In this document: positions 1 through 64,000 of the stretch, piece by piece
Layout: every line of letters starts with the position of its first letter
Position numbering within the stretch: position 1 is the stretch's first letter
Source: Amycolatopsis alba DSM 44262
GTDB taxonomy: Bacteria > Actinomycetota > Actinomycetes > Mycobacteriales > Pseudonocardiaceae
Direction of reading: 5' to 3'
DNA length: 64,000 bases
Assembly (NCBI RefSeq): GCF_000384215.1
Contig: NZ_KB913032.1
Span: 831,021 to 895,020 of the forward strand
Program-made: the position numbers and the translations under genes
The notes under the pieces: model-generated
Seen by the model: the letters and a program-made list of their open reading frames with translations, nothing else
Databases searched by the model: none
What the model was told of the DNA's origin: nothing

Positions 1-129
1 GGGGCCTTCATGTACTTCAAGCGGGCGAGGGTGGCGGTCGGGTTGGTCGTGAGTGGTCAGTGTCGTTCTATTGGGCCGACAGGCAAGGGTGTCGTACTCG
101 GTCGCTCGCATGTCTGGCGGGATTCGGGT

Positions 130-182
130 GTCGCGAAAGCCACTTTCAGGACGTCTGATGTCCTGAAAGTGGCTTTCGCGAC
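130..182. terminator. Perfect 23-bp-arm hairpin after the AmCP operon
   Basis: Two perfectly complementary 23-base arms (130-152 and 160-182) surround a 7-base loop. The arms start GTCGCGAAAGCCACTTTC. The element lies 38 bases beyond the stop of the last gene of the leftward operon, so a terminator role is likely, although there is no T-tract. A shorter relative with the same core is at 59704-59720. Confidence 0.7.
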
Positions 183-220
183 GTGGGGGTCCTCTCGGAG
201 CGCCGCCGTCACCCACCTGC

Positions 221-1180
221 TCACCCAAGCAGCCGCCACACCTGCTCCGTGACAGCAGCGCTGGAAATCCCGTTACGGGCCAGCAGATGCCGGTGCCCGC
301 CGGTACCCACCGCGAACCGGTCCGCCACCGCCACCCGCCGGACCGGGCAGGCCACCCCGAGTTCCGCCACGACCTCGGCGACGGCGGACCCGAGACCACC
401 GGCCGCCCAGTGTTCCTCGACGGTGACGATCCCGCGCGTCCGCGTCGCGGCCTCGACGATCGCCTCGTGGTCGAGCGGCTTGACCGTGTGCATGTTGAGC
501 ACGGCCACGTCGATTCCGTCGCCTGCCAGGTCTTCGGCGGTCTCGACGGCGGCGAGCACGGGGTGTGGTCCGGTGGCGATCACCGTCACGTCGGCACCCT
601 GCCGCAACCGCTGCGCGACACCGATCCGCACCGGTTCCGCGGACGGCGGAAGATCCGGCGTCGCACCACGGCCGAGCCGTAGGTACACCGGTCCAGGCAG
701 ATCGGCGCCCGCTCGCAGCAGGCTCTCGGTCGAGGGGCCGTCCGCCGGTACCAGCACCGTCATGTTCGGCAGCAGCCGCATGATCGCGAGATCTTCCAGC
801 GAATGGTGCGTGGAGCCGAGGTGGCCGGCGGACAGCCCGCCGTGGGTGGCGGCGATCCGCACCGGCAGGTTGTTCCACGCGATGTCGAGTTTCACCGCTT
901 CCAGCGCACGGGTGGCGGCGAACGTCGACATGGTGTTGACGAACGGGATCCGGCCGGACCGGGCGAGACCGGCGGCCACGCCCATCAGGTTCTGCTCCGC
1001 GATACCGAGGTTGAGATACCGCTCCGAAGCCGCGCCCCAGTCGGTGGAGGAGAACAGCCCGGTGTCGCTGTCCAGGCACACCTGCCGTTCGTCCTTGCCG
1101 AGCAGTTCGACCAGCACGTCCCGGTAGACCTCGCGTGCCGCACGGGCCTCGTTCCTGGTCAGCGTGTCGTTCCCGGTCAC
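221..1180 (-). CDS. Transketolase C-terminal subunit (split transketolase)
   Basis: A 319-aa protein carrying the pyrimidine-binding and C-terminal domains of transketolase. The motif GIAEQNLMGVAAG carries the glutamate that activates thiamine diphosphate, and a C-terminal transketolase domain follows from about residue 190. It must pair with the N-terminal subunit encoded just upstream. GTG start overlapping the upstream stop by 4 bases (GTGA). In AmCP-dependent pathways such as vazabitide A, a two-subunit transketolase adds a two-carbon ketol unit to carrier-bound glutamate semialdehyde. The place of this gene at the end of a LysW operon makes that role likely here. It is the last gene of the operon and is followed by a strong hairpin. 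Family assignment is firm; the substrate is inferred. Confidence 0.9.
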   Translation of the reverse strand: MTGNDTLTRNEARAAREVYRDVLVELLGKDERQVCLDSDTGLFSSTDWGAASERYLNLGIAEQNLMGVAAGLARSGRIPFVNTMSTFAATRALEAVKLDIAWNNLPVRIAATHGGLSAGHLGSTHHSLEDLAIMRLLPNMTVLVPADGPSTESLLRAGADLPGPVYLRLGRGATPDLPPSAEPVRIGVAQRLRQGADVTVIATGPHPVLAAVETAEDLAGDGIDVAVLNMHTVKPLDHEAIVEAATRTRGIVTVEEHWAAGGLGSAVAEVVAELGVACPVRRVAVADRFAVGTGGHRHLLARNGISSAAVTEQVWRLLG

Positions 1181-1986
1181 GGTCGTTCACCTCGCAGGAC
1201 CGCCGCGCGGGCGCGCTGGTACCCGCGCCCGGTGAGCCGGACGTAGTGGCTGCGCGCCTGGTCTTCGACGTAGGGCAATCCCTTGCCTTTCACCGTGCGG
1301 GCCAGCAGGACGGTCGGACGGCCGGGGGTGTGCGGAACCCGGTCCAGCGCCGCCCGGAGCTGCCCGGTGTCGTGCCCGTCGACCTCGATCACCGTCCACC
1401 CGAAACCCCGCCAACGGTCTGCGAGCGGTTCCAGGGCCACGGTTTCCTCCGTGTCCCCGGTGATCTGCAGCCCGTTGCGGTCCACGATCGCGACCAGCCG
1501 GTCGAGACGCTGGGCACCGGCGGCCATCGCGGCCTCCCATACCGAGCCCTCCTGCAGTTCGCCGTCGCCCAGCACGACGAAGCACCGGCGATCGCTGCCG
1601 TCCAGCCGGGCGGCGAGCGCGAAGCCGACACCGAGCGGCAGTCCGTGCCCGAGCGACCCCGTCGGCATCTCGACGCCGGGCACCGCCGGATTCGGATGAG
1701 CGGTGAACACGCTGTCCGGAGCGCCATAGCTCGCCAGCGACTCCTCGGGGAAGAACCCCCGCCCCGCCAGGACCGCGTACAGACCGATCGCGCCGTGTCC
1801 CTTGCTCAGCAACAGGATGTCCCGGTCCGGCGCCTGTGGCCGGTGCGGGTCGATCCGCAGCACGTGATGGTAGAGCGTCACCAGGATCTCCACCATGGAC
1901 ATCGATCCGCCCAGATGGCCGCCTTCCGGGTTGGCGCACATCCGCACGATCAGTTCCCGTGCCTTACGCGTGTGGTCGTCGGTCAT
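1177..1986 (-). CDS. Transketolase N-terminal subunit (thiamine diphosphate binding)
   Basis: A 269-aa protein matching the N-terminal half of transketolase. The motifs [14 protein letters not shown] and [12 protein letters not shown] are visible, and the diphosphate/Mg site runs from GDGELQEG to DRNGLQ. The usual single-chain enzyme is about 650 aa. Here the two halves are separate overlapping genes (GTGA at 1177-1180), as in archaeal and many secondary-metabolite transketolases. The start ATG at 1986 overlaps the stop of the upstream hydrolase gene (ATGA). An in-frame extension upstream of 1986 exists but lies over the hydrolase gene and is not real. Probably forms the active site with the downstream subunit and acts on a LysW-bound aldehyde. 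Confidence 0.92.
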
Positions 1987-3047
1987 CGGCCCTCTCCGGT
2001 GAGACGCTCGCCCAGTTCGGTCAGCGCGCGGGTGAGTACCCGGACACCGAACAGGTACTCGGACAGTTTGATGTGTTCCCGGCCGGAATGGTCCAGGCTG
2101 CTGTCGCCCGGTCCGTAGGTCGCCATCGGCATCGACCACTCCTCCGCCAGCGTGTTCATGTCGGAGGTACCGGTCTTCACCTTCGCCCGCGGCCTGGCGC
2201 CCTCTGCTCGGATGGCGATCGAAAGCGCACTGGCCACCGGATCGGTACGACCGACCCGGCACGCGCGGACGGAGTTGAGGACCCGCAGGGTGCCGGGGTC
2301 TTGCCGCCCGGACAACGCGGCCACCAGGCTGTCGCGGTCGAAACCCGGCGGGATCCGGATGCTGAACTCGGCGGTGGCGGAGGTCAATCCGCCCTCGATC
2401 GACACCAGCGTCGGGCCGGGTTGGTCGAAGCGGGCATGGCCCGCCTCCGGGCCGAGCAGGTCCAGCAGGTCCGCCCACGCCCGCGCGGCCAGCTCCGACG
2501 CCTTGGGCGTGACGTTGCTGGGGTGGGTCGCCTCGCACCGGACCTCGTAGCGAAGGTCGATTTTTCCCTTGTACCCGAGGACGACGGCGTCACAGCCGCT
2601 GGGTTCGCCGATGACCAGCGCGTCCGGTGGTGCGTGCGTGCGGCGGATCCACACCGCGCCGCGGGACATCGTGGTCTCCTCCTCCACCGCGCCCACGACC
2701 ACGATCCGGCCGCGGAACCCGGTGCTGCCGACGGCCGCGCAGATCATCGTGGCGAGTGGCCCCTTGGCGTCGACGGCGCCCCTGCCGTACAGGAGATCAC
2801 CTTCCACCCGCACCGGGATCTCCCCCGGCACGGTGTCCATATGCCCCAGCAACATCACCGTCGGACCGGGGCCGCGGTCGATCTCCCCGACCGCGTTGCC
2901 CGCCTCGTCGACCCGCGCGGTGAAACCGGCTGCGCGCATGGCGTCCACCGTATGCCCGGCCAGCTCTGATTCCGAAAAGGACGGTGAAGGGATCTTCACC
3001 ATTCCTTGGAGCAGTTCGATCGCGGCCGTCTCCGAAAAGGTCGTCAC
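1983..3047 (-). CDS. lysK-like: LysK-type M20 hydrolase releasing the product from the carrier protein
   Basis: A 354-aa zinc peptidase of the M20/ArgE/LysK family. Metal-site motifs are GHMDTVPGE near residue 69, [12 protein letters not shown] near 91, VGAVEEETT near 122 and, near the C-terminus, TGTSDMN and DHSGREHI. LysK hydrolyses the isopeptide bond between the LysW C-terminal glutamate and the amino group of the finished amino acid. The GTG start at 3047 overlaps the kinase stop (GTGA). The next gene overlaps its stop by 4 bases. It sits between the kinase and the transketolase genes, so release probably follows the transketolase step in time but not in gene order. Could in principle be a general acyl-amino-acid hydrolase, but the context makes LysK much more likely. 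Confidence 0.88.
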
Positions 3048-3865
3048 AGCTCCTCCAGCAGCACTTCGGTGCACGCGCCCGCCAAGGCGTCCCGGACCGG
3101 ATGCGGCCGCCTGCCGTCGGCGATCAGCACGCGGCCCGTACCGGCCAGCAGCGCTTCCCGCGCCGCGATCAGCTTGATCCCCATCCCGCCGGTGACCACC
3201 GGAGGCGGTCCCTGGCGGGGAATCCGGCAGACGGGAAGCGTCGACCGTTCGTCGTCCCGGTCGGCCAGCACCCCGTTCGCCCCGGTGAGCAACAGCAGGG
3301 TGCTCGCCCGCACGGCACCGGCGATGGCCGCGGCGGCCCGGTCCGCGTCCGTGTTGACCGCCCGGCCGTCTTCGGCAACGGCCGGCGGCGAAACCACCGG
3401 CAGCACCCCGGCGGAAAGCAGGGTGGACAGCAGCTCCTCGTTCACGCCGGTGATCCGTCCACTGTGGTCGTCCCTGACCACGACGCGGCGGCCGCCGACG
3501 AGCGCGCGGTGCGCGATTTTTCGCGTGGCCACGAGAAGTCCCGCGTCCAGACCGGTCAACCCCACCGCCTTCACCCCGCAGGCACGGAGTTCGGCCAGCA
3601 ACCGGGGTTTGACCGCGCCCGCGAGCGCCAGCTGCACCACTTCCAGGGTCTCCACGTCGGTGTACCGCGTCGACACCCCGTCCGGGGAAACGAGACGGCG
3701 GGACGGCACCCCGAGCCGGACGGCGAGCCTGTCGATGTCCGCCGAACCGCCGTGGACGAGGATCACCGGCCTGCCGTCCCGGCGTGCCGCGGCGACGTCC
3801 GCGCAGACCGCCGCCGACCGGACAGCGGCGGTCCCGCCGCATTTGACCACAAGTATGTCCCGCAT
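3044..3865 (-). CDS. lysZ-like: LysZ-type amino acid kinase acting on carrier-bound substrate
   Basis: A 273-aa amino-acid-kinase-fold protein, the size of LysZ/ArgB. The N-terminal ATP-site motif is VVKCGGTA and the substrate loop is [18 protein letters not shown] segment follows, and later [12 protein letters not shown] and the GGMGIKL nucleotide motif. LysZ phosphorylates the side-chain carboxylate of glutamate or aminoadipate whose amino group is attached to LysW. It lies 18 bases after the reductase gene. Being in a LysW operon separates it from housekeeping ArgB, which uses N-acetylglutamate. The exact substrate (LysW-glutamate rather than aminoadipate) is inferred from the accompanying transketolase. 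Confidence 0.88.
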
Positions 3866-3883
3866 TCGCCCACTCAGTCTCGG

Positions 3884-4915
3884 TCAGTTCGGATGCAATC
3901 CGGGGAATTCGAGCCCTGTCCGCTCCGGCCAGCCGAAGCGCGCGTTCAGGCACTGCACCGCTCCGCCCGCGCCTCCCTTGACCAGGTTGTCCAAGGCGCC
4001 GATCAGCACCGCGGTCCCGGTTTCGCCGGACACCGCGAACCCCACGTCGCAGAAGTTGGAGCCGGACAGGATCTTCGGCTCCGGCAAGCGATACAGGCCA
4101 CGCCGCTGGGCGACGATCCGGACGAAGGGCTCGTCCCGGTACGCCGCCCGGAACGCGGACCGGACGTCCTTTTCGGACACTCCGGCGGCCAACGTCGTGT
4201 GGCACAGCACCTGCACGCCGCGGACCGCCTCGACGCCGGTGGCCGTCATCCGCACGGTCCGGCCGGTGGCCTGCGCGATCTCGGCCTCGTGCCGGTGCCG
4301 GGTGGGGGCGAACACCCTGAGCGCGCCGCTGCGTTCGGCGTGAGCACCGGCGGATCCGCTCGACGCCCCCGACCCGCTGGAGCCGGTCCTGGCGTCCACC
4401 CGGACCTCGCCTTCGATCAGGCCCGCCTCGGCGAGGGGCCGGACCGCGAGGATGCCCGCGGTGGCCATGCACCCCGGCACCGAGATCCGGTCGGCGGTGG
4501 CGAGCTCGGCCCGATGCCATTCGGGCAGACCCGGTGTGAAGGAAGGGATCAGCTCCGGCGCGGTGTGCGGGGTTTCGTAGTAGGAGGCGTAGGTTTCCGG
4601 GTCTCTCAAGCGGAAGTCACCGGACAGATCGATGACGGTCCCGGCCAGTTTCAGGAACCCGGCCATCCGCGCCATCGTCTCCCGATGCGGGGTGGCCAGG
4701 AAGAGCACGTCGAGATCGAGACCGGTCAGGTCGCCGTGCCCGACGAAGCACAGATCCGTGTGACCGCGAAGATTGGGATGGGGACCGTCGACCCGGCGTC
4801 CGGTGAAGCGGTCGGACGTGGCCGCCACGACCGTGGCCCGCGGATGGCCGTGCAGCAGGCGAAGCAGCTCGCCGCCGATGTAGCCGGACGCCCCGGCGAC
4901 CGCTACCCGGAGCAT
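3884..4915 (-). CDS. lysY-like: LysY/ArgC-type acyl-phosphate reductase
   Basis: A 343-aa NADPH-dependent semialdehyde dehydrogenase of the ArgC/LysY family. The nucleotide-binding [12 protein letters not shown] lies near the N-terminus. The catalytic cysteine is in [12 protein letters not shown] near residue 149. [18 protein letters not shown] segment corresponds to the substrate-binding loop of LysY proteins. It reduces the LysW-bound acyl phosphate to the aldehyde that a transketolase could accept. Its start overlaps the end of lysX by 13 bases. Full family length, no damage seen. Confidence 0.9.
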
Positions 4916-5757
4916 GACCGCGACTTCTCCAGCAGGTGGCCGACGATCCGGTCGGCGACGGAAACCTTGTCACCGAGGGCTTCCTGCAGTCCGGAGAACT
5001 CGACACCGTGGTTGACCTCCAGGACGTGGACCGCTCCCGTCTCGTCCTCGATGAGGTCGACCCCGGCGATTTCGGCCTCCACGGCCTGCGCCGCCATGAC
5101 CGCGAGCTTGGCGAGCTCCGGGGTCAGCGGGCACAGTTCGCTGACGGCGCCTCTCGCCACATTGGTCCGCCACTGCTCGCTGCGCCGGTAGCTCGCGGCC
5201 ACCGCTTCGCCGCCCACGACGATGGCGCGGATGTCCCGCCCCGGTTTGGCGATCCATTCCTGGACGTAGACGATCCGCGCCTGCGGTGAGGGCAGGGCGG
5301 CGACGTACTCCAACACGGTTTCCGCGGTCCGCCGATCCGGCAACGCGGACACCAGCCGTCCCCACGAACCGTTCAACGGCTTCACCACGGCCGGGTAGCC
5401 GAGGGTTTCCAAAGCCGTCAGCGCGGCTTCGGGGGTCAGCCCGAGCGCGGTGCGCGGCGTCGGGATCCCGGCCTCGGTGAGCGCCGCGGACGTCCGCCAC
5501 TTGTCGCCGCACAGTTCGGTCGCACGGGCCGAGTTGACCACCGTCGCGCCCGCGGCCTCCAGCGCGTGAGCGCCGTAAGTCGCCCGTGCGAGCCCGATCT
5601 CCCGGTTCAGCACCACCGGATGCGGGACGCGGTCGCCGAGCTGATGCCACCACTCACGGCTGTCGACGTGCCGATAGGAAAGCCCTCTGCGGTCGAAGGC
5701 TTCGAAGATTCTTTTCTCGCTGGACCGCACACGGGAAGCGAGTACCGCGAAAGTCAC
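4903..5757 (-). CDS. lysX-like: LysX/ArgX-type ATP-grasp ligase loading the carrier protein
   Basis: A 284-aa RimK/LysX-family ATP-grasp ligase. Nucleotide-site segments are VVKPLNGSWGRLVSAL, VQEWIAKPGRDIRAIVVGG and the C-terminal VLEVNHGVEFSGLQEAL. LysX joins the amino group of glutamate or aminoadipate to the C-terminal glutamate of LysW. GTG start at 5757 overlapping the lysW stop (GTGA), so the ligase is translationally coupled to its protein substrate. Length is typical of the family. Confidence 0.92.
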   Translation of the reverse strand: MTFAVLASRVRSSEKRIFEAFDRRGLSYRHVDSREWWHQLGDRVPHPVVLNREIGLARATYGAHALEAAGATVVNSARATELCGDKWRTSAALTEAGIPTPRTALGLTPEAALTALETLGYPAVVKPLNGSWGRLVSALPDRRTAETVLEYVAALPSPQARIVYVQEWIAKPGRDIRAIVVGGEAVAASYRRSEQWRTNVARGAVSELCPLTPELAKLAVMAAQAVEAEIAGVDLIEDETGAVHVLEVNHGVEFSGLQEALGDKVSVADRIVGHLLEKSRSCSG

Positions 5758-5918
5758 TCTCCCCAGTCCTCTTCGATCTCCGGCGCGAGCGCGGCCCTGA
5801 TCGGATCCAGCGTGATGATTTCCAGTTCAGTGGCGCAATCACCGCATTCGACGATTTCACCGATCACCGGCGTTCCGGCCGGAACCACCGAGCTTTCGCA
5901 TTCCGGGCAGGTGACCAT
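5754..5918 (-). CDS. lysW-like: LysW-type amino-group carrier protein (AmCP)
   Basis: A 54-aa acidic protein, the defining gene of the operon. It starts MVTCPECESSVV, has a second CGDC pair, and ends EIEEDWGE. The two CxxC pairs form the zinc knuckle and the EDWGE tail is the LysW signature, whose terminal glutamate is the attachment point for the substrate amino group. Its globular acidic body is the docking surface for LysX, LysZ, LysY and LysK. It is the first gene of a seven-gene operon whose members nearly all overlap. The 85 bases upstream, to the end of the XRE regulator gene, must hold the promoter unless the regulator transcript reads through. Confidence 0.95.
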   Translation of the reverse strand: MVTCPECESSVVPAGTPVIGEIVECGDCATELEIITLDPIRAALAPEIEEDWGE

Positions 5919-6003
5919 TCCCAGGTCCTTTCCTCGATCGCCACAGAGACGAAATGAACGTAAGGGCCGATCCGGGTTCCGGTAGGCAGAACCAGCGGCA
6001 GTC

Positions 6004-7260
6004 TCACCGGGCCTGTCCGGCCGTCTGCGGGCTTCGGTCCTTCACGTACAGGAGCCGCACCAGTTGCAGTGCCGTGAACCGTTCCGGCAGATGCGCGCCC
6101 GCGGGCCGGACGAGCCCGTGGACCAGGAGCGCGTGCAGCGCGGCGGCTGGATCCGGGACGACGTGGTCGATGTCGGCGACGGTCCAGTGCGGCAGGTCCG
6201 CCACTTCGGCCAGCGCGCGGCGATGGCGTTCGGCCACGACGTCGACGCTCCGTGCCAGGGACCGGAGCAGGTCCTGGCAGCCGCAGCCGACCGGCGGGGA
6301 CAGGAGATAGGAGTCGTGACCCGCGTGGGCCAGCAGCGATTCGGGAGGATGCACCAGGCACCAGCCGGCCGCGTATTCGAGTGCCCTCGGTACCCCGTCG
6401 AGCCAGCGGCACAACCGCGCGACGGCACGCGCGTTGTCCTCCCGGAGCTGGAATCCCGGCCGTGAGCGACGGATATGGGACAGGAACAAGGCCACGGAAG
6501 CGATTTCACCCAATCGAGTGGGATCATGATCCGCCGTGTCGTCCGGTACCGCCATCGCGGTGAGTGGCAGGACACATTCCCCCGGCAGGTATCGCGGAGC
6601 CAGCCCGGTCACCACGACCCGCAGACCGGGACAGCGGCGGAGCAGTTCGCCCACGTCCACCCGGCCGAGGGCCGGATCGTCGTCGCCGTCGATGACCAGC
6701 AGCGCGTCCCGCTCGCCGAACGCCCCGGCGAGATCGTCGGTCAGCCTCGTGGCCGGTTCGTCCGAACCCGTTCTGGCAGCGGGGATCGCGCCGCAGCAGT
6801 CATGGGCCGGGTGTTCGGTCCCGTACCACCCGATCCGCCAGCCCTCGGCCCGCAGCACCTGCGCCGCCTCGAGCACCAGACGGGTCTTGCCGATGCCGCT
6901 GATCCCCACCACGCTCACCCGGCGGTGACCATGCACGGTCACCTGATCGAGCAAGACCCGCAGCTCCGTGTCCCGGCCGATCAACGCCCCGTGCGGCGCG
7001 GGTGGAGCGGGCGGCACGAACAGCGAAAACCGCCGGTCCGCCGGTCTTCCCGCGGCGGCGAGCAGCCGCAGGCGTTCCGGATCGCCCAGCCGCAACGCGT
7101 CGGCCAGCAGCCCGACGCTTTCCCGCCGGGGCCTTCGCACCCGGCCGCTCTCCAGATCCCGGATCGCCCGGACGCTCAACGTGGCGAAATCCGCCAGTTG
7201 CTGCTGGGTCAATCCGGACCTGCCCCGATAGTCCTTCAGAAGTTCCGCGAAAAGAACCAT
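6004..7260 (-). CDS. XRE-type regulator with NB-ARC-like ATPase domain
   Basis: A 418-aa protein with an N-terminal helix-turn-helix (residues about 5-60, with LTQQQLADFATLSVRAIRDL). A P-loop follows (GISGIGKT, residues 119-126), then a Walker B-like DALLVIDGDDD. The C-terminus ends in a winged-helix/ARC-like region with no TPR array. The start at 7260 is preferred because the HTH begins right there; an upstream in-frame extension crosses the divergent promoter. It lies upstream of and in the same direction as lysW with an 85-base gap. It is divergent from the AfsR-type gene. Likely a cluster-situated, ATP-dependent regulator; its ligand is unknown. Confidence 0.82.
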   Translation of the reverse strand: MVLFAELLKDYRGRSGLTQQQLADFATLSVRAIRDLESGRVRRPRRESVGLLADALRLGDPERLRLLAAAGRPADRRFSLFVPPAPPAPHGALIGRDTELRVLLDQVTVHGHRRVSVVGISGIGKTRLVLEAAQVLRAEGWRIGWYGTEHPAHDCCGAIPAARTGSDEPATRLTDDLAGAFGERDALLVIDGDDDPALGRVDVGELLRRCPGLRVVVTGLAPRYLPGECVLPLTAMAVPDDTADHDPTRLGEIASVALFLSHIRRSRPGFQLREDNARAVARLCRWLDGVPRALEYAAGWCLVHPPESLLAHAGHDSYLLSPPVGCGCQDLLRSLARSVDVVAERHRRALAEVADLPHWTVADIDHVVPDPAAALHALLVHGLVRPAGAHLPERFTALQLVRLLYVKDRSPQTAGQAR

Positions 7261-7411
7261 GTGGGGATCTCCCTCTCTCGGTTCCGCTGCGCGCCGCCCC
7301 GGTGTGGTTGGATCAGCTGTCCCAGCTTGCCGAGCCGTGTTCCACGTAGGATCTATTCGGGGTCCACGCCTTCGTTTACCGGGCCCCGAGCGGGAAAGGG
7401 AGCCAGTGGGA

Positions 7412-10363
7412 GTGCCCGACCAGCCGGACGGGGAAACGCCGCGGTTCGGCGTGCTGGGGGCGATGCACGCCCACCGCGGTGGCGAAGAGATCGTCTTGGG
7501 CCCGCCGCAGCAGCAGGCGATGCTCGCGTATCTCCTCCTTCGCGCCGGTCGCACGGCGTCGGCGCGCGCGCTGGTGGACGCCGTCTGGGAGTTCCCGCCG
7601 GCGGGCGGCGGGATCCGCACCCTGCGCACCTACGCCTGGCGACTGCGCCGTCTGCTGGAACCCGACCCCGCCCGGCCACGTCTGCTGGTCTCCTCCGGTG
7701 ACGGCTACCGGATCGTCCTGCCGCCGGACGCCCTGGACCTGCAGCGTGCGGAAGCCGCGATCCGCCAGGCCGCGCAAGCGCGAGCCACCGGTTCGGTGCG
7801 GCAGGCATGCGCCCTGCTCGCCGGGGCACTGGACCTGTGGCGCGGCTGCCCGTTGGCCGGGGTGCCGGGGCCGTTCGCCGAGATCCAGCGCGATCGGCTC
7901 AGCGAACTGCGCGTGGCCACCCTGGAGGATCTGATCGACCTCCAGCTGCGGCTCGACGGCGAGCGGCCGCCGCTCCCCGCCTTGACCGAACTCGCCGCCG
8001 CGCATCCGCTGCGCGAACGCCCGCACGGCCTGCTGATGCGCGCGTTGCACCTGGCGGGCCGTCAGGCGGAGGCGTTCGAGGTCTACGCCCGGTTGCGCCG
8101 CCGCTTCATCGACGAACTCGGCGTGGAGCCCGGTCCCGAGCTGGCCGCTCTGCACGCCGGTCTCCTGGCCGGGGCGGACGCACCGGAACCGGGGAACGCC
8201 GAGCAGGTGCCCCGCCCCGCCGTGACCGCCGGGCAGCCGCCGCGGTCCCGGCCGCCGGTACCGCATCAGCTGCCGCCGACGCTCCCGGACTTCGTCGGCC
8301 GCACCGCGTTCCTCGACTCGCTGACAGCGCATCTGCGGGAAGCCGGCCGCGACACCCCGGCCGTCGCGGCGATCGTCGGGATGGGCGGAGTCGGCAAGAC
8401 CTCCTTGGCGATGTGCGCGGCGCACCGGGTCCGGGACACTTATCCCGACGGGCAGCTGCACGCCGATCTGGGCGGGGAGGGCGAGGATCCGGCGCAGCCG
8501 GGCACCGTGCTGGCCGGATTCCTGACCTCACTGGGCATCGCCGCCGAAGCGGTACCGGACAGGCTCGAAGACCGGCGCGCGCTCCTGCGGTCCGTGCTGG
8601 ACGGCTGCCGGGTGCTCCTCGTCCTCGACAACGTCCGCGACGCGGCCCAGGTCAGGGATCTGATCCCCAGTTCGGCGGAATGCGCGGTCATCCTCACGAC
8701 CCGCGCGGTTCCCGCCGGGCTGCCGCTCACCGCGCACCTCGCGGTGGACACCTTCACCCCCGAAGAAGGCCTTGGCCTGCTGAGGGCCGTGGTCGGCGCC
8801 GGACGCGTCGCGGCCGAACAGGACGCGGCACTGCGGCTGGTGCACGCGTGCGGCCTGCTGCCGCTGGCCATCCGCATCGTGGCGAACCGGCTGGCTGCCC
8901 GCTCCGGCTGGACCCTGGGGGCGCTCGCCGACCGGGTGGACGACGAGCGCCGCCGTCTCGCCGAACTGCGCGTGGGCGACCTCGCCATCGAGGCCGTCTT
9001 CGAGACGAGGCACCAGCAGCTGACGCCCGCGCAAGCGCGCACGTTCCGCCTTCTCGCCGTCCCTGGCTCCACCACCGTCTCCCTGGCGTCCGCGGCCGCG
9101 CTGCTCGCGGTGCCGGAAACCACGGCCGAGGCCCTGCTGGAGTCCCTCGTCGACGCGGCGCTGCTCGAAGCACTGGAACCGGGCCGCTACCGCTACCACG
9201 ACCTGGTGCGGGTCTACGCCGCGCAGCGCGCCGCGGAACATCACGGGGAATCCGACGAGGCCTTGCGCGGCCTGCTCGAATACCTGCTGGCGACCTCGTG
9301 CGCGGCGCTCGCCCACGTCGTCCCCGGTGACCCGGTCGCGGATATCGCGGGTCCCCTGCCCGTCCCGATGGGGAAGTTCGCCGACACCCAGGAAGCCAGG
9401 CGCTGGGCGAAAGACGAGTTCGAGACCGTCACGGTGGCCGCGCGCCGCGCGGTAACCCATTCGGGCCAAGGGGACACGACGTGGCTACGCCTGGCCGCGG
9501 ATCTGCTGCTGTGCACGAGCCCGCTCAGCCACGACTCGCGATACCCGCGGCTCGCGGCGACCGCGGGTTTGGTGCGCGACGCCGCGGAACGGTCCGGCGA
9601 CGCCCCGAGCAGGGCACGCGCGCTGCTGATCCTCGCCATCGCCGCCCTGCGCACCTCCCGGCCCGCCGAGGCCGCGCAGCACGCCGGATCCGCCGTCGCG
9701 ATCTCCCGCGAGACGGGCGAGCGGAACATCCTCCGGCAGGCGCTCAACGACCTCGGCGTGGCCCAGCAGTACCTTCGCCATTTCGACGAGGCGCTGGCCT
9801 GTTACGAGGAGTCCATCGGCCTGGCTCGCGAGCTGGGGCACCGTTCCGCCGAGGCGGCTACCACGCTGAACGCCGGCCTGGCGAGGATCCGCAGCGGACG
9901 CGCCGCCGAGGCGGTCGCGGCATGCGAATCGACGCTGGCGCTCGCCGTCAGCCTCGGCGACCGCCCCGGCAAGGCTTCCGCGCACTACGTTCTCGGTCTC
10001 GCGCTGCACGAGCTCGAGCGCTTCGACGAGGCCGTCACGCATTTCACGGCGTGCTCGGAGATCAGTCAGGCCTCCGGTATGTCCGACAGGGCGTCGCAAT
10101 CCCTGTACCGGCTGGCCGAGACTCTGCGGGCGATGGGACGGTACGACGAGGCCGAGACCTACGCGGCCGAAGCCGTCGCCCGCTGCGAGGAACTCGGCAT
10201 CGAACGCGACCTCGCTCACGCGTTGACCGTGCTGGGCCGCACCTTGGAGGCGCGCGGGTTCTCCGGCGAAGCGTCGGCCCGGCTGCGGCGGGCCCACGCG
10301 CTTTTCGTCCGCCTCGGCCTGCCCGACGCGGACGACGTTCTGGCGCTGCTCGGCGAGAACTGA
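7412..10363 (+). CDS. AfsR/SARP-family transcriptional activator (BTAD, NB-ARC, TPR)
   Basis: A 983-aa large SARP. An N-terminal OmpR-type winged helix runs to about residue 90 (AMLAYLLLRAGRTASA), then a BTAD domain to about 255. The NB-ARC follows with P-loop VGMGGVGKTSLAM and Walker B GCRVLLVLDNV. The C-terminal 300 residues are TPR repeats (for example YLRHFDEALACYEES). Such proteins activate antibiotic gene clusters by binding direct repeats near -35. The GTG at 7412 lies 9 bases after AAAGGGAG; a GTG at 7406 is the alternative. A reading extending back to 7259 would cover the divergent promoter and is unlikely. Probably the pathway activator. Confidence 0.88.
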   Translation: MPDQPDGETPRFGVLGAMHAHRGGEEIVLGPPQQQAMLAYLLLRAGRTASARALVDAVWEFPPAGGGIRTLRTYAWRLRRLLEPDPARPRLLVSSGDGYRIVLPPDALDLQRAEAAIRQAAQARATGSVRQACALLAGALDLWRGCPLAGVPGPFAEIQRDRLSELRVATLEDLIDLQLRLDGERPPLPALTELAAAHPLRERPHGLLMRALHLAGRQAEAFEVYARLRRRFIDELGVEPGPELAALHAGLLAGADAPEPGNAEQVPRPAVTAGQPPRSRPPVPHQLPPTLPDFVGRTAFLDSLTAHLREAGRDTPAVAAIVGMGGVGKTSLAMCAAHRVRDTYPDGQLHADLGGEGEDPAQPGTVLAGFLTSLGIAAEAVPDRLEDRRALLRSVLDGCRVLLVLDNVRDAAQVRDLIPSSAECAVILTTRAVPAGLPLTAHLAVDTFTPEEGLGLLRAVVGAGRVAAEQDAALRLVHACGLLPLAIRIVANRLAARSGWTLGALADRVDDERRRLAELRVGDLAIEAVFETRHQQLTPAQARTFRLLAVPGSTTVSLASAAALLAVPETTAEALLESLVDAALLEALEPGRYRYHDLVRVYAAQRAAEHHGESDEALRGLLEYLLATSCAALAHVVPGDPVADIAGPLPVPMGKFADTQEARRWAKDEFETVTVAARRAVTHSGQGDTTWLRLAADLLLCTSPLSHDSRYPRLAATAGLVRDAAERSGDAPSRARALLILAIAALRTSRPAEAAQHAGSAVAISRETGERNILRQALNDLGVAQQYLRHFDEALACYEESIGLARELGHRSAEAATTLNAGLARIRSGRAAEAVAACESTLALAVSLGDRPGKASAHYVLGLALHELERFDEAVTHFTACSEISQASGMSDRASQSLYRLAETLRAMGRYDEAETYAAEAVARCEELGIERDLAHALTVLGRTLEARGFSGEASARLRRAHALFVRLGLPDADDVLALLGEN

Positions 10364-10524
10364 CGGAACTTCCCGCGCGAACGGAATTGCCGTCGCTTTC
10401 GTCGCGACTGTTCAGACAAGGAACCTTGCCTGCTCGTGCAAGGGTTGTGGCACCGCCCATCGGACTCCTGCATGATCAAAAGCAGCAAGGGGAGTCACCA
10501 ACGCACAAGAAGGGCGGGATCTAG

Positions 10525-10713
10525 TTGTCGCACAGGAATGGTGAACGGCGACGCGGGCGCTGGGCAGGGGCGTTCGCGGTGGTTTTGGCGGGACTGGCAG
10601 GCGGGGGTCTGCTCACTGTCGCCGGTCCGGGAGCGCAATTGCGCGCGGAAACGGGAATCGGCGGGCCCAACGACACGTACGTCGGCTCCGGGCTCCAGAA
10701 CCCCCGTTACTGA
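10525..10713 (+). CDS. Small putative exported or membrane peptide after the SARP gene
   Basis: A 62-aa reading frame with a TTG start, preceded by AAGGGCGGG. It has an arginine-rich N-terminus, one hydrophobic stretch (AGAFAVVLAGLAGGGLL) and a polar C-terminus ending GLQNPRY. This is the layout of a signal peptide or single-pass anchor. It is not recognised as a known family. It lies 160 bases after the AfsR-type gene, a position where other actinomycetes keep small accessory regulators, but no AfsS-like repeats are visible. A hairpin terminator follows 28 bases downstream. Confidence 0.5.
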   Translation: MSHRNGERRRGRWAGAFAVVLAGLAGGGLLTVAGPGAQLRAETGIGGPNDTYVGSGLQNPRY

Positions 10714-10741
10714 TCCACAATGGACAGTTGTTCACCAAGGG

Positions 10742-10794
10742 TCCGTGAAGGCCTCCTTCCCTGCTCTCAGGGCAGGGAAGGAGGCCTTCACGGA
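10742..10794. terminator. Bidirectional hairpin between convergent genes
   Basis: Inverted repeat with 23-base perfect arms (10742-10764 and 10772-10794) beginning TCCGTGAAGGCCTCCTTC, with a 7-base loop. It lies between the rightward small gene and the leftward FAD monooxygenase. The same element with the same core is at 21028-21082, and a single arm is at 46415-46432. Confidence 0.75.
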
Positions 10795-10800
10795 ACGGAT

Positions 10801-11916
10801 TCAGCTTTTCGGCACATAAGCGGGTAGTGCGTCGAGGCTGTGACGTACGGCTTCGGCACCGTATGCGAACATCTGCCGCTCGTAATCACCGACAGCGTCA
10901 AGGAGGTTCCTGCGGCCCTCGGCGGCCTCGATCAGGCTGCGCCGCAAAAGATCCGCGTCGCGAAGCGCGGTGTTCGCGCCGTTGCCGCCGGTCGGTGAGG
11001 TGGCGTGGACCGCGTCGCCGAGCAGCGTGACCGGGCCGGGCGCCCAGCGTTCGCGGGGCTCGACCACCCGGATGGACAGGAGCGTGCTGTTGTCCGGATC
11101 GGACTGCTCGATGAGCGCGCGAAGGTCCGGGTGCCAGCCATCCATTCTGGACAGTGCGGCCTCCTGCGGGCTCGAAGCGCCGAGCGAACCGTCCGACGGC
11201 AGGATCATCGCCCAGCGCACGTAGTCACGGACGTCGGGCAGGCTCACCTCGGGCGCCAGTTCCTCGGCCGCCTCCTTCGGCGGGGTGCGGAAACGCATCG
11301 CCCCGAGCAGCAGGCTCACCCCGTCCCCGGCGATCTTGGACCCGAAAGCCTTGGACAGTCCGGCGAAACGCTCGGTCAGCGTCGTCCGGCCGATGACGAA
11401 CCGGACACCCGTGTCGGTCGGGACCGTCCGCGGCGACAGCGTCGCGCGAACGGCGGAAGCGACCCCGTCCGCCCCGACGAGCAAGTCGGCGGTGACCGGC
11501 TCGCCGTGCGAGAACCGGGCGTCGACCTTGCCGTCGGCGAGGACCTCGTAACCGGTCAGCGCGGCGCCGGTGCGCACGGTGAGTCCGGTGAGCAGCAGAT
11601 GCCGGAGCACGTGCCGGTCGACCACGGTCCCGGTCCGGCCGGGGCCGAGTTCGCCGATCGTGTTCAGCCGCGGGTCCAGGATCAGCCGTTCGCCGTAGGC
11701 GTCGCCGACGATCGCGTCCAGCAGCGGGTGCCAGCGTGGCGGCAGGCAGCCGCGCACGGCTTCGAAACCCGCCTGGTTCAGCACGAGCCGGTAGCCCTGG
11801 AACCGGGCGGTGATCGCGGGATCCCGCTCGTACACGTCGGCCTCGATCCCGGCCCCGCGCAGCCCCTGCGCCAAGGCGAGGCCTCCCAGACCGGCTCCGG
11901 CGATCGAAACTCGCAT
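10801..11916 (-). CDS. FAD-dependent monooxygenase (PHBH fold)
   Basis: A 371-aa flavoprotein hydroxylase. It has the N-terminal Rossmann motif GAGLGGLALAQGLRGAG, a central DLLVGADGVASAVR (the DG motif) and C-terminal GDAVHATSPTGGNGANTALR (the GD motif). Start ATG 11916 is chosen because GGGAGG lies 8 bases upstream; an ATG at 11934 lacks this. It is divergent from a TetR regulator, and the space between holds three copies of one palindrome. This is the usual layout of a repressor controlling a detoxifying or resistance monooxygenase (a Rox-like role is possible). It may not belong to the neighbouring biosynthetic cluster. Confidence 0.85.
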   Translation of the reverse strand: MRVSIAGAGLGGLALAQGLRGAGIEADVYERDPAITARFQGYRLVLNQAGFEAVRGCLPPRWHPLLDAIVGDAYGERLILDPRLNTIGELGPGRTGTVVDRHVLRHLLLTGLTVRTGAALTGYEVLADGKVDARFSHGEPVTADLLVGADGVASAVRATLSPRTVPTDTGVRFVIGRTTLTERFAGLSKAFGSKIAGDGVSLLLGAMRFRTPPKEAAEELAPEVSLPDVRDYVRWAMILPSDGSLGASSPQEAALSRMDGWHPDLRALIEQSDPDNSTLLSIRVVEPRERWAPGPVTLLGDAVHATSPTGGNGANTALRDADLLRRSLIEAAEGRRNLLDAVGDYERQMFAYGAEAVRHSLDALPAYVPKS

Positions 11917-11940
11917 CACATACCTCCCGAACACTGTTCA

Positions 11941-11995
11941 ACGAACTAAGTTCGTCGCTAACGAACTTAGTTCTACTTGGCGAACTAAGTTCGTG
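11941..11995. promoter_or_regulatory. Triple operator with 20-bp spacing
   Basis: Three copies of the palindrome GAACTTAGTTC/GAACTAAGTTC at 11943-11953, 11963-11973 and 11983-11993, exactly 20 bases apart. They lie in the 89-base space between the FAD monooxygenase and the TetR gene. Almost certainly the binding sites of the TetR protein, which would repress both genes. Confidence 0.85.
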
Positions 11996-12005
11996 TCAAG
12001 CTAGA

Positions 12006-12758
12006 GTGATCGGCATGCCCTCCGATCCCCGCCAGCGCCGGGCAGCCCGGCACGCCCAGCCCGCCGAGGCCCCGGCAGCGTCACCACCACGGAAGAAGCC
12101 CATCACGGTCGACCGCATCACCGACGCCGCCCTGCAGGTGGTGGCCACCGAGGGATACGACGCCCTGACCATCCGCCGGGTCGCCGCGGTGCTGGGCGCG
12201 GGGCCGTCGTCGCTGTACGCGCACATCGTCAACAAGGACGACATCGACGACCTGCTCGTCGGCAGGCTCTACTCCGAGATCGTCCTCCCCGCACCGGATC
12301 CGGCCGGGTGGCGGAGGCAGATCCGGGACGTCTACACCCAGATCCGCGACCAGTACCTGAAATATCCGGGGATCTCCCGCGCCGCGCTCGGGACGGTCCC
12401 CACGAACCTCCACACCCTGAAGGTGCGCGAAGGGCTTCTGGCGATCCTGCTCGACGGCGGCATCGAACCGCAGACCGCCGCCTGGGCGCTCGACGCCCTG
12501 TCCCTATACGTCAGCGCCTACGCCCTGGAGCAGTCGCTGGTCCAGCAGCGGCGGAAGAACCAGGACCAGGAATGGGTCGTCAGCCGCGAGGACCTGCTGC
12601 ACCGGTTCGCCGCGCTGCCCGCCGACGAGTTTCCGCGGACCCGGCGCCATGCCGCCGAGCTGACCTCGGGCACCGGGCACGACCGATTCGACTTCACCCT
12701 CGGCCTGATCATGGACAACCTGGACCGTGGCTCCTCGATCGAGGCTGTTCGGCCCTAG
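12006..12758 (+). CDS. TetR-family repressor (TetR_C_1 type)
   Basis: A 250-aa regulator. The N-terminal HTH lies at residues about 35-85 (TVDRITDAALQVVATEG then LTIRRVAAVLGAG), followed by SSLYAHIVNKDD, typical of the TetR_C_1 group that responds to small hydrophobic ligands. The C-terminal ligand-binding domain is full length. The GTG at 12006 lies only 12 bases after the last operator palindrome, so the mRNA may be leaderless; ATG 12015 is the alternative start. Likely autoregulated and controlling the divergent monooxygenase. Confidence 0.88.
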   Translation: MIGMPSDPRQRRAARHAQPAEAPAASPPRKKPITVDRITDAALQVVATEGYDALTIRRVAAVLGAGPSSLYAHIVNKDDIDDLLVGRLYSEIVLPAPDPAGWRRQIRDVYTQIRDQYLKYPGISRAALGTVPTNLHTLKVREGLLAILLDGGIEPQTAAWALDALSLYVSAYALEQSLVQQRRKNQDQEWVVSREDLLHRFAALPADEFPRTRRHAAELTSGTGHDRFDFTLGLIMDNLDRGSSIEAVRP

Positions 12759-12777
12759 CCGCCTGCCCGCTCCCCGC

Positions 12778-13533
12778 TCATCTCGCCGCGCCGGGGAGTG
12801 CGCGGGGCCGCAGCAAGAGCCCTGGCGGCAGCTCCACCTCGAGCCCCATGATCGTCGCGGTCGGCCTGCGGCGGGGCCACCAGCCCGCCGTCGTGACGTC
12901 GATCAGGTCGTCGGTGAACGCCTTGCGCTGCGCCGGTGTCACCGCGTGCCAGCGCATCTTGAACGCCGGGCGCACCGGCGCGATGAACGGCCTGACCGGT
13001 TCGTGTGCGCGGGCGAACACGGTTTCGAAGTTCCGGTCCGGCACGTAGTTCAGTTCCAGATCGATCAGCGGCTCCGGTCCGCCTGCCCGGTGACGGCACC
13101 GCGCGAGGATCCGCGCGATCTCGTCCACCGCCAGCCGCACGGAACCGGGGACCTGGTCCTGCCACCAGCCGAGGAACGGCGCGTTCACCGACTGGGCGGT
13201 GAGTTCGTCCGGCAGTACGATCACCGCCCGGACCGCGGTGCCGGTGAGTTCCACGTGCAGCCGCGTCCATCGGCTGTCCGTGTCGAGAAAGAACCGCGGC
13301 AGCGGCACCGAGGTCTCGGCGCCGAGCCGGATCCGCTCCTTGACCGCGACGAACGGGTGGTCCGACGGTTCAGGATCGCCCGCGTGCCGACCGTTCCGGC
13401 CGTCCGGCAGGACGAACACGAACTCGAGACGATCGCCGGTGAGCTTCAGTCCGGCCGGGAACAGCGACCCGAGACCACCCATGAGCGCCGAGCCGACGAC
13501 GAGTGCGTTGTGGCTGGACGCGCCTCCGGTCAT
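12778..13533 (-). CDS. Hypothetical protein in the roadblock gene group
   Basis: A 251-aa protein that I do not recognise. It begins MTGGASSHNALVVGSALMGG. It has no clear signal peptide, and the middle is rich in beta-strand-like alternation with several tryptophans. It is the third gene after two roadblock-domain genes in the same direction, 49 bases beyond the second one, so a common transcript is likely. Its 3' end meets the TetR gene convergently with 19 bases between. Confidence 0.6.
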   Translation of the reverse strand: MTGGASSHNALVVGSALMGGLGSLFPAGLKLTGDRLEFVFVLPDGRNGRHAGDPEPSDHPFVAVKERIRLGAETSVPLPRFFLDTDSRWTRLHVELTGTAVRAVIVLPDELTAQSVNAPFLGWWQDQVPGSVRLAVDEIARILARCRHRAGGPEPLIDLELNYVPDRNFETVFARAHEPVRPFIAPVRPAFKMRWHAVTPAQRKAFTDDLIDVTTAGWWPRRRPTATIMGLEVELPPGLLLRPRALPGAAR

Positions 13534-13582
13534 CGCCGGCTCCCTCCTGTCCGGGTGGTCGCCGCCGCACCCACGCCTGTCT

Positions 13583-13954
13583 TCAGACCTGCAACTCCGA
13601 CTCGATGCGCTTGAGATAGTGCCGCGCCAGCGCGAGATTCGACTGATCCCGGTCCAGCACCAGATACAGGAACAAGGAACTCCTGGCGCTCACGGAATCC
13701 AGCAGGCGGATCAGGTGGTACTGGCGATGCAGCGTGATGAGAATGTCCTCGATGCTGTCGTTGAGCGCGAGCGCGGACATGACGCGGAGTTTCGATCTGA
13801 CGACATCGGTGTTACCCGCCGCCGCGACCTCCAGGTTGAGCCAATCACCGCCTCCGCTGGTGCCGAGCGACATCCCGCTCTCGTAGTCGACCAGCGCGAC
13901 GCCCATGGCCCCGGCGATCGACATGGATTCCTTCAGGGCGTTTTCGATGTTCAT
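13583..13954 (-). CDS. Roadblock/LC7-like domain protein
   Basis: A 123-aa protein with the alpha-beta layout of roadblock/LC7 (MglB-like) proteins. It starts MNIENALKESMSIAGAMGVA, followed by VALVDYESGMSLGTSGGG and a C-terminal helix. Roadblock proteins usually act as partners or GTPase-activating factors of small Ras-like GTPases. It lies 30 bases after a second roadblock gene. No GTPase gene is seen in the group. Confidence 0.65.
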   Translation of the reverse strand: MNIENALKESMSIAGAMGVALVDYESGMSLGTSGGGDWLNLEVAAAGNTDVVRSKLRVMSALALNDSIEDILITLHRQYHLIRLLDSVSARSSLFLYLVLDRDQSNLALARHYLKRIESELQV

Positions 13955-13984
13955 CGAACTCCACTTCTTCGTTCCGATTGACGG

Positions 13985-14353
13985 CTAAGCAGCCAGGATC
14001 GAGCTGATCCGATCGATGACAGGGCGGCATTCGAAAAGAAGGCGGCCGACGTTCAGTTGCCGGTCTCCCATGATGACCATGAGTGCCATCCGGTCGATGG
14101 CGTACACGGCCATGTAACCGTCACTGCTGAACACCACGGTCTGCCGGAGGGTGCCCTTGCCAGTCACCTCGGCCGCCTGACGCGCGATCCCGAGATTCGC
14201 GGCGGCGAGAGCGGAAACCTCCGCGGGGTCGATACTCTTCGCCGCGTCGGCGACGATCGGTATTCCGTCGACCGCGGCTATCACCGTGTCGGTCACTCCG
14301 GCGACGTTGTCCCGCAGGGTCCGCAGTTCGGCGATCAGTGCATCGAAATCCAC
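13985..14353 (-). CDS. Roadblock/LC7 domain protein
   Basis: A 122-aa roadblock protein (FDALIAELRTLRDNVAGVTD, then AAVDGIPIVADA and LRQTVVFSSDGYMAVYAI). It is close to the roadblock members of actinobacterial conservons, which pair with a histidine-kinase-like protein, a DUF742 protein and a small GTPase. Those partners are absent here. GTG 14353 is chosen because AGGAAG lies 8 bases upstream; a longer in-frame start at 14455 lacks such a site. First gene of a three-gene leftward group. Confidence 0.75.
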   Translation of the reverse strand: MDFDALIAELRTLRDNVAGVTDTVIAAVDGIPIVADAAKSIDPAEVSALAAANLGIARQAAEVTGKGTLRQTVVFSSDGYMAVYAIDRMALMVIMGDRQLNVGRLLFECRPVIDRISSILAA

Positions 14354-14742
14354 TACTCTTACTTCCTGTTTCAGAGGCCTCATCAGGAGATTCCACGATG
14401 AACAGCACTCTGACGGCTCGGTCCGAAACAATCTTCGAAACGGCACGACAGTCACATCTCAGGACCACTCCGCGTGAACTCGATTCAGTGAAGCCGGTAC
14501 GGGACAAATGATCACTCGATGGTTTTATCAACCGCGATGGAACGTACCACCGACGTTAGTCATCACCTATGCGTATCCGGGACACGGCAGCGGTATCACG
14601 CGATCGGCTCAAACACTTTCCGTGTACGCACCAGGTCGCCGGATCGGCCGTCGCGGCACCACCCGAAGCCGGGGCGGTACGCGATTTCCCGACGATCGGG
14701 GAAAGGCAACGAAAATGCCTTACCGGTCGGCCGCCCTCGACG
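14354..14742. other. Intergenic region, relatively AT-rich, promoter for the roadblock group
   Basis: 389 bases between the XRE regulator stop and the first roadblock gene. It is clearly less GC-rich than its surroundings between about 14470 and 14620. No gene can be supported in any frame. It must hold the promoter and a leader for the roadblock genes; I could not identify a convincing -35/-10 pair. Confidence 0.5.
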
Positions 14743-15591
14743 TCAGCGTCCGGCTCGTCCGGCCGAGCCGGACAACCGGTCGAGCGCCGCCTGGCTTTCC
14801 TCGTCCATGGCACGGTAGATCACCAGCCGCTGATCCTGATCCTGAAGCGGGGTGAGCACCTCGAAATGCAGTTCGAGCAGGCCGGCCGCGGGATGCCGGA
14901 TCGTCTTGCTCCCGCGGCCCTTGACCTTGACGTCACGTTCGGCCCACATACGCGCGAATTCCTCGTCGGTGGTGAATTCGGCGATGAGCTCGGCCAAGGC
15001 CCGGTCGTCGGGGTGCGCCGCCCACGCGGCACGCAGATGAGCGATCCCTTCCCGCACGACGCGTTCACGGTCCACGGCGAAATCACGGATTTCCGGATGC
15101 TTGAGGCATAACCACATCGAATTGCGCTGCGACGGCGGCAAAGTGCCGAAATCCACCAGCAGCGCCGCCATTTCGTCGTTCCAGGCCAGAATGTCGTAGC
15201 GGTGGTTCATCAGCATCACGGGCAGCGGCGACAGATCGGCCACCAGCCGGGCCAGTGGCGGCGCCGCGGTCGTCGCGAGTTTGCCGTCGTCGCGGGGACG
15301 CTGCCGGGCCAGGTCGAAAAGGTAGGCGCGTTCGTCGGGAGCCAGGCGCAACGCCCTCGCCAGCGCCTCCACCACGTCCGCCGACGGCCGCAGCCCTCGG
15401 GCCTGTTCCAGCCGGACGATGTAATCGATGCTGACCCCCGCCAGTTCGGCGACCTCCTCACGGCGCAGCCCCGGCGTCCGCCGGGACCGGCGGCGGGACG
15501 GCAGGCCGAAATCGTCCGGGTCCAGGCGTTCACGCCGGGTCCGCAGGAACGCGGCCAGCTCCTGGGTCGGGTCCACGGTGCGGGTCGTCAT
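14743..15591 (-). CDS. XRE-family regulator with MmyB-like ligand-binding domain
   Basis: A 282-aa protein. The N-terminal HTH is at residues about 35-95 (TPGLRREEVAELAGVSIDY, LEQARGLRPSADVVEALARA). A PAS-like MmyB domain follows (PLPVMLMNHRYDILAWNDEM). This family is abundant in actinomycetes, and in MmyB itself the C-terminal domain binds fatty acid. Such regulators normally control an adjacent oxidoreductase gene. Here the divergent neighbour is the exporter of the biosynthetic operon, 345 bases away. Its role in the cluster is open. Confidence 0.85.
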   Translation of the reverse strand: MTTRTVDPTQELAAFLRTRRERLDPDDFGLPSRRRSRRTPGLRREEVAELAGVSIDYIVRLEQARGLRPSADVVEALARALRLAPDERAYLFDLARQRPRDDGKLATTAAPPLARLVADLSPLPVMLMNHRYDILAWNDEMAALLVDFGTLPPSQRNSMWLCLKHPEIRDFAVDRERVVREGIAHLRAAWAAHPDDRALAELIAEFTTDEEFARMWAERDVKVKGRGSKTIRHPAAGLLELHFEVLTPLQDQDQRLVIYRAMDEESQAALDRLSGSAGRAGR

Positions 15592-15711
15592 GATCGGTCC
15601 AACAGCATGGGCGGGACCGGTGTTCCCAGGATCTTCTCTCCCTTGTCCCCTGAGTCACGTCTCCAAGCACGCGAGATCCGGCTCTGATCACGCGAGTTCG
15701 GCGGACCCGAA

Positions 15712-15751
15712 TTCCCCGGCCGACGGGAACGCTTCCCCTACTCGCCGGGAA
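15712..15751. promoter_or_regulatory. Tandem inverted-repeat operators before the exporter/ligase operon
   Basis: Two inverted repeats of the form TTCCCC-N-CGGGAA: 15712-15729 (6-base spacer) and 15733-15751 (7-base spacer). They are followed by AGATCCGGACC. Nearly the same motif stands before the N-hydroxylase operon (26292-26349) and the cupin operon (27509-27526). Probably the binding site of a pathway-specific regulator, perhaps the LuxR-type protein at 26723. Confidence 0.65.
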
Positions 15752-15874
15752 AGATCCGGACCTAGCCTTGGCGGCACCGGTCGGCCATGTCGGCGACACT
15801 CGTTGCCTCCCCAGGGACTGGGCTCGCGCCGGTACTTCTCGTGACCACCGCGGGTATCCGACCATGGAGGACGT

Positions 15875-15940
15875 GTGACCGAGCGAGAGAGCGACAGCAC
15901 AGGACCGGAAACCCTGGCGACGACGGGCGTGGCGGCATGA
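15875..15940 (+). CDS. Possible 21-aa leader peptide coupled to the exporter gene
   Basis: A GTG-initiated frame of 21 codons (VTERESDSTG...) starting 4 bases after GGAGG and ending with a TGA that overlaps the exporter ATG (ATGA). The exporter start itself has only a weak ribosome site, so the short frame may couple translation. It could also be chance, as the peptide resembles no family. Confidence 0.35.
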   Translation: MTERESDSTGPETLATTGVAA

Positions 15941-17196
15941 CCGGCGCCACGAGGACCGGGGTTTTCGCGGTACTGCGGTCGACCCCTGCCCCCGTCAGGT
16001 ATCTGCTCGGTGGCGTGCTGATCAACCAGCTGGGCGCTTTCGTCCAGACGTTCCTGATCCTGTACCTGACATTTCGGGGCACGTCGGTCGGTTTCGCCGG
16101 GGTCTGCCTCGCCGCGTACAGCGTGGGGGCGCTCTTCGGCGCCATGCTCGGCGGCGAACTGACCCACCGATTCGGTGGCCGGGCGACGATCGTGGCGGTG
16201 ATGACGTGCGCGGCGCCGCTCGTCGCGTCGATCCCGCTGGTCCGGGCGACACCGTCGGCGCTGCTCGCGGTGGTCGCGCTGTCCGGGATGGCGATCCAGG
16301 CGTACCGGCCGGCGGCGGCGGTGCTGCTGGCCGGGTTCATGCCGGACGAGCACAAGGTCATGGGCTTCTCGATGATGCGCATCGCGCTGAACATCGGGGC
16401 CGCGGTGGCGCCGCTGATCGCTGCCTTGGTCATCCAGGTGAACTGGGATCTGCTGTTCTGGCTGGACGGGGCGACCGCGGCGCTGTGGGCGTTGCTGGCG
16501 TTCGTGTTGCTGCCGAAGCGGAACGCGACCGCACACGAAGGCGAGCCCGACGGCGAGCCCGTGCCCGCCCTGAGCGCGCGCGAGGTGTACGGGACGCTGA
16601 TCCGGGACACCCGTTTCCTCTGCTATCTGCTGGCGGGCCTGTTCGGCATGGTGATCTACGCCGGATGGGTCGCGGTGCTGCCGCTGAACATCGTCGACGC
16701 CGGGTATCCGGTGAGCCTGTACAGCGCGGTGCTGGTGCTCTCTTCGGTCGTGCTGATCACGTGCGAACTGAAGATCACCACGTACATCGTGCGGATCCCG
16801 AAATATCTCGCCGGTCTGTTCGGCAATCTGGTCTGCGCGCTGGGATTCGCGTTCTACGGGCTGATGGCGCAGCATCCGTTCTTCGTGATCGCCGGCGCCT
16901 TGCTGGCCGTGTCCGGGCTGATGATCCACGGGCCGAGCACCGCTTCCCATCCGGCCACTTTCCCCGCCCAGCTGAGAAGCCGGTACATCGCGACGAAGGA
17001 AACGGTGGCTGGCGTGGCCGCGACGATCGGCCCGATGCTCGGCCTGTACCTCTGGACCACGTTCGGCGGTCCGGGGTTCTGGGGGTTCTGCGCGGTGCTG
17101 TCCGCCATCGCCGGATCGATGCACATCTACGGCCTCAAACAGCCCCCCGTGGCGAAACCAGTGCCCGAGCCGGAAGTCGTGGGAGAGCGACCATGA
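15937..17196 (+). CDS. MFS transporter of the biosynthetic operon
   Basis: A 419-aa major facilitator protein with about 12 hydrophobic segments. The first pair encloses AAYSVGALFGAMLGGELTHR, the family's cytoplasmic loop after helix 2 with RFGGR. The loop between helices 6 and 7 is rich in charged residues (near residue 195). ATG 15937 is preferred over an in-frame start at 15787 because hydrophobic sequence begins 20 residues later and the earlier part overlaps operator DNA. It overlaps the next gene by 4 bases (ATGA). Position at the head of a four-gene operon of biosynthetic enzymes suggests export of the product or self-protection. Confidence 0.88.
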   Translation: MTGATRTGVFAVLRSTPAPVRYLLGGVLINQLGAFVQTFLILYLTFRGTSVGFAGVCLAAYSVGALFGAMLGGELTHRFGGRATIVAVMTCAAPLVASIPLVRATPSALLAVVALSGMAIQAYRPAAAVLLAGFMPDEHKVMGFSMMRIALNIGAAVAPLIAALVIQVNWDLLFWLDGATAALWALLAFVLLPKRNATAHEGEPDGEPVPALSAREVYGTLIRDTRFLCYLLAGLFGMVIYAGWVAVLPLNIVDAGYPVSLYSAVLVLSSVVLITCELKITTYIVRIPKYLAGLFGNLVCALGFAFYGLMAQHPFFVIAGALLAVSGLMIHGPSTASHPATFPAQLRSRYIATKETVAGVAATIGPMLGLYLWTTFGGPGFWGFCAVLSAIAGSMHIYGLKQPPVAKPVPEPEVVGERP

Positions 17197-18509
17197 GCGA
17201 ATCCGAACCTGTCCTGCTGATCATCGGCAGCGGGCTGAAGCTGTACCGCGAATACCTGGTCTCGTCGATCCACCGCTGTGCCCGCGCGGCCGGAATCGGC
17301 CTGGTGCTGCTGAACAATCTCAAACCCACCTGGCAGCAAGCCTATTTCGACGAGATCATCCACACCGACGTGTTCGACGCGGACGAAATGCTCGCCTCCG
17401 CAAGGGAAGTCGCCGGACGTCGCCGGATCGCCGGCCTGATGTGCTGGGACGAACCGGTCGTGCTCGCCGCGGGTGAACTCGCCGCCGAACTCGGGGTCCC
17501 CGGTCTGAGCGTGGACGGCGTCCGCGGTTGCCGCGACAAGAACCGCACCCGCACCGTCCTGACCGCCGAAGGGCTGCTGCAGCCGGGCTACGCCTTGACC
17601 ACCGGTCTCGGCGAGGCACGCGCCGCGGCCGCCCGGATCGGCTATCCGGTGGTGCTCAAGCCGAGGGCCATGGGGGCGAGCATCGGGGTGGTGTTCGCCG
17701 CCGACGAGTCCGAAGTGGACGCCGCGTTCGGGGTCGCCATGGGCGCGGCCACCGTCGACCAGAGCCGTTACGGCGGCGGCGCGATCGTGGAGGGTTACGT
17801 TTCCGGGCCCGAGATCAGCATCGACGCCGCCGTGCACAAGGGCGAGTACCTGCCGATGTTCGTGGCCCGCAAGGAGACCGGCGACCAGCCGTACTTCGAG
17901 GAGGTCGGGCACGTCGTCGACGCCGGCGATCCGCTGCTGCACGACCCCGCGCTGATGGACGTCCTGGCGCGGGCGCACCGCGCGCTCGGCGTGGCGGACG
18001 GCATCACCCATTCCGAGGTCCGGCTGACCGACCGCGGCCCGCTGATCATCGAGATCAACGGCCGCCTCGGCGGCGACCTGATCCCGTTCCTCGGCAGGAC
18101 GGCCACCGGTCTCGACCCCGGCGAGATCCTGTTCTCCGTCGCGACCGGCCACCGGCCGGTCGTCACGCCGTCCCGGCACGCGGTCGCCGGGATCCGGTTC
18201 GGCTATCCGGACCACGACTGCCTGGTCCACGCGGTCGAGGTCCCCGAAGACGCGCCGGGCCTGGTCCTCGCGTCGCCGATGATCGATCCGGGGACCACCC
18301 TGCGCCTGCCACCCGGCGGCTACCTGGCCCGCCACTCGTTCGTGGTGTGCGAGGCCGGTGACCGTGAGACCTGTGGCCTGCGGCTGGACGCCGCCGCCGC
18401 CCTGGTGCGGATCGACGCCGATCCGGTGGACCCGCCAGAACCCGGTACCGCGTTCGAGATGCCTGCCGGGCTGCTCGACGTCGACGAACACGAGGGAGTT
18501 TCCGCATGA
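17193..18509 (+). CDS. ATP-grasp carboxylate-amine ligase (first of two)
   Basis: A 438-aa ATP-grasp protein. The pre-ATP-grasp region runs to about residue 110. ATP-site segments are YPVVLKPRAMGASIGVVF and AIVEGYVSGPEISIDAAV. The Mg-binding end is EINGRLGGDLIPFLG, a form seen in L-amino-acid ligases such as BacD. A C-terminal domain of about 100 residues closes the fold. These enzymes activate a carboxylate as acyl phosphate and couple it to an amine. With no NRPS in the window, it is a good candidate for forming one amide bond between the AmCP-derived amino acid and the hydrazine-derived unit. Overlaps its neighbours by 4 bases on both sides. Confidence 0.85.
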   Translation: MSESEPVLLIIGSGLKLYREYLVSSIHRCARAAGIGLVLLNNLKPTWQQAYFDEIIHTDVFDADEMLASAREVAGRRRIAGLMCWDEPVVLAAGELAAELGVPGLSVDGVRGCRDKNRTRTVLTAEGLLQPGYALTTGLGEARAAAARIGYPVVLKPRAMGASIGVVFAADESEVDAAFGVAMGAATVDQSRYGGGAIVEGYVSGPEISIDAAVHKGEYLPMFVARKETGDQPYFEEVGHVVDAGDPLLHDPALMDVLARAHRALGVADGITHSEVRLTDRGPLIIEINGRLGGDLIPFLGRTATGLDPGEILFSVATGHRPVVTPSRHAVAGIRFGYPDHDCLVHAVEVPEDAPGLVLASPMIDPGTTLRLPPGGYLARHSFVVCEAGDRETCGLRLDAAAALVRIDADPVDPPEPGTAFEMPAGLLDVDEHEGVSA

Positions 18510-19765
18510 CCATGACCGAATCCGTCCGCACCGATGTGCCGCTGACCGGCGCGCAGATCCTCGCGAACGCGAAGGCGCTCGCGCCGATCCTGCGCGAGCG
18601 GGCGGCGGAGATCGAGGAGAACCGGAGCCTGCCCCCGGACGTGGTGCAGATGCTGCGCGACGCCGGTGTCTTCCGGATCGGCTTCAGCCGGGACTGGGGC
18701 GGCCCCCATATGACCTCGATGGAGCAGACCGAAGTGATCGAGGCCCTTTCCTACGGCGACGCGTCCACCGGCTGGTGCGCGAAACTCGGCTCGGACATCG
18801 GCTTGCACGCCAACTTCCTCGACCAGGACGAAGCCCGCCGGATGTTCACCAGCCTCGACATGCATTCCGCGGGGGTGCTCCCGGTGACGGGGCGCGCGGA
18901 CCGCGTCCCCGGCGGTTACCTGCTCAACGGCCGATGGGGGTTCGGCAGCGGCTCCACCCACGCGGACTGGGTGGCCTCCGGCGCCATGGTGTTCGAGAAC
19001 GGTGAGCCCTACGCCAGCCCGGACGGCAGCAACCCGCACGAGTCGCGCCTGTTCATGGTGCCCGGCGACCAGATCGAATCCGTCGACAACTGGTACACCC
19101 TCGGCCTGTGCGGCTCCGGCAGCAGCGATTACACGATCACCGACGTGTTCGTGCCGGAGAACCACTCGCTGACCTTCGACAACCCGAAAGTCCCCAACGG
19201 TCCACTGGTGCAGCCGGACGTGATCCAGCGCAGCATGTGCGGTGTCCCGCTCGGTTTGACGAGGGCCGCGCTGGACTACGTCCGCGAGCTCACCCTGGAA
19301 CGGGTCGACATGCTGAAGGGTTCGCCGTGGCGGATGAGCGGTGTCGCCTGGAAGGACAACGAGCACATCCAGATCACCCTCGCCGAATGCGAGGCCGACT
19401 ACAGCACGACCCGCGCCGGTGTGTACCGGGCGCTGGAGCGGCAGTGGGAGGTCACCGCCGACGGGATCGGCACGCTGGACGATCTCACGCCGGACGAGCG
19501 GGTCGCCTCCGCGCTGACCGGCTGGCAGGCGTTCAACATGGCCAAACGGGTCGTGCAGCGGCTCTGCGATCTGCTCGGCACCGCGGCCATCCGGTCGGGC
19601 GACCCGATGAACCGGTGGCTCCGGGACGCGATGACCATGGCGATGCACCCGACCGCGCGGGATCGCGTCACCCAGACGGTCGGCGCGCATCTGGTCGGTG
19701 CCAAGCCCTCCATGCGGTTCATGCTCGGCATCGTGGACAAGCCCAAGACCGACTCCGATGAGTGA
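18506..19765 (+). CDS. Acyl-CoA-dehydrogenase-like flavoprotein
   Basis: A 419-aa protein of the acyl-CoA dehydrogenase/flavin monooxygenase fold (HsaA, DszC, KijD3 group). The N-terminal helical domain contains DGPH-like GGPHMTSMEQTEVIEAL. The beta domain follows with GYLLNGRWGFGSGSTHADWV, and the C-terminal helices carry DEPMNRWLRD-like sequence. Members oxidise carrier- or CoA-bound substrates, hydroxylate amines or oxidise N-N units. In a hydrazine cluster, oxidation of a hydrazine to a hydrazone or beyond is an attractive role, but this is inference. It overlaps both neighbouring ATP-grasp genes. Confidence 0.82.
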   Translation: MTMTESVRTDVPLTGAQILANAKALAPILRERAAEIEENRSLPPDVVQMLRDAGVFRIGFSRDWGGPHMTSMEQTEVIEALSYGDASTGWCAKLGSDIGLHANFLDQDEARRMFTSLDMHSAGVLPVTGRADRVPGGYLLNGRWGFGSGSTHADWVASGAMVFENGEPYASPDGSNPHESRLFMVPGDQIESVDNWYTLGLCGSGSSDYTITDVFVPENHSLTFDNPKVPNGPLVQPDVIQRSMCGVPLGLTRAALDYVRELTLERVDMLKGSPWRMSGVAWKDNEHIQITLAECEADYSTTRAGVYRALERQWEVTADGIGTLDDLTPDERVASALTGWQAFNMAKRVVQRLCDLLGTAAIRSGDPMNRWLRDAMTMAMHPTARDRVTQTVGAHLVGAKPSMRFMLGIVDKPKTDSDE

Positions 19766-21011
19766 GCGGCCCATCTTGATCGTCGGGTTCGTGACGCCGG
19801 TGCTGATGGCACTGACCGGCGCCGAACCCGACGGTTCGGTCGTCCTCGTCGAAGAGCCGGACGTGATCCGCAAGCGGGAGCTGCTCACGAAGCTGGCCGG
19901 GTCGTCCCTGGTCCGCGAGATGATCGGGTGGGAGCACGCCCGGCCCGGCTCGGCCGACGAGTTCTTCGCCGCGCACCCCGATCTGGACCCGGTCGCGGTG
20001 ATCCCGCTGACCGAGTACGCCACCCCGTTCGCCGCCCGGCTCGCCGAACGCTACGGCCTGCCGGGAGCGAGTCTGGGCGCCGCGCAGATCCTGCGGGACA
20101 AGGCCTTGCTGCGCAGGGTCAGCGCGGCCGCCGGGCTGGCCAACCCGGAGAGCGCCACGGTGACCTGCCCGGCGGACGTACTGGCGTTCATGGGCGCCCA
20201 TCCCGGACCGGTGGTGCTCAAACCGGCGAACCGGCAGGCCGCCGTCGGCACGCAGATCATCCGTGACCCGGCCGAGGTCGACCGGGCTTGGGAGAGCTGC
20301 GTCGAGCAGGACGAGGGCATCTTCGTCCCCGACCGGCCGATGGCGCTGTCCATGCTGGCCGAGCGGTACGTGCCCGGACCCGAGTACAGCGTGGAGATGC
20401 TCGTCCGCGGTGGGCGGCAGCTGTTCGCCAACGTCACCGGCAAACAGCTCTACCCCGGCCCCAGACCGGTGGAGCTGGCCCACGTCGTGCCCGCCGACAT
20501 CCCCGCCGACCTCACGGAGAAGCTGACAGGCGTGACCCGTCAGGTCGTCGCGGCCGTCGGTTTCGCCGACGGCATCCTGCACTGCGAATGGATCGTCTCC
20601 GACGGTGTCCCGTATCTGGTGGAATGCGCCGGCCGGGTCGCCGGTGACGGGATCATGGAGATCATCGACCACGCCTACTCGATGAAGCTGTTGCGCTCCT
20701 ACGTCACGATGATGCGCGGTGAACCGCTGCCGGAGCTGCCTCGCCGCGCCACCGGCGGGGCGGCCGTCCGGTTCGTCCCGATGGAGCCGGGGGTGATCGA
20801 CGCCGTCCTGGGGCTCGAACAGGCCCGGCAGGCGGAAGGCGTGGTCCTGGTGGACATCCTGGTCAAACCCGGCCACCGGTTCACCGGGCTGCGCAGCTCG
20901 TGGGACCGGACGGGCCTGGTGATGGCCGTCGCGGACAGCCCCGCCGAGGCCCTGCAGCGCGCCGAGAAGGGCGCGAGCCTGGTCCGGATCGAGGTCCTCC
21001 CGGAGCCTTGA
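19758..21011 (+). CDS. ATP-grasp carboxylate-amine ligase (second of two)
   Basis: A 417-aa ATP-grasp protein. ATP-site segments are PVVLKPANRQAAVGTQII and AERYVPGPEYSVEMLV, and the Mg end is LVECAGRVAGDGIMEIIDHA. It shares little sequence with the ligase two genes upstream outside these motifs, so the two probably form different bonds. Start ATG 19758 overlaps the previous gene by 8 bases. Last gene of the rightward operon, ended by a hairpin 16 bases beyond the stop. Confidence 0.85.
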   Translation: MSERPILIVGFVTPVLMALTGAEPDGSVVLVEEPDVIRKRELLTKLAGSSLVREMIGWEHARPGSADEFFAAHPDLDPVAVIPLTEYATPFAARLAERYGLPGASLGAAQILRDKALLRRVSAAAGLANPESATVTCPADVLAFMGAHPGPVVLKPANRQAAVGTQIIRDPAEVDRAWESCVEQDEGIFVPDRPMALSMLAERYVPGPEYSVEMLVRGGRQLFANVTGKQLYPGPRPVELAHVVPADIPADLTEKLTGVTRQVVAAVGFADGILHCEWIVSDGVPYLVECAGRVAGDGIMEIIDHAYSMKLLRSYVTMMRGEPLPELPRRATGGAAVRFVPMEPGVIDAVLGLEQARQAEGVVLVDILVKPGHRFTGLRSSWDRTGLVMAVADSPAEALQRAEKGASLVRIEVLPEP

Positions 21012-21027
21012 CCCACGCTTCGCCAAT

Positions 21028-21082
21028 GTCCGTGAAGGCCTCCTTCCCTACCTTCAGAGTAGGGAAGGAGGCCTTCACGGAC
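21028..21082. terminator. Bidirectional hairpin between convergent operons
   Basis: Perfect 24-base arms (21028-21051 and 21059-21082) with a 7-base loop, beginning GTCCGTGAAGGCCTCCTTC. It fits exactly between the stop of the ATP-grasp gene and the stop codon of the leftward monooxygenase at 21083. Same family as the element at 10742-10794. Confidence 0.8.
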
Positions 21083-22384
21083 TTACCCCTGGCGACGAAG
21101 CAGGCCGGCCACCGCGGCCGCGACGACCGCGGCGCCCGAATACTTCAGGATCCGGTGCTGGCGCGTCGCCCGCTGAAGGGCCTTGGCGTACGGGACGGTG
21201 GTGTTGGTGACCATCGCGTGCAGTGGCATCCAACGGTGCCAGAGAAGCTTCTCCAGGACGGAGTCGCAGGCCCGTTCCAGCCGGACGGCCGGGGAACGCA
21301 CGGTGTCGCGGAGTTCGGCGAAGTTGCGGTGGGACATGGTGGCGAGCGCGTCGGTGTTCGGTTTCCGGCGGGTGTAGTACCTCGCCAGCGCCGCCGCCGT
21401 GTCGCCGGGGTGGCGGGCGAGGCTGTCCGTCAGTTCCAGCGCGTCCTCGAAGGCCGAGTTCATGCCCTGGGCCAGGAACGGATAGACGGCGTGGCAGGCG
21501 TCGCCGATCAGCGCCACCTTGCCCTCGTGGGTCCACGGCGCGGTGCTGACGGTGACGAGGTTGAAGGTCGGCCGCCGCAGGAACTCCTCACCGAGATCGG
21601 GCACCAGCGCGAGGACGTCGGGGAAATGGGTGCGGAACAAGGACTCGACGTCCGCCGCCGTCCTCAGCGAGTCGAATCCGTGCTCGCCATGGAACGGAAG
21701 GACGCAGGAGCAGGTGAAGGAGCCGTCGCGGTTGGGGTGGGCGAACATCATGATGTCGCCGCGAGGCCAGAGGTGGAAGACGTCGTCGGCCATGCGATGC
21801 GCACCGTCGGCGGCCGCCGGGATGTGGAGTTCACGCCAGCCCCACTCGAGATAACTCTGCGAGAACTCCGCGCGCTGTTCGTGGTGCATGGCCCGGCGAA
21901 CGGCCGAGAACGCGCCGTCCGCGCCCACCACCACATCCGGCTTCACCACGAACGCCCGGCCATCCGGGTCCACAAAGGACACCGATGGCAGGTCGCGGTC
22001 CATGCCCGTGCATCGCGTGCCGAACACGAAGCGCACGCGGGGTTCCCGGCTCGCCGCGTCCACCAGCAGCGCGCTCAGGTCCTGGCGCTGGATGGCCAAG
22101 ATGCCGCCCTCGCCGTACGCCGAAAACCGCAGCCCGCCGTCCGGGTTGTGCAGCATCCGCCCGCGCATCGGCACCACGAGCCGCCGCACCTCCTCGGAGA
22201 GCCCCAGGCGATCCAGCGCCGACAGGCCACGACGGGACAGCCCGAGATTCATGGATGTCACCGCGTTGACGGACCCGCGAGGATCCGGCCTGCGGTCGTA
22301 CACCGTCACCACATGCCCTTGCCTGCCCAGCGAAAGCGCCAGGAACGCGCCCGCCATACCGGCACCCACGATCGTGAACTCCAC
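21083..22384 (-). CDS. Kynurenine-3-monooxygenase-like FAD hydroxylase
   Basis: A 433-aa flavoprotein. It has N-terminal VGAGMAGAFLALSLGRQG, then VVVGADGAFSAVRRAM, GDACHAVYPFLAQGMNSAFE and a hydrophobic C-terminal tail (AAVVAAAVAGLL). The order and the MVTNTTVPYAKAL segment before the tail match kynurenine 3-monooxygenases. No kynurenine-pathway partner gene is present, so it probably hydroxylates another amino acid or acts on the hydrazine-containing intermediate. GTG 22384 is chosen because AAGGGGAG lies 6 bases upstream. Last gene of the leftward hydroxylase operon, 16 bases after the oxidase gene. Confidence 0.82.
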   Translation of the reverse strand: MEFTIVGAGMAGAFLALSLGRQGHVVTVYDRRPDPRGSVNAVTSMNLGLSRRGLSALDRLGLSEEVRRLVVPMRGRMLHNPDGGLRFSAYGEGGILAIQRQDLSALLVDAASREPRVRFVFGTRCTGMDRDLPSVSFVDPDGRAFVVKPDVVVGADGAFSAVRRAMHHEQRAEFSQSYLEWGWRELHIPAAADGAHRMADDVFHLWPRGDIMMFAHPNRDGSFTCSCVLPFHGEHGFDSLRTAADVESLFRTHFPDVLALVPDLGEEFLRRPTFNLVTVSTAPWTHEGKVALIGDACHAVYPFLAQGMNSAFEDALELTDSLARHPGDTAAALARYYTRRKPNTDALATMSHRNFAELRDTVRSPAVRLERACDSVLEKLLWHRWMPLHAMVTNTTVPYAKALQRATRQHRILKYSGAAVVAAAVAGLLRRQG

Positions 22385-22400
22385 TATGCACTCCCCTTGT

Positions 22401-23435
22401 TCACGCACGGACCTTCCTGACCGCGCCGAGGATCTCCTCGGCGACGAGCGGTGCGGTACCGAATCCGGACCCGCCACAGGCGGGGCGAGACCACACCGAC
22501 GGGTGAATCCGGGTGAGCACCGGACCCCCGTCGACGGGATCGGCCGCGTAGTGGCAGTCCCGCACGGCGACGACGGCGTAATCTGCGGCGCCGGCGAGAA
22601 TCGGTTCGGCGAGCAGCCGATCGGCCCACGGTTCGCCGTCCAGGTCCCTTGTGGACTCGACCTCCCGGCAGACCGCGTCCGAACTGATCTTGAGCAAGGT
22701 GCCGCAGCCAGGGGGCAGCAGCCAGGCGGTGCGGCCGCCGCCGATCCGGCCGACACCGGGCGCCGACTCCCACCAGCCCGCCAGGTTCCCCGGCGGGCGC
22801 AGGTAGATCATGGTCTGGCGGTACAGCGTGACAGGCTGCCCGGCCAGTTCGGTGCTCCCCGGTCCCGCCGCGACCAGCACGAGGTCCGCCTCCGCCGTCG
22901 TACCGTCGGCCAGGGTCACCCGGTGATCGCCGACGCCGTCGACGGCGCGGTGCGGCTTCAGTTCCGTCAAAGGATGCGCGGTGAGCCAGTCCGCCGCCGC
23001 GCGAAGAAACCGTTCGGCCAGCAGCACCCCGGCGTCGCGATCGAGCACACCGCCCGTACCGGCGGGGAACACCACGGGCGGCAGGGCTTCCGGCGACACG
23101 ACGACAGCGGGGAGCCCGGCCTCACCCGCGGTGTCGAGCGCCTGCTCGATTTCGCCGAGGGTGCCCGCGGTGACCACGCCGACCGGCCGGAAGATCTCTT
23201 TCCGCAGCAACGATTCCAGCTCCAGCCAACGACGGCGGGCCTCGGCCATCCGCCGTGTGCCGTCGGCGTCGCCCGGACGCAGCACCCGCAATGCCCGGTG
23301 CTGGTCGGACGAAGCCGAGGCTGGATTCGGGATGGGACCACGATCGAACACGGTGACACGGTGACCCGCCCGCGCGCACCCGATCGCGGTCACCAACCCG
23401 GTCACCCCGGCGCCGACGACGGCGACAGCCGCCAT
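22401..23435 (-). CDS. D-amino-acid-oxidase-like FAD enzyme, probably cleaving the hydrazine adduct
   Basis: A 344-aa FAD oxidoreductase of the DAO/glycine oxidase family. It has N-terminal VVGAGVTGLVTAIGCARAG, then FDRGPIPNPASAS and C-terminal SRPACGGSGFGTAPLVAEE. In s56-p1 and triacsin pathways a DAO-like enzyme follows the N-N bond-forming pair and oxidatively releases hydrazinoacetate from the lysine-glycine hydrazine. This gene overlaps the synthetase-like gene by one base and lies in the same operon as the N-hydroxylase, so the same role is likely. Not tested by alignment here. Confidence 0.82.
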   Translation of the reverse strand: MAAVAVVGAGVTGLVTAIGCARAGHRVTVFDRGPIPNPASASSDQHRALRVLRPGDADGTRRMAEARRRWLELESLLRKEIFRPVGVVTAGTLGEIEQALDTAGEAGLPAVVVSPEALPPVVFPAGTGGVLDRDAGVLLAERFLRAAADWLTAHPLTELKPHRAVDGVGDHRVTLADGTTAEADLVLVAAGPGSTELAGQPVTLYRQTMIYLRPPGNLAGWWESAPGVGRIGGGRTAWLLPPGCGTLLKISSDAVCREVESTRDLDGEPWADRLLAEPILAGAADYAVVAVRDCHYAADPVDGGPVLTRIHPSVWSRPACGGSGFGTAPLVAEEILGAVRKVRA

Positions 23436-24961
23436 CAGACGGCCAGCCGCGGCAGCTTCTTCGGGATGACCGCGTCCGCGTCCACCTGTCCGGGCAGCGT
23501 CGTGTCGGGCAGCGCGGCCGCGGCGAGATCGATCAGGATCGGCGCGGCGCAGCGCAGGAACACGTCCACCTGGTGACAGAGATCCCCCGCGGTCCCGGCG
23601 GTCGTCGCGGCGGCCAGCCGATCGAGCCGCGCCAGCTGTTCGGCGAGCGTCGACGCCACGGCCGTCAAGCTGAACCGCCGGAGCCCGTAGCCGTCGGCGA
23701 ACCGTTCGGCCATCCGCAGCGCCGTCCTCCTGGCGGCTTCGGAAACCGGCAGCGGACCGCGGTCCACCCAGCGGTCGATCGCCGCCGCGACCCGGTTCCA
23801 CGGTCCGGTCAGCCGGGTCTCGCTGACCCGGAGCAGGGCTTCGCGGGTGAAGTCCGTGCGCTGGTACTCGGGGCTGGTGGCGCAGAGGTGGAAGCGGATG
23901 AGATCGCGCGGCACCTCGGCGGCCAGCTCGCGGCCGGAAACGACATGCCCGCGGCTGGTGGAGAACTTCTCGTTGGCCAGCTCGTAGAACTCGTTCGTGA
24001 CGTACTGCGCCGGGAGCACGTGCCCGCCGAGCGCGGTGAGCATCGCCGTGCCCACGATCGCGAACGGGTACGTCGCGTCCAGGCCGAGGAAGTACACCAC
24101 GGTCGAACCGGAGCCCGCCTGCCACAGCTCGTCGTCGGCGGTCAGGACCGCGCCGCGTTTCTCCGCGGCCAGCGCGGTGGTGAACATGCTCCACGGCATG
24201 CCCTCCATATGCGGATAGATCACCTGCCCCGGCACCTCGGGGAACAGCGCCGGGATGCCCCACGACGTCGGCTGGGTGATCGGGAAGTCCGGCAGCGGCC
24301 CCGCCAGCGCGGACTCGACGAGCCGGGCCATGCCGGGCCGCATCGGGATCCGGGCGAAATACGCCTCCAGTTCCGCGCGGTATCGCTCGACCGGGAAGAC
24401 GAGGATGTCCGCGTCGCGGTACTCCAGCGGCTCGTCCGGGCGCAGCGTCGAGCGCGGGGCGATCAGGTCGCCGGGAGCGACCGGCAGCCCGCAGCTCTCG
24501 CAGACCCCGGCGTACCCGTCGGCGAGGCAGAACGGGCAGCCGCCGGTGACGTAGGCGTCCATCAGGTACTCGCCGGTGCTCGGCAGCCAAGGGAAACGCA
24601 CGGTCTTCAGCTCCAGCCTGCCCATGCTGTGCAGCCGGTCGTAGAAGTCCATGACCAGTTTGGTGAACCGGTCACCGATACAGCCGAAACCGTCGACGTC
24701 GATGCCCATCGCGGCCAGCGTCTCCTGAACCTGAGCCGAGGAGCGTTCCCGCAGGTCTTCCGGAGCCACGCCGAGTCGCGCGGCCGCCGTGACGACGTAG
24801 TTCTGGGTGAAGTGCATGCCGGTGCCGTAAAAGGCTTCCCTGCCGGTCGCGCGGGCGTACCGGGCACAGACGTCGGCGGCGAGGAACGGACCGGCGAGAT
24901 GGCCGAGGTGCAGGTCGCCGTTCGCCGTCGGGGCAGGCGAGATCACCACCAGCCGGTTCAT
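23435..24961 (-). CDS. Methionyl-tRNA-synthetase-like half of a hydrazine synthetase
   Basis: A 508-aa class I aminoacyl-tRNA-synthetase-like protein. The HLGH signature is at residues 18-21. A zinc knuckle has cysteines 142/145 and 154/157. KFSTSR at 332-337 corresponds to KMSKS. It is shorter than bacterial MetRS and sits directly after a lysine N-hydroxylase gene. In Spb40/Tri28-type hydrazine synthetases this module activates glycine and esterifies it to N6-hydroxylysine, and a fused cupin then rearranges the ester to the N-N bond. Here the cupin is not fused but encoded at 27585. Could instead be a resistance copy of MetRS, but context argues against that. Confidence 0.88.
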   Translation of the reverse strand: MNRLVVISPAPTANGDLHLGHLAGPFLAADVCARYARATGREAFYGTGMHFTQNYVVTAAARLGVAPEDLRERSSAQVQETLAAMGIDVDGFGCIGDRFTKLVMDFYDRLHSMGRLELKTVRFPWLPSTGEYLMDAYVTGGCPFCLADGYAGVCESCGLPVAPGDLIAPRSTLRPDEPLEYRDADILVFPVERYRAELEAYFARIPMRPGMARLVESALAGPLPDFPITQPTSWGIPALFPEVPGQVIYPHMEGMPWSMFTTALAAEKRGAVLTADDELWQAGSGSTVVYFLGLDATYPFAIVGTAMLTALGGHVLPAQYVTNEFYELANEKFSTSRGHVVSGRELAAEVPRDLIRFHLCATSPEYQRTDFTREALLRVSETRLTGPWNRVAAAIDRWVDRGPLPVSEAARRTALRMAERFADGYGLRRFSLTAVASTLAEQLARLDRLAAATTAGTAGDLCHQVDVFLRCAAPILIDLAAAALPDTTLPGQVDADAVIPKKLPRLAV

Positions 24962-26241
24962 CAGGCGGTCCTCGACTCGCCGGCGCCGCGGCGGGCGAGC
25001 AGATCGCTGACGATGTCACGGGAACGATGAGCCAGCACGCTGATCAACGAGTCGGCGATACCGTGCGTCGCCTCGTTCACGCCCTGCAGATACACCGCGC
25101 CCCAGGCGGAATCACCGAGTTCGACCCGGTAGCAGCGGCTGACCGAGATCTCCGACAACCCGACGCGTTCGGCGAGGTCGCGCACCATCGCGGGCATCCG
25201 CTGGTCGAAACCGGTGCCGAGGAGCACCAGATCGCACCGCAGCGGTTCGACCTTGCCGCTGGTCCGGTCGCGCAGATCGAGGACGACCTCGTCGTCTTCG
25301 ATCCTGGCGCCGACCACTTCGGTCAGCGTCCGCACCTGCGAACGCTGACCGCCGAGGCCGCGCTGCTGGTAAAGCGTGGTGTACAGGTGATCGAGGAACG
25401 GCGGGGCCGCCCCGGCGTAGTTGGTCAGGCGCATCTCGTCCAGCATCTGTTCCCGGACCTCGGCCGGGCTGTCGTAGAAGCGGTCGACGAACGACGGGAA
25501 GAACAGTTCGTTGACGAATTTGCTCGTCTGGTAGTTCTGCGGGCCCACCGAGCGCACGATCATGGTCCGCGTGCTGTTGGGCAGATTGTCGTGCAGTGCC
25601 ATGAACATCTCGGCCGCGCTCTGCGCCCCGCCCACCACGACCGCGCGCAGCGGGGCGTCCGGCCGCAGCCGCGCGATCCTGCGCCGGTACTGGGCGCTGT
25701 GGATGATCCGGTCGGCAGGCAGCTCGGCGAAGACGTCCGGCACGTTCGCGTCCCGGCCGCCGCCCACGACCAGGTCGCGGCAGCGGATCGTGTCCCCGCC
25801 GTCGAGGGTGGCCGTCCAGCCGGCGATCGACCCGTCGGCGTCGCGGGCGGGCTCGATGCGCTGCACCCTGGCGTCGTAACGGATGCGGACCTTGTCCAGT
25901 GATCGCGCGACCCACTGCAGGTAGTCGGAGAACTCCCAGCGGAACGGGTGGAACGTGCCGAGGTTGACGAACTCGTCGAGCCGGTTCTCCTCGTACAGGA
26001 AGTTGAGGAACGAGAACTTGCTGCGCGGATTGCGCAGCGTCACCAGGTCCTTGAGGAAGGAGACCTGGCTGCGCGCCCACGGCATCAGCAGATCCCGTTG
26101 CCACTTGATGTCCGGACTCTGTTCCAGCAGCAGCGTCTGCCCGGCCAGCTCCGGATTCCCGGACTCCTCGATGGCCACCGCGAGCGCCAGGTTCGCCGGA
26201 CCGGCGCCGATCGCCAGCAAACCCACCTGTATTTCAGTCAC
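24961..26241 (-). CDS. Lysine/ornithine N-hydroxylase (probably lysine N6)
   Basis: A 426-aa flavin N-hydroxylating monooxygenase of the IucD/SidA/PvdA family. The FAD motif is AIGAGPANLALAVAIEE at residues about 11-27. The NADPH motif VVGGAQSAAEMFMAL is central, and LVLLGTGFDQRMP is near the C-terminus. It converts lysine (or ornithine) to the N-hydroxy form with O2 and NADPH. As the first gene of the operon with the MetRS-like and DAO-like genes, it most likely provides N6-hydroxylysine for N-N bond formation rather than for a siderophore. Its promoter holds three inverted repeats of the shared operator. Confidence 0.9.
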   Translation of the reverse strand: MTEIQVGLLAIGAGPANLALAVAIEESGNPELAGQTLLLEQSPDIKWQRDLLMPWARSQVSFLKDLVTLRNPRSKFSFLNFLYEENRLDEFVNLGTFHPFRWEFSDYLQWVARSLDKVRIRYDARVQRIEPARDADGSIAGWTATLDGGDTIRCRDLVVGGGRDANVPDVFAELPADRIIHSAQYRRRIARLRPDAPLRAVVVGGAQSAAEMFMALHDNLPNSTRTMIVRSVGPQNYQTSKFVNELFFPSFVDRFYDSPAEVREQMLDEMRLTNYAGAAPPFLDHLYTTLYQQRGLGGQRSQVRTLTEVVGARIEDDEVVLDLRDRTSGKVEPLRCDLVLLGTGFDQRMPAMVRDLAERVGLSEISVSRCYRVELGDSAWGAVYLQGVNEATHGIADSLISVLAHRSRDIVSDLLARRGAGESRTA

Positions 26242-26291
26242 AGATACACCCCGTTCGTCCAGAATAGAGTGCCGACCCTAGGTACCGGCAT

Positions 26292-26349
26292 TTCCCCGGC
26301 GATAGGGACAAGTTTCCCGATGGCCGGGGAATCTCCCCTTTCGCGGGAA
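26292..26349. promoter_or_regulatory. Three inverted-repeat operators before the N-hydroxylase operon
   Basis: Three imperfect palindromes at 26292-26309, 26314-26331 and 26334-26349, all of TTCCC-N-GGGAA type and about 19-22 bases from centre to centre. The last is followed by GATCCGGGACC, matching the flank of the site at 15733-15751. They lie 51 bases upstream of the hydroxylase start. Confidence 0.65.
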
Positions 26350-26545
26350 GATCCGGGACCGGCCACCCAGGCGGCCGAACGGGCCTGTCCCGCTACCCCT
26401 TGGTACCTCACTCTTGAGTACTACCCCGAATGCCGCGTTCACTGCATTCCGCACCGATACGGTGCTGTACAGTGATGTCACCACCCTCCGCCGCACTGTC
26501 GGACCTGGTCTCCCCCCTTGATCGGACGCTTCCTCCCGCAGGAAA

Positions 26546-26563
26546 AATTGATTGCAATCAATT
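26546..26563. promoter_or_regulatory. Perfect 18-bp AT-rich palindrome
   Basis: AATTGATTGCAATCAATT is a perfect 18-base palindrome and strongly AT-rich in an otherwise GC-rich region. It lies 160 bases upstream of the LuxR-type gene in the 481-base divergent region. Probably an operator. It differs from the TTCCC-type repeats, so a second regulator may act here. Nothing else coding is supported between 26242 and 26722. Confidence 0.55.
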
Positions 26564-26722
26564 GTTCACAGCGGTCATATGGCTCCGTCCGACGACTACT
26601 ACATAGACTGCTCTCGCGGCCGGCCAGTCCCATCCCCGCCATGGCCGAAAAGAGCACTTCGTCGCACTTCACCGAACGGAGCCGATCAGGAAGGCTCAGT
26701 AGCGGCAGGCACAGGGGGAAAG

Positions 26723-27487
26723 ATGAACAATCACGCAAGTATCGGCAACACTGCCCGTATCTGGCCGTCCGAACGCCGCGATCAACGGCGCACCGCGAGC
26801 CTGCTGCCCGACCACCGCAGGGCGGAAGAAAACGCCGACCCCGGCTGGGTCACCGTCCTGCTCGCCGACAGCCAGCCGTCGATCCGTTACCGGGTCCGCT
26901 CCGCACTCGAGAACGTCAGCGGCATCGCCGTCATCGGGGAAGCGGCAACGGCGAACTCGACGATCGCGGAAACCTTCCGACATCGGCCGGACGTGCTGAT
27001 CATCGACCCGCAGCTCGGCGAGACCGTGACCGTCGACGTGATAAGCCGGGTTTCCCGTGTCGCACCGGAAACCAGGGTCCTGGTCCTGAGCGCGGTCGAT
27101 GACGACACCGCCATCAGATCGGCGATCCAGGCAGGCGCGCGCGGCTATCTGATCAAAGGCGCCGACCTGGATCAGGTCGTCCGCGGCGTCCAGGTCGTGG
27201 CCGCGGGTGAAGCGATCGTCGGCAAAGCGATCGCCGGCCGGTTCAGCGCTTTGCTGCGGTCGGCACTCGGCCCGGAACCGTATCCCTTTCCCCAGTTGAC
27301 TTCCAGGGAACGGGAAGTGCTCGACCGCATCGCCGCGGGCAAGTCGAACGCGGCCATCGCCCGCGATCTCGCCCTCGCGCAGAAGACCATCAGCAACCGC
27401 GTTTCCGCCGTCTTCGGCAAACTCGGGGTAGCCGATCGCGCACAGGCGATAGTTTTGGCGCGCGACGCGGGTCTCGGCCGCGGCTGA
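26723..27487 (+). CDS. Orphan LuxR-type response-regulator-like protein
   Basis: A 254-aa protein: N-terminal tail of about 40 residues, a receiver-like domain (about 42-165) and a C-terminal LuxR HTH (LTSREREVLDRIAAGKSN, QKTISNRVSAVFGKLGV). In the receiver, the phosphoacceptor aspartate is kept (LIIDPQLG) and so is the lysine (GYLIKGA), but the acidic pair reads ADS instead of VDD, so one aspartate is a serine. No kinase gene is adjacent. ATG 26723 follows a GGGGGAAAG ribosome site. It lies between the two divergent hydrazine operons and is a good candidate to bind the shared TTCCC-type repeats. Confidence 0.82.
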   Translation: MNNHASIGNTARIWPSERRDQRRTASLLPDHRRAEENADPGWVTVLLADSQPSIRYRVRSALENVSGIAVIGEAATANSTIAETFRHRPDVLIIDPQLGETVTVDVISRVSRVAPETRVLVLSAVDDDTAIRSAIQAGARGYLIKGADLDQVVRGVQVVAAGEAIVGKAIAGRFSALLRSALGPEPYPFPQLTSREREVLDRIAAGKSNAAIARDLALAQKTISNRVSAVFGKLGVADRAQAIVLARDAGLGRG

Positions 27488-27508
27488 TTGACCGATAATC
27501 GGGAATAG

Positions 27509-27526
27509 TTCCCCTGTCGCCGGGAA
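27509..27526. promoter_or_regulatory. Inverted-repeat operator before the cupin operon
   Basis: TTCCCCTGTCGCCGGGAA, an 18-base inverted repeat nearly identical to the site at 15733-15751. A half-site GGGAA lies just upstream at 27501. It stands 58 bases before the cupin GTG start. Confidence 0.65.
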
Positions 27527-27584
27527 ACCGGCCGAACATAGCCTCGATCAGCACCGGAGAAAAGCACGCTGATCGGAGTGGGAT

Positions 27585-27986
27585 GTGACTGACCAAGACC
27601 TTGCCGCCGTGGACATCCGCAGGCTCGAGCACGAGAACCTGACTCGGGCCTACGGATTGGACATGAAGCTGCTTTATCCGTGGAACGGTTTGACGGCACC
27701 GTTTCGAGGGGCTTGGTGTGTGCTGCGCCCCGGCGACGTATCGGTGTCCCACGCTCATCACGAGCACGAGATCTTCATCGGAATGGCCGGTACCGCCGCG
27801 GTGGTCGCCGGGGAGCGGCGGCACGAGTTCATGGCCGGGGATCTCGTGTTCCTGAAGCCGGGAATAGAACACCACCTCGTCAACGACCGGGACGAGGACT
27901 TCTCCTACTACGCGATCTGGTGGGACCGTGCGATGTCGGACGAGTTCGTCGCCGCCGAATCCGACCGGGCCGACTCCCATGATTGA
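27585..27986 (+). CDS. Stand-alone cupin, probable N-N bond-forming partner
   Basis: A 133-aa single-domain cupin. Motif 1 reads G50...H56-A-H58...E62 and motif 2 reads G85...P92-G93...H96...N100. All four expected metal ligands (H56, H58, E62, H96) are therefore present. In known hydrazine synthetases a zinc cupin is fused to the MetRS-like module and rearranges the glycyl ester of N6-hydroxylysine into a hydrazine. Here it is a separate gene in a divergent operon under the same type of operator. GTG start at 27585; overlaps the next gene by 8 bases. Confidence 0.85.
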   Translation: MTDQDLAAVDIRRLEHENLTRAYGLDMKLLYPWNGLTAPFRGAWCVLRPGDVSVSHAHHEHEIFIGMAGTAAVVAGERRHEFMAGDLVFLKPGIEHHLVNDRDEDFSYYAIWWDRAMSDEFVAAESDRADSHD

Positions 27987-28296
27987 TTTCGACGGGCGGA
28001 AATTCCGCAAAGCGGGCGGCGACGCGATAGCCGTGTACCGGCAAGAAGGCGACGTCGTCTGGGCCGAATTCGCCGGCGGCGAGGTGCGACGGGGGTCGAT
28101 CACCGGCGCCCAGCGGGAGAACGGCGCCCTGCATCTGGGGTACACCATGGTGCTCGCCACCGGCGAGGTGATCTGCGGGCACACGGTGAACACCCCGGAG
28201 GTGACCGAGGACGGTCACCTCCGGCTGCGTGAGGTGTGGGAGCGCTACGGCCCGCACGCCGCCACTGGCGTCTCCTACCTCGACGAGGTGAGCTAG
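27979..28296 (+). CDS. Small beta-barrel-like protein of the family often labelled n-acetylglutamate synthase
   Basis: A 105-aa protein beginning MIDFDGRKFRKAGGDAIAVY, with VVWAEFAGGEVRRGSI and HLRLREVWERYG further on. This short family is commonly named n-acetylglutamate synthase in databases but has no acetyltransferase fold; the function is unknown. ATG 27979 is chosen because the family begins at this motif; the frame is open further upstream over the cupin gene. It overlaps the cupin by 8 bases and the next small gene by 1 base. Confidence 0.75.
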   Translation: MIDFDGRKFRKAGGDAIAVYRQEGDVVWAEFAGGEVRRGSITGAQRENGALHLGYTMVLATGEVICGHTVNTPEVTEDGHLRLREVWERYGPHAATGVSYLDEVS

Positions 28297-28415
28297 TGTC
28301 CCCCAGCCCATCCGGCGCGGACTGGCGCACCGCCTGCCACCCGCGCCTGAAGGAGATCAAGGATCGGGTCGGCTCAGACGGCGTCTTCACCTTCGCGCAA
28401 AGCATCGGATCATGA
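28296..28415 (+). CDS. Possible 39-aa protein, coupled on both sides
   Basis: A GTG frame of 39 codons starting inside the previous stop (TAGTG) and ending in an ATGA overlap with the next gene. It begins VSPSPSGADWRTACHPRLKE. This exact packing on both sides is typical of a real translated unit in this operon. No family is recognised; it might be a remnant N-terminus of a longer enzyme. Confidence 0.5.
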   Translation: MSPSPSGADWRTACHPRLKEIKDRVGSDGVFTFAQSIGS

Positions 28416-29074
28416 TCGGCGACGACAAGGTTCTCATCTGGACGGTGGCAGAGGTCGAGAACGGCGCCGTGCCGACGGAACATCTACCGTATACCAGGGA
28501 AATTCTGGCCTGGGCTGGACGCTATCTCGTCTCGCCGCATCCGGAACTCGGCCGGAACGGCCCGGTGTGCCCCTACACCCAGCCATCGCTCCACAAAGGA
28601 CTGTTCCATCTTGCGGCCCTGACGGCCACGAACGGCGAGACCGACGTCCGCGACGCGATCGAGAGCCTGCGCTCGTGGTACGAGCGGCTGTCGGCCAGGA
28701 TCCCGCCCGCGGACCGGGAACTGCTGACGATCCTGCTCGTGCTGCCGCACCTTGACCATCACGACTCGACCGGGCTGGACGACCTGCAGCGTGAGGCGAA
28801 GGACAAGTTCGTCAACGACGGCCTGATGATCGGGCAGTTCCATCCGGTCTGCGACCAGCCCGGCCTGTGGAACGAGAAGTTCAAGGCGCTGCGCGCGCCG
28901 GTACCGTTGCTGGCCGTCCGCAAACTGGTCGTCTTCGACCTGCCGTTCCTGATGGACGACGCGGTGCACGCCGAGAGCTACCTCCGGCGGTTCGCCCCGG
29001 ACATCCCGCCCCGCATTCGCGACCAGCTGGTGAAACGGCTGGTGGGCAACCAAAAATCCTTGCAGACGGCCTGA
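28412..29074 (+). CDS. DUF6875-like protein
   Basis: A 220-aa protein with the conserved region SPHPELGRNGPVCPYTQPSL at residues about 42-61. This resembles the DUF6875 family found in actinobacterial natural-product clusters. No catalytic motif is recognisable. Candidate conserved residues include two histidines and a cysteine (near 44 and 54) and a QFHPVCDQPGLWNE segment near 144. Translation is coupled to the small gene upstream (ATGA). A biosynthetic role in the cupin operon is likely but undefined. The family name is from memory and moderately certain. Confidence 0.7.
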   Translation: MIGDDKVLIWTVAEVENGAVPTEHLPYTREILAWAGRYLVSPHPELGRNGPVCPYTQPSLHKGLFHLAALTATNGETDVRDAIESLRSWYERLSARIPPADRELLTILLVLPHLDHHDSTGLDDLQREAKDKFVNDGLMIGQFHPVCDQPGLWNEKFKALRAPVPLLAVRKLVVFDLPFLMDDAVHAESYLRRFAPDIPPRIRDQLVKRLVGNQKSLQTA

Positions 29075-29092
29075 TCACTCGGGGGAAGACAG

Positions 29093-29893
29093 ATGCGGCA
29101 CTATCTCATGGTCAGCCCGGCGTACTTCGCCGTCGAGTATTCGATCAACCCGTGGATGGATCCCGGAAAACCCACCGACACGAAGCTAGCGATCACCCAG
29201 TGGGAATGGCTTCGTGATCTTTACGTCGAACTGGGCCACCGGGTGGACCTGCTCGATCCGGTGCCGGGCCTGCCGGACATGGTGTACGCGGCCAACGGTG
29301 CCACCGTGGTGAACGGCCGGGCGCTGGTGGCGCGCTTCCGCCACCGGCATCGCCGCCCGGAATCGGCGGCGCACCTGAAGTGGTTCACCGAGCACGGCTA
29401 CCCCGACGTCCAGCAGGCCAAGTGGGACAACGAGGGCGAAGGAGACTTCCTGGTCGCGGGTTCCCGGATCCTGGCGGGTTCGGGCTTCCGCACCGACCCG
29501 CGGGCACACGCCGAGGCCGCGGAGTTCTTCGGGGTACCGGTGGTGGGACTGGCCTTGACCGACCCGCGCTACTACCACCTGGACACGGCACTGACCGTCC
29601 TGGACGACGACATGATCATGTACTTCCCGGACGCCTTCACCGAAGGCAGCCGACGACGGCTCAAGGAACTGTATCCGGACGCCGTCCTCGCCTCGGCCAC
29701 CGACGCCGCGGCGTTCGGGCTGAACGCCGTCTCCGACGGGCGGCACGTCATCCTGCCGCAGGCCGCGACAGGAGTGATCGCACAGCTACGAGAGCGGGGC
29801 TTCGAACCGATCGGGGCCGATCTGTCGGAACTGCTCAAAGGCGGCGGGAGCGTCAAATGCTGCACCCTGGAACTGTTGAGAGGTAAGGCATAG
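29093..29893 (+). CDS. Dimethylargininase-like hydrolase (amidinotransferase fold)
   Basis: A 266-aa protein of the DDAH/arginine deiminase superfamily. Motifs are LPDMVYAANGATVVNG (substrate aspartate/asparagine region), EGEGDFLV, YYHLDTALTVLDDD (catalytic histidine) and a C-terminal GGGSVKCCTLELLR with the catalytic cysteine. The family converts dimethylarginine or a similar guanidine compound to citrulline plus amine. It lies 18 bases after the DUF6875-like gene in the same direction, so it may be the last gene of the cupin operon. A housekeeping role in arginine catabolism is the alternative. Confidence 0.82.
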   Translation: MRHYLMVSPAYFAVEYSINPWMDPGKPTDTKLAITQWEWLRDLYVELGHRVDLLDPVPGLPDMVYAANGATVVNGRALVARFRHRHRRPESAAHLKWFTEHGYPDVQQAKWDNEGEGDFLVAGSRILAGSGFRTDPRAHAEAAEFFGVPVVGLALTDPRYYHLDTALTVLDDDMIMYFPDAFTEGSRRRLKELYPDAVLASATDAAAFGLNAVSDGRHVILPQAATGVIAQLRERGFEPIGADLSELLKGGGSVKCCTLELLRGKA

Positions 29894-29967
29894 ACGGGCC
29901 AGGACCGGTCCGTGTGTTTCGCGAACCGGCGCGATGGCAACGGCCGCTGGATCGCGCCCGGACGGTG

Positions 29968-30483
29968 CTAGCCGGAACGCTTCGCCTTCCGGCGGAGTGA
30001 CAGCGTTCCACGCACGACGGCGAACAGCAGCATCACACCGGGGACGACGGCGATCAGCGACAACAGGAAGGTCTTGAACTGCTGGCTGCCGACCGACTCG
30101 GTGGACTCACCACGGGCGACCCCGTTCACCACGGCGATACAGGTGGTCCGCTCCGGATCACAGGTGTCCGCGTGGAAGTTGAGCGAGATCCCGAACCAGA
30201 TCAGCGCGACACCGGCAGCGGCCCCGAGGACCAGTCCGAGCACCGCGAAAGTGTTCGCGACACCCTTTTTACGGCCCAGCGAGCCGGCCGCGGCCGCCGC
30301 GCGGGTTCTGGCCGCACCACCGATGATCATGGCCACCGCCACGGCGCCGGGGATCGCCAGAATGGTCCACAGCCAGTCTCCGGTCGAGGCGGACACCGCC
30401 ACCGTCGCCGGGGTCACCAGCACGGCTCCCATCAGGAATCCCAGTGCCAGATCGTCTTTCCACGTCATGCGCTTCTTGGTCAC
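29968..30483 (-). CDS. Small multi-pass membrane protein
   Basis: A 171-aa protein with about four hydrophobic segments (near residues 12-35, 38-58, 78-102 and 138-162) and a short extracytoplasmic loop carrying two cysteines (TCDPERTTC). The C-terminus is basic (LSLRRKAKRSG). No family is recognised. Convergent with the DDAH-like gene and divergent from the methyltransferase gene. Confidence 0.65.
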   Translation of the reverse strand: MTKKRMTWKDDLALGFLMGAVLVTPATVAVSASTGDWLWTILAIPGAVAVAMIIGGAARTRAAAAAGSLGRKKGVANTFAVLGLVLGAAAGVALIWFGISLNFHADTCDPERTTCIAVVNGVARGESTESVGSQQFKTFLLSLIAVVPGVMLLFAVVRGTLSLRRKAKRSG

Positions 30484-30643
30484 CTGGCTCCCCCCAGTTG
30501 AACGATCAGCCTAGAGACACCTCGTCGGGGCGTGACCTGAATTGTGCCCACACCGCACGACGTCCTCGCCGTGGAGCGGAACCGACTCGCTGGTAGCATC
30601 CATCCGACGTTGAGTGACCGTCTGATTACCTGTGGGGTTTACC

Positions 30644-31477
30644 GTGGGCCAGGACAATGGGAAGGTCGATCTTCCTTCGAACAGGATCGACACGACCGTG
30701 CCCAGCGTGGCGCGCGCCTACGACGCGGCCCTCGGCGGCAAGGACAATTACGAGGTCGACAGGCAACTGCTCGCGCAGCTGAACGCGGCCGTACCCGAGG
30801 TCAACATCATCGCGGTCAGCAACCGCGCCTTCCTGACCCGCGCGGTCCGTTTCCTCGCCGGCAAAGCGGGGATCGACCAGTTCCTCGACTGCGGCTCGGG
30901 CCTGCCGACGGCGGAGAACACCCATCAGGTCGCGCAGCGCATCAACCCCGACGCGCAGGTCGTGTACGTGGACAACGACCCCGTGGTGCTCGCGCACGGC
31001 CGCGCGCTGCTCGAAGAGAACGACAGGACACGCCTCATCGGCGCCAACATCTTCGAGCCCGACGAGGTCCTGAAGAACGACGTCGTCACCACCACCCTGG
31101 ACTTCAGCCGCCCGCTGGCCCTGATGCACGTGGCCACGCTGCACCACCACAGCGAGGCCGAAGGGATGCCACCGGCGCGGGTCCTGCAGGCCTACATCGA
31201 CGCGATCCCCTCCGGTTCCTACGTCGTGTTCTCGCATTTCTTCGATCCGGAGAACGAGCACAGCCCCATCGCCCACCGTGTGCAGGCGATCCTGAACCAG
31301 AGCATCAGCCGGGGCTTTTTCCGTACCCGGAGCGAACTCGAGGAAATGCTCGACGGCCTCGAACTCATGGACCCCGGCATCGTGGTCAACGACGAGTGGT
31401 GGCCCACAGGCCCCCGGACGGAACCGATGCCGGCGGCGGGCAACTGCATCGTCGCCGCCGTGGGCCGCAAGCCCTAG
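30644..31477 (+). CDS. DUF574-type SAM-dependent methyltransferase
   Basis: A 277-aa protein of the S-adenosyl methyltransferase DUF574 family, which is greatly expanded in actinomycetes. It begins with ARAYDAALGGKDNYEVDR, followed by DCGSGLPTAENTHQVAQ (SAM-binding region), VVYVDNDPVVLAHGR and the closing NCIVAAVGRKP. Substrates of the family are mostly unknown. GTG 30644 is chosen; an in-frame GTG at 30632 is possible. Confidence 0.85.
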   Translation: MGQDNGKVDLPSNRIDTTVPSVARAYDAALGGKDNYEVDRQLLAQLNAAVPEVNIIAVSNRAFLTRAVRFLAGKAGIDQFLDCGSGLPTAENTHQVAQRINPDAQVVYVDNDPVVLAHGRALLEENDRTRLIGANIFEPDEVLKNDVVTTTLDFSRPLALMHVATLHHHSEAEGMPPARVLQAYIDAIPSGSYVVFSHFFDPENEHSPIAHRVQAILNQSISRGFFRTRSELEEMLDGLELMDPGIVVNDEWWPTGPRTEPMPAAGNCIVAAVGRKP

Positions 31478-31496
31478 GCATTGTCCTGTCCGGCCT

Positions 31497-32123
31497 TCAG
31501 TTGCGGATGATCCTCCGTTCCGTGGCTACGGCGACCGCACCGGCACGGCTGTCGACACCGAGTTTGTCGTAGATGTGGACCAGATGTGTCTTCACCGTCG
31601 CTTCGGAAATGAACAGGCGCGTGGCGATCTGCCGGTTCATCAATCCTTCCGCCAGCAAGCGCACGATCTCGGTCTCACGAGGACTCAACGCGGGCGCCGG
31701 TGCGCGCATATGCCCGACGAGCCGGGCCGCGACCTGGGGCGCCAGTGCGGTCTCGCCGCGCGCTGCCGCGTGGATGCCGCGGAAGAGGTCATCGGGCGGT
31801 CCCGCCTTGAGCAGGTAGCCGGTGGCGCCCGCCGCCACCGACCTGGTGATGTCCAGATCGGAGTCGTAGGTGGTGAGCACCAGCACCTTCGGGGCGTCCG
31901 GCAGCGCTGTCAGGCGCTCGGTGGCGTTCACCCCGTCGGGGCCGTCGCCGAGCTGCAGGTCCATCAGCACGACGTCCGGCTTCCGGTCCGTGGCGAACCG
32001 CACGGCTTCGTCGGCGCCGGTGCATTCGCCGATCACCTCGAAGTCGGGCTCCCCGGCGAGCAGGGCGGCGATTCCCGCCCGAACCACCGGATGGTCGTCG
32101 ACGATCAGCACCCGGATGGTCAT
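31497..32123 (-). CDS. NarL/LuxR-type response regulator
   Basis: A 208-aa regulator. The receiver domain has the full acidic set (IVDDHP, VLMDLQLGDGPDG, YLLKAG) and a C-terminal LuxR HTH (LSPRETEIVRLLAEGLMNRQ). It overlaps the kinase gene by 4 bases (ATGA) and is its evident partner. The pair is divergent from a secreted HbpS/GlcG-like protein gene, as in SenS/SenR-HbpS systems. Confidence 0.9.
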   Translation of the reverse strand: MTIRVLIVDDHPVVRAGIAALLAGEPDFEVIGECTGADEAVRFATDRKPDVVLMDLQLGDGPDGVNATERLTALPDAPKVLVLTTYDSDLDITRSVAAGATGYLLKAGPPDDLFRGIHAAARGETALAPQVAARLVGHMRAPAPALSPRETEIVRLLAEGLMNRQIATRLFISEATVKTHLVHIYDKLGVDSRAGAVAVATERRIIRN

Positions 32124-33289
32124 CGCACCTCCCTGGTGGGCACGGCGACAGCGAGCGCGGTGCCCTCTCCCGGTGCGCTCTCGACCACCATCTCACCATC
32201 GAGTTCGGCGAGCCGCTCGCTGATCATCCGCAGCCCGTTCCCCCGCAAACCGCTCGTACGCTGCGAGGCCGGGTCGAAGCCGACGCCGTCGTCGCGGATG
32301 TCGAGGAGGACCTTGTCGGCCAGATAGGTCAGCGTGACGGCGGCCTTCGTCGCACGGGAGTGCTCACTGACGTTCGCCAGCGCTCCCTGCGCGACCCGGA
32401 GCAGCCCCGCCTCCACCTCGGACTCCAGGGGATACGGATCGCCGCTGATCTCGAAGCGCACCGGGTGCGTGGTGGCGAACATGACCTGCTCGGCGAGCTC
32501 TCTCAGGGTCTCGCCGAGGTCGGTGGCCTCGAGCCGCGGCGACCCGAGGCCTTTGACGAACCGGCGCGCTTCGGCGAGGTTGTCCCCCGCGGCTTCGGCG
32601 GCGCGGTTCACATAGCCCTTGGCCAGCTCCGGATCCGTGTCCCACGACCGCTGCGCCGCCTGCAGCAGCATCCGCATACTCGAGAGCCCCTGCGCGAGCG
32701 CGTCGTGGATCTCCCGCGCCAGCCGCTCCCGTTCCTGCACCATCCCGGCCAGCCGCTGGCTCTGCGCGAGATCGACCCTGGCGTCCAGGAGTGCCTTGAC
32801 GGCCTCCACGAGCTCTTTCCGGTCCCGTTCGAGCTGCAGGAACGTCATCGTGGCCATCAGCGCGACCGCCACCGGTGCGAGCACGATGCTCGGATCGAAT
32901 TCGGTCGCGATCCTCAGCTGGGCGAGGATGGTCGCGACGGTCAGCAGGACGACCACGGGGATCACGATCAGCGGACGCAGCACCTGCAGGCAGACGAAGA
33001 ACAGCGGTACAGCGCACCAGGCGAAGCTCGGCGCCGCCACCACCAGCGCCAGCCAGACCGCGATCACCGCGGCCAGCCACACCGGACGCCACCGGCCGAG
33101 CACGGCCCAGCTCAGCACCCCCGCCACATAGACGAGCGCGAGTGCGCCGGTGAGCGCGAGGATGAGCGGTGTCGCGCCGCTCAATCCATGCCCCGCGACG
33201 AACCTGGCCACCGATGCGGCCAGCAACAGGAAGAACCCGGCGTGCATGGCGGCGTTCAGCCGTGTGACCGCGCCGATGTTCGGCTTCAT
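32120..33289 (-). CDS. NarL-type sensor histidine kinase
   Basis: A 389-aa kinase. An N-terminal membrane region of about six segments runs to residue 165, followed by a coiled linker. The HisKA_3 box is REIHDALAQGLSSMRM (phospho-histidine) and the HATPase region has DIRDDGVGFDP and GLRGNGLRMISERL. ATG 33289 is preferred because GGAGGACCGGG stands directly before it; longer in-frame starts lack this. It should signal to the response regulator at 31497. The adjacent secreted haem-binding-type protein could be its external partner. Confidence 0.88.
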   Translation of the reverse strand: MKPNIGAVTRLNAAMHAGFFLLLAASVARFVAGHGLSGATPLILALTGALALVYVAGVLSWAVLGRWRPVWLAAVIAVWLALVVAAPSFAWCAVPLFFVCLQVLRPLIVIPVVVLLTVATILAQLRIATEFDPSIVLAPVAVALMATMTFLQLERDRKELVEAVKALLDARVDLAQSQRLAGMVQERERLAREIHDALAQGLSSMRMLLQAAQRSWDTDPELAKGYVNRAAEAAGDNLAEARRFVKGLGSPRLEATDLGETLRELAEQVMFATTHPVRFEISGDPYPLESEVEAGLLRVAQGALANVSEHSRATKAAVTLTYLADKVLLDIRDDGVGFDPASQRTSGLRGNGLRMISERLAELDGEMVVESAPGEGTALAVAVPTREVR

Positions 33290-33475
33290 CCCGGTCCTCC
33301 CTTCGTCGCCGATGATCGTAAGCGGGCGGGAGGGCCCTCCCACATCAATCGTTCGGTTGATGCCCGCACCGATCGCACGGCGTCCGATCAAGGTCCACAC
33401 GCCCGATTCGCCGGGCCCGGCCAGGCGGGAGAGTCGGTGGAGAACGAACACCCCCTCCACGGCAAAGGAACTCCG

Positions 33476-34021
33476 ATGAACGCCAAGCTCCCTCGCACCC
33501 GCCTCGTCCTGGGTATGACGGCCGGTCTCGCGACCGTCGCTCTCGCCACCGGGCTGGGCGCGGCGCAGGCACAGGACCGCAGGCCGCAGCCGCCCGCCCC
33601 GCCGTCCGTCGTGCAGACCAGCGTGCTCGGCGTCGACGCCGCCACCCGCGCCGCGCAGGCCGCGCTGGACGCCGCCGAGAAGGAGGGCCAGCGGGTCACC
33701 GTGGCCGTGCTGGACCGGTCCGGTGACGTGCGGGTCCTGCTGAAGGGCGATGGCGCCGGGCCGCAGACCGAGGAGTCCGCCAAGCGCAAGGCCTTCACCG
33801 CGGTCTCCTTCGGGCAGCCGACATCGGCGCTGAACAAGAACGCCCAGGGCACCGGTCCGACCGTCCGCGACATCCCCGGCACGCTCTTCCTCGCCGGCGG
33901 TGTGCCGGTCGCCGTGAACGGCGGCCCGATCGCCGGGATCGGGGTCGGCGGCGCGCCCAGCGGCGACCTCGACGAGAAGTTCGCCGCGGCGGGCCTGCGC
34001 GCCATCGGGGAACTTCGCTGA
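33476..34021 (+). CDS. Secreted GlcG/HbpS-type haem-binding-like protein
   Basis: A 181-aa protein with a signal peptide (basic MNAKLPRTR, hydrophobic LVLGMTAGLATVALATG, AQA cleavage site near residue 32). A DUF336/GlcG domain follows: AAQAALDAAEKEGQRVTVAV, LDRSGDVRVLLKGDGAG, RDIPGTLFLAGGVPV, GIGVGGAPSGDLDE. HbpS of Streptomyces reticuli is such a protein; it binds haem and modulates the SenS kinase. ATG 33476 follows AAAGGAA. Divergent from the two-component genes and overlapping the next gene (TGATG). Confidence 0.85.
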   Translation: MNAKLPRTRLVLGMTAGLATVALATGLGAAQAQDRRPQPPAPPSVVQTSVLGVDAATRAAQAALDAAEKEGQRVTVAVLDRSGDVRVLLKGDGAGPQTEESAKRKAFTAVSFGQPTSALNKNAQGTGPTVRDIPGTLFLAGGVPVAVNGGPIAGIGVGGAPSGDLDEKFAAAGLRAIGELR

Positions 34022-34719
34022 TGATCGGCGGGCGGGTGATCGCGGCCCTGCTCGCCGCCCTCATGCTCGGTGCCTGCTCCCCACAGGCACCGAGCGCTCC
34101 ACCCCCACCGGCCGAGTCCCAGCCGCACCGCCAAGGAGTCCCCGTGAATCACCTTTTCGCCGCCGACGCGAACCTCGTGAGGAAGGCCGTCGAAGCCGGT
34201 GCCGACCTGGAGACGAGGGACGATCGCGGCCGGACCCCGCTGCTCGTCGCCGTCACCGAAGACCGGGTCGAGGTCGCCGAGATCCTCGTCAAGGCGGGTG
34301 CCGACCCGAACGCGCTCGACGGGCGGCACGACACACCGTGGCTGGTCACCGGTGTCACCGGGAGTGTCCCGATGGCGAAGGTACTGCTCGCGGCGAAGCC
34401 GGATCTGACCATCACCAACCGGTTCGGCGGCGTCTCGGTGATCCCCGCTTCGGAACGCGGGCACGTCGAGTACGTGCGGTTGGTGGCGAAGAGCGGGATC
34501 GACGTCGACCACGTGAACGACCTCGGCTGGACCGCGTTACTGGAAGCGGTCATCCTCGGCGACGGCGGGCCGCGCCATCAGGAGGTGGTCCGAGCGCTCG
34601 TCGCCGCCGGCGCGGACGTCGACCTCGCCGACAAAGAAGGCGTCACTCCCCTTGCCCACGCCCGGTCCAAGGGCCAGACGGCCGTCGCCCGGATCCTCCG
34701 AGAGGCGGGTGCGCACTGA
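34021..34719 (+). CDS. Ankyrin-repeat lipoprotein
   Basis: A 232-aa protein with a lipoprotein signal (IAALLAALMLGACS, lipobox LGAC with Cys about residue 19) and a proline-rich linker. About five ankyrin repeats follow (for example DDRGRTPLLVAVTEDRVEVA and LVAAGADVDLADKEGVTPLA). Ankyrin proteins bind other proteins. Its ATG overlaps the stop of the HbpS-like gene, so the two are translated together and may interact on the outer face of the membrane. Confidence 0.85.
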   Translation: MIGGRVIAALLAALMLGACSPQAPSAPPPPAESQPHRQGVPVNHLFAADANLVRKAVEAGADLETRDDRGRTPLLVAVTEDRVEVAEILVKAGADPNALDGRHDTPWLVTGVTGSVPMAKVLLAAKPDLTITNRFGGVSVIPASERGHVEYVRLVAKSGIDVDHVNDLGWTALLEAVILGDGGPRHQEVVRALVAAGADVDLADKEGVTPLAHARSKGQTAVARILREAGAH

Positions 34720-34743
34720 CCCACCTATTTTCCGTTATGCCAA

Positions 34744-34773
34744 TTGACACAAGTTGTCGAGCGTGGCTACGGT
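34744..34773 (+). promoter_or_regulatory. Sigma-70-type promoter giving a leaderless transcript
   Basis: TTGACA (34744-34749), an 18-base spacer, then TACGGT (34768-34773). The expected transcription start is about 34780, which is the GTG start of the next gene. The stretch also holds a short inverted repeat GACA-CAAGT-TGTC, a possible operator. Confidence 0.6.
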
Positions 34774-34779
34774 TCAGCC

Positions 34780-35598
34780 GTGGATCGGGCACGAGGACGA
34801 GGCAGGCCGCGCAAAGACCCGGCGACGCTGGCCCGATGGACCCCTCCCGAGGGGTGGTCGCGGCTGGTCGCCTGGATCTCTCCGGAGGAGAAGAAGGCGC
34901 TGAAGCATGTGGCGGTCGAAGCCGACGTCCCCGTGGCCGAGTTGATCCGGGCGCTCGCCGGCGGGCTGGCAGGCGGCGTCATCACCGCCGATGAACTCAT
35001 CGGGCACGTCGTGAAAGGGAAGGCCGTCATGGAGAAGATCCCCACGCTTTTCGAGCGGGATGAGCGCTTCCACGTCATCGACAGACCTCGCGCCGAGTGC
35101 GCGTGGGTCTTCGACGGCGCCGGGGTGGGGACCGAGAAGCTGGACGGCACCAACATCCGGTTGACCGTGCGCGCCGGACAGCTGGTCCGGGTCGAGAAGC
35201 GACGCAACCCGAGCAAGGAGCAGAAACAACAGGGCATCGTGGACGGCTGGTACGTGGACACCGACAGCGGGTCCGCCGACGACAAGTGGATCCTCGCGGC
35301 GGCGGCGAACACCGACGTGTCCGCCTGGCCGGACGGGGAGCACCCGAGCGAGGCACTCGGGCCCCGCATTCAAGGCAACCCCCTGGGACTGGAGGATCAT
35401 CGGTGCATCCCCTTCAACTTCCAGGCACCGGCCTTGCCCGAGGCGCCGCGCAGCTATGACGGGCTCCGGGACTTCCTCGTCACACTGGACAGCCAGTTCT
35501 CTCCCGGCCATCTGGCGGAGGGCATCGTCTTCCATCATCCGGACGGGCGCCGGGCCAAGATCAAGCGCAAGGACTTCCCTCGCGCCGTGACGGCCTGA
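34780..35598 (+). CDS. Ribbon-helix-helix-like domain fused to an RNA-ligase-type nucleotidyltransferase
   Basis: A 272-aa protein. Residues about 1-75 are basic (RARGRGRPRKDP) and then resemble a ribbon-helix-helix or similar DNA-binding unit (WISPEEKKALKHVAVEADVP). From MEKIPTLFERD (about residue 84) it matches the RNA ligase 1/DUF5565 type. Motif I is TEKLDGTN with the adenylated lysine. EGIVFHHPDGRR is motif IV-like and AKIKRKDF is motif V. The human homologue RLIG1 seals RNA ends. The domains are in one frame. The TTG at 34744 is rejected as start because it forms the -35 box. A separate ligase starting at ATG 35029 would be the alternative. Confidence 0.78.
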   Translation: MDRARGRGRPRKDPATLARWTPPEGWSRLVAWISPEEKKALKHVAVEADVPVAELIRALAGGLAGGVITADELIGHVVKGKAVMEKIPTLFERDERFHVIDRPRAECAWVFDGAGVGTEKLDGTNIRLTVRAGQLVRVEKRRNPSKEQKQQGIVDGWYVDTDSGSADDKWILAAAANTDVSAWPDGEHPSEALGPRIQGNPLGLEDHRCIPFNFQAPALPEAPRSYDGLRDFLVTLDSQFSPGHLAEGIVFHHPDGRRAKIKRKDFPRAVTA

Positions 35599-35697
35599 GA
35601 CGACCGTCGCCGGACGAGAGTTCCGAGGCGACCTCACATCCGGTGGCGCTCTCTCGTCGTACACGGGACACCGCACGCGACCGGGAGGCCAGATCCC

Positions 35698-36627
35698 ATG
35701 AACGATCCATCCGAGCAGGCACACGATCCTCTCGACCCTGGCCTGCGGGCGATCGTGAGCGAGCGGCGTCAGCTGATCGGGCTCGCGTATCGCCTGGTCG
35801 GTTCCCTTTCCGAGGCCGAGGACGTGGTGCAGGAGACCTACACCCGCTGGTACGCCTTGTCCCCCGCGCAGCGGGAGGCGATCGGCTCCCCCGGCGGTTG
35901 GCTGACGACGGTCGCCGGCCGGATCTGCCTGGATCTCCTCGGCTCGGCACGCGCGAGGCGGGAACGCTACGTCGGCGAATGGATCCCCGAGCCGCTGCCG
36001 GGTCAGCTCGGCTGGACGTCCGGACGACCGGCCGCCGCCGACCCGGCCGACCGGATCACCCTCGACGAGTCGATCAACATGGCGTTTCTCGTCGTGCTCG
36101 AGTCGTTGACCCCGGCCGAGCGAGTCGCGTTCGTCCTGCACGAAGTCTTCCGCTACACCTTCGCCGAGGTGGCGGAGATCGTCGGCCGTACCCCGGCCGC
36201 CTGCCGCCAGCTGGCGTCCTCCGCGCGACGGCGCATCCGCGCGATGCGGGTTTCCCCCGCCCCGATCGCACGGGAGGCCGATCTCGTCAAGGAATTCAAG
36301 AAAGCTTGGGAGGCCAAGGACATCGAAGCGCTCATCGGCCTCCTCGATCCCGACGTCAAGGCCGTCGGTGATGGCGGAGGACTCGTCAGCGCCGCGCTCC
36401 ACCCCTTCGAAGGCCGCGAACAGGTCGCGACCTATCTCCTGCAGGTGGCGCACAGGGCGTCCGGCTTCGAACTTCTGGAACGGACCGTCAACGGCCGGCC
36501 CGGCCTCGTGCTCCAGCAGGCCGGGCTGACCGTCGCGGTGTTCGCGTTCCACGTCGCCGACGACCGAATCCGGCACATCTGGGGTGTGCGGAACCCCGAG
36601 AAGCTCCGGCCTTGGACCGACGCGTGA
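35698..36627 (+). CDS. sigJ-like: ECF41-type sigma factor with SnoaL-like C-terminal domain
   Basis: A 309-aa ECF sigma factor. Region 2 has RQLIGLAYRLVGSLSEAEDV, the linker has GGWLTTVAGRICLDLL and YVGEWIPEPLP. Region 4 reads VLHEVFRYTFAEVAEIVGRT. A C-terminal SnoaL-like domain of about 120 residues ends RNPEKLRPW, the NPDKL-like motif of ECF41. That domain regulates activity in place of an anti-sigma factor. ECF41 genes are normally linked to carboxymuconolactone-decarboxylase or oxidoreductase genes, and one lies nearby at 37140. Confidence 0.88.
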   Translation: MNDPSEQAHDPLDPGLRAIVSERRQLIGLAYRLVGSLSEAEDVVQETYTRWYALSPAQREAIGSPGGWLTTVAGRICLDLLGSARARRERYVGEWIPEPLPGQLGWTSGRPAAADPADRITLDESINMAFLVVLESLTPAERVAFVLHEVFRYTFAEVAEIVGRTPAACRQLASSARRRIRAMRVSPAPIAREADLVKEFKKAWEAKDIEALIGLLDPDVKAVGDGGGLVSAALHPFEGREQVATYLLQVAHRASGFELLERTVNGRPGLVLQQAGLTVAVFAFHVADDRIRHIWGVRNPEKLRPWTDA

Positions 36628-36631
36628 CCGG

Positions 36632-37066
36632 CTACCCCGTGAGGGCGCCGAGTTGCCGCAGCTGGGTGAGTACGTCGACGACACCCCAGATCTCGGCGAT
36701 CCGCCCACCGGCGAACCGGAAGATGAAGATCTCGCCGTAGGACACCGTCTTCCCGGTGGCCGGAAGTCCCCTGAACTCGCCTCGATGGGTACCGGTGACG
36801 ATGTTCCGGCAGACGACCTTGTCTCCGTCGGCGAGCACGTCTTCGGCTTCGACCCGCAGATCGGGGAACGCGCGGAGCAGCACCGTCCACACTTGCTTCA
36901 ACGCCTCCGCCCCTGTCGCATCCATCGGAACCGGCGCGTGGAACACCACGTCCGGCTCGACGACCTCGTCGATCATCGTCGCGACGACCTCGAAACTGCC
37001 GGAGCCGGTCGCCTCGTGAAAGCGGGTGAACGCCGCCAGATTGCGTGCTTTCTCGGTGGTGGTCAT
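36632..37066 (-). CDS. SnoaL-like/NTF2-fold polyketide-cyclase-type protein
   Basis: A 144-aa NTF2-fold protein of the SnoaL/ester cyclase family. Visible segments are PDVVFHAPVPMDATGAEALK, FPDLRVEAEDVLADGDKVV and GGRIAEIWGVVDVLTQL. Members are cyclases, isomerases or of unknown activity. Convergent with the ECF41 sigma gene, 4 bases apart, and 73 bases downstream of the carboxymuconolactone-type gene in the same direction. Possibly a target of that sigma factor. Confidence 0.8.
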   Translation of the reverse strand: MTTTEKARNLAAFTRFHEATGSGSFEVVATMIDEVVEPDVVFHAPVPMDATGAEALKQVWTVLLRAFPDLRVEAEDVLADGDKVVCRNIVTGTHRGEFRGLPATGKTVSYGEIFIFRFAGGRIAEIWGVVDVLTQLRQLGALTG

Positions 37067-37139
37067 GGTTTCTCCCCAGAAGTTCGGTGGCGGGCCGGGC
37101 CCGAGCCCGACGACCCGGAGCCCGGCCCGCCGGTCGGTG

Positions 37140-37610
37140 TCAGGTGAACTGCCCCACCCGGTAGTCGCCCGCGGGGTTCTGGACGATGGCGTTCACCCGG
37201 TTGAAGGCGTTGATCAGCGCGATCACCCCCACCAGCGCGGCGAGCTGGTCCTCGTCGAAATGCCGGGCGGCGTTCGCCCACGCCTCGTCGGTGACACCTC
37301 CGCCGTCGGCCACACGGCACGCCTGCTCGGTCACTTCGAGCGCGGCGCGCTCGGCGTCGGAGAAGACCGTCGCCTCCCGCCAGGCCGCGACCAGGTTGAT
37401 CCGCACGGCCGACTCGCCCGCCGCGGCGGCTTCCTTGGTGTGCATGTCCAGGCATACCGCGCAGCCGTTGATCTGGCTCGCACGCATCCGCACCAGCTCC
37501 TGGATCGTGATCGGCAGAGGTGAGCCGATCAGCGCCTTCCCCGCCGAGATGATGCTTTTCATGAACTTTCCGCCGACAGGGTTGCCGAAATAGTCGAGCC
37601 GGGCGTTCAT
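37140..37610 (-). CDS. Carboxymuconolactone decarboxylase/AhpD-like protein
   Basis: A 156-aa alpha-helical protein. Its signature is MRASQINGCAVCLDMHTKEA, with the CxxC and the following histidine of the AhpD-like peroxidase active site. Such proteins reduce peroxides or transfer electrons from thiol partners. ATG 37610 follows AAGGAGA. It is the typical ECF41 partner gene, 512 bases from the sigma factor gene. Confidence 0.85.
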   Translation of the reverse strand: MNARLDYFGNPVGGKFMKSIISAGKALIGSPLPITIQELVRMRASQINGCAVCLDMHTKEAAAAGESAVRINLVAAWREATVFSDAERAALEVTEQACRVADGGGVTDEAWANAARHFDEDQLAALVGVIALINAFNRVNAIVQNPAGDYRVGQFT

Positions 37611-37926
37611 CACGATCTCCTTTGCCGTTGTGGTTGTTCTGCACACACGACGACGCAGCCACAGGAAATGTGAGCCCGTTCCGGTGACGGCGATCCTTCG
37701 CCCAGCCCGAAAGCATCTTCGACGCAGTCGAGACGTTCGACCAACTGGTTGTCGCATATGAACATTCGCGACCTGTCCACCCCGGCGGGCAGGATCTTCG
37801 ACCCCAAAGGGCAGGTGCTCGTCCGCGGGCTCAGCGGCGGGCGGACCGGGCTGGCTATTGTGATGAGTACTCCACCCGAGGGGGCCGGGCGCCGAGATCT
37901 GCATCGAGAGGGGGCGAGTATCGCGG
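37611..37926. other. Intergenic region before the protease/NTPase operon
   Basis: 316 bases between divergent genes. No coding frame is convincing on either strand. It should hold the promoter of the conflict-system operon; CTATTGTGAT near 37853 could contain its -10, and a GAGGGGG ribosome site precedes the first gene. Confidence 0.45.
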
Positions 37927-38988
37927 ATGACACCCATTCCGGATTCCTTCCCGCTCGATTGGACCGACAGCCGCCTCCAGGAACTGCGGAACACGTTGAG
38001 CGCGGCGATCTACCGGGAGCGGGAGATCGAGGTCGTCGCGATCGGAGCGGGTGTTCCCCCTGGCCGGATCCGATGGGGCCAGCAGGCCGATCACCTGTGG
38101 TTCGACGTCCTCAACGAAGCCGCCGCACACGTTCGGGTGAAACAGCTGCTGGCCGACGTCGGTGAGCGGCAACCCGCCTTGGCCGCCCGCATCGGCGAAT
38201 TGTCGGCCGCGGCACCGCTTCTCACCGCGCGGATCCCCGACGATCACCCTCCCGCGCTGTCGCCCGATGACGTCCGGTGGAAGAACTTCGGCGGCGGCAA
38301 CGAGCTGCAGGTCTTCGCCGGAGAGGAAACGCTGATGGACGTCGCGTTCCTGGGACAGGGCTTGGACCGCGCGAAATCCGTTTGCCGGCTGAAGGTGTCC
38401 CACGGCCGGTCCGGCTGCCATGGCACCGGCTTCCGGATCGGCCCGGCCACCGTGCTGACGAGCCACCACGTGCTGCACGACTGGCGTACCAGCGACCGGC
38501 CCGCGATCGCCGTACAGGCGGAATTCCACTACGAGCTGGACCTCACCGGAGCGCTGCGGGCATCGACCGTGATCCCGTGCGATCCCGCGTCGATCGCCGG
38601 AGACCAGGCTCACGACTTCGCGGTGATCACCACCTCCGCGCCGCTGCCGGAGGACGTGCCGATCGTGCCCCTCCCCGCGGTCACCGACGTCAAGGAGGAC
38701 GATCGGGTCTACATCATCCAGCATCCGCGGGGCCTGCCGAAGAAGATCGCGCTGCACCACAACCTCGTGCGCCACGTCGACGAGGACGTGGTGCAGTACT
38801 GGACCGACACCGAAACCGGTTCGTCGGGCTCTCCGGTGTTCGACCGGCACTGGCGCGTCGTCGCGCTGCACCACCAATGGGTGAGGTCGACGGCCGAGGA
38901 CGGCGTCGCTTACCGCAATCAGGGACGGGCCATCGGCCGCATCGTCGAACGACTTCGCGCACTCGGCCTGGCCCCGGACCAGGAGTGA
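37927..38988 (+). CDS. Trypsin-like serine protease with N-terminal effector-associated-like domain
   Basis: A 353-aa protein. Residues about 10-90 form a small helical domain (LRNTLSAAIYREREIEVVA, GAGVPPGRIRWGQQADHLW). It is clearly similar to the N-terminus of the next protein and resembles the EAD death-like adaptor domains of bacterial conflict systems. The protease part (about 140-345) has a complete triad: histidine in TSHHVLHDW near 180, aspartate in HDFAVI near 231 and serine in GSSGSPVF near 300. No signal peptide, so it acts inside the cell. One base separates it from the NTPase gene. Likely an effector released or activated by the NTPase. Confidence 0.85.
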   Translation: MTPIPDSFPLDWTDSRLQELRNTLSAAIYREREIEVVAIGAGVPPGRIRWGQQADHLWFDVLNEAAAHVRVKQLLADVGERQPALAARIGELSAAAPLLTARIPDDHPPALSPDDVRWKNFGGGNELQVFAGEETLMDVAFLGQGLDRAKSVCRLKVSHGRSGCHGTGFRIGPATVLTSHHVLHDWRTSDRPAIAVQAEFHYELDLTGALRASTVIPCDPASIAGDQAHDFAVITTSAPLPEDVPIVPLPAVTDVKEDDRVYIIQHPRGLPKKIALHHNLVRHVDEDVVQYWTDTETGSSGSPVFDRHWRVVALHHQWVRSTAEDGVAYRNQGRAIGRIVERLRALGLAPDQE

Positions 38989-38989
38989 C

Positions 38990-40066
38990 ATGGTCCGATG
39001 GATCCTTTTCCCCGATTGGGGAGACAACACGGCACGCCTGTTGCACGACACCCTCAACAAGGCGTTCTATCTGCGTGAAGACCTGATCGAGCTCTACTGC
39101 GGCGCCGGTCTGCCGCCGCATGAGATCGACTGGAACCAGCCGGCGGCCCAGCTGTGGCCGACCATCACGCGTGACACCGCCGACGCAGGCAGGCTGGAGA
39201 ACCTCATCCTGCTGGTCCGGCACCGGTGCCCGGCCGTCGCGCCGGATCTGGACGTCGTCCTGTCCGCGCACAACACCGACATCTCCTGGTATTCGGCGAG
39301 GGAACGGCATCTGTCACTGCTGCTGGGCCCTGGCTGCCAGCGAGCCCTCCTCGACCGGCGGGAACTGCGCGCGCATCTGGTGGATCTGGTCAAACGGCAG
39401 TTTCCCGTGCTCACCATCACGGGCGAGCCCGGCAGCGGGAAGTCCTACAGCCGCCACCTCATCCAGCACATGGCCGGCGATCCCGTCCTCGACTGCGAGT
39501 TCAAGATCATCAACGTCGAGGACGACTTCTACGACCACGTCGGCGCGACCGATTTCATGACGACCCTGGCGGCCAGGCTGGGACTGCCCACCCGGTTCGA
39601 CGTCGACGAGCACACCGAGCAGGCCCGCACGGTGCGCGAGCTCGTGGACCTCTTCGTCGGCCGGTTCACCACCTTGCCGGGCAGATTGCGCTGGATCTTC
39701 ATCGACGGCCTCGACCGCCCGCAGGTCGCGCCGGGTGTGCACATGGTCGTCGCGCAGCTGGCGAAGGAGGTCGAGGCCGGGCAGCTCCCCGATACCAGGC
39801 TCATCGTGACCGGCCATCCGGGTGACTTCGCCCCGGCCGTGCTGGAGGTGCTCCGGCACGAGGAACTGACCGGGGTCACCACCTCGCATCTTCACGGGTT
39901 CTTCCGCGGGCTCGCGGAGCACGTGGGCAAGCCTCTCTCGGACGAAGCGCTGGAAGACCTCGTCGACCAGGTGCTCGCCGAGGCCGCCCTCGACGATCTC
40001 CAGGTCCTCGGGCGAGCCGCGTGCCGCGCCGCGCACCTGCATTTCACCCCGGCCGGTGCGCGATGA
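38990..40066 (+). CDS. P-loop NTPase with the same N-terminal adaptor-like domain
   Basis: A 358-aa protein. Residues about 10-90 repeat the adaptor domain of the preceding protease (LHDTLNKAFYLREDLIELY, GAGLPPHEIDWNQPAAQLW). A STAND/AAA-like ATPase follows with P-loop TGEPGSGKSY near residue 143, Walker B RWIFIDGLDRPQ near 240 and a VTGHPGDF sensor-like segment. The protein ends soon after the ATPase and lacks a repeat-type sensor. Sensing may be supplied by the large third protein, whose ATG overlaps its stop. Homotypic pairing with the protease through the shared domain is the natural reading. Confidence 0.85.
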   Translation: MVRWILFPDWGDNTARLLHDTLNKAFYLREDLIELYCGAGLPPHEIDWNQPAAQLWPTITRDTADAGRLENLILLVRHRCPAVAPDLDVVLSAHNTDISWYSARERHLSLLLGPGCQRALLDRRELRAHLVDLVKRQFPVLTITGEPGSGKSYSRHLIQHMAGDPVLDCEFKIINVEDDFYDHVGATDFMTTLAARLGLPTRFDVDEHTEQARTVRELVDLFVGRFTTLPGRLRWIFIDGLDRPQVAPGVHMVVAQLAKEVEAGQLPDTRLIVTGHPGDFAPAVLEVLRHEELTGVTTSHLHGFFRGLAEHVGKPLSDEALEDLVDQVLAEAALDDLQVLGRAACRAAHLHFTPAGAR

Positions 40067-43000
40067 CCACGACTTCGCCGCCCGGCATGCGCGAACTGCG
40101 GTTACGCGCCACGTTGCTTTCGCACTACGAACTTCCGTGGCTGGGGGTCGGCGCCGAACTCACCGAGACGATCGGCCCGACGCTGTTCCCGGATTCGACC
40201 AGGGTCCGGACCGGCGACGGGCAGCGGCATTGGCGTCTCAATGACACAGTGCGCCGGTCGCTCGTCCTTCAGGCGGACTTCGCCGAACTGCGCGCCGCCT
40301 GGGCGAGGATCCCGCGACGGCCCGCCGACGACCGGCAATGGGCGATCGACCAGTACATCGGCGCCGGTACCCCGGTCGACCTGGATTCGCTGAGCCTGCC
40401 CCGGCTCCGCGCGGTCGCCTGGCTGGCCCGCTGGCTGGGCGGGGTCGCCGAACATCTGCCCGCCGGCGACGAACTGGCGAAAGAGCTCGGCATCGGCGAG
40501 CTGCTCGAACCGTTCCGCGCGCTCGCCGGTGATCACTTCGTCGGCCGCGGCGACGTGCTGGGCGAACTCGAAAACCGGTTCCGTGAGCCGAGGGCGCCCG
40601 TGCTCATCCACGGTCTCGGCGGGATCGGGAAATCCGCGGTCGCGGTCCGGCACCTGCTGGATCTCGCGGGCCGGCGGCGGGCACTGGTCGGCTATCTGAA
40701 CTTCGACCACAGCGCGATCGACCCGGCGGAACCGGTCAGCCTGATCGCGGCGATCGCCCGCCAGGTGACCGTGCAGATCGACGGACCGGCCGGACCCAAC
40801 GCCGCCGCCAGGCTGGCCACGGAATGCCACGAACGGCTGCGCGCGGGAAATCGCGCCCTCGAGGCCCCGAGCGCGGGCAGCGCCGCCAGGGTCCCCCACG
40901 ACGACCTGCTCGACGAGCTGGCCAAGGCTGTCGACGGCGACCGTCTGCTCCTCGTGTTCGACACCTTCGAAGAGGTGCAACGCCGCGACCGGCCCATTCA
41001 GCGCCGGTTCTCGGAGTTCCTCGCCGAGCTGTCCCGCCGTCTCGACCAGCCGTCCGTGATCCTCGCGGGCCGGTCACCCGCTCCCGAGCTCGGTCTCGAC
41101 GAGATCCGGCTGACCGGTCTCGATCGCGGCGAAGCCGTCGACCTGCTGCTGAAGCTCCTGCCCGCGCATCCGCCGTCGGACGCGCGCAGGATCGTCGATC
41201 TGGTCGGCACCAGCCCGCTCGCGCTGCACCTGGCGGCGGGTGTGCTGCGCAAGGCCCCGCTGGACGAGGCGTTGCAGGACATCGCCGTGCACCGGGGGAC
41301 GATCGAAGGTGAGCTGTACCGGCGGCTGCTCGGGCACATCCAGGACCCCGACGTCCGCCGGATCGCCCATCCGGGCCTGACCTTGCGCCGGGTCACTCCC
41401 GAGCTGATCCAGGACGTCCTCGCGAAGCCGTGCCTCGTCGACGTACCGGACGCCGGACGTGCCTGCTCCCTGTTCGACGGCCTGGCGCGCGAAGCGATGC
41501 TGGTGACGCGGACACCCGACGGGCAGGCGGTGGTCCACCGCACCGACGTGCGGCAGACCATGCTGCGCAGGCTGGCCGCGGACGAAACCGTCGTGGCGAA
41601 ACGGATCCACCGAGCCGCCGTGCGGTACTACAACGGCCGCGGCGGGGTCGTCGCCCGTGCGGAGGAGATCTACCACCGCCTGATGCTCGGCCAACGGCGG
41701 GAAACCCTCGACACGCGATGGGACGACTCCGTCCTGGCTCATCTCCTGCCGTCACTGGACGACCTCCCGCCCGCGTCCAAGGCGTACCTGGCCGCGAAAT
41801 CCCCGACGCTGTCGGTCTCCGACGAGGACCTCCGGCAGGCCGACATCGAGGTCGGGAGACGGCTGGTCATCCGCCGGGCCGCGGAGCTCGTCAGCGCGGG
41901 CGACGGCACAGAAGCGCTACGGGAACTCGACGACCATGTCTCCCGGACCTCCGACCGGTCCCCTGCGCTGAGCGGGCTGAGGGTGCAGGCACTGGAGCTT
42001 CTCGGCCGCTTCGAAGAGGCGCTGTCCGTCGCCGTCGAGGAACGCAAACACCTGGCACACGCCGGAGCGATGCAGGACTTCGTCGTCTTCACCCTGCACA
42101 GGGCGCGGATGGACGAGCGGCTCGGCAACGCCGCCGCCGCGAAGCCCTATCTGACCGAAACGCTCACCCAATGCCGTCGCCTGCCGCCGACACCTCAGCA
42201 TCTGCTCGGCAGGGTCGGGCTCATCGTGTGCCTGCTCCGGCTACGGCGGTACGGGCTGCCGCTCGGCGACGGTCTGGTCGAAGAGCTGAGCGCGGAAGCC
42301 GTGGAGGTCGCCGATCGGCTGCCGATCAAGGAGATCAGCACCGTTCCCGGCCTCTTGCGGGATCTCGCGGCCGAGCTGGGGGAACGGTCACCCCGGCTGC
42401 TCGATGCGGCGCTTCGCCGGGTCGGCCTCGCGGGCACGGAAACCGAGCTCGCCGAATTCGCCATGGTGGAGCTGACCGCCCGCGGCAGGCTCCAGCTGGG
42501 CTCGCAGGTCTCGAAACTGCTCGGCGAACAGGACGACGCGACGGCACGCGAAATCGTCGAGTCGTACCAGTCCGAGGCGGAATCCGCCTTGTACCGGGAT
42601 CACCAGTCCGAAGCCACCGCCTCCCCGCACTCCACGCTTCCGGTCGGCGGGCAGGCCGCGGCGCTCGAAGCCGAACTGGCGAGAAACCATCACCGATCGG
42701 GACGGCCCGCCGAAGCACTTCCGCACTACGACCGCGCGATCGGCCAAGGCGGGCAGATCGCGCCGCTCCTGCTCGACCGGGGCCGCGCTCATCTGGCGCT
42801 CGACAACGTTGCGGCGGCGGAGCGCGATCTGTCCGGCAGCCTGCACCTGACATACGAACAGGGCCAGCCGCTGCTGGAGGCACATGTCCACCGGAGTATG
42901 GGCATCCTGGCGAGGCGGACCGGCGACATCGCGAAAGCGTTGCGGCACTACGAACTCTGCCTCCGCCTGTACGCCGTGGAGGCGCCCTACCTGGTCCCCG

Positions 43001-44925
43001 CGACGCAGCTCGATCAAGCGAGGGCCCTGCTCGACGCCGGGCTGTCCGGTGAGGCCGACGCCGTCCTGGAGGAGGCCCTGCCCGCGTTGCGGAGGCAGAG
43101 CTCGGGACACGAACTGGCACAGGCCGAACTCATCGGCGCCGCCACGAAACTCCTGGAGGACGATCCGGAGCAGGCCAGGCGGCTCGCCGCTTCGGCGCAA
43201 CGGCGCTTCGCCCGGCGGCGAGAGGCGGGCTGGGTCGAAATCGCCAGGCTGATGCGGATGCGGGTGGACACGGCCCTCGTCCTGGCAGGTACGCCGTCGA
43301 GGTCCGCGTCGGCCGCCAAAGCCGCCGCCCTCGCCGACAGGCTGAAGGGGCACGGCCTCGCGGAGGAGTCCGCGACCGCGATGCTGCTGGGCGTCCGGCT
43401 CGCCATCCACAAAGGACAGATCGACATCGCCGAGACCTTGCTGGGCCGTGTTCGCCGTCCTGGCAAGAATTCCACGATCGACCGGCGGATGCTCTGGCGC
43501 CTGGCCCGCACCGAGCTCGCGGCCGTCACGGACACCAGGCAAGCCATCGCCGAAGCGCGGCGCGGCCTGACCGAACTCAGCACCATCAGGGATCACGAAG
43601 GCGGTCTGGACGTGGTGTCCGGCGCCGCCGCGCACGGCCGCGAACTCGGCGAACTGGCGGTCGGGCTCGCCCTGCGGCACGGCGAGCCACGGACCCTGCT
43701 CCGGGTCCTGGAACAGACCAAAGCACAGGTCTACCGGTATCGTCCGCTGCCGAACCTCGATGATCCGGACTTGCACGGCAAGGTGAAGGAGATGCGGTCC
43801 CTGGCGCGGACGCTGCACGCGGCGCGACAGGAAGGGAAACCGGCCACCAAGGTGGCCACCAGGCTTTCCCTTCTGCAGCAGGACATCACGCGGCTCTCGC
43901 GGTATTCGAGCCCCTGGGGCAGGCCCCGCCCGACAGCCGACATCGCGAGCGTCACCGATCGGCTCGGAGATCGCGCCTTTGTCAGCTTCGCCCGCTTCGG
44001 CGAGACCCTCTCCGCCGTCGTCGTGGCCGGCGGTGAAACCAGGCTCGTCGAACTGGGCGCCGCGTCCGAAGTGGACGAACAGGCGCGGATGCTGCATGCC
44101 GACCTCGACGCGCTGGCGCCGGACGGTCTCCCCCGGCCGCTCGCCGACGTCATCGGCGAATCGGCTTCGCGACGCGCGGATCAGCTGGACAAGGGGCTGC
44201 TGGCGCCGATCGCCCGGATGATCGGCGACCGGGAACTGGTCATCGTGCCGACCGGCAGCCTGTACGCGGTGCACTGGGGGGCGCTCCCGTCACTGGCAGG
44301 CGTCCCGGTCACCGTCGCACCGTCGGCGACCGCCTGGCTGGCCGCCGAAGACGTCGCCGCCCGGCCGGGTAGCGGGTCGATCGTGCTGGCAGCCGGTCCG
44401 GGACTCGGCACGGCGATGGGAGAACTCAAGGACCTCCGCGTCATGCACCCCCGTGCGCGAACGTTGACCGGTCCGGCCGCGACCGTCATGGGCGTCCTGA
44501 ATTCCCTCGACGGCGCCGAACTCGCGCATGTGGCCGCACTCGGACAGCACGTGCCCGACAACGCGCTGTTCTCCCGCCTCGAACTCGTCGACGGACCGTT
44601 GTACGCCCACGAGCTCGCGAACCTGCGTCGCCCGCCCAGACAGGTCGTCCTCGCCTCCAGCGAACTCGCCCTCGCCCGCATCAGACCGGGGGACGAGGCA
44701 CTCGGGTTCGCGGGCGCGCTGCTCGCGTCCGGCTCGGCGACGATCGTCGGGGCGGTCAGCAGGGTCGGCGAACGCGCGGCCGCTTCGGTGTCCGTCGAGC
44801 TCCACGACGCTCTCCGGCGGGGCCTGTCCATGGCGACCGCGCTCGCCGAGGTCGTCGGCAGGGATCCCCTGCGCCGCCCCTTCATCTGCCTCGGCAGCGG
44901 TGGCGCCCCACCGCACAGGCAGTAA
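40063..44925 (+). CDS. Giant NB-ARC/TPR protein ending in a CHAT-like pseudo-protease domain
   Basis: A 1620-aa protein. The N-terminal domain (about 1-150) is of unknown type. The NB-ARC ATPase has P-loop GLGGIGKSAVAV near residue 189 and Walker B LLLVFDTFEEV near 298. A winged-helix region follows, then a long helical TPR-rich array (about 600-1200). The C-terminal CHAT fold (about 1280-1615) has VPTGSLYAVHWGALPSL. In active CHAT proteases the catalytic histidine lies in AAHG or THG and the cysteine in LSAC. Here the aligned stretches read VAALGQHVPDN and VVLASSELAL, so H is L and C is S. It may therefore be a sensor or binding platform. It overlaps the NTPase gene by 4 bases (ATGA). Confidence 0.85.
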   Translation: MTTTSPPGMRELRLRATLLSHYELPWLGVGAELTETIGPTLFPDSTRVRTGDGQRHWRLNDTVRRSLVLQADFAELRAAWARIPRRPADDRQWAIDQYIGAGTPVDLDSLSLPRLRAVAWLARWLGGVAEHLPAGDELAKELGIGELLEPFRALAGDHFVGRGDVLGELENRFREPRAPVLIHGLGGIGKSAVAVRHLLDLAGRRRALVGYLNFDHSAIDPAEPVSLIAAIARQVTVQIDGPAGPNAAARLATECHERLRAGNRALEAPSAGSAARVPHDDLLDELAKAVDGDRLLLVFDTFEEVQRRDRPIQRRFSEFLAELSRRLDQPSVILAGRSPAPELGLDEIRLTGLDRGEAVDLLLKLLPAHPPSDARRIVDLVGTSPLALHLAAGVLRKAPLDEALQDIAVHRGTIEGELYRRLLGHIQDPDVRRIAHPGLTLRRVTPELIQDVLAKPCLVDVPDAGRACSLFDGLAREAMLVTRTPDGQAVVHRTDVRQTMLRRLAADETVVAKRIHRAAVRYYNGRGGVVARAEEIYHRLMLGQRRETLDTRWDDSVLAHLLPSLDDLPPASKAYLAAKSPTLSVSDEDLRQADIEVGRRLVIRRAAELVSAGDGTEALRELDDHVSRTSDRSPALSGLRVQALELLGRFEEALSVAVEERKHLAHAGAMQDFVVFTLHRARMDERLGNAAAAKPYLTETLTQCRRLPPTPQHLLGRVGLIVCLLRLRRYGLPLGDGLVEELSAEAVEVADRLPIKEISTVPGLLRDLAAELGERSPRLLDAALRRVGLAGTETELAEFAMVELTARGRLQLGSQVSKLLGEQDDATAREIVESYQSEAESALYRDHQSEATASPHSTLPVGGQAAALEAELARNHHRSGRPAEALPHYDRAIGQGGQIAPLLLDRGRAHLALDNVAAAERDLSGSLHLTYEQGQPLLEAHVHRSMGILARRTGDIAKALRHYELCLRLYAVEAPYLVPATQLDQARALLDAGLSGEADAVLEEALPALRRQSSGHELAQAELIGAATKLLEDDPEQARRLAASAQRRFARRREAGWVEIARLMRMRVDTALVLAGTPSRSASAAKAAALADRLKGHGLAEESATAMLLGVRLAIHKGQIDIAETLLGRVRRPGKNSTIDRRMLWRLARTELAAVTDTRQAIAEARRGLTELSTIRDHEGGLDVVSGAAAHGRELGELAVGLALRHGEPRTLLRVLEQTKAQVYRYRPLPNLDDPDLHGKVKEMRSLARTLHAARQEGKPATKVATRLSLLQQDITRLSRYSSPWGRPRPTADIASVTDRLGDRAFVSFARFGETLSAVVVAGGETRLVELGAASEVDEQARMLHADLDALAPDGLPRPLADVIGESASRRADQLDKGLLAPIARMIGDRELVIVPTGSLYAVHWGALPSLAGVPVTVAPSATAWLAAEDVAARPGSGSIVLAAGPGLGTAMGELKDLRVMHPRARTLTGPAATVMGVLNSLDGAELAHVAALGQHVPDNALFSRLELVDGPLYAHELANLRRPPRQVVLASSELALARIRPGDEALGFAGALLASGSATIVGAVSRVGERAAASVSVELHDALRRGLSMATALAEVVGRDPLRRPFICLGSGGAPPHRQ

Positions 44926-45192
44926 CGAAGAAACCGGCGACCGGCGGGCCATGCCCGATACTGCCCAACCAGAACCGCGCCAGGGCAACAATTCGCGAAA
45001 CCCCCTGCTCCGCCCGGCCACGTAAGATGGTTGCGTGGCAGGGTTTTCGCAAGCTTTCCCGCGGGTTCCTGCTGACCCCGGCCCCGGTCGAAGCGGCCGG
45101 CCCGTCGCGCCAGAACAGTCTGACGAACCACCGCACCACGCGGATCTTCGTCCGGTATCCGCGCCCGCGTCCCTTCAGCGAAAGGCTTTCCG

Positions 45193-46038
45193 ATGCCAGA
45201 AGGACCCGACCCGAGCGGCACGAGCAAAAGCCCCTGGGAAGTCGCCGTCACCCACGGCAAACGCCTCGCCGTCACCGCGGAAGACCTCCTGCAGCGCGCC
45301 TTGGCGACCGCGGGCCTCCGGCAGCCCGACTCGACGATCGCCGCCGACTCGCAGGACTACTGGCGGCGGCCGAGCGGATCACGGTGGGCCGCCGACTCGC
45401 ATTGGCGGGACGCCCCGGTGTTCCGGGGAACCGACCTCTGGGACCGGATCGGCGCGGAGCACCTCGCGATGTTCGAAGCCGGGGCACGGATGGCGGAGTT
45501 CACCCGGTCCTGGGATCGGGTGATCGAATGGGGCTGCGGCGGGGGCGCCAACGCGGTGCATTTCGCACCGCGCGCCAAGGAGTTCATCGGGGTCGACATC
45601 TCCCGCGACTCGCTCGAGGAGTGCGGCGGGCAGATCGCGAGCGTCTGTGACACGCCGTTCCTGCCCGTGGCCGTCGATGTCGCCGAACCGGAATCCGCGC
45701 TCGGGGACATCGACGGCGTCTGTGACGTGTTCCTCTCCTTCTATGTTTTCGAGCTGATCCCCTCGCCGGAATACGGCGAGCGGCTGCTGCGCATCGCCCG
45801 CGACCTCCTCGCCCCCGGCGGTCTCGCCCTGATCCAGGTCAAATACGACACCGGCTACTGGCGCACCAAATCCCGGCGGCGCTCCTACCGGCGCGGCCTG
45901 GCGAACATGACGACGTATCCGATCCACGGCTTCTGGGAACTCGCCGAACGCTGCGGCTTCATTCCGCGAGCGGTCCGGCTGGTGCCGCGAAACGACCTCG
46001 ACGAGCGTTACGCGTATTTCTTCCTTTCCAAGAACTAG
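45193..46038 (+). CDS. Class I SAM-dependent methyltransferase
   Basis: A 281-aa methyltransferase. The SAM motif I is VIEWGCGGGANAVHF near residue 110, the acidic loop is FIGVDISRDSLEECG, and motif III is GGLALIQVKYDTGYW. The N-terminal 100 residues (with DSQDYWRRPSGSRWAADSHW) probably form a substrate cap. Substrate unknown. It follows the conflict operon after 267 bases and seems to be independent of it. Confidence 0.82.
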   Translation: MPEGPDPSGTSKSPWEVAVTHGKRLAVTAEDLLQRALATAGLRQPDSTIAADSQDYWRRPSGSRWAADSHWRDAPVFRGTDLWDRIGAEHLAMFEAGARMAEFTRSWDRVIEWGCGGGANAVHFAPRAKEFIGVDISRDSLEECGGQIASVCDTPFLPVAVDVAEPESALGDIDGVCDVFLSFYVFELIPSPEYGERLLRIARDLLAPGGLALIQVKYDTGYWRTKSRRRSYRRGLANMTTYPIHGFWELAERCGFIPRAVRLVPRNDLDERYAYFFLSKN

Positions 46039-46126
46039 GCGAGGTTTGGCATGGCAGGCCCGGTATTTGTTCACCTGTGCCTGACCTGCGCGAGGGTGGT
46101 AGGTGCGCGGGTGTATTCCGGTCACA

Positions 46127-46369
46127 GACCTTGATCAACGGAGGATCCGGGACGCTCAGCGTCCCCGATCCTCCGTTGATCAAGGTCGTGCCCGCCATGC
46201 CTGTGGCAGACAACCCGACGGGGGAAGATTCCGGACGTTCAACGGCCGGAATCCTCCCCCGTCGACCAGAGCCCGCCTGTGAAGGATTGAGACGTTCACT
46301 ATCCCAAATCCCTCATCAACGAGACCGAGCGTGGAAGATCCAGGACGTTGAACGTCCCAAATCCTCCAC
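46127..46369. repeat. Array of four related hairpin elements
   Basis: Four diverged inverted repeats in tandem: 46127-46187 (30-base arms, one mismatch), 46217-46263, about 46280-46313 (degenerate) and 46331-46369. All share a core like GGAAGATCC-GGACGTT-AACGTCC-AAATCCTCC. They lie in the 543-base gap between the methyltransferase and LysR genes. A single arm of another hairpin family (AAGGAGGCCTTCACGGAC) follows at 46415-46432. No gene is visible in this gap. The first hairpin may end the methyltransferase transcript. Confidence 0.75.
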
Positions 46370-46581
46370 ACCCGACCGCCAACCGCACCAACGGGTAAGC
46401 AAATACTGGTCTTCAAGGAGGCCTTCACGGACTTCCGATCGCACACTGGAGTCGGCGCCGAAACTGGACTTGTTCCACTGTGGACAGATCGGGTTCGAGC
46501 GGTCCGGCCACCGTCACGAGCGACATCGTGCGGGCGCGTTCCCGACACTGCGATCAGCGTCCCTGTATGTAGGATTTCGGC

Positions 46582-47493
46582 ATGCCCGAACCGTCGTTCA
46601 CCCTCGTGCAACTGCGCTACTTCGAGGCGGCGGCCCGGCACTTGAGCATGACCGCCGCGTCGAAGGAGCTGGTGGTGTCGCAGTCGGCCGTGTCGACCGC
46701 GATCGCGCAGCTGGAGAAGGAAATGGGCGTGCAGTTCCTGCTGCGCCACCACGCCCGCGGGCTCAGCCTGACCACGGCGGGCGAGGCGTTCTACAAGCGG
46801 GTGCTGAACTTCCTCGCCCACGGTGCCGAACTGGTCGAGACGGCGCGGCAGTCCGGCACGGAGCTGGTGGGGACGCTGACGGTCGGCTGTTTCGCCACTC
46901 TCGCGCCCTTCCGGTTGCCCAGTCTCCTGGCGAAATTCGAGGCCCGGCATCCCCAGGTCCACGTGTCCCTGCGCGAAGGTGAACACCAAGCGCTGAAGAC
47001 GGCCCTTCGTTCAGGCGGCACCGAACTCGCCCTGCTCTACGGCTACGACCTCGACGAGGACATCGACAGCCAGGTCGTGGGCAGCGCGGCGCCGTATGCC
47101 CTGGTCCCCGAGGACCACTGGCTCGCCCGGCGGAAGAGCCGCCGGGTGTCGCTGCGGGAGCTGGCCGAGGAGCCCATGGTGCTCCTCGACCTGCCACACA
47201 GCCGCGAGTACCTCCAGTCCGTCCTGCGTGACGTCGGGGTGGAACCGCGGATCCGGCACCGCAGCACCGGCTACGAGACCGTCCGATCGCTCGTCGCGTC
47301 CGGCCACGGTTTCGCCCTCCTCAACCAGCGCCCGCCGGACGACACCACGTACTCGGGCGCGAAGGCCGTGCCGCTCACGCTCACCGACGCCGTCCCGGCG
47401 CTGGAGATCGTCGTCGCCTCGATGCGCGGGGCGCGGCTCACCCGGCGGGCGCAGGAGTTCCGGGAGCTGTGCCGCACCCAGTACACTCGCTGA
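46582..47493 (+). CDS. LysR-family transcriptional regulator
   Basis: A 303-aa LysR protein. The N-terminal winged HTH is FTLVQLRYFEAAARHLSMTA, then KELVVSQSAVSTAIAQLEKE, followed by the two-lobe effector domain (TVGCFATLAPFRLPSLLAKF). It ends 3 bases before the convergent stop of the monooxygenase gene. It probably controls that gene and the RidA operon beyond it, whose shared promoter region is 48766-48985. Confidence 0.9.
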   Translation: MPEPSFTLVQLRYFEAAARHLSMTAASKELVVSQSAVSTAIAQLEKEMGVQFLLRHHARGLSLTTAGEAFYKRVLNFLAHGAELVETARQSGTELVGTLTVGCFATLAPFRLPSLLAKFEARHPQVHVSLREGEHQALKTALRSGGTELALLYGYDLDEDIDSQVVGSAAPYALVPEDHWLARRKSRRVSLRELAEEPMVLLDLPHSREYLQSVLRDVGVEPRIRHRSTGYETVRSLVASGHGFALLNQRPPDDTTYSGAKAVPLTLTDAVPALEIVVASMRGARLTRRAQEFRELCRTQYTR

Positions 47494-47496
47494 AGG

Positions 47497-48765
47497 TCAC
47501 CGGTACCGCAGATAGGCGCGATGGGTCGCGATGTGGTCGGCCACGAGTTTGGCGTCGTGCCACACCCCCCAGATGAAACTCGAGCCGCGGCGCACCTGCC
47601 ATGGCAGGCCCAAGAAGTACACGCCGAGCTCGGAGGACACCCCTCGCCGGTGGTCCGGTTTGCCGTTCTCGTCGAACGCGTCGACCTGGAGCCAGCCGTA
47701 GTCGACGGCGAAACCGGTCGCCCAGACGATCGAGCGGACCCCGGCCGCGGCGAGGTCGAGTTCCAGGATCGGGTCGGTGGCACGTTCCGGATCCGGGCCC
47801 AGCACACGGGCTTCCGGTTCCTCGGGCAGATCCAGCCCGTTGCGCGTGGCGTAGGCGTCGGCTTCGTCGAGGACCGCGAGATAGCCCGCGTCGCCGCGGG
47901 CGAGGTTGGCCGCGAGATCCGGCGCGAAGCGGAGAACGCCTTCGTCGTACGAAGAGGTCAGGCCGACGAGCTCGATCCCCATCCCGGCGAGGGCCCGGAA
48001 GTCCACCGTTCGCCCGCCGCGCGCACCGCTGACCGCGATGGTGACGTGCTCCGCGCCCTGCGGCGGGATGTCGGCGTCCCACTTGCCCATGACGCCCAGC
48101 CACCAGCAGAAGTCGCGTCCGCGATACCGGCGCGGCGGCCGCTCGTGGGGGCCGACGGAGAGGTACACGCGCCGCCCGGAGCGGTGGAGTTCTTCGGCGA
48201 TCTGCACCCCCGACGACCCGGCCCCGACCACCAGCACCGCGCCTTCGGGCAGTTGCCCTGGATTGCGGTAGCCGCTGGAATGGAGCTGCGCGATCCCGGC
48301 GTCCTCCGGCACGATCGGCGGGAAAACCGGACGCTGGAACGGCCCGGTCGCCGCGATGACGTACCGCGTCTCGATGGTCCCGTCCGAGGTCTCCACGTGG
48401 AAACCCTGGCGTCCTTCGTTCTTCCGGACGGACGTCACCTCGACCCCGGTCCGGATCGGCGCGGCGATCTTCTCCGCGTAGGCCTCGAAATACTCGGCGA
48501 CCCGGTCCTTGGTGGGAAAGTCGTCGGGGCCCAGGCCGTCGAACTCCAGGCCGGGAAAGCGGTCGTGCCAGGCGGGGCCGTTCGCGACCAGCGAGTCCCA
48601 CCGCTCCGAACGCCAGCGTTCCGCGATCCGGTTCCGCTCCACGACGAGATGCTGGACCCCGTGGCCGCTCAGGTGCTCGCTCATCGCCAGACCGGCCTGG
48701 CCCCCGCCCACGACGAGAGCTTCCACCTCTTGGCTCGGCATCCCGACCTCCACTCCGTTCGACAT
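47497..48765 (-). CDS. Flavin-containing monooxygenase (FMO/BVMO type)
   Basis: A 422-aa two-dinucleotide-fold flavoprotein. The FAD motif is VVGGGQAGLAMSEHLSGHG near residue 20, the FMO-like identity segment is ATGPFQRPVFPPIVP and the NADPH motif is VVGAGSSGVQIAEEL near 175. Such enzymes oxidise amines, sulfides or ketones, or aromatic amino-acid derivatives in the YUCCA group. ATG 48765 follows GAGGAACAGG. It is divergent from the RidA-DUF1028-M20-MFS operon and probably starts the same catabolic route. Confidence 0.87.
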   Translation of the reverse strand: MSNGVEVGMPSQEVEALVVGGGQAGLAMSEHLSGHGVQHLVVERNRIAERWRSERWDSLVANGPAWHDRFPGLEFDGLGPDDFPTKDRVAEYFEAYAEKIAAPIRTGVEVTSVRKNEGRQGFHVETSDGTIETRYVIAATGPFQRPVFPPIVPEDAGIAQLHSSGYRNPGQLPEGAVLVVGAGSSGVQIAEELHRSGRRVYLSVGPHERPPRRYRGRDFCWWLGVMGKWDADIPPQGAEHVTIAVSGARGGRTVDFRALAGMGIELVGLTSSYDEGVLRFAPDLAANLARGDAGYLAVLDEADAYATRNGLDLPEEPEARVLGPDPERATDPILELDLAAAGVRSIVWATGFAVDYGWLQVDAFDENGKPDHRRGVSSELGVYFLGLPWQVRRGSSFIWGVWHDAKLVADHIATHRAYLRYR

Positions 48766-48985
48766 CCTGTTCCTCAGGATCGTGGCGGCGGAGTGTTGTC
48801 TTTGTCCAACAGATGTTTCCGCCCTTCAAGATCTGATTTACAGATCCAACGTGACCTGGACTGCATCTGAATTTTCGATGCATTGGTCCTGAAACATCTT
48901 CTGTACAGAACACCGGTCCGCCGTCACGCTGTGGCGACGGGGCCCGTGTCCGGCGGGCTGCACCCTCTCCAGGGAAGGCTGAGCA

Positions 48986-49408
48986 GTGACCGTCCACCGG
49001 CGCATCCGCCCGTTCAACACGCGCGACACCTATCCCGAGCAGAACCTCGACAACGACCTCTGCCAGGCCGTCGTCGCCAACGGCACGGTCTACGTCCGCG
49101 GCCAGATCGGCCAGGACCTCGACACCAGCGAGTCCGTCGGGATCGGCGACGCGGCCGCGCAGGCGGAGCGGGCGATGGCCAACATCGCGCTGCTGCTCGA
49201 AGAAGCGGGCAGCCGGATGGAGCACCTGGTCAAGCTCACGATCTACCTGATCGACCCGCGCTACCGCGAAGACGTCTATCGCGCCGTCGGCCGCTGGACC
49301 AAGGGCGTGCACCCGATCTCGACCGGCGTGGTGGTGTCCGCGCTCGCGCGGCCGGAATGGCTGTGCGAGATCGACGCCGTCGCGGTGATCCCGGAGGAGG
49401 GGAAATGA
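48986..49408 (+). CDS. RidA/YjgF-family deaminase-like protein
   Basis: A 140-aa RidA-family protein. The conserved end is ALARPEWLCEIDAVAVI, with the arginine and glutamate used by RidA to bind and hydrolyse imines. Members remove reactive enamines/imines or act as specific deaminases in catabolic operons. GTG start with GGAAGG upstream. It overlaps the DUF1028 gene by 4 bases. An imine made by amine oxidation in this module is a plausible substrate. Confidence 0.88.
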   Translation: MTVHRRIRPFNTRDTYPEQNLDNDLCQAVVANGTVYVRGQIGQDLDTSESVGIGDAAAQAERAMANIALLLEEAGSRMEHLVKLTIYLIDPRYREDVYRAVGRWTKGVHPISTGVVVSALARPEWLCEIDAVAVIPEEGK

Positions 49409-50082
49409 CCTTTTCGATCGTGGGCCGCGAGATCCTCGGCGACACTGTGCGCTTCGGTATCGCGGCCAGCTCGTCCAGTCCCGCCGTGGTCGCCCGTGTC
49501 GCGCATCTGGTTCCCGGCGTCGGGGCGGCCGCTTCGCAGAACGTGACGGACCCGCGGCTCGGCCGGCGCCTGCTCGACCGGCTGGCCGAGCACGGTGATC
49601 CCGAACGGGCGCTGTCCGAAGTGGTCTCCGCGACGTCCGATATCGAGTACCGGCAGCTGACCGTGCTCGGCCTGGACGGACCCGGCTTCGCCTACAGCGG
49701 AACCGGGACGCTCGGCACGCACGCGACCGCGACCGCCGACGGCGTCGTGGCGGCGGGGAACATGCTGTCGGGCGAACATGTTCCGCAGTCCATTGTGGAC
49801 GCCTTTCTCTCCTCGGCAGGGGAGCTGGAGCAGCGACTCGTCTCCGCGCTGCGGGCAGGCCTCGCCGCGGGCGGCGAAGAGGGACCGGTCCGGTCCGCCG
49901 GGCTGGTCGTGGTGTCCGATGTGGACTGGCCGGTCACCGATCTCCGCGTGGACTGGGCCGACGACCCGGTCGACAGGCTGGCCGAACTGCTCGATGTCTG
50001 GCTCCCCCAGCGCGACGACTACGTCACCCGCGCGCTCGCCCCCAGCACGGCGCCGTCCTACGGCGTGCCGGGAGACGAATGA
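49405..50082 (+). CDS. DUF1028 family protein
   Basis: A 225-aa Ntn-hydrolase-like DUF1028 protein. It begins [40 protein letters not shown] follows, and GNMLSGEHVPQSIVDAF is near the centre. The family is often next to RidA and amidohydrolases in catabolic operons, but its reaction is not established. Overlaps both neighbours by 4 bases. Confidence 0.85.
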   Translation: MTFSIVGREILGDTVRFGIAASSSSPAVVARVAHLVPGVGAAASQNVTDPRLGRRLLDRLAEHGDPERALSEVVSATSDIEYRQLTVLGLDGPGFAYSGTGTLGTHATATADGVVAAGNMLSGEHVPQSIVDAFLSSAGELEQRLVSALRAGLAAGGEEGPVRSAGLVVVSDVDWPVTDLRVDWADDPVDRLAELLDVWLPQRDDYVTRALAPSTAPSYGVPGDE

Positions 50083-51206
50083 TGACGACGCCGAAGAACG
50101 CGGCCCGCGCCGAGGTCGATCGCCACGCCGAGGCGCTGATCCGGCTTTCGGACCGGTTGCACGCCGACCCCGAGACCGCCTGGGAGGAGCACCGGGCCGC
50201 CGCGATGGTGCCGGAACTGCTCGACAGCGCCGGTTTCGCCGTCACCCCCGGCTATCTGGGCCTCGACACCGCGTTCTACGCGAGCTTCGGCGACGGCCCC
50301 ACCCGGATCGCGCTGTGCGCCGAGTACGACGCGCTGCCCGGCCTCGGGCACGCCTGCGGTCACAACCTCATCGCGGCGAGCTCGGTCGGCGCCGCCCTCG
50401 GCCTGGCCGCGGTCGCCGATGACGCCGGACTGACCGTCGAGGTCTACGGAACCCCGGCCGAGGAGGGCGGCGGCGGGAAGATCGAGCTGCTCGACCGCGG
50501 CGCGTTCAGAGATGTCGATTTGGCGATGATGGTCCACCCCGCGCCCGTGGACGTCGCCGAGGCGCGCCCGTTCGCCGTCAGCCACTCGAAGGTCTCCTAC
50601 CGCGGCCGGTCGGCGCATGCCGCCGCGTATCCGGAGGCGGGGATCAACGCGGCCGACGCGTTCACCGTCGCCCAGGTCGCGATCGGGCTGCTCCGGCAGC
50701 AGCTGCCGTCGTCGGCCCGCGTGCACGGAGTCGTGACCCACGCAGGCGACGCGCCGAACGCGATCCCCGAGCACGCGACCGGCCGCTGGTATGTGCGCGC
50801 CGAGACGCTGTCGGAACTCGCCGCGCTGGAACCGCGCGTGATGCGTGCCTTCGAAGCGGGCGCGCTGGCCACCGGCTGCGAACTGACCATCGAGCCGGAA
50901 AGCAGGCCGTACGCGGAATTCCGCGCCGACGAGACCGCGCTGGCCGCCTACCGCGCCAACGCGCTCGTACTCGGCCGCGAATTCGCGCCGGACGGGACGG
51001 CGTCCCGGATGAACCGGGCGTCGACCGACATGGGCAACGTCTCGCAGGTCGTCCCCGCCATCCACCCCTACATCGGCATCGGCTCGCTGCCCGCGCTCAA
51101 CCACCAGCGCGAGTTCGCCGCGCACTGCGTCGGCGGCGAGGCCGAACGCGCCCTGCTGGACGGAGCGATCGCCCTGGCCTGGACCGGGGTGGACCGGGCC
51201 GTCTGA
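50079..51206 (+). CDS. M20-family amidohydrolase (AbgB/IAA-amino-acid hydrolase group)
   Basis: A 375-aa metallo-amidohydrolase. Metal-site motifs are CAEYDALPGLGHACGHNLIA near residue 86, GTPAEEGGGGK near 125 and MMVHPAPVD near 148, followed by a dimerisation domain. This subgroup hydrolyses N-acyl or aryl-amide amino-acid conjugates (AbgB, p-aminobenzoyl-glutamate; IAA conjugates). The start has two consecutive ATG codons; the first (50079) is used. It follows DUF1028 in the same operon. Confidence 0.87.
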   Translation: MMTTPKNAARAEVDRHAEALIRLSDRLHADPETAWEEHRAAAMVPELLDSAGFAVTPGYLGLDTAFYASFGDGPTRIALCAEYDALPGLGHACGHNLIAASSVGAALGLAAVADDAGLTVEVYGTPAEEGGGGKIELLDRGAFRDVDLAMMVHPAPVDVAEARPFAVSHSKVSYRGRSAHAAAYPEAGINAADAFTVAQVAIGLLRQQLPSSARVHGVVTHAGDAPNAIPEHATGRWYVRAETLSELAALEPRVMRAFEAGALATGCELTIEPESRPYAEFRADETALAAYRANALVLGREFAPDGTASRMNRASTDMGNVSQVVPAIHPYIGIGSLPALNHQREFAAHCVGGEAERALLDGAIALAWTGVDRAV

Positions 51207-51232
51207 CGCGTGACATGGTTCAAGGAGGCATC

Positions 51233-52549
51233 ATGACCACACAGGACTCTCGCCCCGGCGAGATCGTCACCACCGCCGACGACCCGGCGATGCTCCGCCG
51301 CAGCATCGCCGCCGGAGCCGTCGGGGTGTTCGTGCACTGGTTCGACTGGGCCGCCTACGCCTATCTCGCGAGCACCATCGCGTCGGTGTTCTTCCCCGCG
51401 GGCGACGCCACCGCCGGTCTGCTCGCCGTCTTCGGCGTTTTCGCGGTCTCCTTCGGGATCCGGCCGATCGGGGCGCTGGTGTTCGGCCCGCTCGGCGATC
51501 GGATCGGCCGCAAACGCACGCTGTCCATCGTCATCTTCGTGATGTCCGGCGCCACCCTGGTGATCGGCCTGCTGCCCGGATACTCGACGATCGGGATCGC
51601 CGCTCCCCTGCTGCTGGTCTTCCTGCGGCTGCTGCAAGGCTTCGCCGCGGGCGGCGAGTTCGGGAGCGCGGCGAGCTTCCTCGCCGAATACGCGCCGCGC
51701 CGTCGCCGCGGTTTCGGCGTCAGCTGGCTCGAAGTCGGTTCCCTGCTGGGATTCCTCGCCGGTTCGTTCGTGTTCCTGATGCTGTCGATCACTCTTTCGG
51801 CGGACGAACTGGCGTCCTGGGGCTGGCGGATCCCGTTCCTGCTCGCGGCGCCGCTCGGGATCATCGGTTTCGTCATCCGCTCCAAGATCGAGGACACCCC
51901 GGAGTATCGCGCGCTGGAGGAGTCCGGTGACGTTCCCCGCAGCCCGGTGCGGGAACTGTTCCGCACCAACAGGAAGCAGCTGCTGCAGGCGGCGGGCCTG
52001 ATGACCATGATGCATGTGCCGTTCTACGCCGTGCTCACCTACCTGGTCACCTATCAGACCGACTATCTCGGCCATTCCTCCGGCAGCGCGGCCTTGCTCT
52101 CCACCGTGATCTCACTCCTCGCGCTGGTCCTCGTCCCCACCTTCGGGCGGCTCTCCGACCGGGTCGGGCGACGGCCGGTCCTGCTCGGCGCGGGCATCGC
52201 GCTCTTCGTCCTCGCGACCCCGGCGTATCTCGTGATGCGCACAGGGCTCACCGGAACGTGGATCGGCGGGCTCACGCTCGGCGTCGTGCTCGCCGCGATC
52301 CTCGGCACCTACGCCGTGTGGTCCGCGGAGATCTTCCCGACCAGGACCCGCCAGGGCGGGCTGTCGATCGCGTACAACCTCACCGCCGCCCTGTTCGCGG
52401 GCACCGTGCCGTACCTGATGACCGTCCTGATCTCCACGACCGGCAGCACCCTCGTCCCAGGCCCGTACCTCATGGTCGCCGCCGCGGCCGGGCTCGTCGC
52501 GGCCTTCACGATGCGCGAGACAGCCGGAAAGCCGTTGCCACAGAAGTGA
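51233..52549 (+). CDS. MFS transporter, metabolite:H+ symporter type
   Basis: A 438-aa MFS protein of the MHS group (ProP/KgtP/ShiA relatives). Segments are FGIRPIGALVFGPLGDRIGR with the family RKR (RKRTLS), LQGFAAGGEFGSAASFLAEY and a 12-helix layout. MHS proteins import carboxylates, osmolytes or aromatic acids. ATG 51233 is preferred since AAGGAGG stands 5 bases before it; ATG 51215 is in frame but lacks a site. Probably imports the substrate of the operon. Confidence 0.88.
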   Translation: MTTQDSRPGEIVTTADDPAMLRRSIAAGAVGVFVHWFDWAAYAYLASTIASVFFPAGDATAGLLAVFGVFAVSFGIRPIGALVFGPLGDRIGRKRTLSIVIFVMSGATLVIGLLPGYSTIGIAAPLLLVFLRLLQGFAAGGEFGSAASFLAEYAPRRRRGFGVSWLEVGSLLGFLAGSFVFLMLSITLSADELASWGWRIPFLLAAPLGIIGFVIRSKIEDTPEYRALEESGDVPRSPVRELFRTNRKQLLQAAGLMTMMHVPFYAVLTYLVTYQTDYLGHSSGSAALLSTVISLLALVLVPTFGRLSDRVGRRPVLLGAGIALFVLATPAYLVMRTGLTGTWIGGLTLGVVLAAILGTYAVWSAEIFPTRTRQGGLSIAYNLTAALFAGTVPYLMTVLISTTGSTLVPGPYLMVAAAAGLVAAFTMRETAGKPLPQK

Positions 52550-52598
52550 AAAACCGCGTGGAGGGCAGCTCTCGCCCGCCACGCGGTCCTACAGCCGG

Positions 52599-54011
52599 TC
52601 ATCGCGACAAGGCGGGCTCGGCCTTGGGGACACGCAGGGTGGCCATGGCCAGGAAGCCACCGGCGATCGCGATCCCCGCAGCTCCGAGGAACGCGGCCGA
52701 GTACCCGCCGGTCAACGCGACCGGGTCACCGATCCGGCCGGCGCCGAAGGAGACCCCGACCGCGGTCATCGCGGCGAGACCGAGCGCCGAACCGATCTGG
52801 TACGAGGTGTTCACGATCCCCGACGCCAGCCCGCCTTCCTCCGGTTTCGCGCTCGAGATCGCGGTGCCGAGCGACGGGATGAACGCGAGCGCCTGGCCGA
52901 GCGCGGCGACCAGCGAAGCGGGCAGGACGTCGACGGCGAAGTTGCCGGTCGGGCTGACGAACGACAGCCACACCAGCCCCGCCGCGAGCGCCAACAGGCC
53001 GCCGATGATCATCTTCTTCGGCCCGAACCGGCCGATCAGCCGCGGCGCGACGGCGACCATCAGCACGACGATCAGCACGGTCATCGGCAGCAGCGCCGCC
53101 CCACTGGCGAAGGCCCCGTACCCGAGGACCTGCTGGAGGTACAGGTTGAGGAAGTACCACATCGGGATCCACGCCGCGCCGAGCAGGAACTGGGCGAGGT
53201 TCGCCCCACCGAGGTTCGGCGTGCGGAAGATCCCCAGCCGCACCAACGGGATCTCGCGCTTCCGCTGGATCAGCACGAACACCGCGAGCAGCGCGACGCC
53301 ACCGGCCAGCGCGCCCACCGTGCCCGCCGAGCCCCAGCCCGCTTCCGGCGCGCGGACGACGCCGAACACGGTCAGCCCGAGACCCGCGGTCGCCGCGACG
53401 GCGCCGGCGAGGTCGACCGAACCACGCCGCGCGGGCGCGGACGGCATCAGCCTGCCGGTGGCGAGGATCGCGACGAGCGAGATCGGGACGTAGAGCCAGA
53501 AGATCCACGGCCAGGCCAGCCATTCGGTGATCACGCCGCCGAGGAACACCCCGGCGGTGCCACCGGCGGGAGCGGCCGCCCCGTAGAGCGCGAGCGCCTT
53601 GGTCAGCTCACGAGGGCGCGCGCCGAACAGCATCATCAGCAAGGTCAACGCGGACGGGGCGATCAGCGCCGCGCCCGCGCCCTGCAGGACCCGGCCGAGC
53701 AGTTCCACCCACGCGGTGCTCGCGACCGCGGCGACCACGGAACCGCCGAGGGTGACCACCCAGCCCGCACTGAACATCTTCCGCGCGCCGAACAGGTCCG
53801 AGAGCCGTCCGCCGAGCAGCAGCAGCCCGGCGAGCGCGATGACGTAGGCGTTGAACACCCACGACAGGTCTCCAGGGGAGAACCCGAGGTCCTGCTGCAT
53901 CGCGGGCAGCGCGACGCCGATGATCGAGGTGTCCATGATGACCATGAACTGGGCCAATGCGATGAGTCCCAGCGCCCACCAGCGTCGTGGGTCCGGGCTT
54001 GTCTCCGCCAT
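52599..54011 (-). CDS. DHA2-family multidrug MFS transporter (EmrB/QacA type)
   Basis: A 470-aa protein with 14 likely membrane segments. Motifs include MVIMDTSIIGVALPAMQQDL (helix 1), LLLGGRLSDLFGARK (motif A) and GRVLQGAGAALIAPSALTLL. It exports hydrophobic toxic compounds. ATG 54011 follows GGAAAGGACG. Two copies of a TACCC-N5-GGGTA palindrome lie 24 and 84 bases upstream. That type is used by CsoR/RicR-family regulators, so induction by copper or a related signal is possible. Confidence 0.88.
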   Translation of the reverse strand: MAETSPDPRRWWALGLIALAQFMVIMDTSIIGVALPAMQQDLGFSPGDLSWVFNAYVIALAGLLLLGGRLSDLFGARKMFSAGWVVTLGGSVVAAVASTAWVELLGRVLQGAGAALIAPSALTLLMMLFGARPRELTKALALYGAAAPAGGTAGVFLGGVITEWLAWPWIFWLYVPISLVAILATGRLMPSAPARRGSVDLAGAVAATAGLGLTVFGVVRAPEAGWGSAGTVGALAGGVALLAVFVLIQRKREIPLVRLGIFRTPNLGGANLAQFLLGAAWIPMWYFLNLYLQQVLGYGAFASGAALLPMTVLIVVLMVAVAPRLIGRFGPKKMIIGGLLALAAGLVWLSFVSPTGNFAVDVLPASLVAALGQALAFIPSLGTAISSAKPEEGGLASGIVNTSYQIGSALGLAAMTAVGVSFGAGRIGDPVALTGGYSAAFLGAAGIAIAGGFLAMATLRVPKAEPALSR

Positions 54012-54034
54012 GTCGTCCGTCCTTTCCGGATATT

Positions 54035-54109
54035 GATACCCCCATGGGGTATCTGACGGAGATGAAGGTAAGCCTGCTGTCACGCGGGCGCAAGTACCCC
54101 CATGGGGTA
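54035..54109. promoter_or_regulatory. Two TACCC-N5-GGGTA palindromes before the DHA2 transporter
   Basis: GATACCCCCATGGGGTATC at 54035-54053 has perfect 8-base arms. TACCCCCATGGGGTA at 54095-54109 repeats its core, centred 58 bases away. The pattern equals the TACCC-N5-GGGTA operator of CsoR/RicR-type copper regulators. No such regulator is encoded in the window. Confidence 0.7.
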
Positions 54110-54182
54110 TCCTTGTCGCCCTCGTCACAGCCGCGCCATCAATGCCGGTGACAACGCGAGAGGCCGTGATTACCCTCGCCCT

Positions 54183-54506
54183 GTGAACGAGCAAGGGCAG
54201 TACGGCAGGTACCGGGAAGACTCGAAGGTGTTGGCGGCGATCGGGGCGTGTGTCGACACCCAGGTCACCCGGCTCACGGTGCGGCTGCCGAAGGCACTGG
54301 CCGAGGCAGCGGTGGCGGCGTGGGATCGCGACGAGCTGGGCGACATCGGCGAGGAGACCCACGAGCAGTACGCCCTGCGGGATCGAGCCGGGGATCTGGC
54401 CCTGATCGGCCTCGCGATCTCGGAACGCGGCCGCTGGGAGAAGGACGAGGCCGTCGTGGACCTCGATGTGACCTGCGTCGGCGCCGCCGTGCGAGCGTCG
54501 CTCTAA
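54183..54506 (+). CDS. Hypothetical 107-aa protein
   Basis: A small soluble protein beginning VNEQGQYGRYREDSKVLAA. A TRLTVRLPKALAEAAVAAWD helix-rich middle and an acidic C-terminus follow. Codon use is typical of real genes here. No family is recognised. GTG 54183 has no clear ribosome site, so a leaderless start is possible. It is divergent from the DHA2 transporter and could share its operators. Confidence 0.6.
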   Translation: MNEQGQYGRYREDSKVLAAIGACVDTQVTRLTVRLPKALAEAAVAAWDRDELGDIGEETHEQYALRDRAGDLALIGLAISERGRWEKDEAVVDLDVTCVGAAVRASL

Positions 54507-54628
54507 GCGGGCTTCCGGAAACTTTTCGCAAGAAATCCGGGAGGCGATGTCGGATCCGGGTGACGGCGTTCGTAGCGAGGGTGGAGCCGCCCACGAGGGG
54601 CGGCGCCGCGGTGAAGGGAATCGCCACC

Positions 54629-55231
54629 ATGAAGCTGACGACCATGACCCAGATCAGCCTCGACGGGGTCACGCAGGGAAACGGCGGAGCGTCGGAGGAG
54701 GACCGCCGGAACGGATTCGAACGCGGCGGCTGGGCACGGGGCGCGGGTGACGACGAGACCAGGGCGTTCATCACCCGGACCTACCAGCGCGCCGACGCGT
54801 TCCTGTTCGGACGGCGCACCTACGACCTGTTCGCCGAGGCCTGGGGGCCTCAGCTCGCACATCCGGTCGGCGCGGCCTTGAACGAGGCTCCCAAGTACGT
54901 CGCTTCGACCACGCTCACCGATCCGGCGTGGCCAGGCACCACCGTGCTGTCCGGGGACCTCGCGGCCGCCGTCGCGGATCTGAAGGCCAAGCCGGGAGGC
55001 GAACTGCAGGTCCATGGCAGCAGCGTCCTGATCCGGTGGCTGCTGGAGAACGGCCTGGTCGACGAAATGACGCTGATCGTGGTCCCGGTGATCCTCGGCC
55101 AGGGCGCGAGGTTGTTCCCGGAGACCGGTCCGGATCTCGCCCTCGACCTGGTCGAGTCGCGGACCGATTCGAAAGGCGTGACGATCCAGGTCCTGCGGCC
55201 TGCCGGGCGCCCGCACTACGCGACCGCCTGA
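54629..55231 (+). CDS. Dihydrofolate-reductase-fold protein (RibD_C/YyaP type)
   Basis: A 200-aa DHFR-fold protein. It starts MKLTTMTQISLDGVTQGNGG, then ADAFLFGRRTYDLFAEAW, LQVHGSSVLIRWLLENGLVD and LIVVPVILGQGARLF. These are the marks of the RibD C-terminal/YwjB group rather than true DHFR. Function is unknown. It stands upstream of the YciI and ECF sigma genes, a common trio in actinomycetes. GTG 54611 is an alternative start. Confidence 0.85.
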   Translation: MKLTTMTQISLDGVTQGNGGASEEDRRNGFERGGWARGAGDDETRAFITRTYQRADAFLFGRRTYDLFAEAWGPQLAHPVGAALNEAPKYVASTTLTDPAWPGTTVLSGDLAAAVADLKAKPGGELQVHGSSVLIRWLLENGLVDEMTLIVVPVILGQGARLFPETGPDLALDLVESRTDSKGVTIQVLRPAGRPHYATA

Positions 55232-55262
55232 AGTCCTTGACAGCACGGGAGATGATCCTCGG

Positions 55263-55586
55263 ATGAAATACCTGGTTTCCGTGATCGACGACAAGAGCGA
55301 TCCCGGCAGTACGGACCGGCAGCCCGCCATCAGCGCGTTCAACGAACGGCTGATCGCCGAGGGCCACTGGGTTTTCGCGGGCGGGCTCGCGGACACCGAC
55401 TCGGCGACGGTCATCGACAACCGCGGCGAGCAGGCGGTGATCAGCGACGGGCCGTTCGTGGAGTCGAAGGAGTACCTCGCCGGTGTCTGGGTGTGGGAGG
55501 CCCCCGACCTGGATGTGGCGCTCAAGCTCGCCACCGAGGCGTCGAAGATCTGCGATCGCAAGATCGAGGTCCGGCCATTCCGGTGA
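55263..55586 (+). CDS. YciI/DGPF-domain protein
   Basis: A 107-aa ferredoxin-like-fold YciI-family protein with the DGPFVESKEYLAG signature near residue 61. The family is commonly fused or linked to ECF sigma factors of this type; its chemical role is unsettled. It overlaps the sigma gene (GTGA). Confidence 0.88.
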   Translation: MKYLVSVIDDKSDPGSTDRQPAISAFNERLIAEGHWVFAGGLADTDSATVIDNRGEQAVISDGPFVESKEYLAGVWVWEAPDLDVALKLATEASKICDRKIEVRPFR

Positions 55587-56818
55587 GCGACGTCGAAGAG
55601 GCGATCACCCTGGCCCACCGCGACGAGTGGGCACGGGTGGTCGCCACCTTGACCAGGCGTTTCGGCGATCTCGACATCGCCGAGGAAGCGGCAGCCGAGG
55701 CTTTCGCGACCGCCGTCGAGAAGTGGCCGTCCGACGGCGTGCCGCCCGGCCCCGGCGCCTGGCTGACCACCACCGCCAACCGCAAGGCCATCGACCGGAT
55801 CCGGCGCGAGAACAAACGCGACGACAAGCAGAAGGAGGCTCGGATGGTGTACGACGACGACCCGCCCGAGCCGCCCGGCGTGATCGACGACGACCGGCTC
55901 CGGCTGATCTTCACCTGCTGTCACCCGGCGCTGGCGCTGGAAACCCGCGTGGCGTTGACGTTGCGCATGGTCGGCGGCCTGACCGTGCCCGAGATCGCCC
56001 GCGCCTTCCTGGTGGCCGAAAGTGCCATGGGGCAGCGGATCACCCGCGCGAAGGCCAAGATCAAGGCGGCTCGCATCCCGTATCGCGTGCCGTCCGCCGA
56101 GGATCTCCCGGCCCGCGTCTCCGGGGTGCTCGCCGCCCTTTTCCTCGTGTTCAACGAGGGCTACCTGGCCACCGGGCCCGACACCGATCCCCTGCGTCAC
56201 GACCTGACCGCCGAGGCGATCCGGCTCACCCGGCTCATCCGGGCCCTCCTGCCGGACGACGGTGAGGTGGCCGGGCTGCTGGCGCTGATGCTCCTCACCG
56301 AGGCCCGCCGCTCCGCCCGCGTCTCGGCGACCGGCGAGCTCGTCGCCCTCGACGAGCAGGACCGTGGCGCCTGGGACGCGGAGCTGATCGCCGAAGGCCA
56401 CCGGCTGGTGCGCGAACGCCTCGCCGCTGCCGCCGCCGGGGTGGCTCCGGGCCGCTACCAGATCCTCGCCGCGATCAACGCCGTGCACACCTCGGCCCGC
56501 GACATCCGCGACACCGACTGGTCGCAGATCCTCGCCCTGTACGACCAGCTCGTCCGCCTCGATCTTTCGCCGGTCATCGCCCTCAACCGGGCCATCGCGG
56601 TCGCCGAACTCGACGGCCCGGAGGTGGCGCTGGCGGCCGTCGACCGCCTCGAAGGCAAGTTGTCCGGCTATCACCCGTTCCACGCCACCCGCGCCGACCT
56701 GTTGCGACGGCTCGGCCGCAGCGCCGAGTCGCGAGCGGCCTACGACGAAGCCATCGAGCTGGCGGGCAACACCGCGGAGACGGCCTATCTGACCCGCCGC
56801 CGCGACCAGTTGCGGTAG
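55583..56818 (+). CDS. ECF42-type sigma factor with long C-terminal helical extension
   Basis: A 411-aa ECF sigma factor of the DUF6596 (ECF42) group. Region 2 has VVATLTRRFGDLDIAEEAAA and AWLTTTANRKAIDRI; region 4 has LRMVGGLTVPEIARAFLVAE. A C-terminal TPR-like region of about 200 residues follows (LNRAIAVAELDGPEVALAAV). ECF42 factors are cotranscribed with a DGPF protein and need their C-terminal domain for activity; no anti-sigma factor is expected. GTG 55583 overlaps the YciI gene. Confidence 0.9.
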   Translation: MSDVEEAITLAHRDEWARVVATLTRRFGDLDIAEEAAAEAFATAVEKWPSDGVPPGPGAWLTTTANRKAIDRIRRENKRDDKQKEARMVYDDDPPEPPGVIDDDRLRLIFTCCHPALALETRVALTLRMVGGLTVPEIARAFLVAESAMGQRITRAKAKIKAARIPYRVPSAEDLPARVSGVLAALFLVFNEGYLATGPDTDPLRHDLTAEAIRLTRLIRALLPDDGEVAGLLALMLLTEARRSARVSATGELVALDEQDRGAWDAELIAEGHRLVRERLAAAAAGVAPGRYQILAAINAVHTSARDIRDTDWSQILALYDQLVRLDLSPVIALNRAIAVAELDGPEVALAAVDRLEGKLSGYHPFHATRADLLRRLGRSAESRAAYDEAIELAGNTAETAYLTRRRDQLR

Positions 56819-56822
56819 CGGA

Positions 56823-57968
56823 TCACCCGAGCCGGGCCTCCGCGCGGGACAGGCGCGCCGCGAGCCGTGCCGCCCGCGCGGCCCGCTCGGGGTCGACGCC
56901 GGCACGGGCGACGAGCCGCAGCCGGGAGACACCGTCCGGGACGCTCGGCGGCCGGAAGCAGCCGACCACGACGCCGTCGTCGAACAGCCGGTCCGCGGCG
57001 GTCACCGCGTGCTCCGCTGAATCCGCGGGAATCGACTGGACCGCGCCCGGCGCGTGCGGCACCCCCGCGGCGACGGCGATCACCGCCGCGATCCGGTGCA
57101 GTTCGTCGGCCAGTCCCGGTTCCGCCGCGATGATCCGGCAGGCCTCCGCGGCTCCCACGGCCGCGGCGGGGGCGAGCCCGGTGTCGAAGATGAACGTCCG
57201 GGCGGTGTTGACCAGATGCTCACGCACCAGCGGTGTCCCGAGCACGGCGCCGCCCTGGGTACCGAGCGCCTTGGACAGCGTCGCGGTCACGACGACGTGC
57301 GGCGCGCCGGACAGACCGGCGGCGTGGACCGCGCCCCTCCCCCGGCCCGCCACGCCGATCCCGTGCGCCTCGTCCACGACCAGCAGAGCGTCGTAGGTGA
57401 CACACAGCGCCGCGACGCGTGCCAGATCGGTCGCGTCCCCGAGCACGGAATAGATCGACTCGACGACGACCACCGCACGGGTCTGCTCGCGATCCCGGAG
57501 CAGCTCCTCCAGCACGGCGAGATCGTTGTGCGGGCAGATCCGCACGGGTGAACGGGACAGCCGGGCGCCGTCGATCAGTGACGCGTGCACGTGCTCGTCG
57601 GAAACGATCAGCGTGTCCGGGGAACCCAGAGCGGTGAGCAGACCGATATTGGCCGCGTAGCCACTGGAAAACGCCAAGCAGGACGGCTGCCCGGTGAGGA
57701 CGGCCAGTTCCCGCTCCAGTTCCTCGTGACCCGCCGTCGTCCCGGTCACGACCCTCGACGCGCCCGCACCGGCGCCGTACGTCTCGATGGCCGTTGCCGC
57801 GGCCGCGCGGACACGAGGGTCGTCGCCGAGCCCGAGATAGTCGTTCGAAGCCAGATCCAGCAGACCACGCCGGGATCCCGTGCCGCGCCGGGCATCGGTC
57901 CGGCGCACCAGGCCTGCCCGCCGACGGTCCTCGTCGACGCTGACGAGCCACTCGGTCAGGCTGCTCAT
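56823..57968 (-). CDS. bioF: 8-amino-7-oxononanoate synthase
   Basis: A 381-aa PLP enzyme of the alpha-oxoamine synthase family. Segments are [45 protein letters not shown] and the PLP-lysine region [15 protein letters not shown]. It condenses pimeloyl thioester with alanine in biotin synthesis. It overlaps bioB by 4 bases. The paired bioB shows that it belongs to biotin synthesis and not to the specialised cluster. bioA and bioD are not in the window. Confidence 0.92.
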
Positions 57969-59017
57969 GCGTTGGGCGCGACAGCCGTACCGGCACCACG
58001 GGCCCGGACCGCGACGTCCGTCCGATGTGGACTCTCGTCGGCGCCGAGGATCTTGAATCCGGCGTCGGCGATCATGTCGAGGTCGGCCTTCGCGGCCTGC
58101 CCCTCGCTGGTGAGGTAGTCCCCGAGGAACAGGGAATTGGCCACCTGTAGCGCGAGCGGCTGCAGCGAGCGCAGATGCATCTCGCGCCCGCCCGCCATCC
58201 GGATCTCCTTTTCCGGACAGGCCAGCCGTGCCAGCGCGAGGATCCGCAGCGAGCGCAACGGCGTCAGTTCCCAGGTGCCCGCCAGCGGCGTGCCATCGAA
58301 GGGCATCAGGAAGTTGACGGGAATCGAGTCACTGTCCAGGTCCCGCAGGGCGAAGATCGCGTCGATCAGCTCGTCGTCGCTCTCCCCCATGCCCACGATC
58401 AGCCCGGAACACGGGGAAAGCCCCGCCTCCTTGGCCTTTTCGACGGTGGCCACGCGGTCTTCGTAATCGTGCGTCGTGCAGATCTCCGAGTACCGGGACT
58501 CGCTCGTGTTGAGGTTGTGGTTGTAGGCGTCGACACCGGCGTCGCGAAGTCGCTCGGCCTGGCCGTCCTTGAGAATTCCCAAGCAGGCACAGACTTCCAC
58601 GCCGGAGTGGGCGGTTTTGACCGCTTCGACGACGCCGGCGACCCGGTCCACGTCGCGGTCGCTCGGCCCGCGCCCGCTCGCGACCAGGCAGACACGGGAC
58701 GCGCCGCCCTCGATCCCGGCCGTCGCCTGCTTGACCGTCTCCTCGGCCGAAAGCCAGGAGTACTTGAGGATCTGCGCCGACGAGCCGAGCCGCTGCGAGC
58801 AGTACGTGCAGTCCTCCGGGCACAGTCCCGACTTGAGGTTCACCAGGTAGTTGACCTTGACCCGATCACCGAAGTACGCGCGCCGAAGCCGCCCGGCCGC
58901 GACGACCAGGCCGAACACCTCGTCGTCCGGCGTATTCAGGACCGCGCGGGCGTCTTCGCGATCGAGGACACCGCCTGCCAACTGGCGCGACGCCAGGTCA
59001 TCCACTGTTTTGAACAC
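57965..59017 (-). CDS. bioB: Biotin synthase (radical SAM)
   Basis: A 350-aa radical-SAM protein. The [4Fe-4S] motif CPEDCTYC lies in the segment after KSGL near residue 68. [20 protein letters not shown] and further BioB motifs follow, with [19 protein letters not shown] toward the C-terminus. It inserts sulfur into dethiobiotin. GTG 59017 lies inside a TGAA-type palindrome that resembles BioQ operators, so repressor binding would cover the start codon. Divergent from a TetR regulator. Confidence 0.95.
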
Positions 59018-59023
59018 CTTTCA
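59011..59023. promoter_or_regulatory. BioQ-like operator overlapping the bioB start
   Basis: TGAACACCTTTCA is a near-palindrome matching the TGAAC-N3-GTTCA form of BioQ operators with one mismatch. It overlaps the bioB GTG and lies 64 bases from the divergent TetR start. Confidence 0.5.
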
Positions 59024-59086
59024 AATCCTAGATCGGACGCACGGGCCCGCGCAAGGCCACCCGGTGCGAGCGGGCACAATGGCCCG

Positions 59087-59620
59087 GTGAAGGTGACGCG
59101 AGCGCAGATCGTCGACGGCGCGTACGAGCTGCTTCGTGAGCGAGGGCTGAGCAGCCTGTCCATGCGGCGGCTGGCCCAGGACCTCGGCGTGCAGCCCGGC
59201 GCGCTGTACTACCACGTCGCCAACAAGCAGGAACTGCTCGCCGTGGTCGCCGCCCGCGTTCTCGCCGACTTCCCGGCCTCGCCCGCAGATCCCCGCAGCG
59301 CCGCGCAAGACCTGCGCGCGGCGCTGCTTCGCGTCCGCGACGGCGCCGAGGTCGTGTCCTTCGTGCAGGCGTACCGGCCGGACGTCCTGACCCCGACAGG
59401 TGCGCTGAACCGGTTGTTCACCGACCGGTTCGGCCCCCGCCAAGCCGAATGGGCCGCCCGCACGATCGTCCACTATGTACTCGGCTTCGTCGCGGAAGAA
59501 CAGAACCGGGCCGAACTCGTCCGCGCGGGCATCGTCGACGTTGAGCCCGCGCACGAGCGGGAATCGGCGGAGGCCTTCCTGTTCGGCGTCGACGCGATCC
59601 TCACCGGTCTCGCCGGGTGA
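59087..59620 (+). CDS. TetR-family regulator, probably of biotin synthesis (BioQ-like)
   Basis: A 177-aa TetR protein. The HTH is at residues about 5-50 (VTRAQIVDGAYELLRERG, SMRRLAQDLGVQPGALYYHV), followed by a short ligand domain. Divergent transcription from bioB is the arrangement of BioQ in corynebacteria and mycobacteria. CACAAT stands 7 bases before GTG 59087, which suggests a leaderless mRNA. Confidence 0.82.
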   Translation: MKVTRAQIVDGAYELLRERGLSSLSMRRLAQDLGVQPGALYYHVANKQELLAVVAARVLADFPASPADPRSAAQDLRAALLRVRDGAEVVSFVQAYRPDVLTPTGALNRLFTDRFGPRQAEWAARTIVHYVLGFVAEEQNRAELVRAGIVDVEPAHERESAEAFLFGVDAILTGLAG

Positions 59621-59703
59621 AAGCCTCACGAGTGGCGTTTCGGGTTATCGAGGGGTAAGGCGAAGGTGTCGGGTCGCTCGGCTACGGGTCGGCTTCGGAT
59701 GTC

Positions 59704-59720
59704 GCGAAAGCCACTTTCGC
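59704..59720. repeat. Short hairpin related to the element at 130-182
   Basis: GCGAAAG-CCA-CTTTCGC, the inner part of the hairpin family seen at 130-182. The roughly 50 bases before it also resemble the bases before 130, so a longer dispersed element is present. Confidence 0.6.
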
Positions 59721-59791
59721 AACGCACCCTCAACCCACCCACGAGGAAATCTCGTCGCGGGCCCTTCCCGTCCTGTGAAACCATCCGCGCC

Positions 59792-60550
59792 ATGGGGAAG
59801 GCTCTCGAGGATCTGTGCGCGGTGCTGCGCGAAGTCGAAGACCCGGACCGGTTCATCCGGCCACCGGACTTCGACGAGCACGTCGCGCGCGAACGATTCG
59901 ACGCGCTGGCCCGGCGGCTGGGCGAAGACTTCGGGCCGGTGGCCGAGGCGCGGGCACCGGACGGGCAGCTCCAAGGGCGGCTGTCGCTCGCCGACCCCGC
60001 CGTCGACATCGTGATCAGCAAGTTCGGCGACACCCTCTGGACGTCCGACACCATCCCCAGGGCGGTCCGGGACGTACTCATCCGGGACTTCCGCTTCGGC
60101 TTCATCGCACCGTTGAGCGCTCTCGACAAACCCGCGCCGGGCGCCGAGGCTCACCGGCCACTCGACGCCCGGACACCGGCCGCGCTCCAGGAGCAGATCC
60201 TGGACCTGCCGTCTTCCCCGCCGGAACTCGCCGCGCTGAGGGAATGGCTCCGGCACGAGCTCGAACTCCCGCGGCGGGACGGTCACGGGAAATCCGAGAC
60301 CCACCCTGAACATCGGCTCCTGGCGGAGGCCGAACGTCTCCGGGCCGTCGTGCTCGCCGGCCGCGAGGGGGACGAAGCGAAGCGCTGGCTGATGATCGAC
60401 GACGCCATCATCGCGGCGCCGAACATCATCGGCCCGCTGCCCGCGATCATGCACCTGTTCGGCGTCCGCTTGCACGCGGCCCAGGACCTTCTCTTCGAAC
60501 GACGGGCACTGCTGCCCGGACTCCGGCCGTACGCGGGCGCCCTTCCCTGA
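59792..60550 (+). CDS. Hypothetical 252-aa protein
   Basis: A soluble, charged protein starting MGKALEDLCAVLREVEDPDR. DFDEHVARERFDALARRLGE follows, then a SLADPAVDIVISKFGDTLW segment and a helical C-terminus (LPAIMHLFGVRLHAAQDLLF). Codon use is gene-like and it is bounded by convergent genes. No known family is recognised. ATG 59792 starts the conserved-looking region. Confidence 0.6.
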   Translation: MGKALEDLCAVLREVEDPDRFIRPPDFDEHVARERFDALARRLGEDFGPVAEARAPDGQLQGRLSLADPAVDIVISKFGDTLWTSDTIPRAVRDVLIRDFRFGFIAPLSALDKPAPGAEAHRPLDARTPAALQEQILDLPSSPPELAALREWLRHELELPRRDGHGKSETHPEHRLLAEAERLRAVVLAGREGDEAKRWLMIDDAIIAAPNIIGPLPAIMHLFGVRLHAAQDLLFERRALLPGLRPYAGALP

Positions 60551-60556
60551 GCAGGC

Positions 60557-61189
60557 TCAGTGGCCCCGTGCGATCCATTCGGCCAGGTGCGGCGCCTCCG
60601 TGCCGATGGTGGTCCCGTCACCGTGGCCGGTGTGGACACGGGTGTCCTCCGGCAACGCGAACAGCCGCCCCTCGATCGACGAGATGATCGTCGGGAAGCT
60701 GGAGAACGAACGCCCCGTCGCCCCCGGCCCGCCCGCGAACAGCGTGTCACCGGAGAACAGGGTCTTCGCCTCGGGCAGATGCAGGCAGACCGAACCGGGC
60801 GAGTGCCCTGGGGTGTGGAGCACTTCGAGATCCGTGCCCGCGACGGCGATCCGCTCACCGTCCTCCACATTCCGGAACCGGCGCCCTGGATGGGTCATCT
60901 CCCACAGCTCCCGGTCGCCGGGGTGCAGCAGGACCGGCGCGTCGAGACGCGCACCGAGCTGCGGGGCGACGGTGACGTGGTCGTTGTGCCCGTGCGTGCA
61001 CACGACGGCGACCACGCGGCGGCCGCCGACGGCCTCGGTGATCGCGTGCTCGTCGTGTGCGGCGTCCACGATCACGACCTCGTCGTCGTCCCCGACGAGC
61101 CAGATGTTGTTGTCGACGGCCCATGAGCCGCCGTCGAGTTCGAAGACACCGCTGGTGACGACCCGGTCGATCCGCGGGCCGCCGCTCAC
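60557..61189 (-). CDS. Metallo-beta-lactamase-fold hydrolase paired with mycothiol dehydrogenase
   Basis: A 210-aa MBL-fold protein. The metal motif is THGHNDHV (HxHxDH) near residue 69, then [20 protein letters not shown] and [10 protein letters not shown]. In mycobacteria an MBL hydrolase is the standard neighbour of the mycothiol-dependent formaldehyde dehydrogenase and probably hydrolyses S-formylmycothiol. GTG 61189 overlaps the dehydrogenase stop (GTGA), supporting a common task. Confidence 0.87.
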
Positions 61190-62271
61190 AGGATCACCAC
61201 CGAACGCAGCACTTCGCCCGCGTGCATGGTGTGGAACGCCTGTTCGACGTCGCCGAGCGCGATCCGCTCGGACACGAACCGGTCGAGCGGCAGCCTGCCC
61301 TGCAGATGCAGGTCGATCAGCATCGGGAAGTCCCGCTCCGGCAGGCAATCGCCGTACCAGGACGACTTCAGCGCGCCGCCACGGGAAAAGAAGTCCAGCA
61401 GCGGCATCTCCAGCCGCATGTCCGGCGTCGGCACGCCGACCAGCACCACGGTGCCCGCCAGGTCACGCGCGTAGAAGGCCTGCTTCCAGGTCTCGGGACG
61501 GCCGACCGCGTCGATGACGACGTCGGCGCCGAAGCCGCCGGTCAGCTCCTGGATCGCGGCGACGGGGTCGGTCTCCGCCGCGTTGATCGCGTGCGTCGCG
61601 CCGAGCCCCCGCGCCCACTCGAGTTTCCGCTCGTCTCGGTCGACGGCGATGATCGTCGCCGCCCCGGCGAGGCGGGCGCCTGCGATCGCGGCGTCGCCCA
61701 CTCCCCCGCAGCCGATGACCGCCACCGAGTCACCCCGGCCGACCCCGCCGGTGTTGACCGCGGCACCGAGACCGGCCATGACGCCGCAGCCGAGCAGGCC
61801 GGCGACCGCGGGGTCCACGGCGGCGTCGACCTTCGTGCACTGTCCGGCGTGGACGAGCGTCTTGTCCGCGAACGCGCCGATGCCGAGCGCGGGCGTGAGC
61901 TCCGTGCCGTCCGTCAGCGTCATCTTCTGTGCCGCGTTGAAAGTGTCGAAGCAGTACTGCGGGCGCCCTCGTTTGCAAGCCCGGCACTGCCCGCACACCG
62001 CGCGCCAGTTGAGGACGACGAAGTCCCCTGGCCGCACGGAATCGACGCCGTCGCCGACGCTTTCCACCGTGCCCGACGCTTCATGGCCGAGCAGGAAGGG
62101 GAATTCGTCGTTGATGCCACCGTCGCGATAGGTCAGATCGGTGTGACAGACCCCGCAGGCCGCGATCGACACCACGACCTCGCCGGGGCCGGGGTCGGGA
62201 ATCACGATGTCCACCAGTTCGGCCGGCGCCCCCTTCGACCGGGCGATCACCCCGCGCACCTGTTGTGGCAT
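61186..62271 (-). CDS. mscR-like: S-(hydroxymethyl)mycothiol dehydrogenase
   Basis: A 361-aa zinc alcohol dehydrogenase. Catalytic zinc ligands lie in CGVCHTD near residue 40 and GHEASG near 64. The structural zinc loop is [15 protein letters not shown] near 95, and the NAD motif is [19 protein letters not shown] near 190. It oxidises the formaldehyde-mycothiol adduct (or S-nitrosomycothiol) in actinobacteria, which use mycothiol instead of glutathione. First gene of a two-gene operon with the MBL hydrolase. Confidence 0.92.
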
Positions 62272-62422
62272 TCCCTGTTTCCTCCGCTCGACGACGAAGG
62301 CATGCGCGGCAACGCATGCCTCACGCGAGGCTAGACCGGGACGGAACCGGCCGCGACCTGACCGTCGGTCGAGGAAAACCTGGCCTTTCGACCGGGTCGG
62401 GTGGAGAGCTACGCTGACGGCG

Positions 62423-63682
62423 ATGCCCGAATCCGCCGACCTGACCGCACTGCGCGACGTCGTCGAAGGCCCGCTGGCCGAGATCGCCGTCCGGTTCTCA
62501 CGGCTGCTCGCCGAAGACTGGCCGCATCAGGCACTCGTCATCTTCACCCTGGAATGCACGGGCAGGCCGCGCAAGGTCACCGGCGTGAAGGAGATCGCCG
62601 ACAAGGTCGCCATCCGCGAACTGGAGGCGATCAAGGCGCGCGTCGAACCCGGCGGGCATCTGACCACGACGGCCACCCTCGGCGGTACCACCAGGACGCT
62701 CTGGGCCGTGCGTGATCCGGGCGGGACGCTGCTCGTGCTCGTTCCGCGTGCCAGCCGCAAACGCTTTCCTCGGCCCTCGCGGCTGGCGGAGATCTTCGGC
62801 ATCGTCGCGACGTCGATCCGCCAGCAGGTCACCCAGGCCAGCCCTGACTACCTCGCCGAGTCACGCGCGGCCTCCAGCGAGCGAGCGCGCACGATCGTGG
62901 AGATGGCCGCCGCGCACGAGACCGCGCTGGTCACGATCCTGACCGCGCTGCGCTCCACCCGGCTGGACGATCAGCGCGCCCGTCACGTCGCGACGGACTC
63001 CGCCTCCGCCGCGCTGGTGGCGCTGCGGTCGGCGCACCGGACCGACCTCGCGCTGTCCGAGGAACAGGCGCACACCGCGTTCGGCAGGCTCCGCCGGGAG
63101 GTCCGGCAGGTGATGCGGCACCACGGCGCCGAAGTCGAGTTCGTCGCGCCGCCGAAGGACGGGCGGCCGCTGTCCGGCGAGGTCGCCCACGCCGCCCGCG
63201 CGATGACGTGCACCGCCGTGCTCGCGTTCACCACCCAGCCGGAACTGACCCGGCTCCGGGTCGCGTGGACGAGCGACGAAACGGCGCTGCACCTCGACGT
63301 TCGCGACCAGGAATCCGGTGACCTCGACGTCGCGGGCCTGCGCCTGCAACTCGACGGGCGGGCGAAGACCCTCGGAGCCACCGTCGAGGTCGACGCCGTT
63401 CCCGGCTGGGGCAGCCGCGTCACCGTCGTCCTCCCTTTCGAGCCGGAGTCGGACCGGTCCGGCGAGGCCGTGCTCTCCGAGCTCAACCGCCGCGAACTCG
63501 AAGTGCTGCGGCTCGTGGCGCGGGGACAGCGCAACAAAGCCATCGCCGCGACGCTCGGCATCACCGAAAGCACGGTGAAGTTCCACGTCACCGGGGTGCT
63601 GCGGAAACTGGACGTCGGCTCCCGTGGCGAGGCCGCGGCCTTGGCCCTGGCCGCGGGCATCTCCGCCGGGCACTCCGCGTGA
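62423..63682 (+). CDS. LuxR-HTH protein with PAS/ATPase-like middle region
   Basis: A 419-aa protein. The N-terminal region (1-145) is of unknown fold. The middle resembles a degenerate histidine-kinase ATPase ([36 protein letters not shown] at about 325-345), and a C-terminal LuxR HTH follows ([37 protein letters not shown]). It lacks a clear phospho-histidine box. A fused kinase-like sensor and DNA-binding protein is the likely reading. TACGCT stands 7 bases before ATG 62423, so a leaderless start is probable. Confidence 0.78.
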
Positions 63683-64000
63683 TCATCACGAGGGCCACAC
63701 TGTCCTTTCTCCACCGAATGGCCGCAGGCGGAAATACGCAGAGTATGTTTTTCTCCGCGTTACCGAAATCGCATTTTCGCCTCGATCGAGTGAAACCCGG
63801 AGCATGCGCCTGAACTGCGGAAACGCGGTAAAACCGCAGGCAGATTAGCTCTGAAGAACCGTCGCGCACATTGATCGGCGCACTGCCTTGCTGTTAGAGA
63901 TAGCCATCCCGGATTCGCATCCCGTTGCGAATGACCCTGCGCATGGACAGGCCTTGAATGACCCGACTGCAGACCTCTTGCGGTGGCGCACGCCCTCAGG
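63683..64000. other. Right-end region without a supportable gene
   Basis: 318 bases, less GC-rich than the rest. A minus-strand stretch ending with TAA at 63894-63896 could encode about 33 residues (MRRVIRNGMRIRDGYL at its end), but a stop at 63996-63998 closes it, so it is at most a fragment. Nothing else is convincing. Confidence 0.4.

Follow-up and report, generated by a model that had tools for sequence, protein, structure and literature searches.

Evidence for two unrelated neighboring clusters, an NRPS island with an amino-group-carrier end and a conserved hydrazine cluster, in Amycolatopsis alba DSM 44262

Introduction

Genes for amino-group carrier protein (AmCP) chemistry, genes for hydrazine formation and two ATP-grasp ligases all lie within 30 kb of each other in Amycolatopsis alba DSM 44262, raising the question of whether they serve one molecule or two. 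A preliminary description of this locus read them as one cluster, in which the ligases join an AmCP-made amino acid to a hydrazine unit, giving a peptide like s56-p1. The compactness of the gene set favors that reading, as does s56-p1 itself, described in the portion of the published account available to us as a hydrazone dipeptide whose hydrazine comes from Spb38/39/40. We analyzed a 64,000-nucleotide stretch of contig NZ_KB913032.1 (positions 831,021 to 895,020, here called the window) together with related loci. HMM searches confirmed that the named genes are present in 221..29893 (Table 1), but this is not one region: positions 221 to about 10.4 kb belong to an island that relatives lack, 10801-15591 holds backbone genes, and a separate cluster takes up 15937-29893. 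The observations cover gene content, an insertion, conservation across relatives, motifs and a deletion. In our judgment, two unrelated clusters very likely stand side by side: A, an NRPS island with an amino-group-carrier end, and B, a conserved hydrazine cluster. Separating them corrects a tempting but wrong merger that would point chemists to the wrong molecule.

Table 1. Features of the window, with positions, strands and supporting observations
Feature	Position	Strand	Observation
Split transketolase (A)	221..1986	-	C half 221-1180, N half 1177-1986; PF02779/PF02780 and PF00456
LysK, M20 (A)	1983-3047	-	HMM search
LysZ (A)	3044-3865	-	HMM search
LysY/ArgC (A)	3884-4915	-	HMM search
LysX (A)	4903-5757	-	HMM search
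LysW (A)	5754-5918	-	C-terminal EDWGE
XRE/AAA regulator, right end of island	6004-7260	-	HMM search
SARP-type regulator, right end of island	7412-10363	+	HMM search
45-bp palindrome, right edge of island	10746..10790		copy at left edge, C1:802,569
Backbone genes: FAD monooxygenase, TetR, unknown, roadblock, MLTR regulator	10801..15591		adjoin B in several congeners
MFS exporter (B)	15937..17196	+	PF07690; in 24/31 loci
ATP-grasp ligase A (B)	17193..18509	+	PF13535; nearest PDB: L-amino acid ligase BL00235 and BacD
ACAD-fold flavin monooxygenase, HsaA/XiaF/HPAH-C2 type (B)	18506..19765	+	
ATP-grasp ligase B, LAL_C2 domain (B)	19758..21011	+	in 22/31 loci
VioC/KMO-like FAD monooxygenase (B)	21083..22384	-	in 8/31 loci, all Amycolatopsis or Saccharothrix
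DAO-like FAD oxidase (B; putative Spb39/Tri27-like role)	22401..23435	-	PF01266; in 28/31 loci
Stand-alone MetRS-like hydrazine synthetase subunit (B)	23435..24961	-	HLGH and KFSTS motifs
Lysine/ornithine N-hydroxylase, PvdA/MbtG/KtzI family (B)	24961..26241	-	PF13434 2.1e-85; PDB matches
LuxR-type response regulator (B)	26552..27487	+	
Stand-alone cupin (B)	27585..27986	+	PF07883; 5UQP alignment
105-aa protein, predicted avidin-like beta barrel (B)	27979..28296	+	no Pfam; 17-row alignment
39-codon remnant, berberine-bridge-type FAD oxidase (B)	28296..28412	+	in-frame deletion
DUF6875 protein (B)	28412..29074	+	PF21780; same place in 5/5 congeners
DDAH/arginine-dihydrolase-like (B)	29093..29893	+	NF045659 435.9 bits, cut-off 300

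Results

Module A (221-5918) is the right end of an NRPS island of about 39 kb. Directly left of the window are genes for a DegT aminotransferase and for NRPSs of 2625 and 1310 aa, along with a 547-aa PCP-condensation protein, a thioesterase and a stand-alone adenylation protein. The AmCP-NRPS set is complete: LysW with its C-terminal Glu, LysX/Y/Z/K, transketolase, aminotransferase and NRPS. The earlier statement that the locus has no NRPS or PKS stands for module B and fails for module A; the apparent lack arose because the window begins inside module A's cluster. We infer each chemical step in this strain, as well as the products of A and B. LysX would load an amino acid (Glu or aminoadipate) onto LysW, LysZ and LysY would carry it to the semialdehyde, and the split transketolase would then add two carbons. 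The DegT enzyme would aminate the product and LysK would free a diamino-dihydroxy acid, to be taken up by the island's NRPS.

Relatives that keep B are without this island. Measured on DNA, the sequences matching the two edges of the island (window position 10800 and L043 position 9969) are separated by 98 bp in G090 and by 60 bp in G477, and the genes flanking the island are likewise adjacent in gene order in G076, so that three relatives have an empty site. In neither G090 nor G477 did the flanking DNA match 6004..10363. The palindrome at both island edges has 57 copies in the genome. The backbone includes a second FAD monooxygenase (10801-11934), which lies outside module B. In L029 and L039, B is not accompanied by the block that runs from this gene through the roadblock gene.

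Counts across genomes also argue against one cluster. Among 80 Amycolatopsis genomes (cut-offs of at least 59% for LysX and at least 84% for ATP-grasp A), ATP-grasp A occurs in 14, module-A LysX in 4 and both in just 1 (Fisher p = 0.54), indicating that A and B are independent. Three other Amycolatopsis carry A-type genes and transketolase; NRPS-like genes lie close by, and ATP-grasp A gave no match at E 1e-60. Searches of whole genomes showed LysX in 6 of the 34 genomes with an ACAD or ATP-grasp A match. Apart from the genome of the window, it is on a different contig from the ATP-grasp or ACAD gene (G065, G168/G411, G406 and G414). Of 42 Streptomycetaceae genomes with a MetRS-like gene, two also have LysX, on a different contig from that gene in one (G741) and about 118 kb away in the other (G688); no s56-p1-type locus was found among these 42. 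LysX, LysY and transketolase genes occur in none of 31 related stretches, although their 10-kb flanks may fall short of such genes. Comparative genomics therefore gave no sign that the AmCP genes are a functional part of the hydrazine cluster, as had been proposed; they belong to an inserted NRPS island, and LysX is unlinked in other genomes. Module A has an NRPS and aminotransferase of its own, and the hydrazine synthetase is split here, in contrast to the fused Spb40 in the available portion of the s56-p1 account. We rejected the single AmCP-hydrazine cluster on the empty site and the co-occurrence counts, and consider it, along with the combined peptide, very improbable. Accidental adjacency is compatible with a B ligase that may later have come to use a module-A amino acid in this strain.

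Module B encodes the N-hydroxylase, MetRS-like protein and cupin of a hydrazine synthetase cluster together; the first two occur in 28/31 related stretches and the cupin in 19/31. The cupin and MetRS-like proteins are not fused in B, and are encoded by separate genes on opposite strands. Frames of about 940 aa from the Streptomycetaceae search were rejected as candidates for fused cupin-MetRS proteins and attributed to read-through, because MetRS ORFs in the type I clusters that we opened are 511-515 aa. The putative metal ligands of the cupin (H56, H58, E62, H96) are invariant in 26 cupins, with the Glu falling in the His/Asp, His, Glu, His pattern, and their +6/+40 spacing is that of PyrN H50/E56/H90. 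The N-hydroxylase would give N6-hydroxylysine, which the MetRS-like protein would esterify with an activated amino acid. This would most likely be glycine; homologues are known with Ser, Ala, Tyr or Glu as co-substrate. The cupin would rearrange the ester to form the N-N bond, and the DAO-like enzyme would cleave the product, releasing a hydrazino acid, which with glycine as co-substrate would be hydrazinoacetic acid.

Since the N-hydroxylase matches PvdA, MbtG and KtzI, B could be read as a hydroxamate siderophore cluster built around it, but the Pfam results for the 13 proteins encoded in 15937-29893 include no acyltransferase, NIS synthetase or iron transporter, and the MetRS-like and cupin genes have hydrazine-type motifs. 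A siderophore is hardly credible. Best hits in siderophore or housekeeping families, which the preliminary description named as an outcome that would refute it, did not emerge: the MetRS-like protein is 23-28% identical to housekeeping MetRS and 57-94% identical to its counterparts in other type I hydrazine clusters.

The proposal of a hydrazine trio with two ATP-grasp ligases and an exporter, in an NRPS-free, ATP-grasp-coupled pathway, is supported for module B alone. In ATP-grasp A, residues K116, K156, E287, N289 and R291 are near-invariant across 29 sequences. The two ligases would couple the hydrazino acid to amino acids without an NRPS; the ACAD-type, VioC-like and DUF6875 enzymes would oxidize the hydrazine and/or an aromatic partner, and the MFS protein would export the product. 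Some related clusters also contain a flavin reductase gene. The DDAH gene occupies the same place in 5/5 congeners, and DDAH is linked to each of the two hydrazine clusters that this genome has. The model of the 105-aa protein has a pLDDT of 95.5 and matches zebavidin with a TM of 0.71. A search for tRNA genes found none. The occurrence of ATP-grasp genes in negamycin- and fosfazinomycin-type clusters led us to weigh their hydrazine chemistry (KinJ family) for B, but that family, as described in the literature, uses a heme enzyme. We found no support for DUF6875 as KinJ; published work ties DUF6875 to heme-dependent tryptophan oxidation (ZigI).

Clusters of the module B type were found on 18 contigs from 8 genera and also among Streptomycetaceae. 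The N-hydroxylase and MetRS genes are present in 15/18 contigs, the other three being cut, and ATP-grasp B is absent from the stretch read in 6/18. Starting independently from a MetRS seed, we chose 13 Streptomycetaceae stretches for reading; 10 were of the same type as B, and in 7 of these 10 neither a cupin nor a 105-aa gene lay within the bounds fetched. Among 8000 scored candidates, 994 matched ATP-grasp A at E 1e-40 or better, and the names of these relatives were generic among the 120 matches listed. Searches within an open-access collection of papers turned up no account of the twin ATP-grasp hydrazine type.

One step of B appears to be lost in this strain. A berberine-bridge-type oxidase of 442-459 aa (PF01565 and PF08031 in the G090 copy) is kept in 5/5 congeners read at the place where A. 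alba retains the 39-codon remnant, and no close copy exists elsewhere in the genome (best 34-37%). With this step deleted, B in this strain probably yields an earlier compound, an altered one or nothing at all. These same observations suggest that B may be decaying, the oxidase loss having ended production and left the other genes as residue. The remaining genes are nonetheless long open frames with intact motifs where checked (cupin, MetRS-like, ATP-grasp A), and the deletion preserves the frame and the DUF6875 overlap, which fits selection or chance. We regard decay as rather unlikely.

Discussion

Module B suggests that an NRPS-free route to N-N natural products is widespread. Whether it represents a large unrecognised actinobacterial class, making hydrazine di- or tripeptides via paired ATP-grasp ligases without NRPS or carrier proteins, is in our view evenly balanced. 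Pairs of ATP-grasp ligases that act on hydrazino acids would be of use in preparing hydrazides and azapeptides enzymatically. The avidin-fold protein that recurs in this cluster type might bind the reactive hydrazine unit or keep it sequestered; this small protein, conserved next to the ligases, is a candidate, open to test, for the handling of a reactive intermediate. The DDAH-family amidinohydrolase is another recurring part. In Amycolatopsis and Saccharothrix, hydroxylation of a tryptophan-type partner may fall to the VioC-like monooxygenase and the DUF6875 heme enzyme.

Both modules resemble known systems, in different ways. The vazabitide A/azinomycin amino acid pathway shares with module A a carrier-protein or N-acetyl glutamate route, a two-part transketolase and an aminotransferase, and it also involves an NRPS; here the corresponding set is part of the island and not of the hydrazine cluster. 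For module B, the proposed distinction from s56-p1, triacsin and azaserine was borne out. The azaserine, triacsin and dob clusters share with B the hydrazinoacetic acid trio and an ACAD-family enzyme, and the azs cluster also shares a LuxR regulator and MFS protein. B differs in lacking, within 15937-29893, any adenylating enzyme, carrier protein, GNAT, C45 peptidase, PKS or NRPS (the Pfam results for its 13 proteins list no PF00501, PF00550, acetyltransferase or C45), and its ACAD is HsaA-like, unlike theirs.

The s56-p1 cluster has AmCP genes, and the other half of that molecule is AmCP-made; such genes lie outside B. As far as the available parts of its descriptions extend, s56-p1 shares with B the lysine N-hydroxylase (Spb38), a hydrazine synthetase of cupin and MetRS-like parts (Spb40, one protein there and two in B) and the DAO-like oxidase (Spb39), and these parts make no mention of the twin ATP-grasp, VioC-like and DUF6875 proteins, all of which are in B. 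The split cupin/MetRS-like pair is also seen in RHS1 (Rhodococcus jostii), Afn8/Afn9 and Dpn5-Dpn6. The B cupin matches that of RHS1 weakly (E 8.5e-6), with a comparable metal-ligand pattern in which RHS1 has Asp instead of the first His. Within the portions of those accounts available to us no ATP-grasp partnership is described for these pairs, whereas B encodes one.

Two separate clusters

The preliminary description had merged two gene sets into one AmCP-hydrazine cluster of about 30 kb, without NRPS or PKS: module A (LysW, LysX, LysY, LysZ and LysK with a split transketolase) and module B (N-hydroxylase, MetRS-like, cupin, DAO-like, ATP-grasp A and B and ACAD-type proteins). A codon-usage gene call and Pfam/NCBIfam scans of the window confirmed all of the genes it listed, and the module-A LysW ends in EDWGE. 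The apparent absence of NRPS genes was an edge effect, as the 9.81 Mb, single-contig source genome (G000; G, C and L numbers denote genomes, contigs and opened stretches) carries, left of window base 1, a DegT aminotransferase, NRPSs of 2625 and 1310 aa, a 547-aa PCP-condensation protein, a thioesterase, a stand-alone adenylation protein, an asparagine synthetase and two 2OG-type oxygenases (PhyH, 2OG-Fe_Oxy_2). Module A is an AmCP-NRPS cluster of an already known kind.

The merger did not survive comparison across 80 Amycolatopsis genomes, in which modules A and B were not associated. LysX (identity ≥59%) occurred in at least 4 and ATP-grasp A (≥84%) in at least 14 genomes, the source genome counted in both, and only the source genome held the two together (Fisher p = 0.54); these counts are lower bounds because the search scores only part of the first-pass candidates. 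With a looser threshold LysX was found in 7 genomes, and G168 then also held both genes, on different contigs; its LysX (L047) had no LysW, LysY or LysZ within ~1.5 kb on either side. The source genome has a counterpart of this G168 gene, an extra LysX-like ATP-grasp gene (L050, 47%), likewise with no LysW, LysY or LysZ within ~1.5 kb. Among 34 genomes selected because they matched ACAD or ATP-grasp A, some of them double entries (the places in G168 and G411 were the same), LysX was present in 6, and in all except the source genome it lay on a separate contig from the ATP-grasp/ACAD genes (G065, C40 versus C4, C19 and C20; G168/G411, C18 versus C34; G406, C17 versus C39; G414, C160 versus C96). 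LysX, LysY and transketolase were found in 0 of 31 stretches around related clusters, a weaker test because these reach ~10 kb from the match and LysX here lies ~12 kb away.

Genomic comparisons show that module A, at the right end of an NRPS island, is an insertion. Matches to the two island edges are separated by 98 bp in G090 and 60 bp in G477 (DNA comparison); in the source genome, NRPS and AmCP genes spanning 39.2 kb separate these edges. Gene order in G076 is consistent with absence of the island; G278 was left out of this comparison, as its stretch ended before the junction. Each edge carries a copy of a 45-bp palindrome present 57 times across the source genome (control pattern, 0), and another copy separates ATP-grasp B from the VioC-like gene. 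In G330, G415 and G423, LysX, LysY and transketolase occur together, with genes matching the island NRPSs close by.

Coordinates of features in the source genome; the window spans C1:831,021-895,020
Feature	Window	C1
Module A	221-5918	
Right island edge match	10800	
Left island edge match (L043, 9969)		802,568
Palindrome, right edge	10746-10790	
Palindrome, left edge		802,569-802,613
Palindrome, further copy	21033-21077	
Module B	15937-29893	
Oxidase remnant	28296-28412	
Extra LysX-like gene (L050)		7,212,097-7,212,885
Second hydrazine cluster (L163, L005)		8,611,870-8,633,185

Distribution and boundary of module B

Its recurrence shows that module B is a separate cluster in its own right. ATP-grasp A was found on 18 contigs in 8 genera (Amycolatopsis 9, Saccharothrix 2, Micromonospora 2, and one each in Kutzneria, Actinacidiphila, Nocardiopsis, Actinokineospora and Catellatospora), accompanied by the DAO-like gene on 17, the 105-aa protein and ACAD on 16 each, the N-hydroxylase and MetRS-like genes on 15 each, the cupin on 14 and ATP-grasp B on 12. 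Where the N-hydroxylase and MetRS-like genes are absent (L026, L028, L033), the stretch or contig ends first, and in L040 and L041 the gene caller may have dropped the cupin because the gene is small. An independent MetRS-like seed (E 1e-70) gave 46 matches in 42 of 297 Streptomycetaceae genomes. Of 13 stretches first chosen by hand, not at random (10 from stronger and 3 from weaker matches), 10 were of module-B type, carrying the two ATP-grasp genes (A and B) together with ACAD and DAO-like genes, but no more than 3 of the 10 showed the cupin and the 105-aa protein; 2 resembled the second locus of the source genome and 1 had NRPS genes. Ten more, chosen from weaker matches, comprised 7 of second-locus type, 2 with NRPS genes and 1 unlike these. 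Some B-type clusters (among L031, L036, L133-L135 and L137) carry a B12-binding radical SAM gene (PF04055 + PF02310 in L036), and several have two ACAD-type genes. L145, L154 and L155 represent a further MetRS-like hydrazine type, adjoining NRPS genes and with one ATP-grasp relative.

At the right boundary, five congeners (G477, G090, G457, G459, G076) share the order LuxR, cupin, 105-aa protein, FAD oxidase (442-459 aa), DUF6875, DDAH, the G090 oxidase being berberine-type (PF01565 + PF08031). In the window this oxidase is cut down to an in-frame 39-codon remnant, and no close copy was found elsewhere in the source genome (best 34-37%). An assembly error is a possible source of the gap; as the sequence stands, module B in this strain appears to be missing one enzyme. 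According to PMC13307353, DUF6875 proteins bind heme and can oxidise tryptophan, and ZigI, of this family, is expected to be a C-7 hydroxylase; this literature and the VioC-like enzyme suggest that an aromatic partner may take part in the pathway. Nor is DDAH an incidental gene: one of its three copies in the source genome (76%) lies at the second locus, ~7 kb from the 105-aa gene there (the third, 57%, is elsewhere), and of the 23 Streptomycetaceae stretches 10 contain relatives (59-67%). Guesses at its role are citrulline supply and the processing of an amidino-hydrazine.

Besides DDAH, the second cluster encodes an N-hydroxylase, cupin, MetRS-like, ATP-grasp and DAO-like proteins, a 105-aa relative, methylaspartate mutase E, B12-binding proteins, a class II tRNA-synthetase-like protein, an FMN dehydrogenase/glutamate-synthase-like protein, a carbamoyltransferase and a solute-binding protein relative.

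Module B enzymes

The cupin keeps H56, H58, E62 and H96, putative metal-ligand residues common to 26 of 26 aligned cupins; their spacings (+6 and +40) equal those of PyrN H50/E56/H90. Compared directly, the cupin matches RHS1 (5UQP) only weakly (E 8.5e-6). The MetRS-like protein has HLGH and KFSTS motifs and is 57-94% identical to proteins of other clusters of module-B type, 45% to that of the second locus and 23% to housekeeping MetRS. ATP-grasp A retains E287-x-N289-x-R291 and a pair of lysines; in ATP-grasp B the Asn is replaced by an Ala that is invariant in 24 sequences, suggesting that the metal site of B may differ. For the ACAD-type enzyme a two-component monooxygenase is likelier than a dehydrogenase, because its nearest relatives are Rv3094c, HsaA, XiaF and HPAH-C2 and several related clusters contain a flavin reductase gene (PF01613), which in L034 and L140-L142 is the immediate neighbour of the ACAD gene; no such reductase gene was seen in module B of the window. 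The conserved 105-aa protein, adjoining the cupin, matched no family in a Pfam scan. Its predicted model (pLDDT 95.5, 17 sequences) is all-beta, with eight strands, and matches avidins, best zebavidin (E 3.6e-4, TM 0.71, 13% identity), a similarity of fold only.

Comparison with known systems

We compared these clusters with the available text of PMC11705231, PMC10445470, PMC12154649, PMC9570651, PMC13307353, PMC8664883, PMC13274452 and PMC13061610. As the hydrazine papers among them report, hydrazinoacetic acid is made by the Spb38/39/40 trio, and stand-alone MetRS/cupin pairs are already known. A combination of two ATP-grasp ligases with such a trio was not found described in this open-access literature, which mostly excludes subscription papers. 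KinJ, according to the available preprint text, belongs to its own, different hydrazine enzyme family, with ATP-grasp genes in many of its gene clusters. The azaserine cluster, as described in the available text, has one ATP-grasp gene, speculated by its authors to be uninvolved. The merged reading is ordinary; the interest lies in the class to which module B belongs, a new variant among hydrazine-synthetase clusters that is widespread, carrier-protein-free and, as far as the open-access literature shows, previously undescribed.
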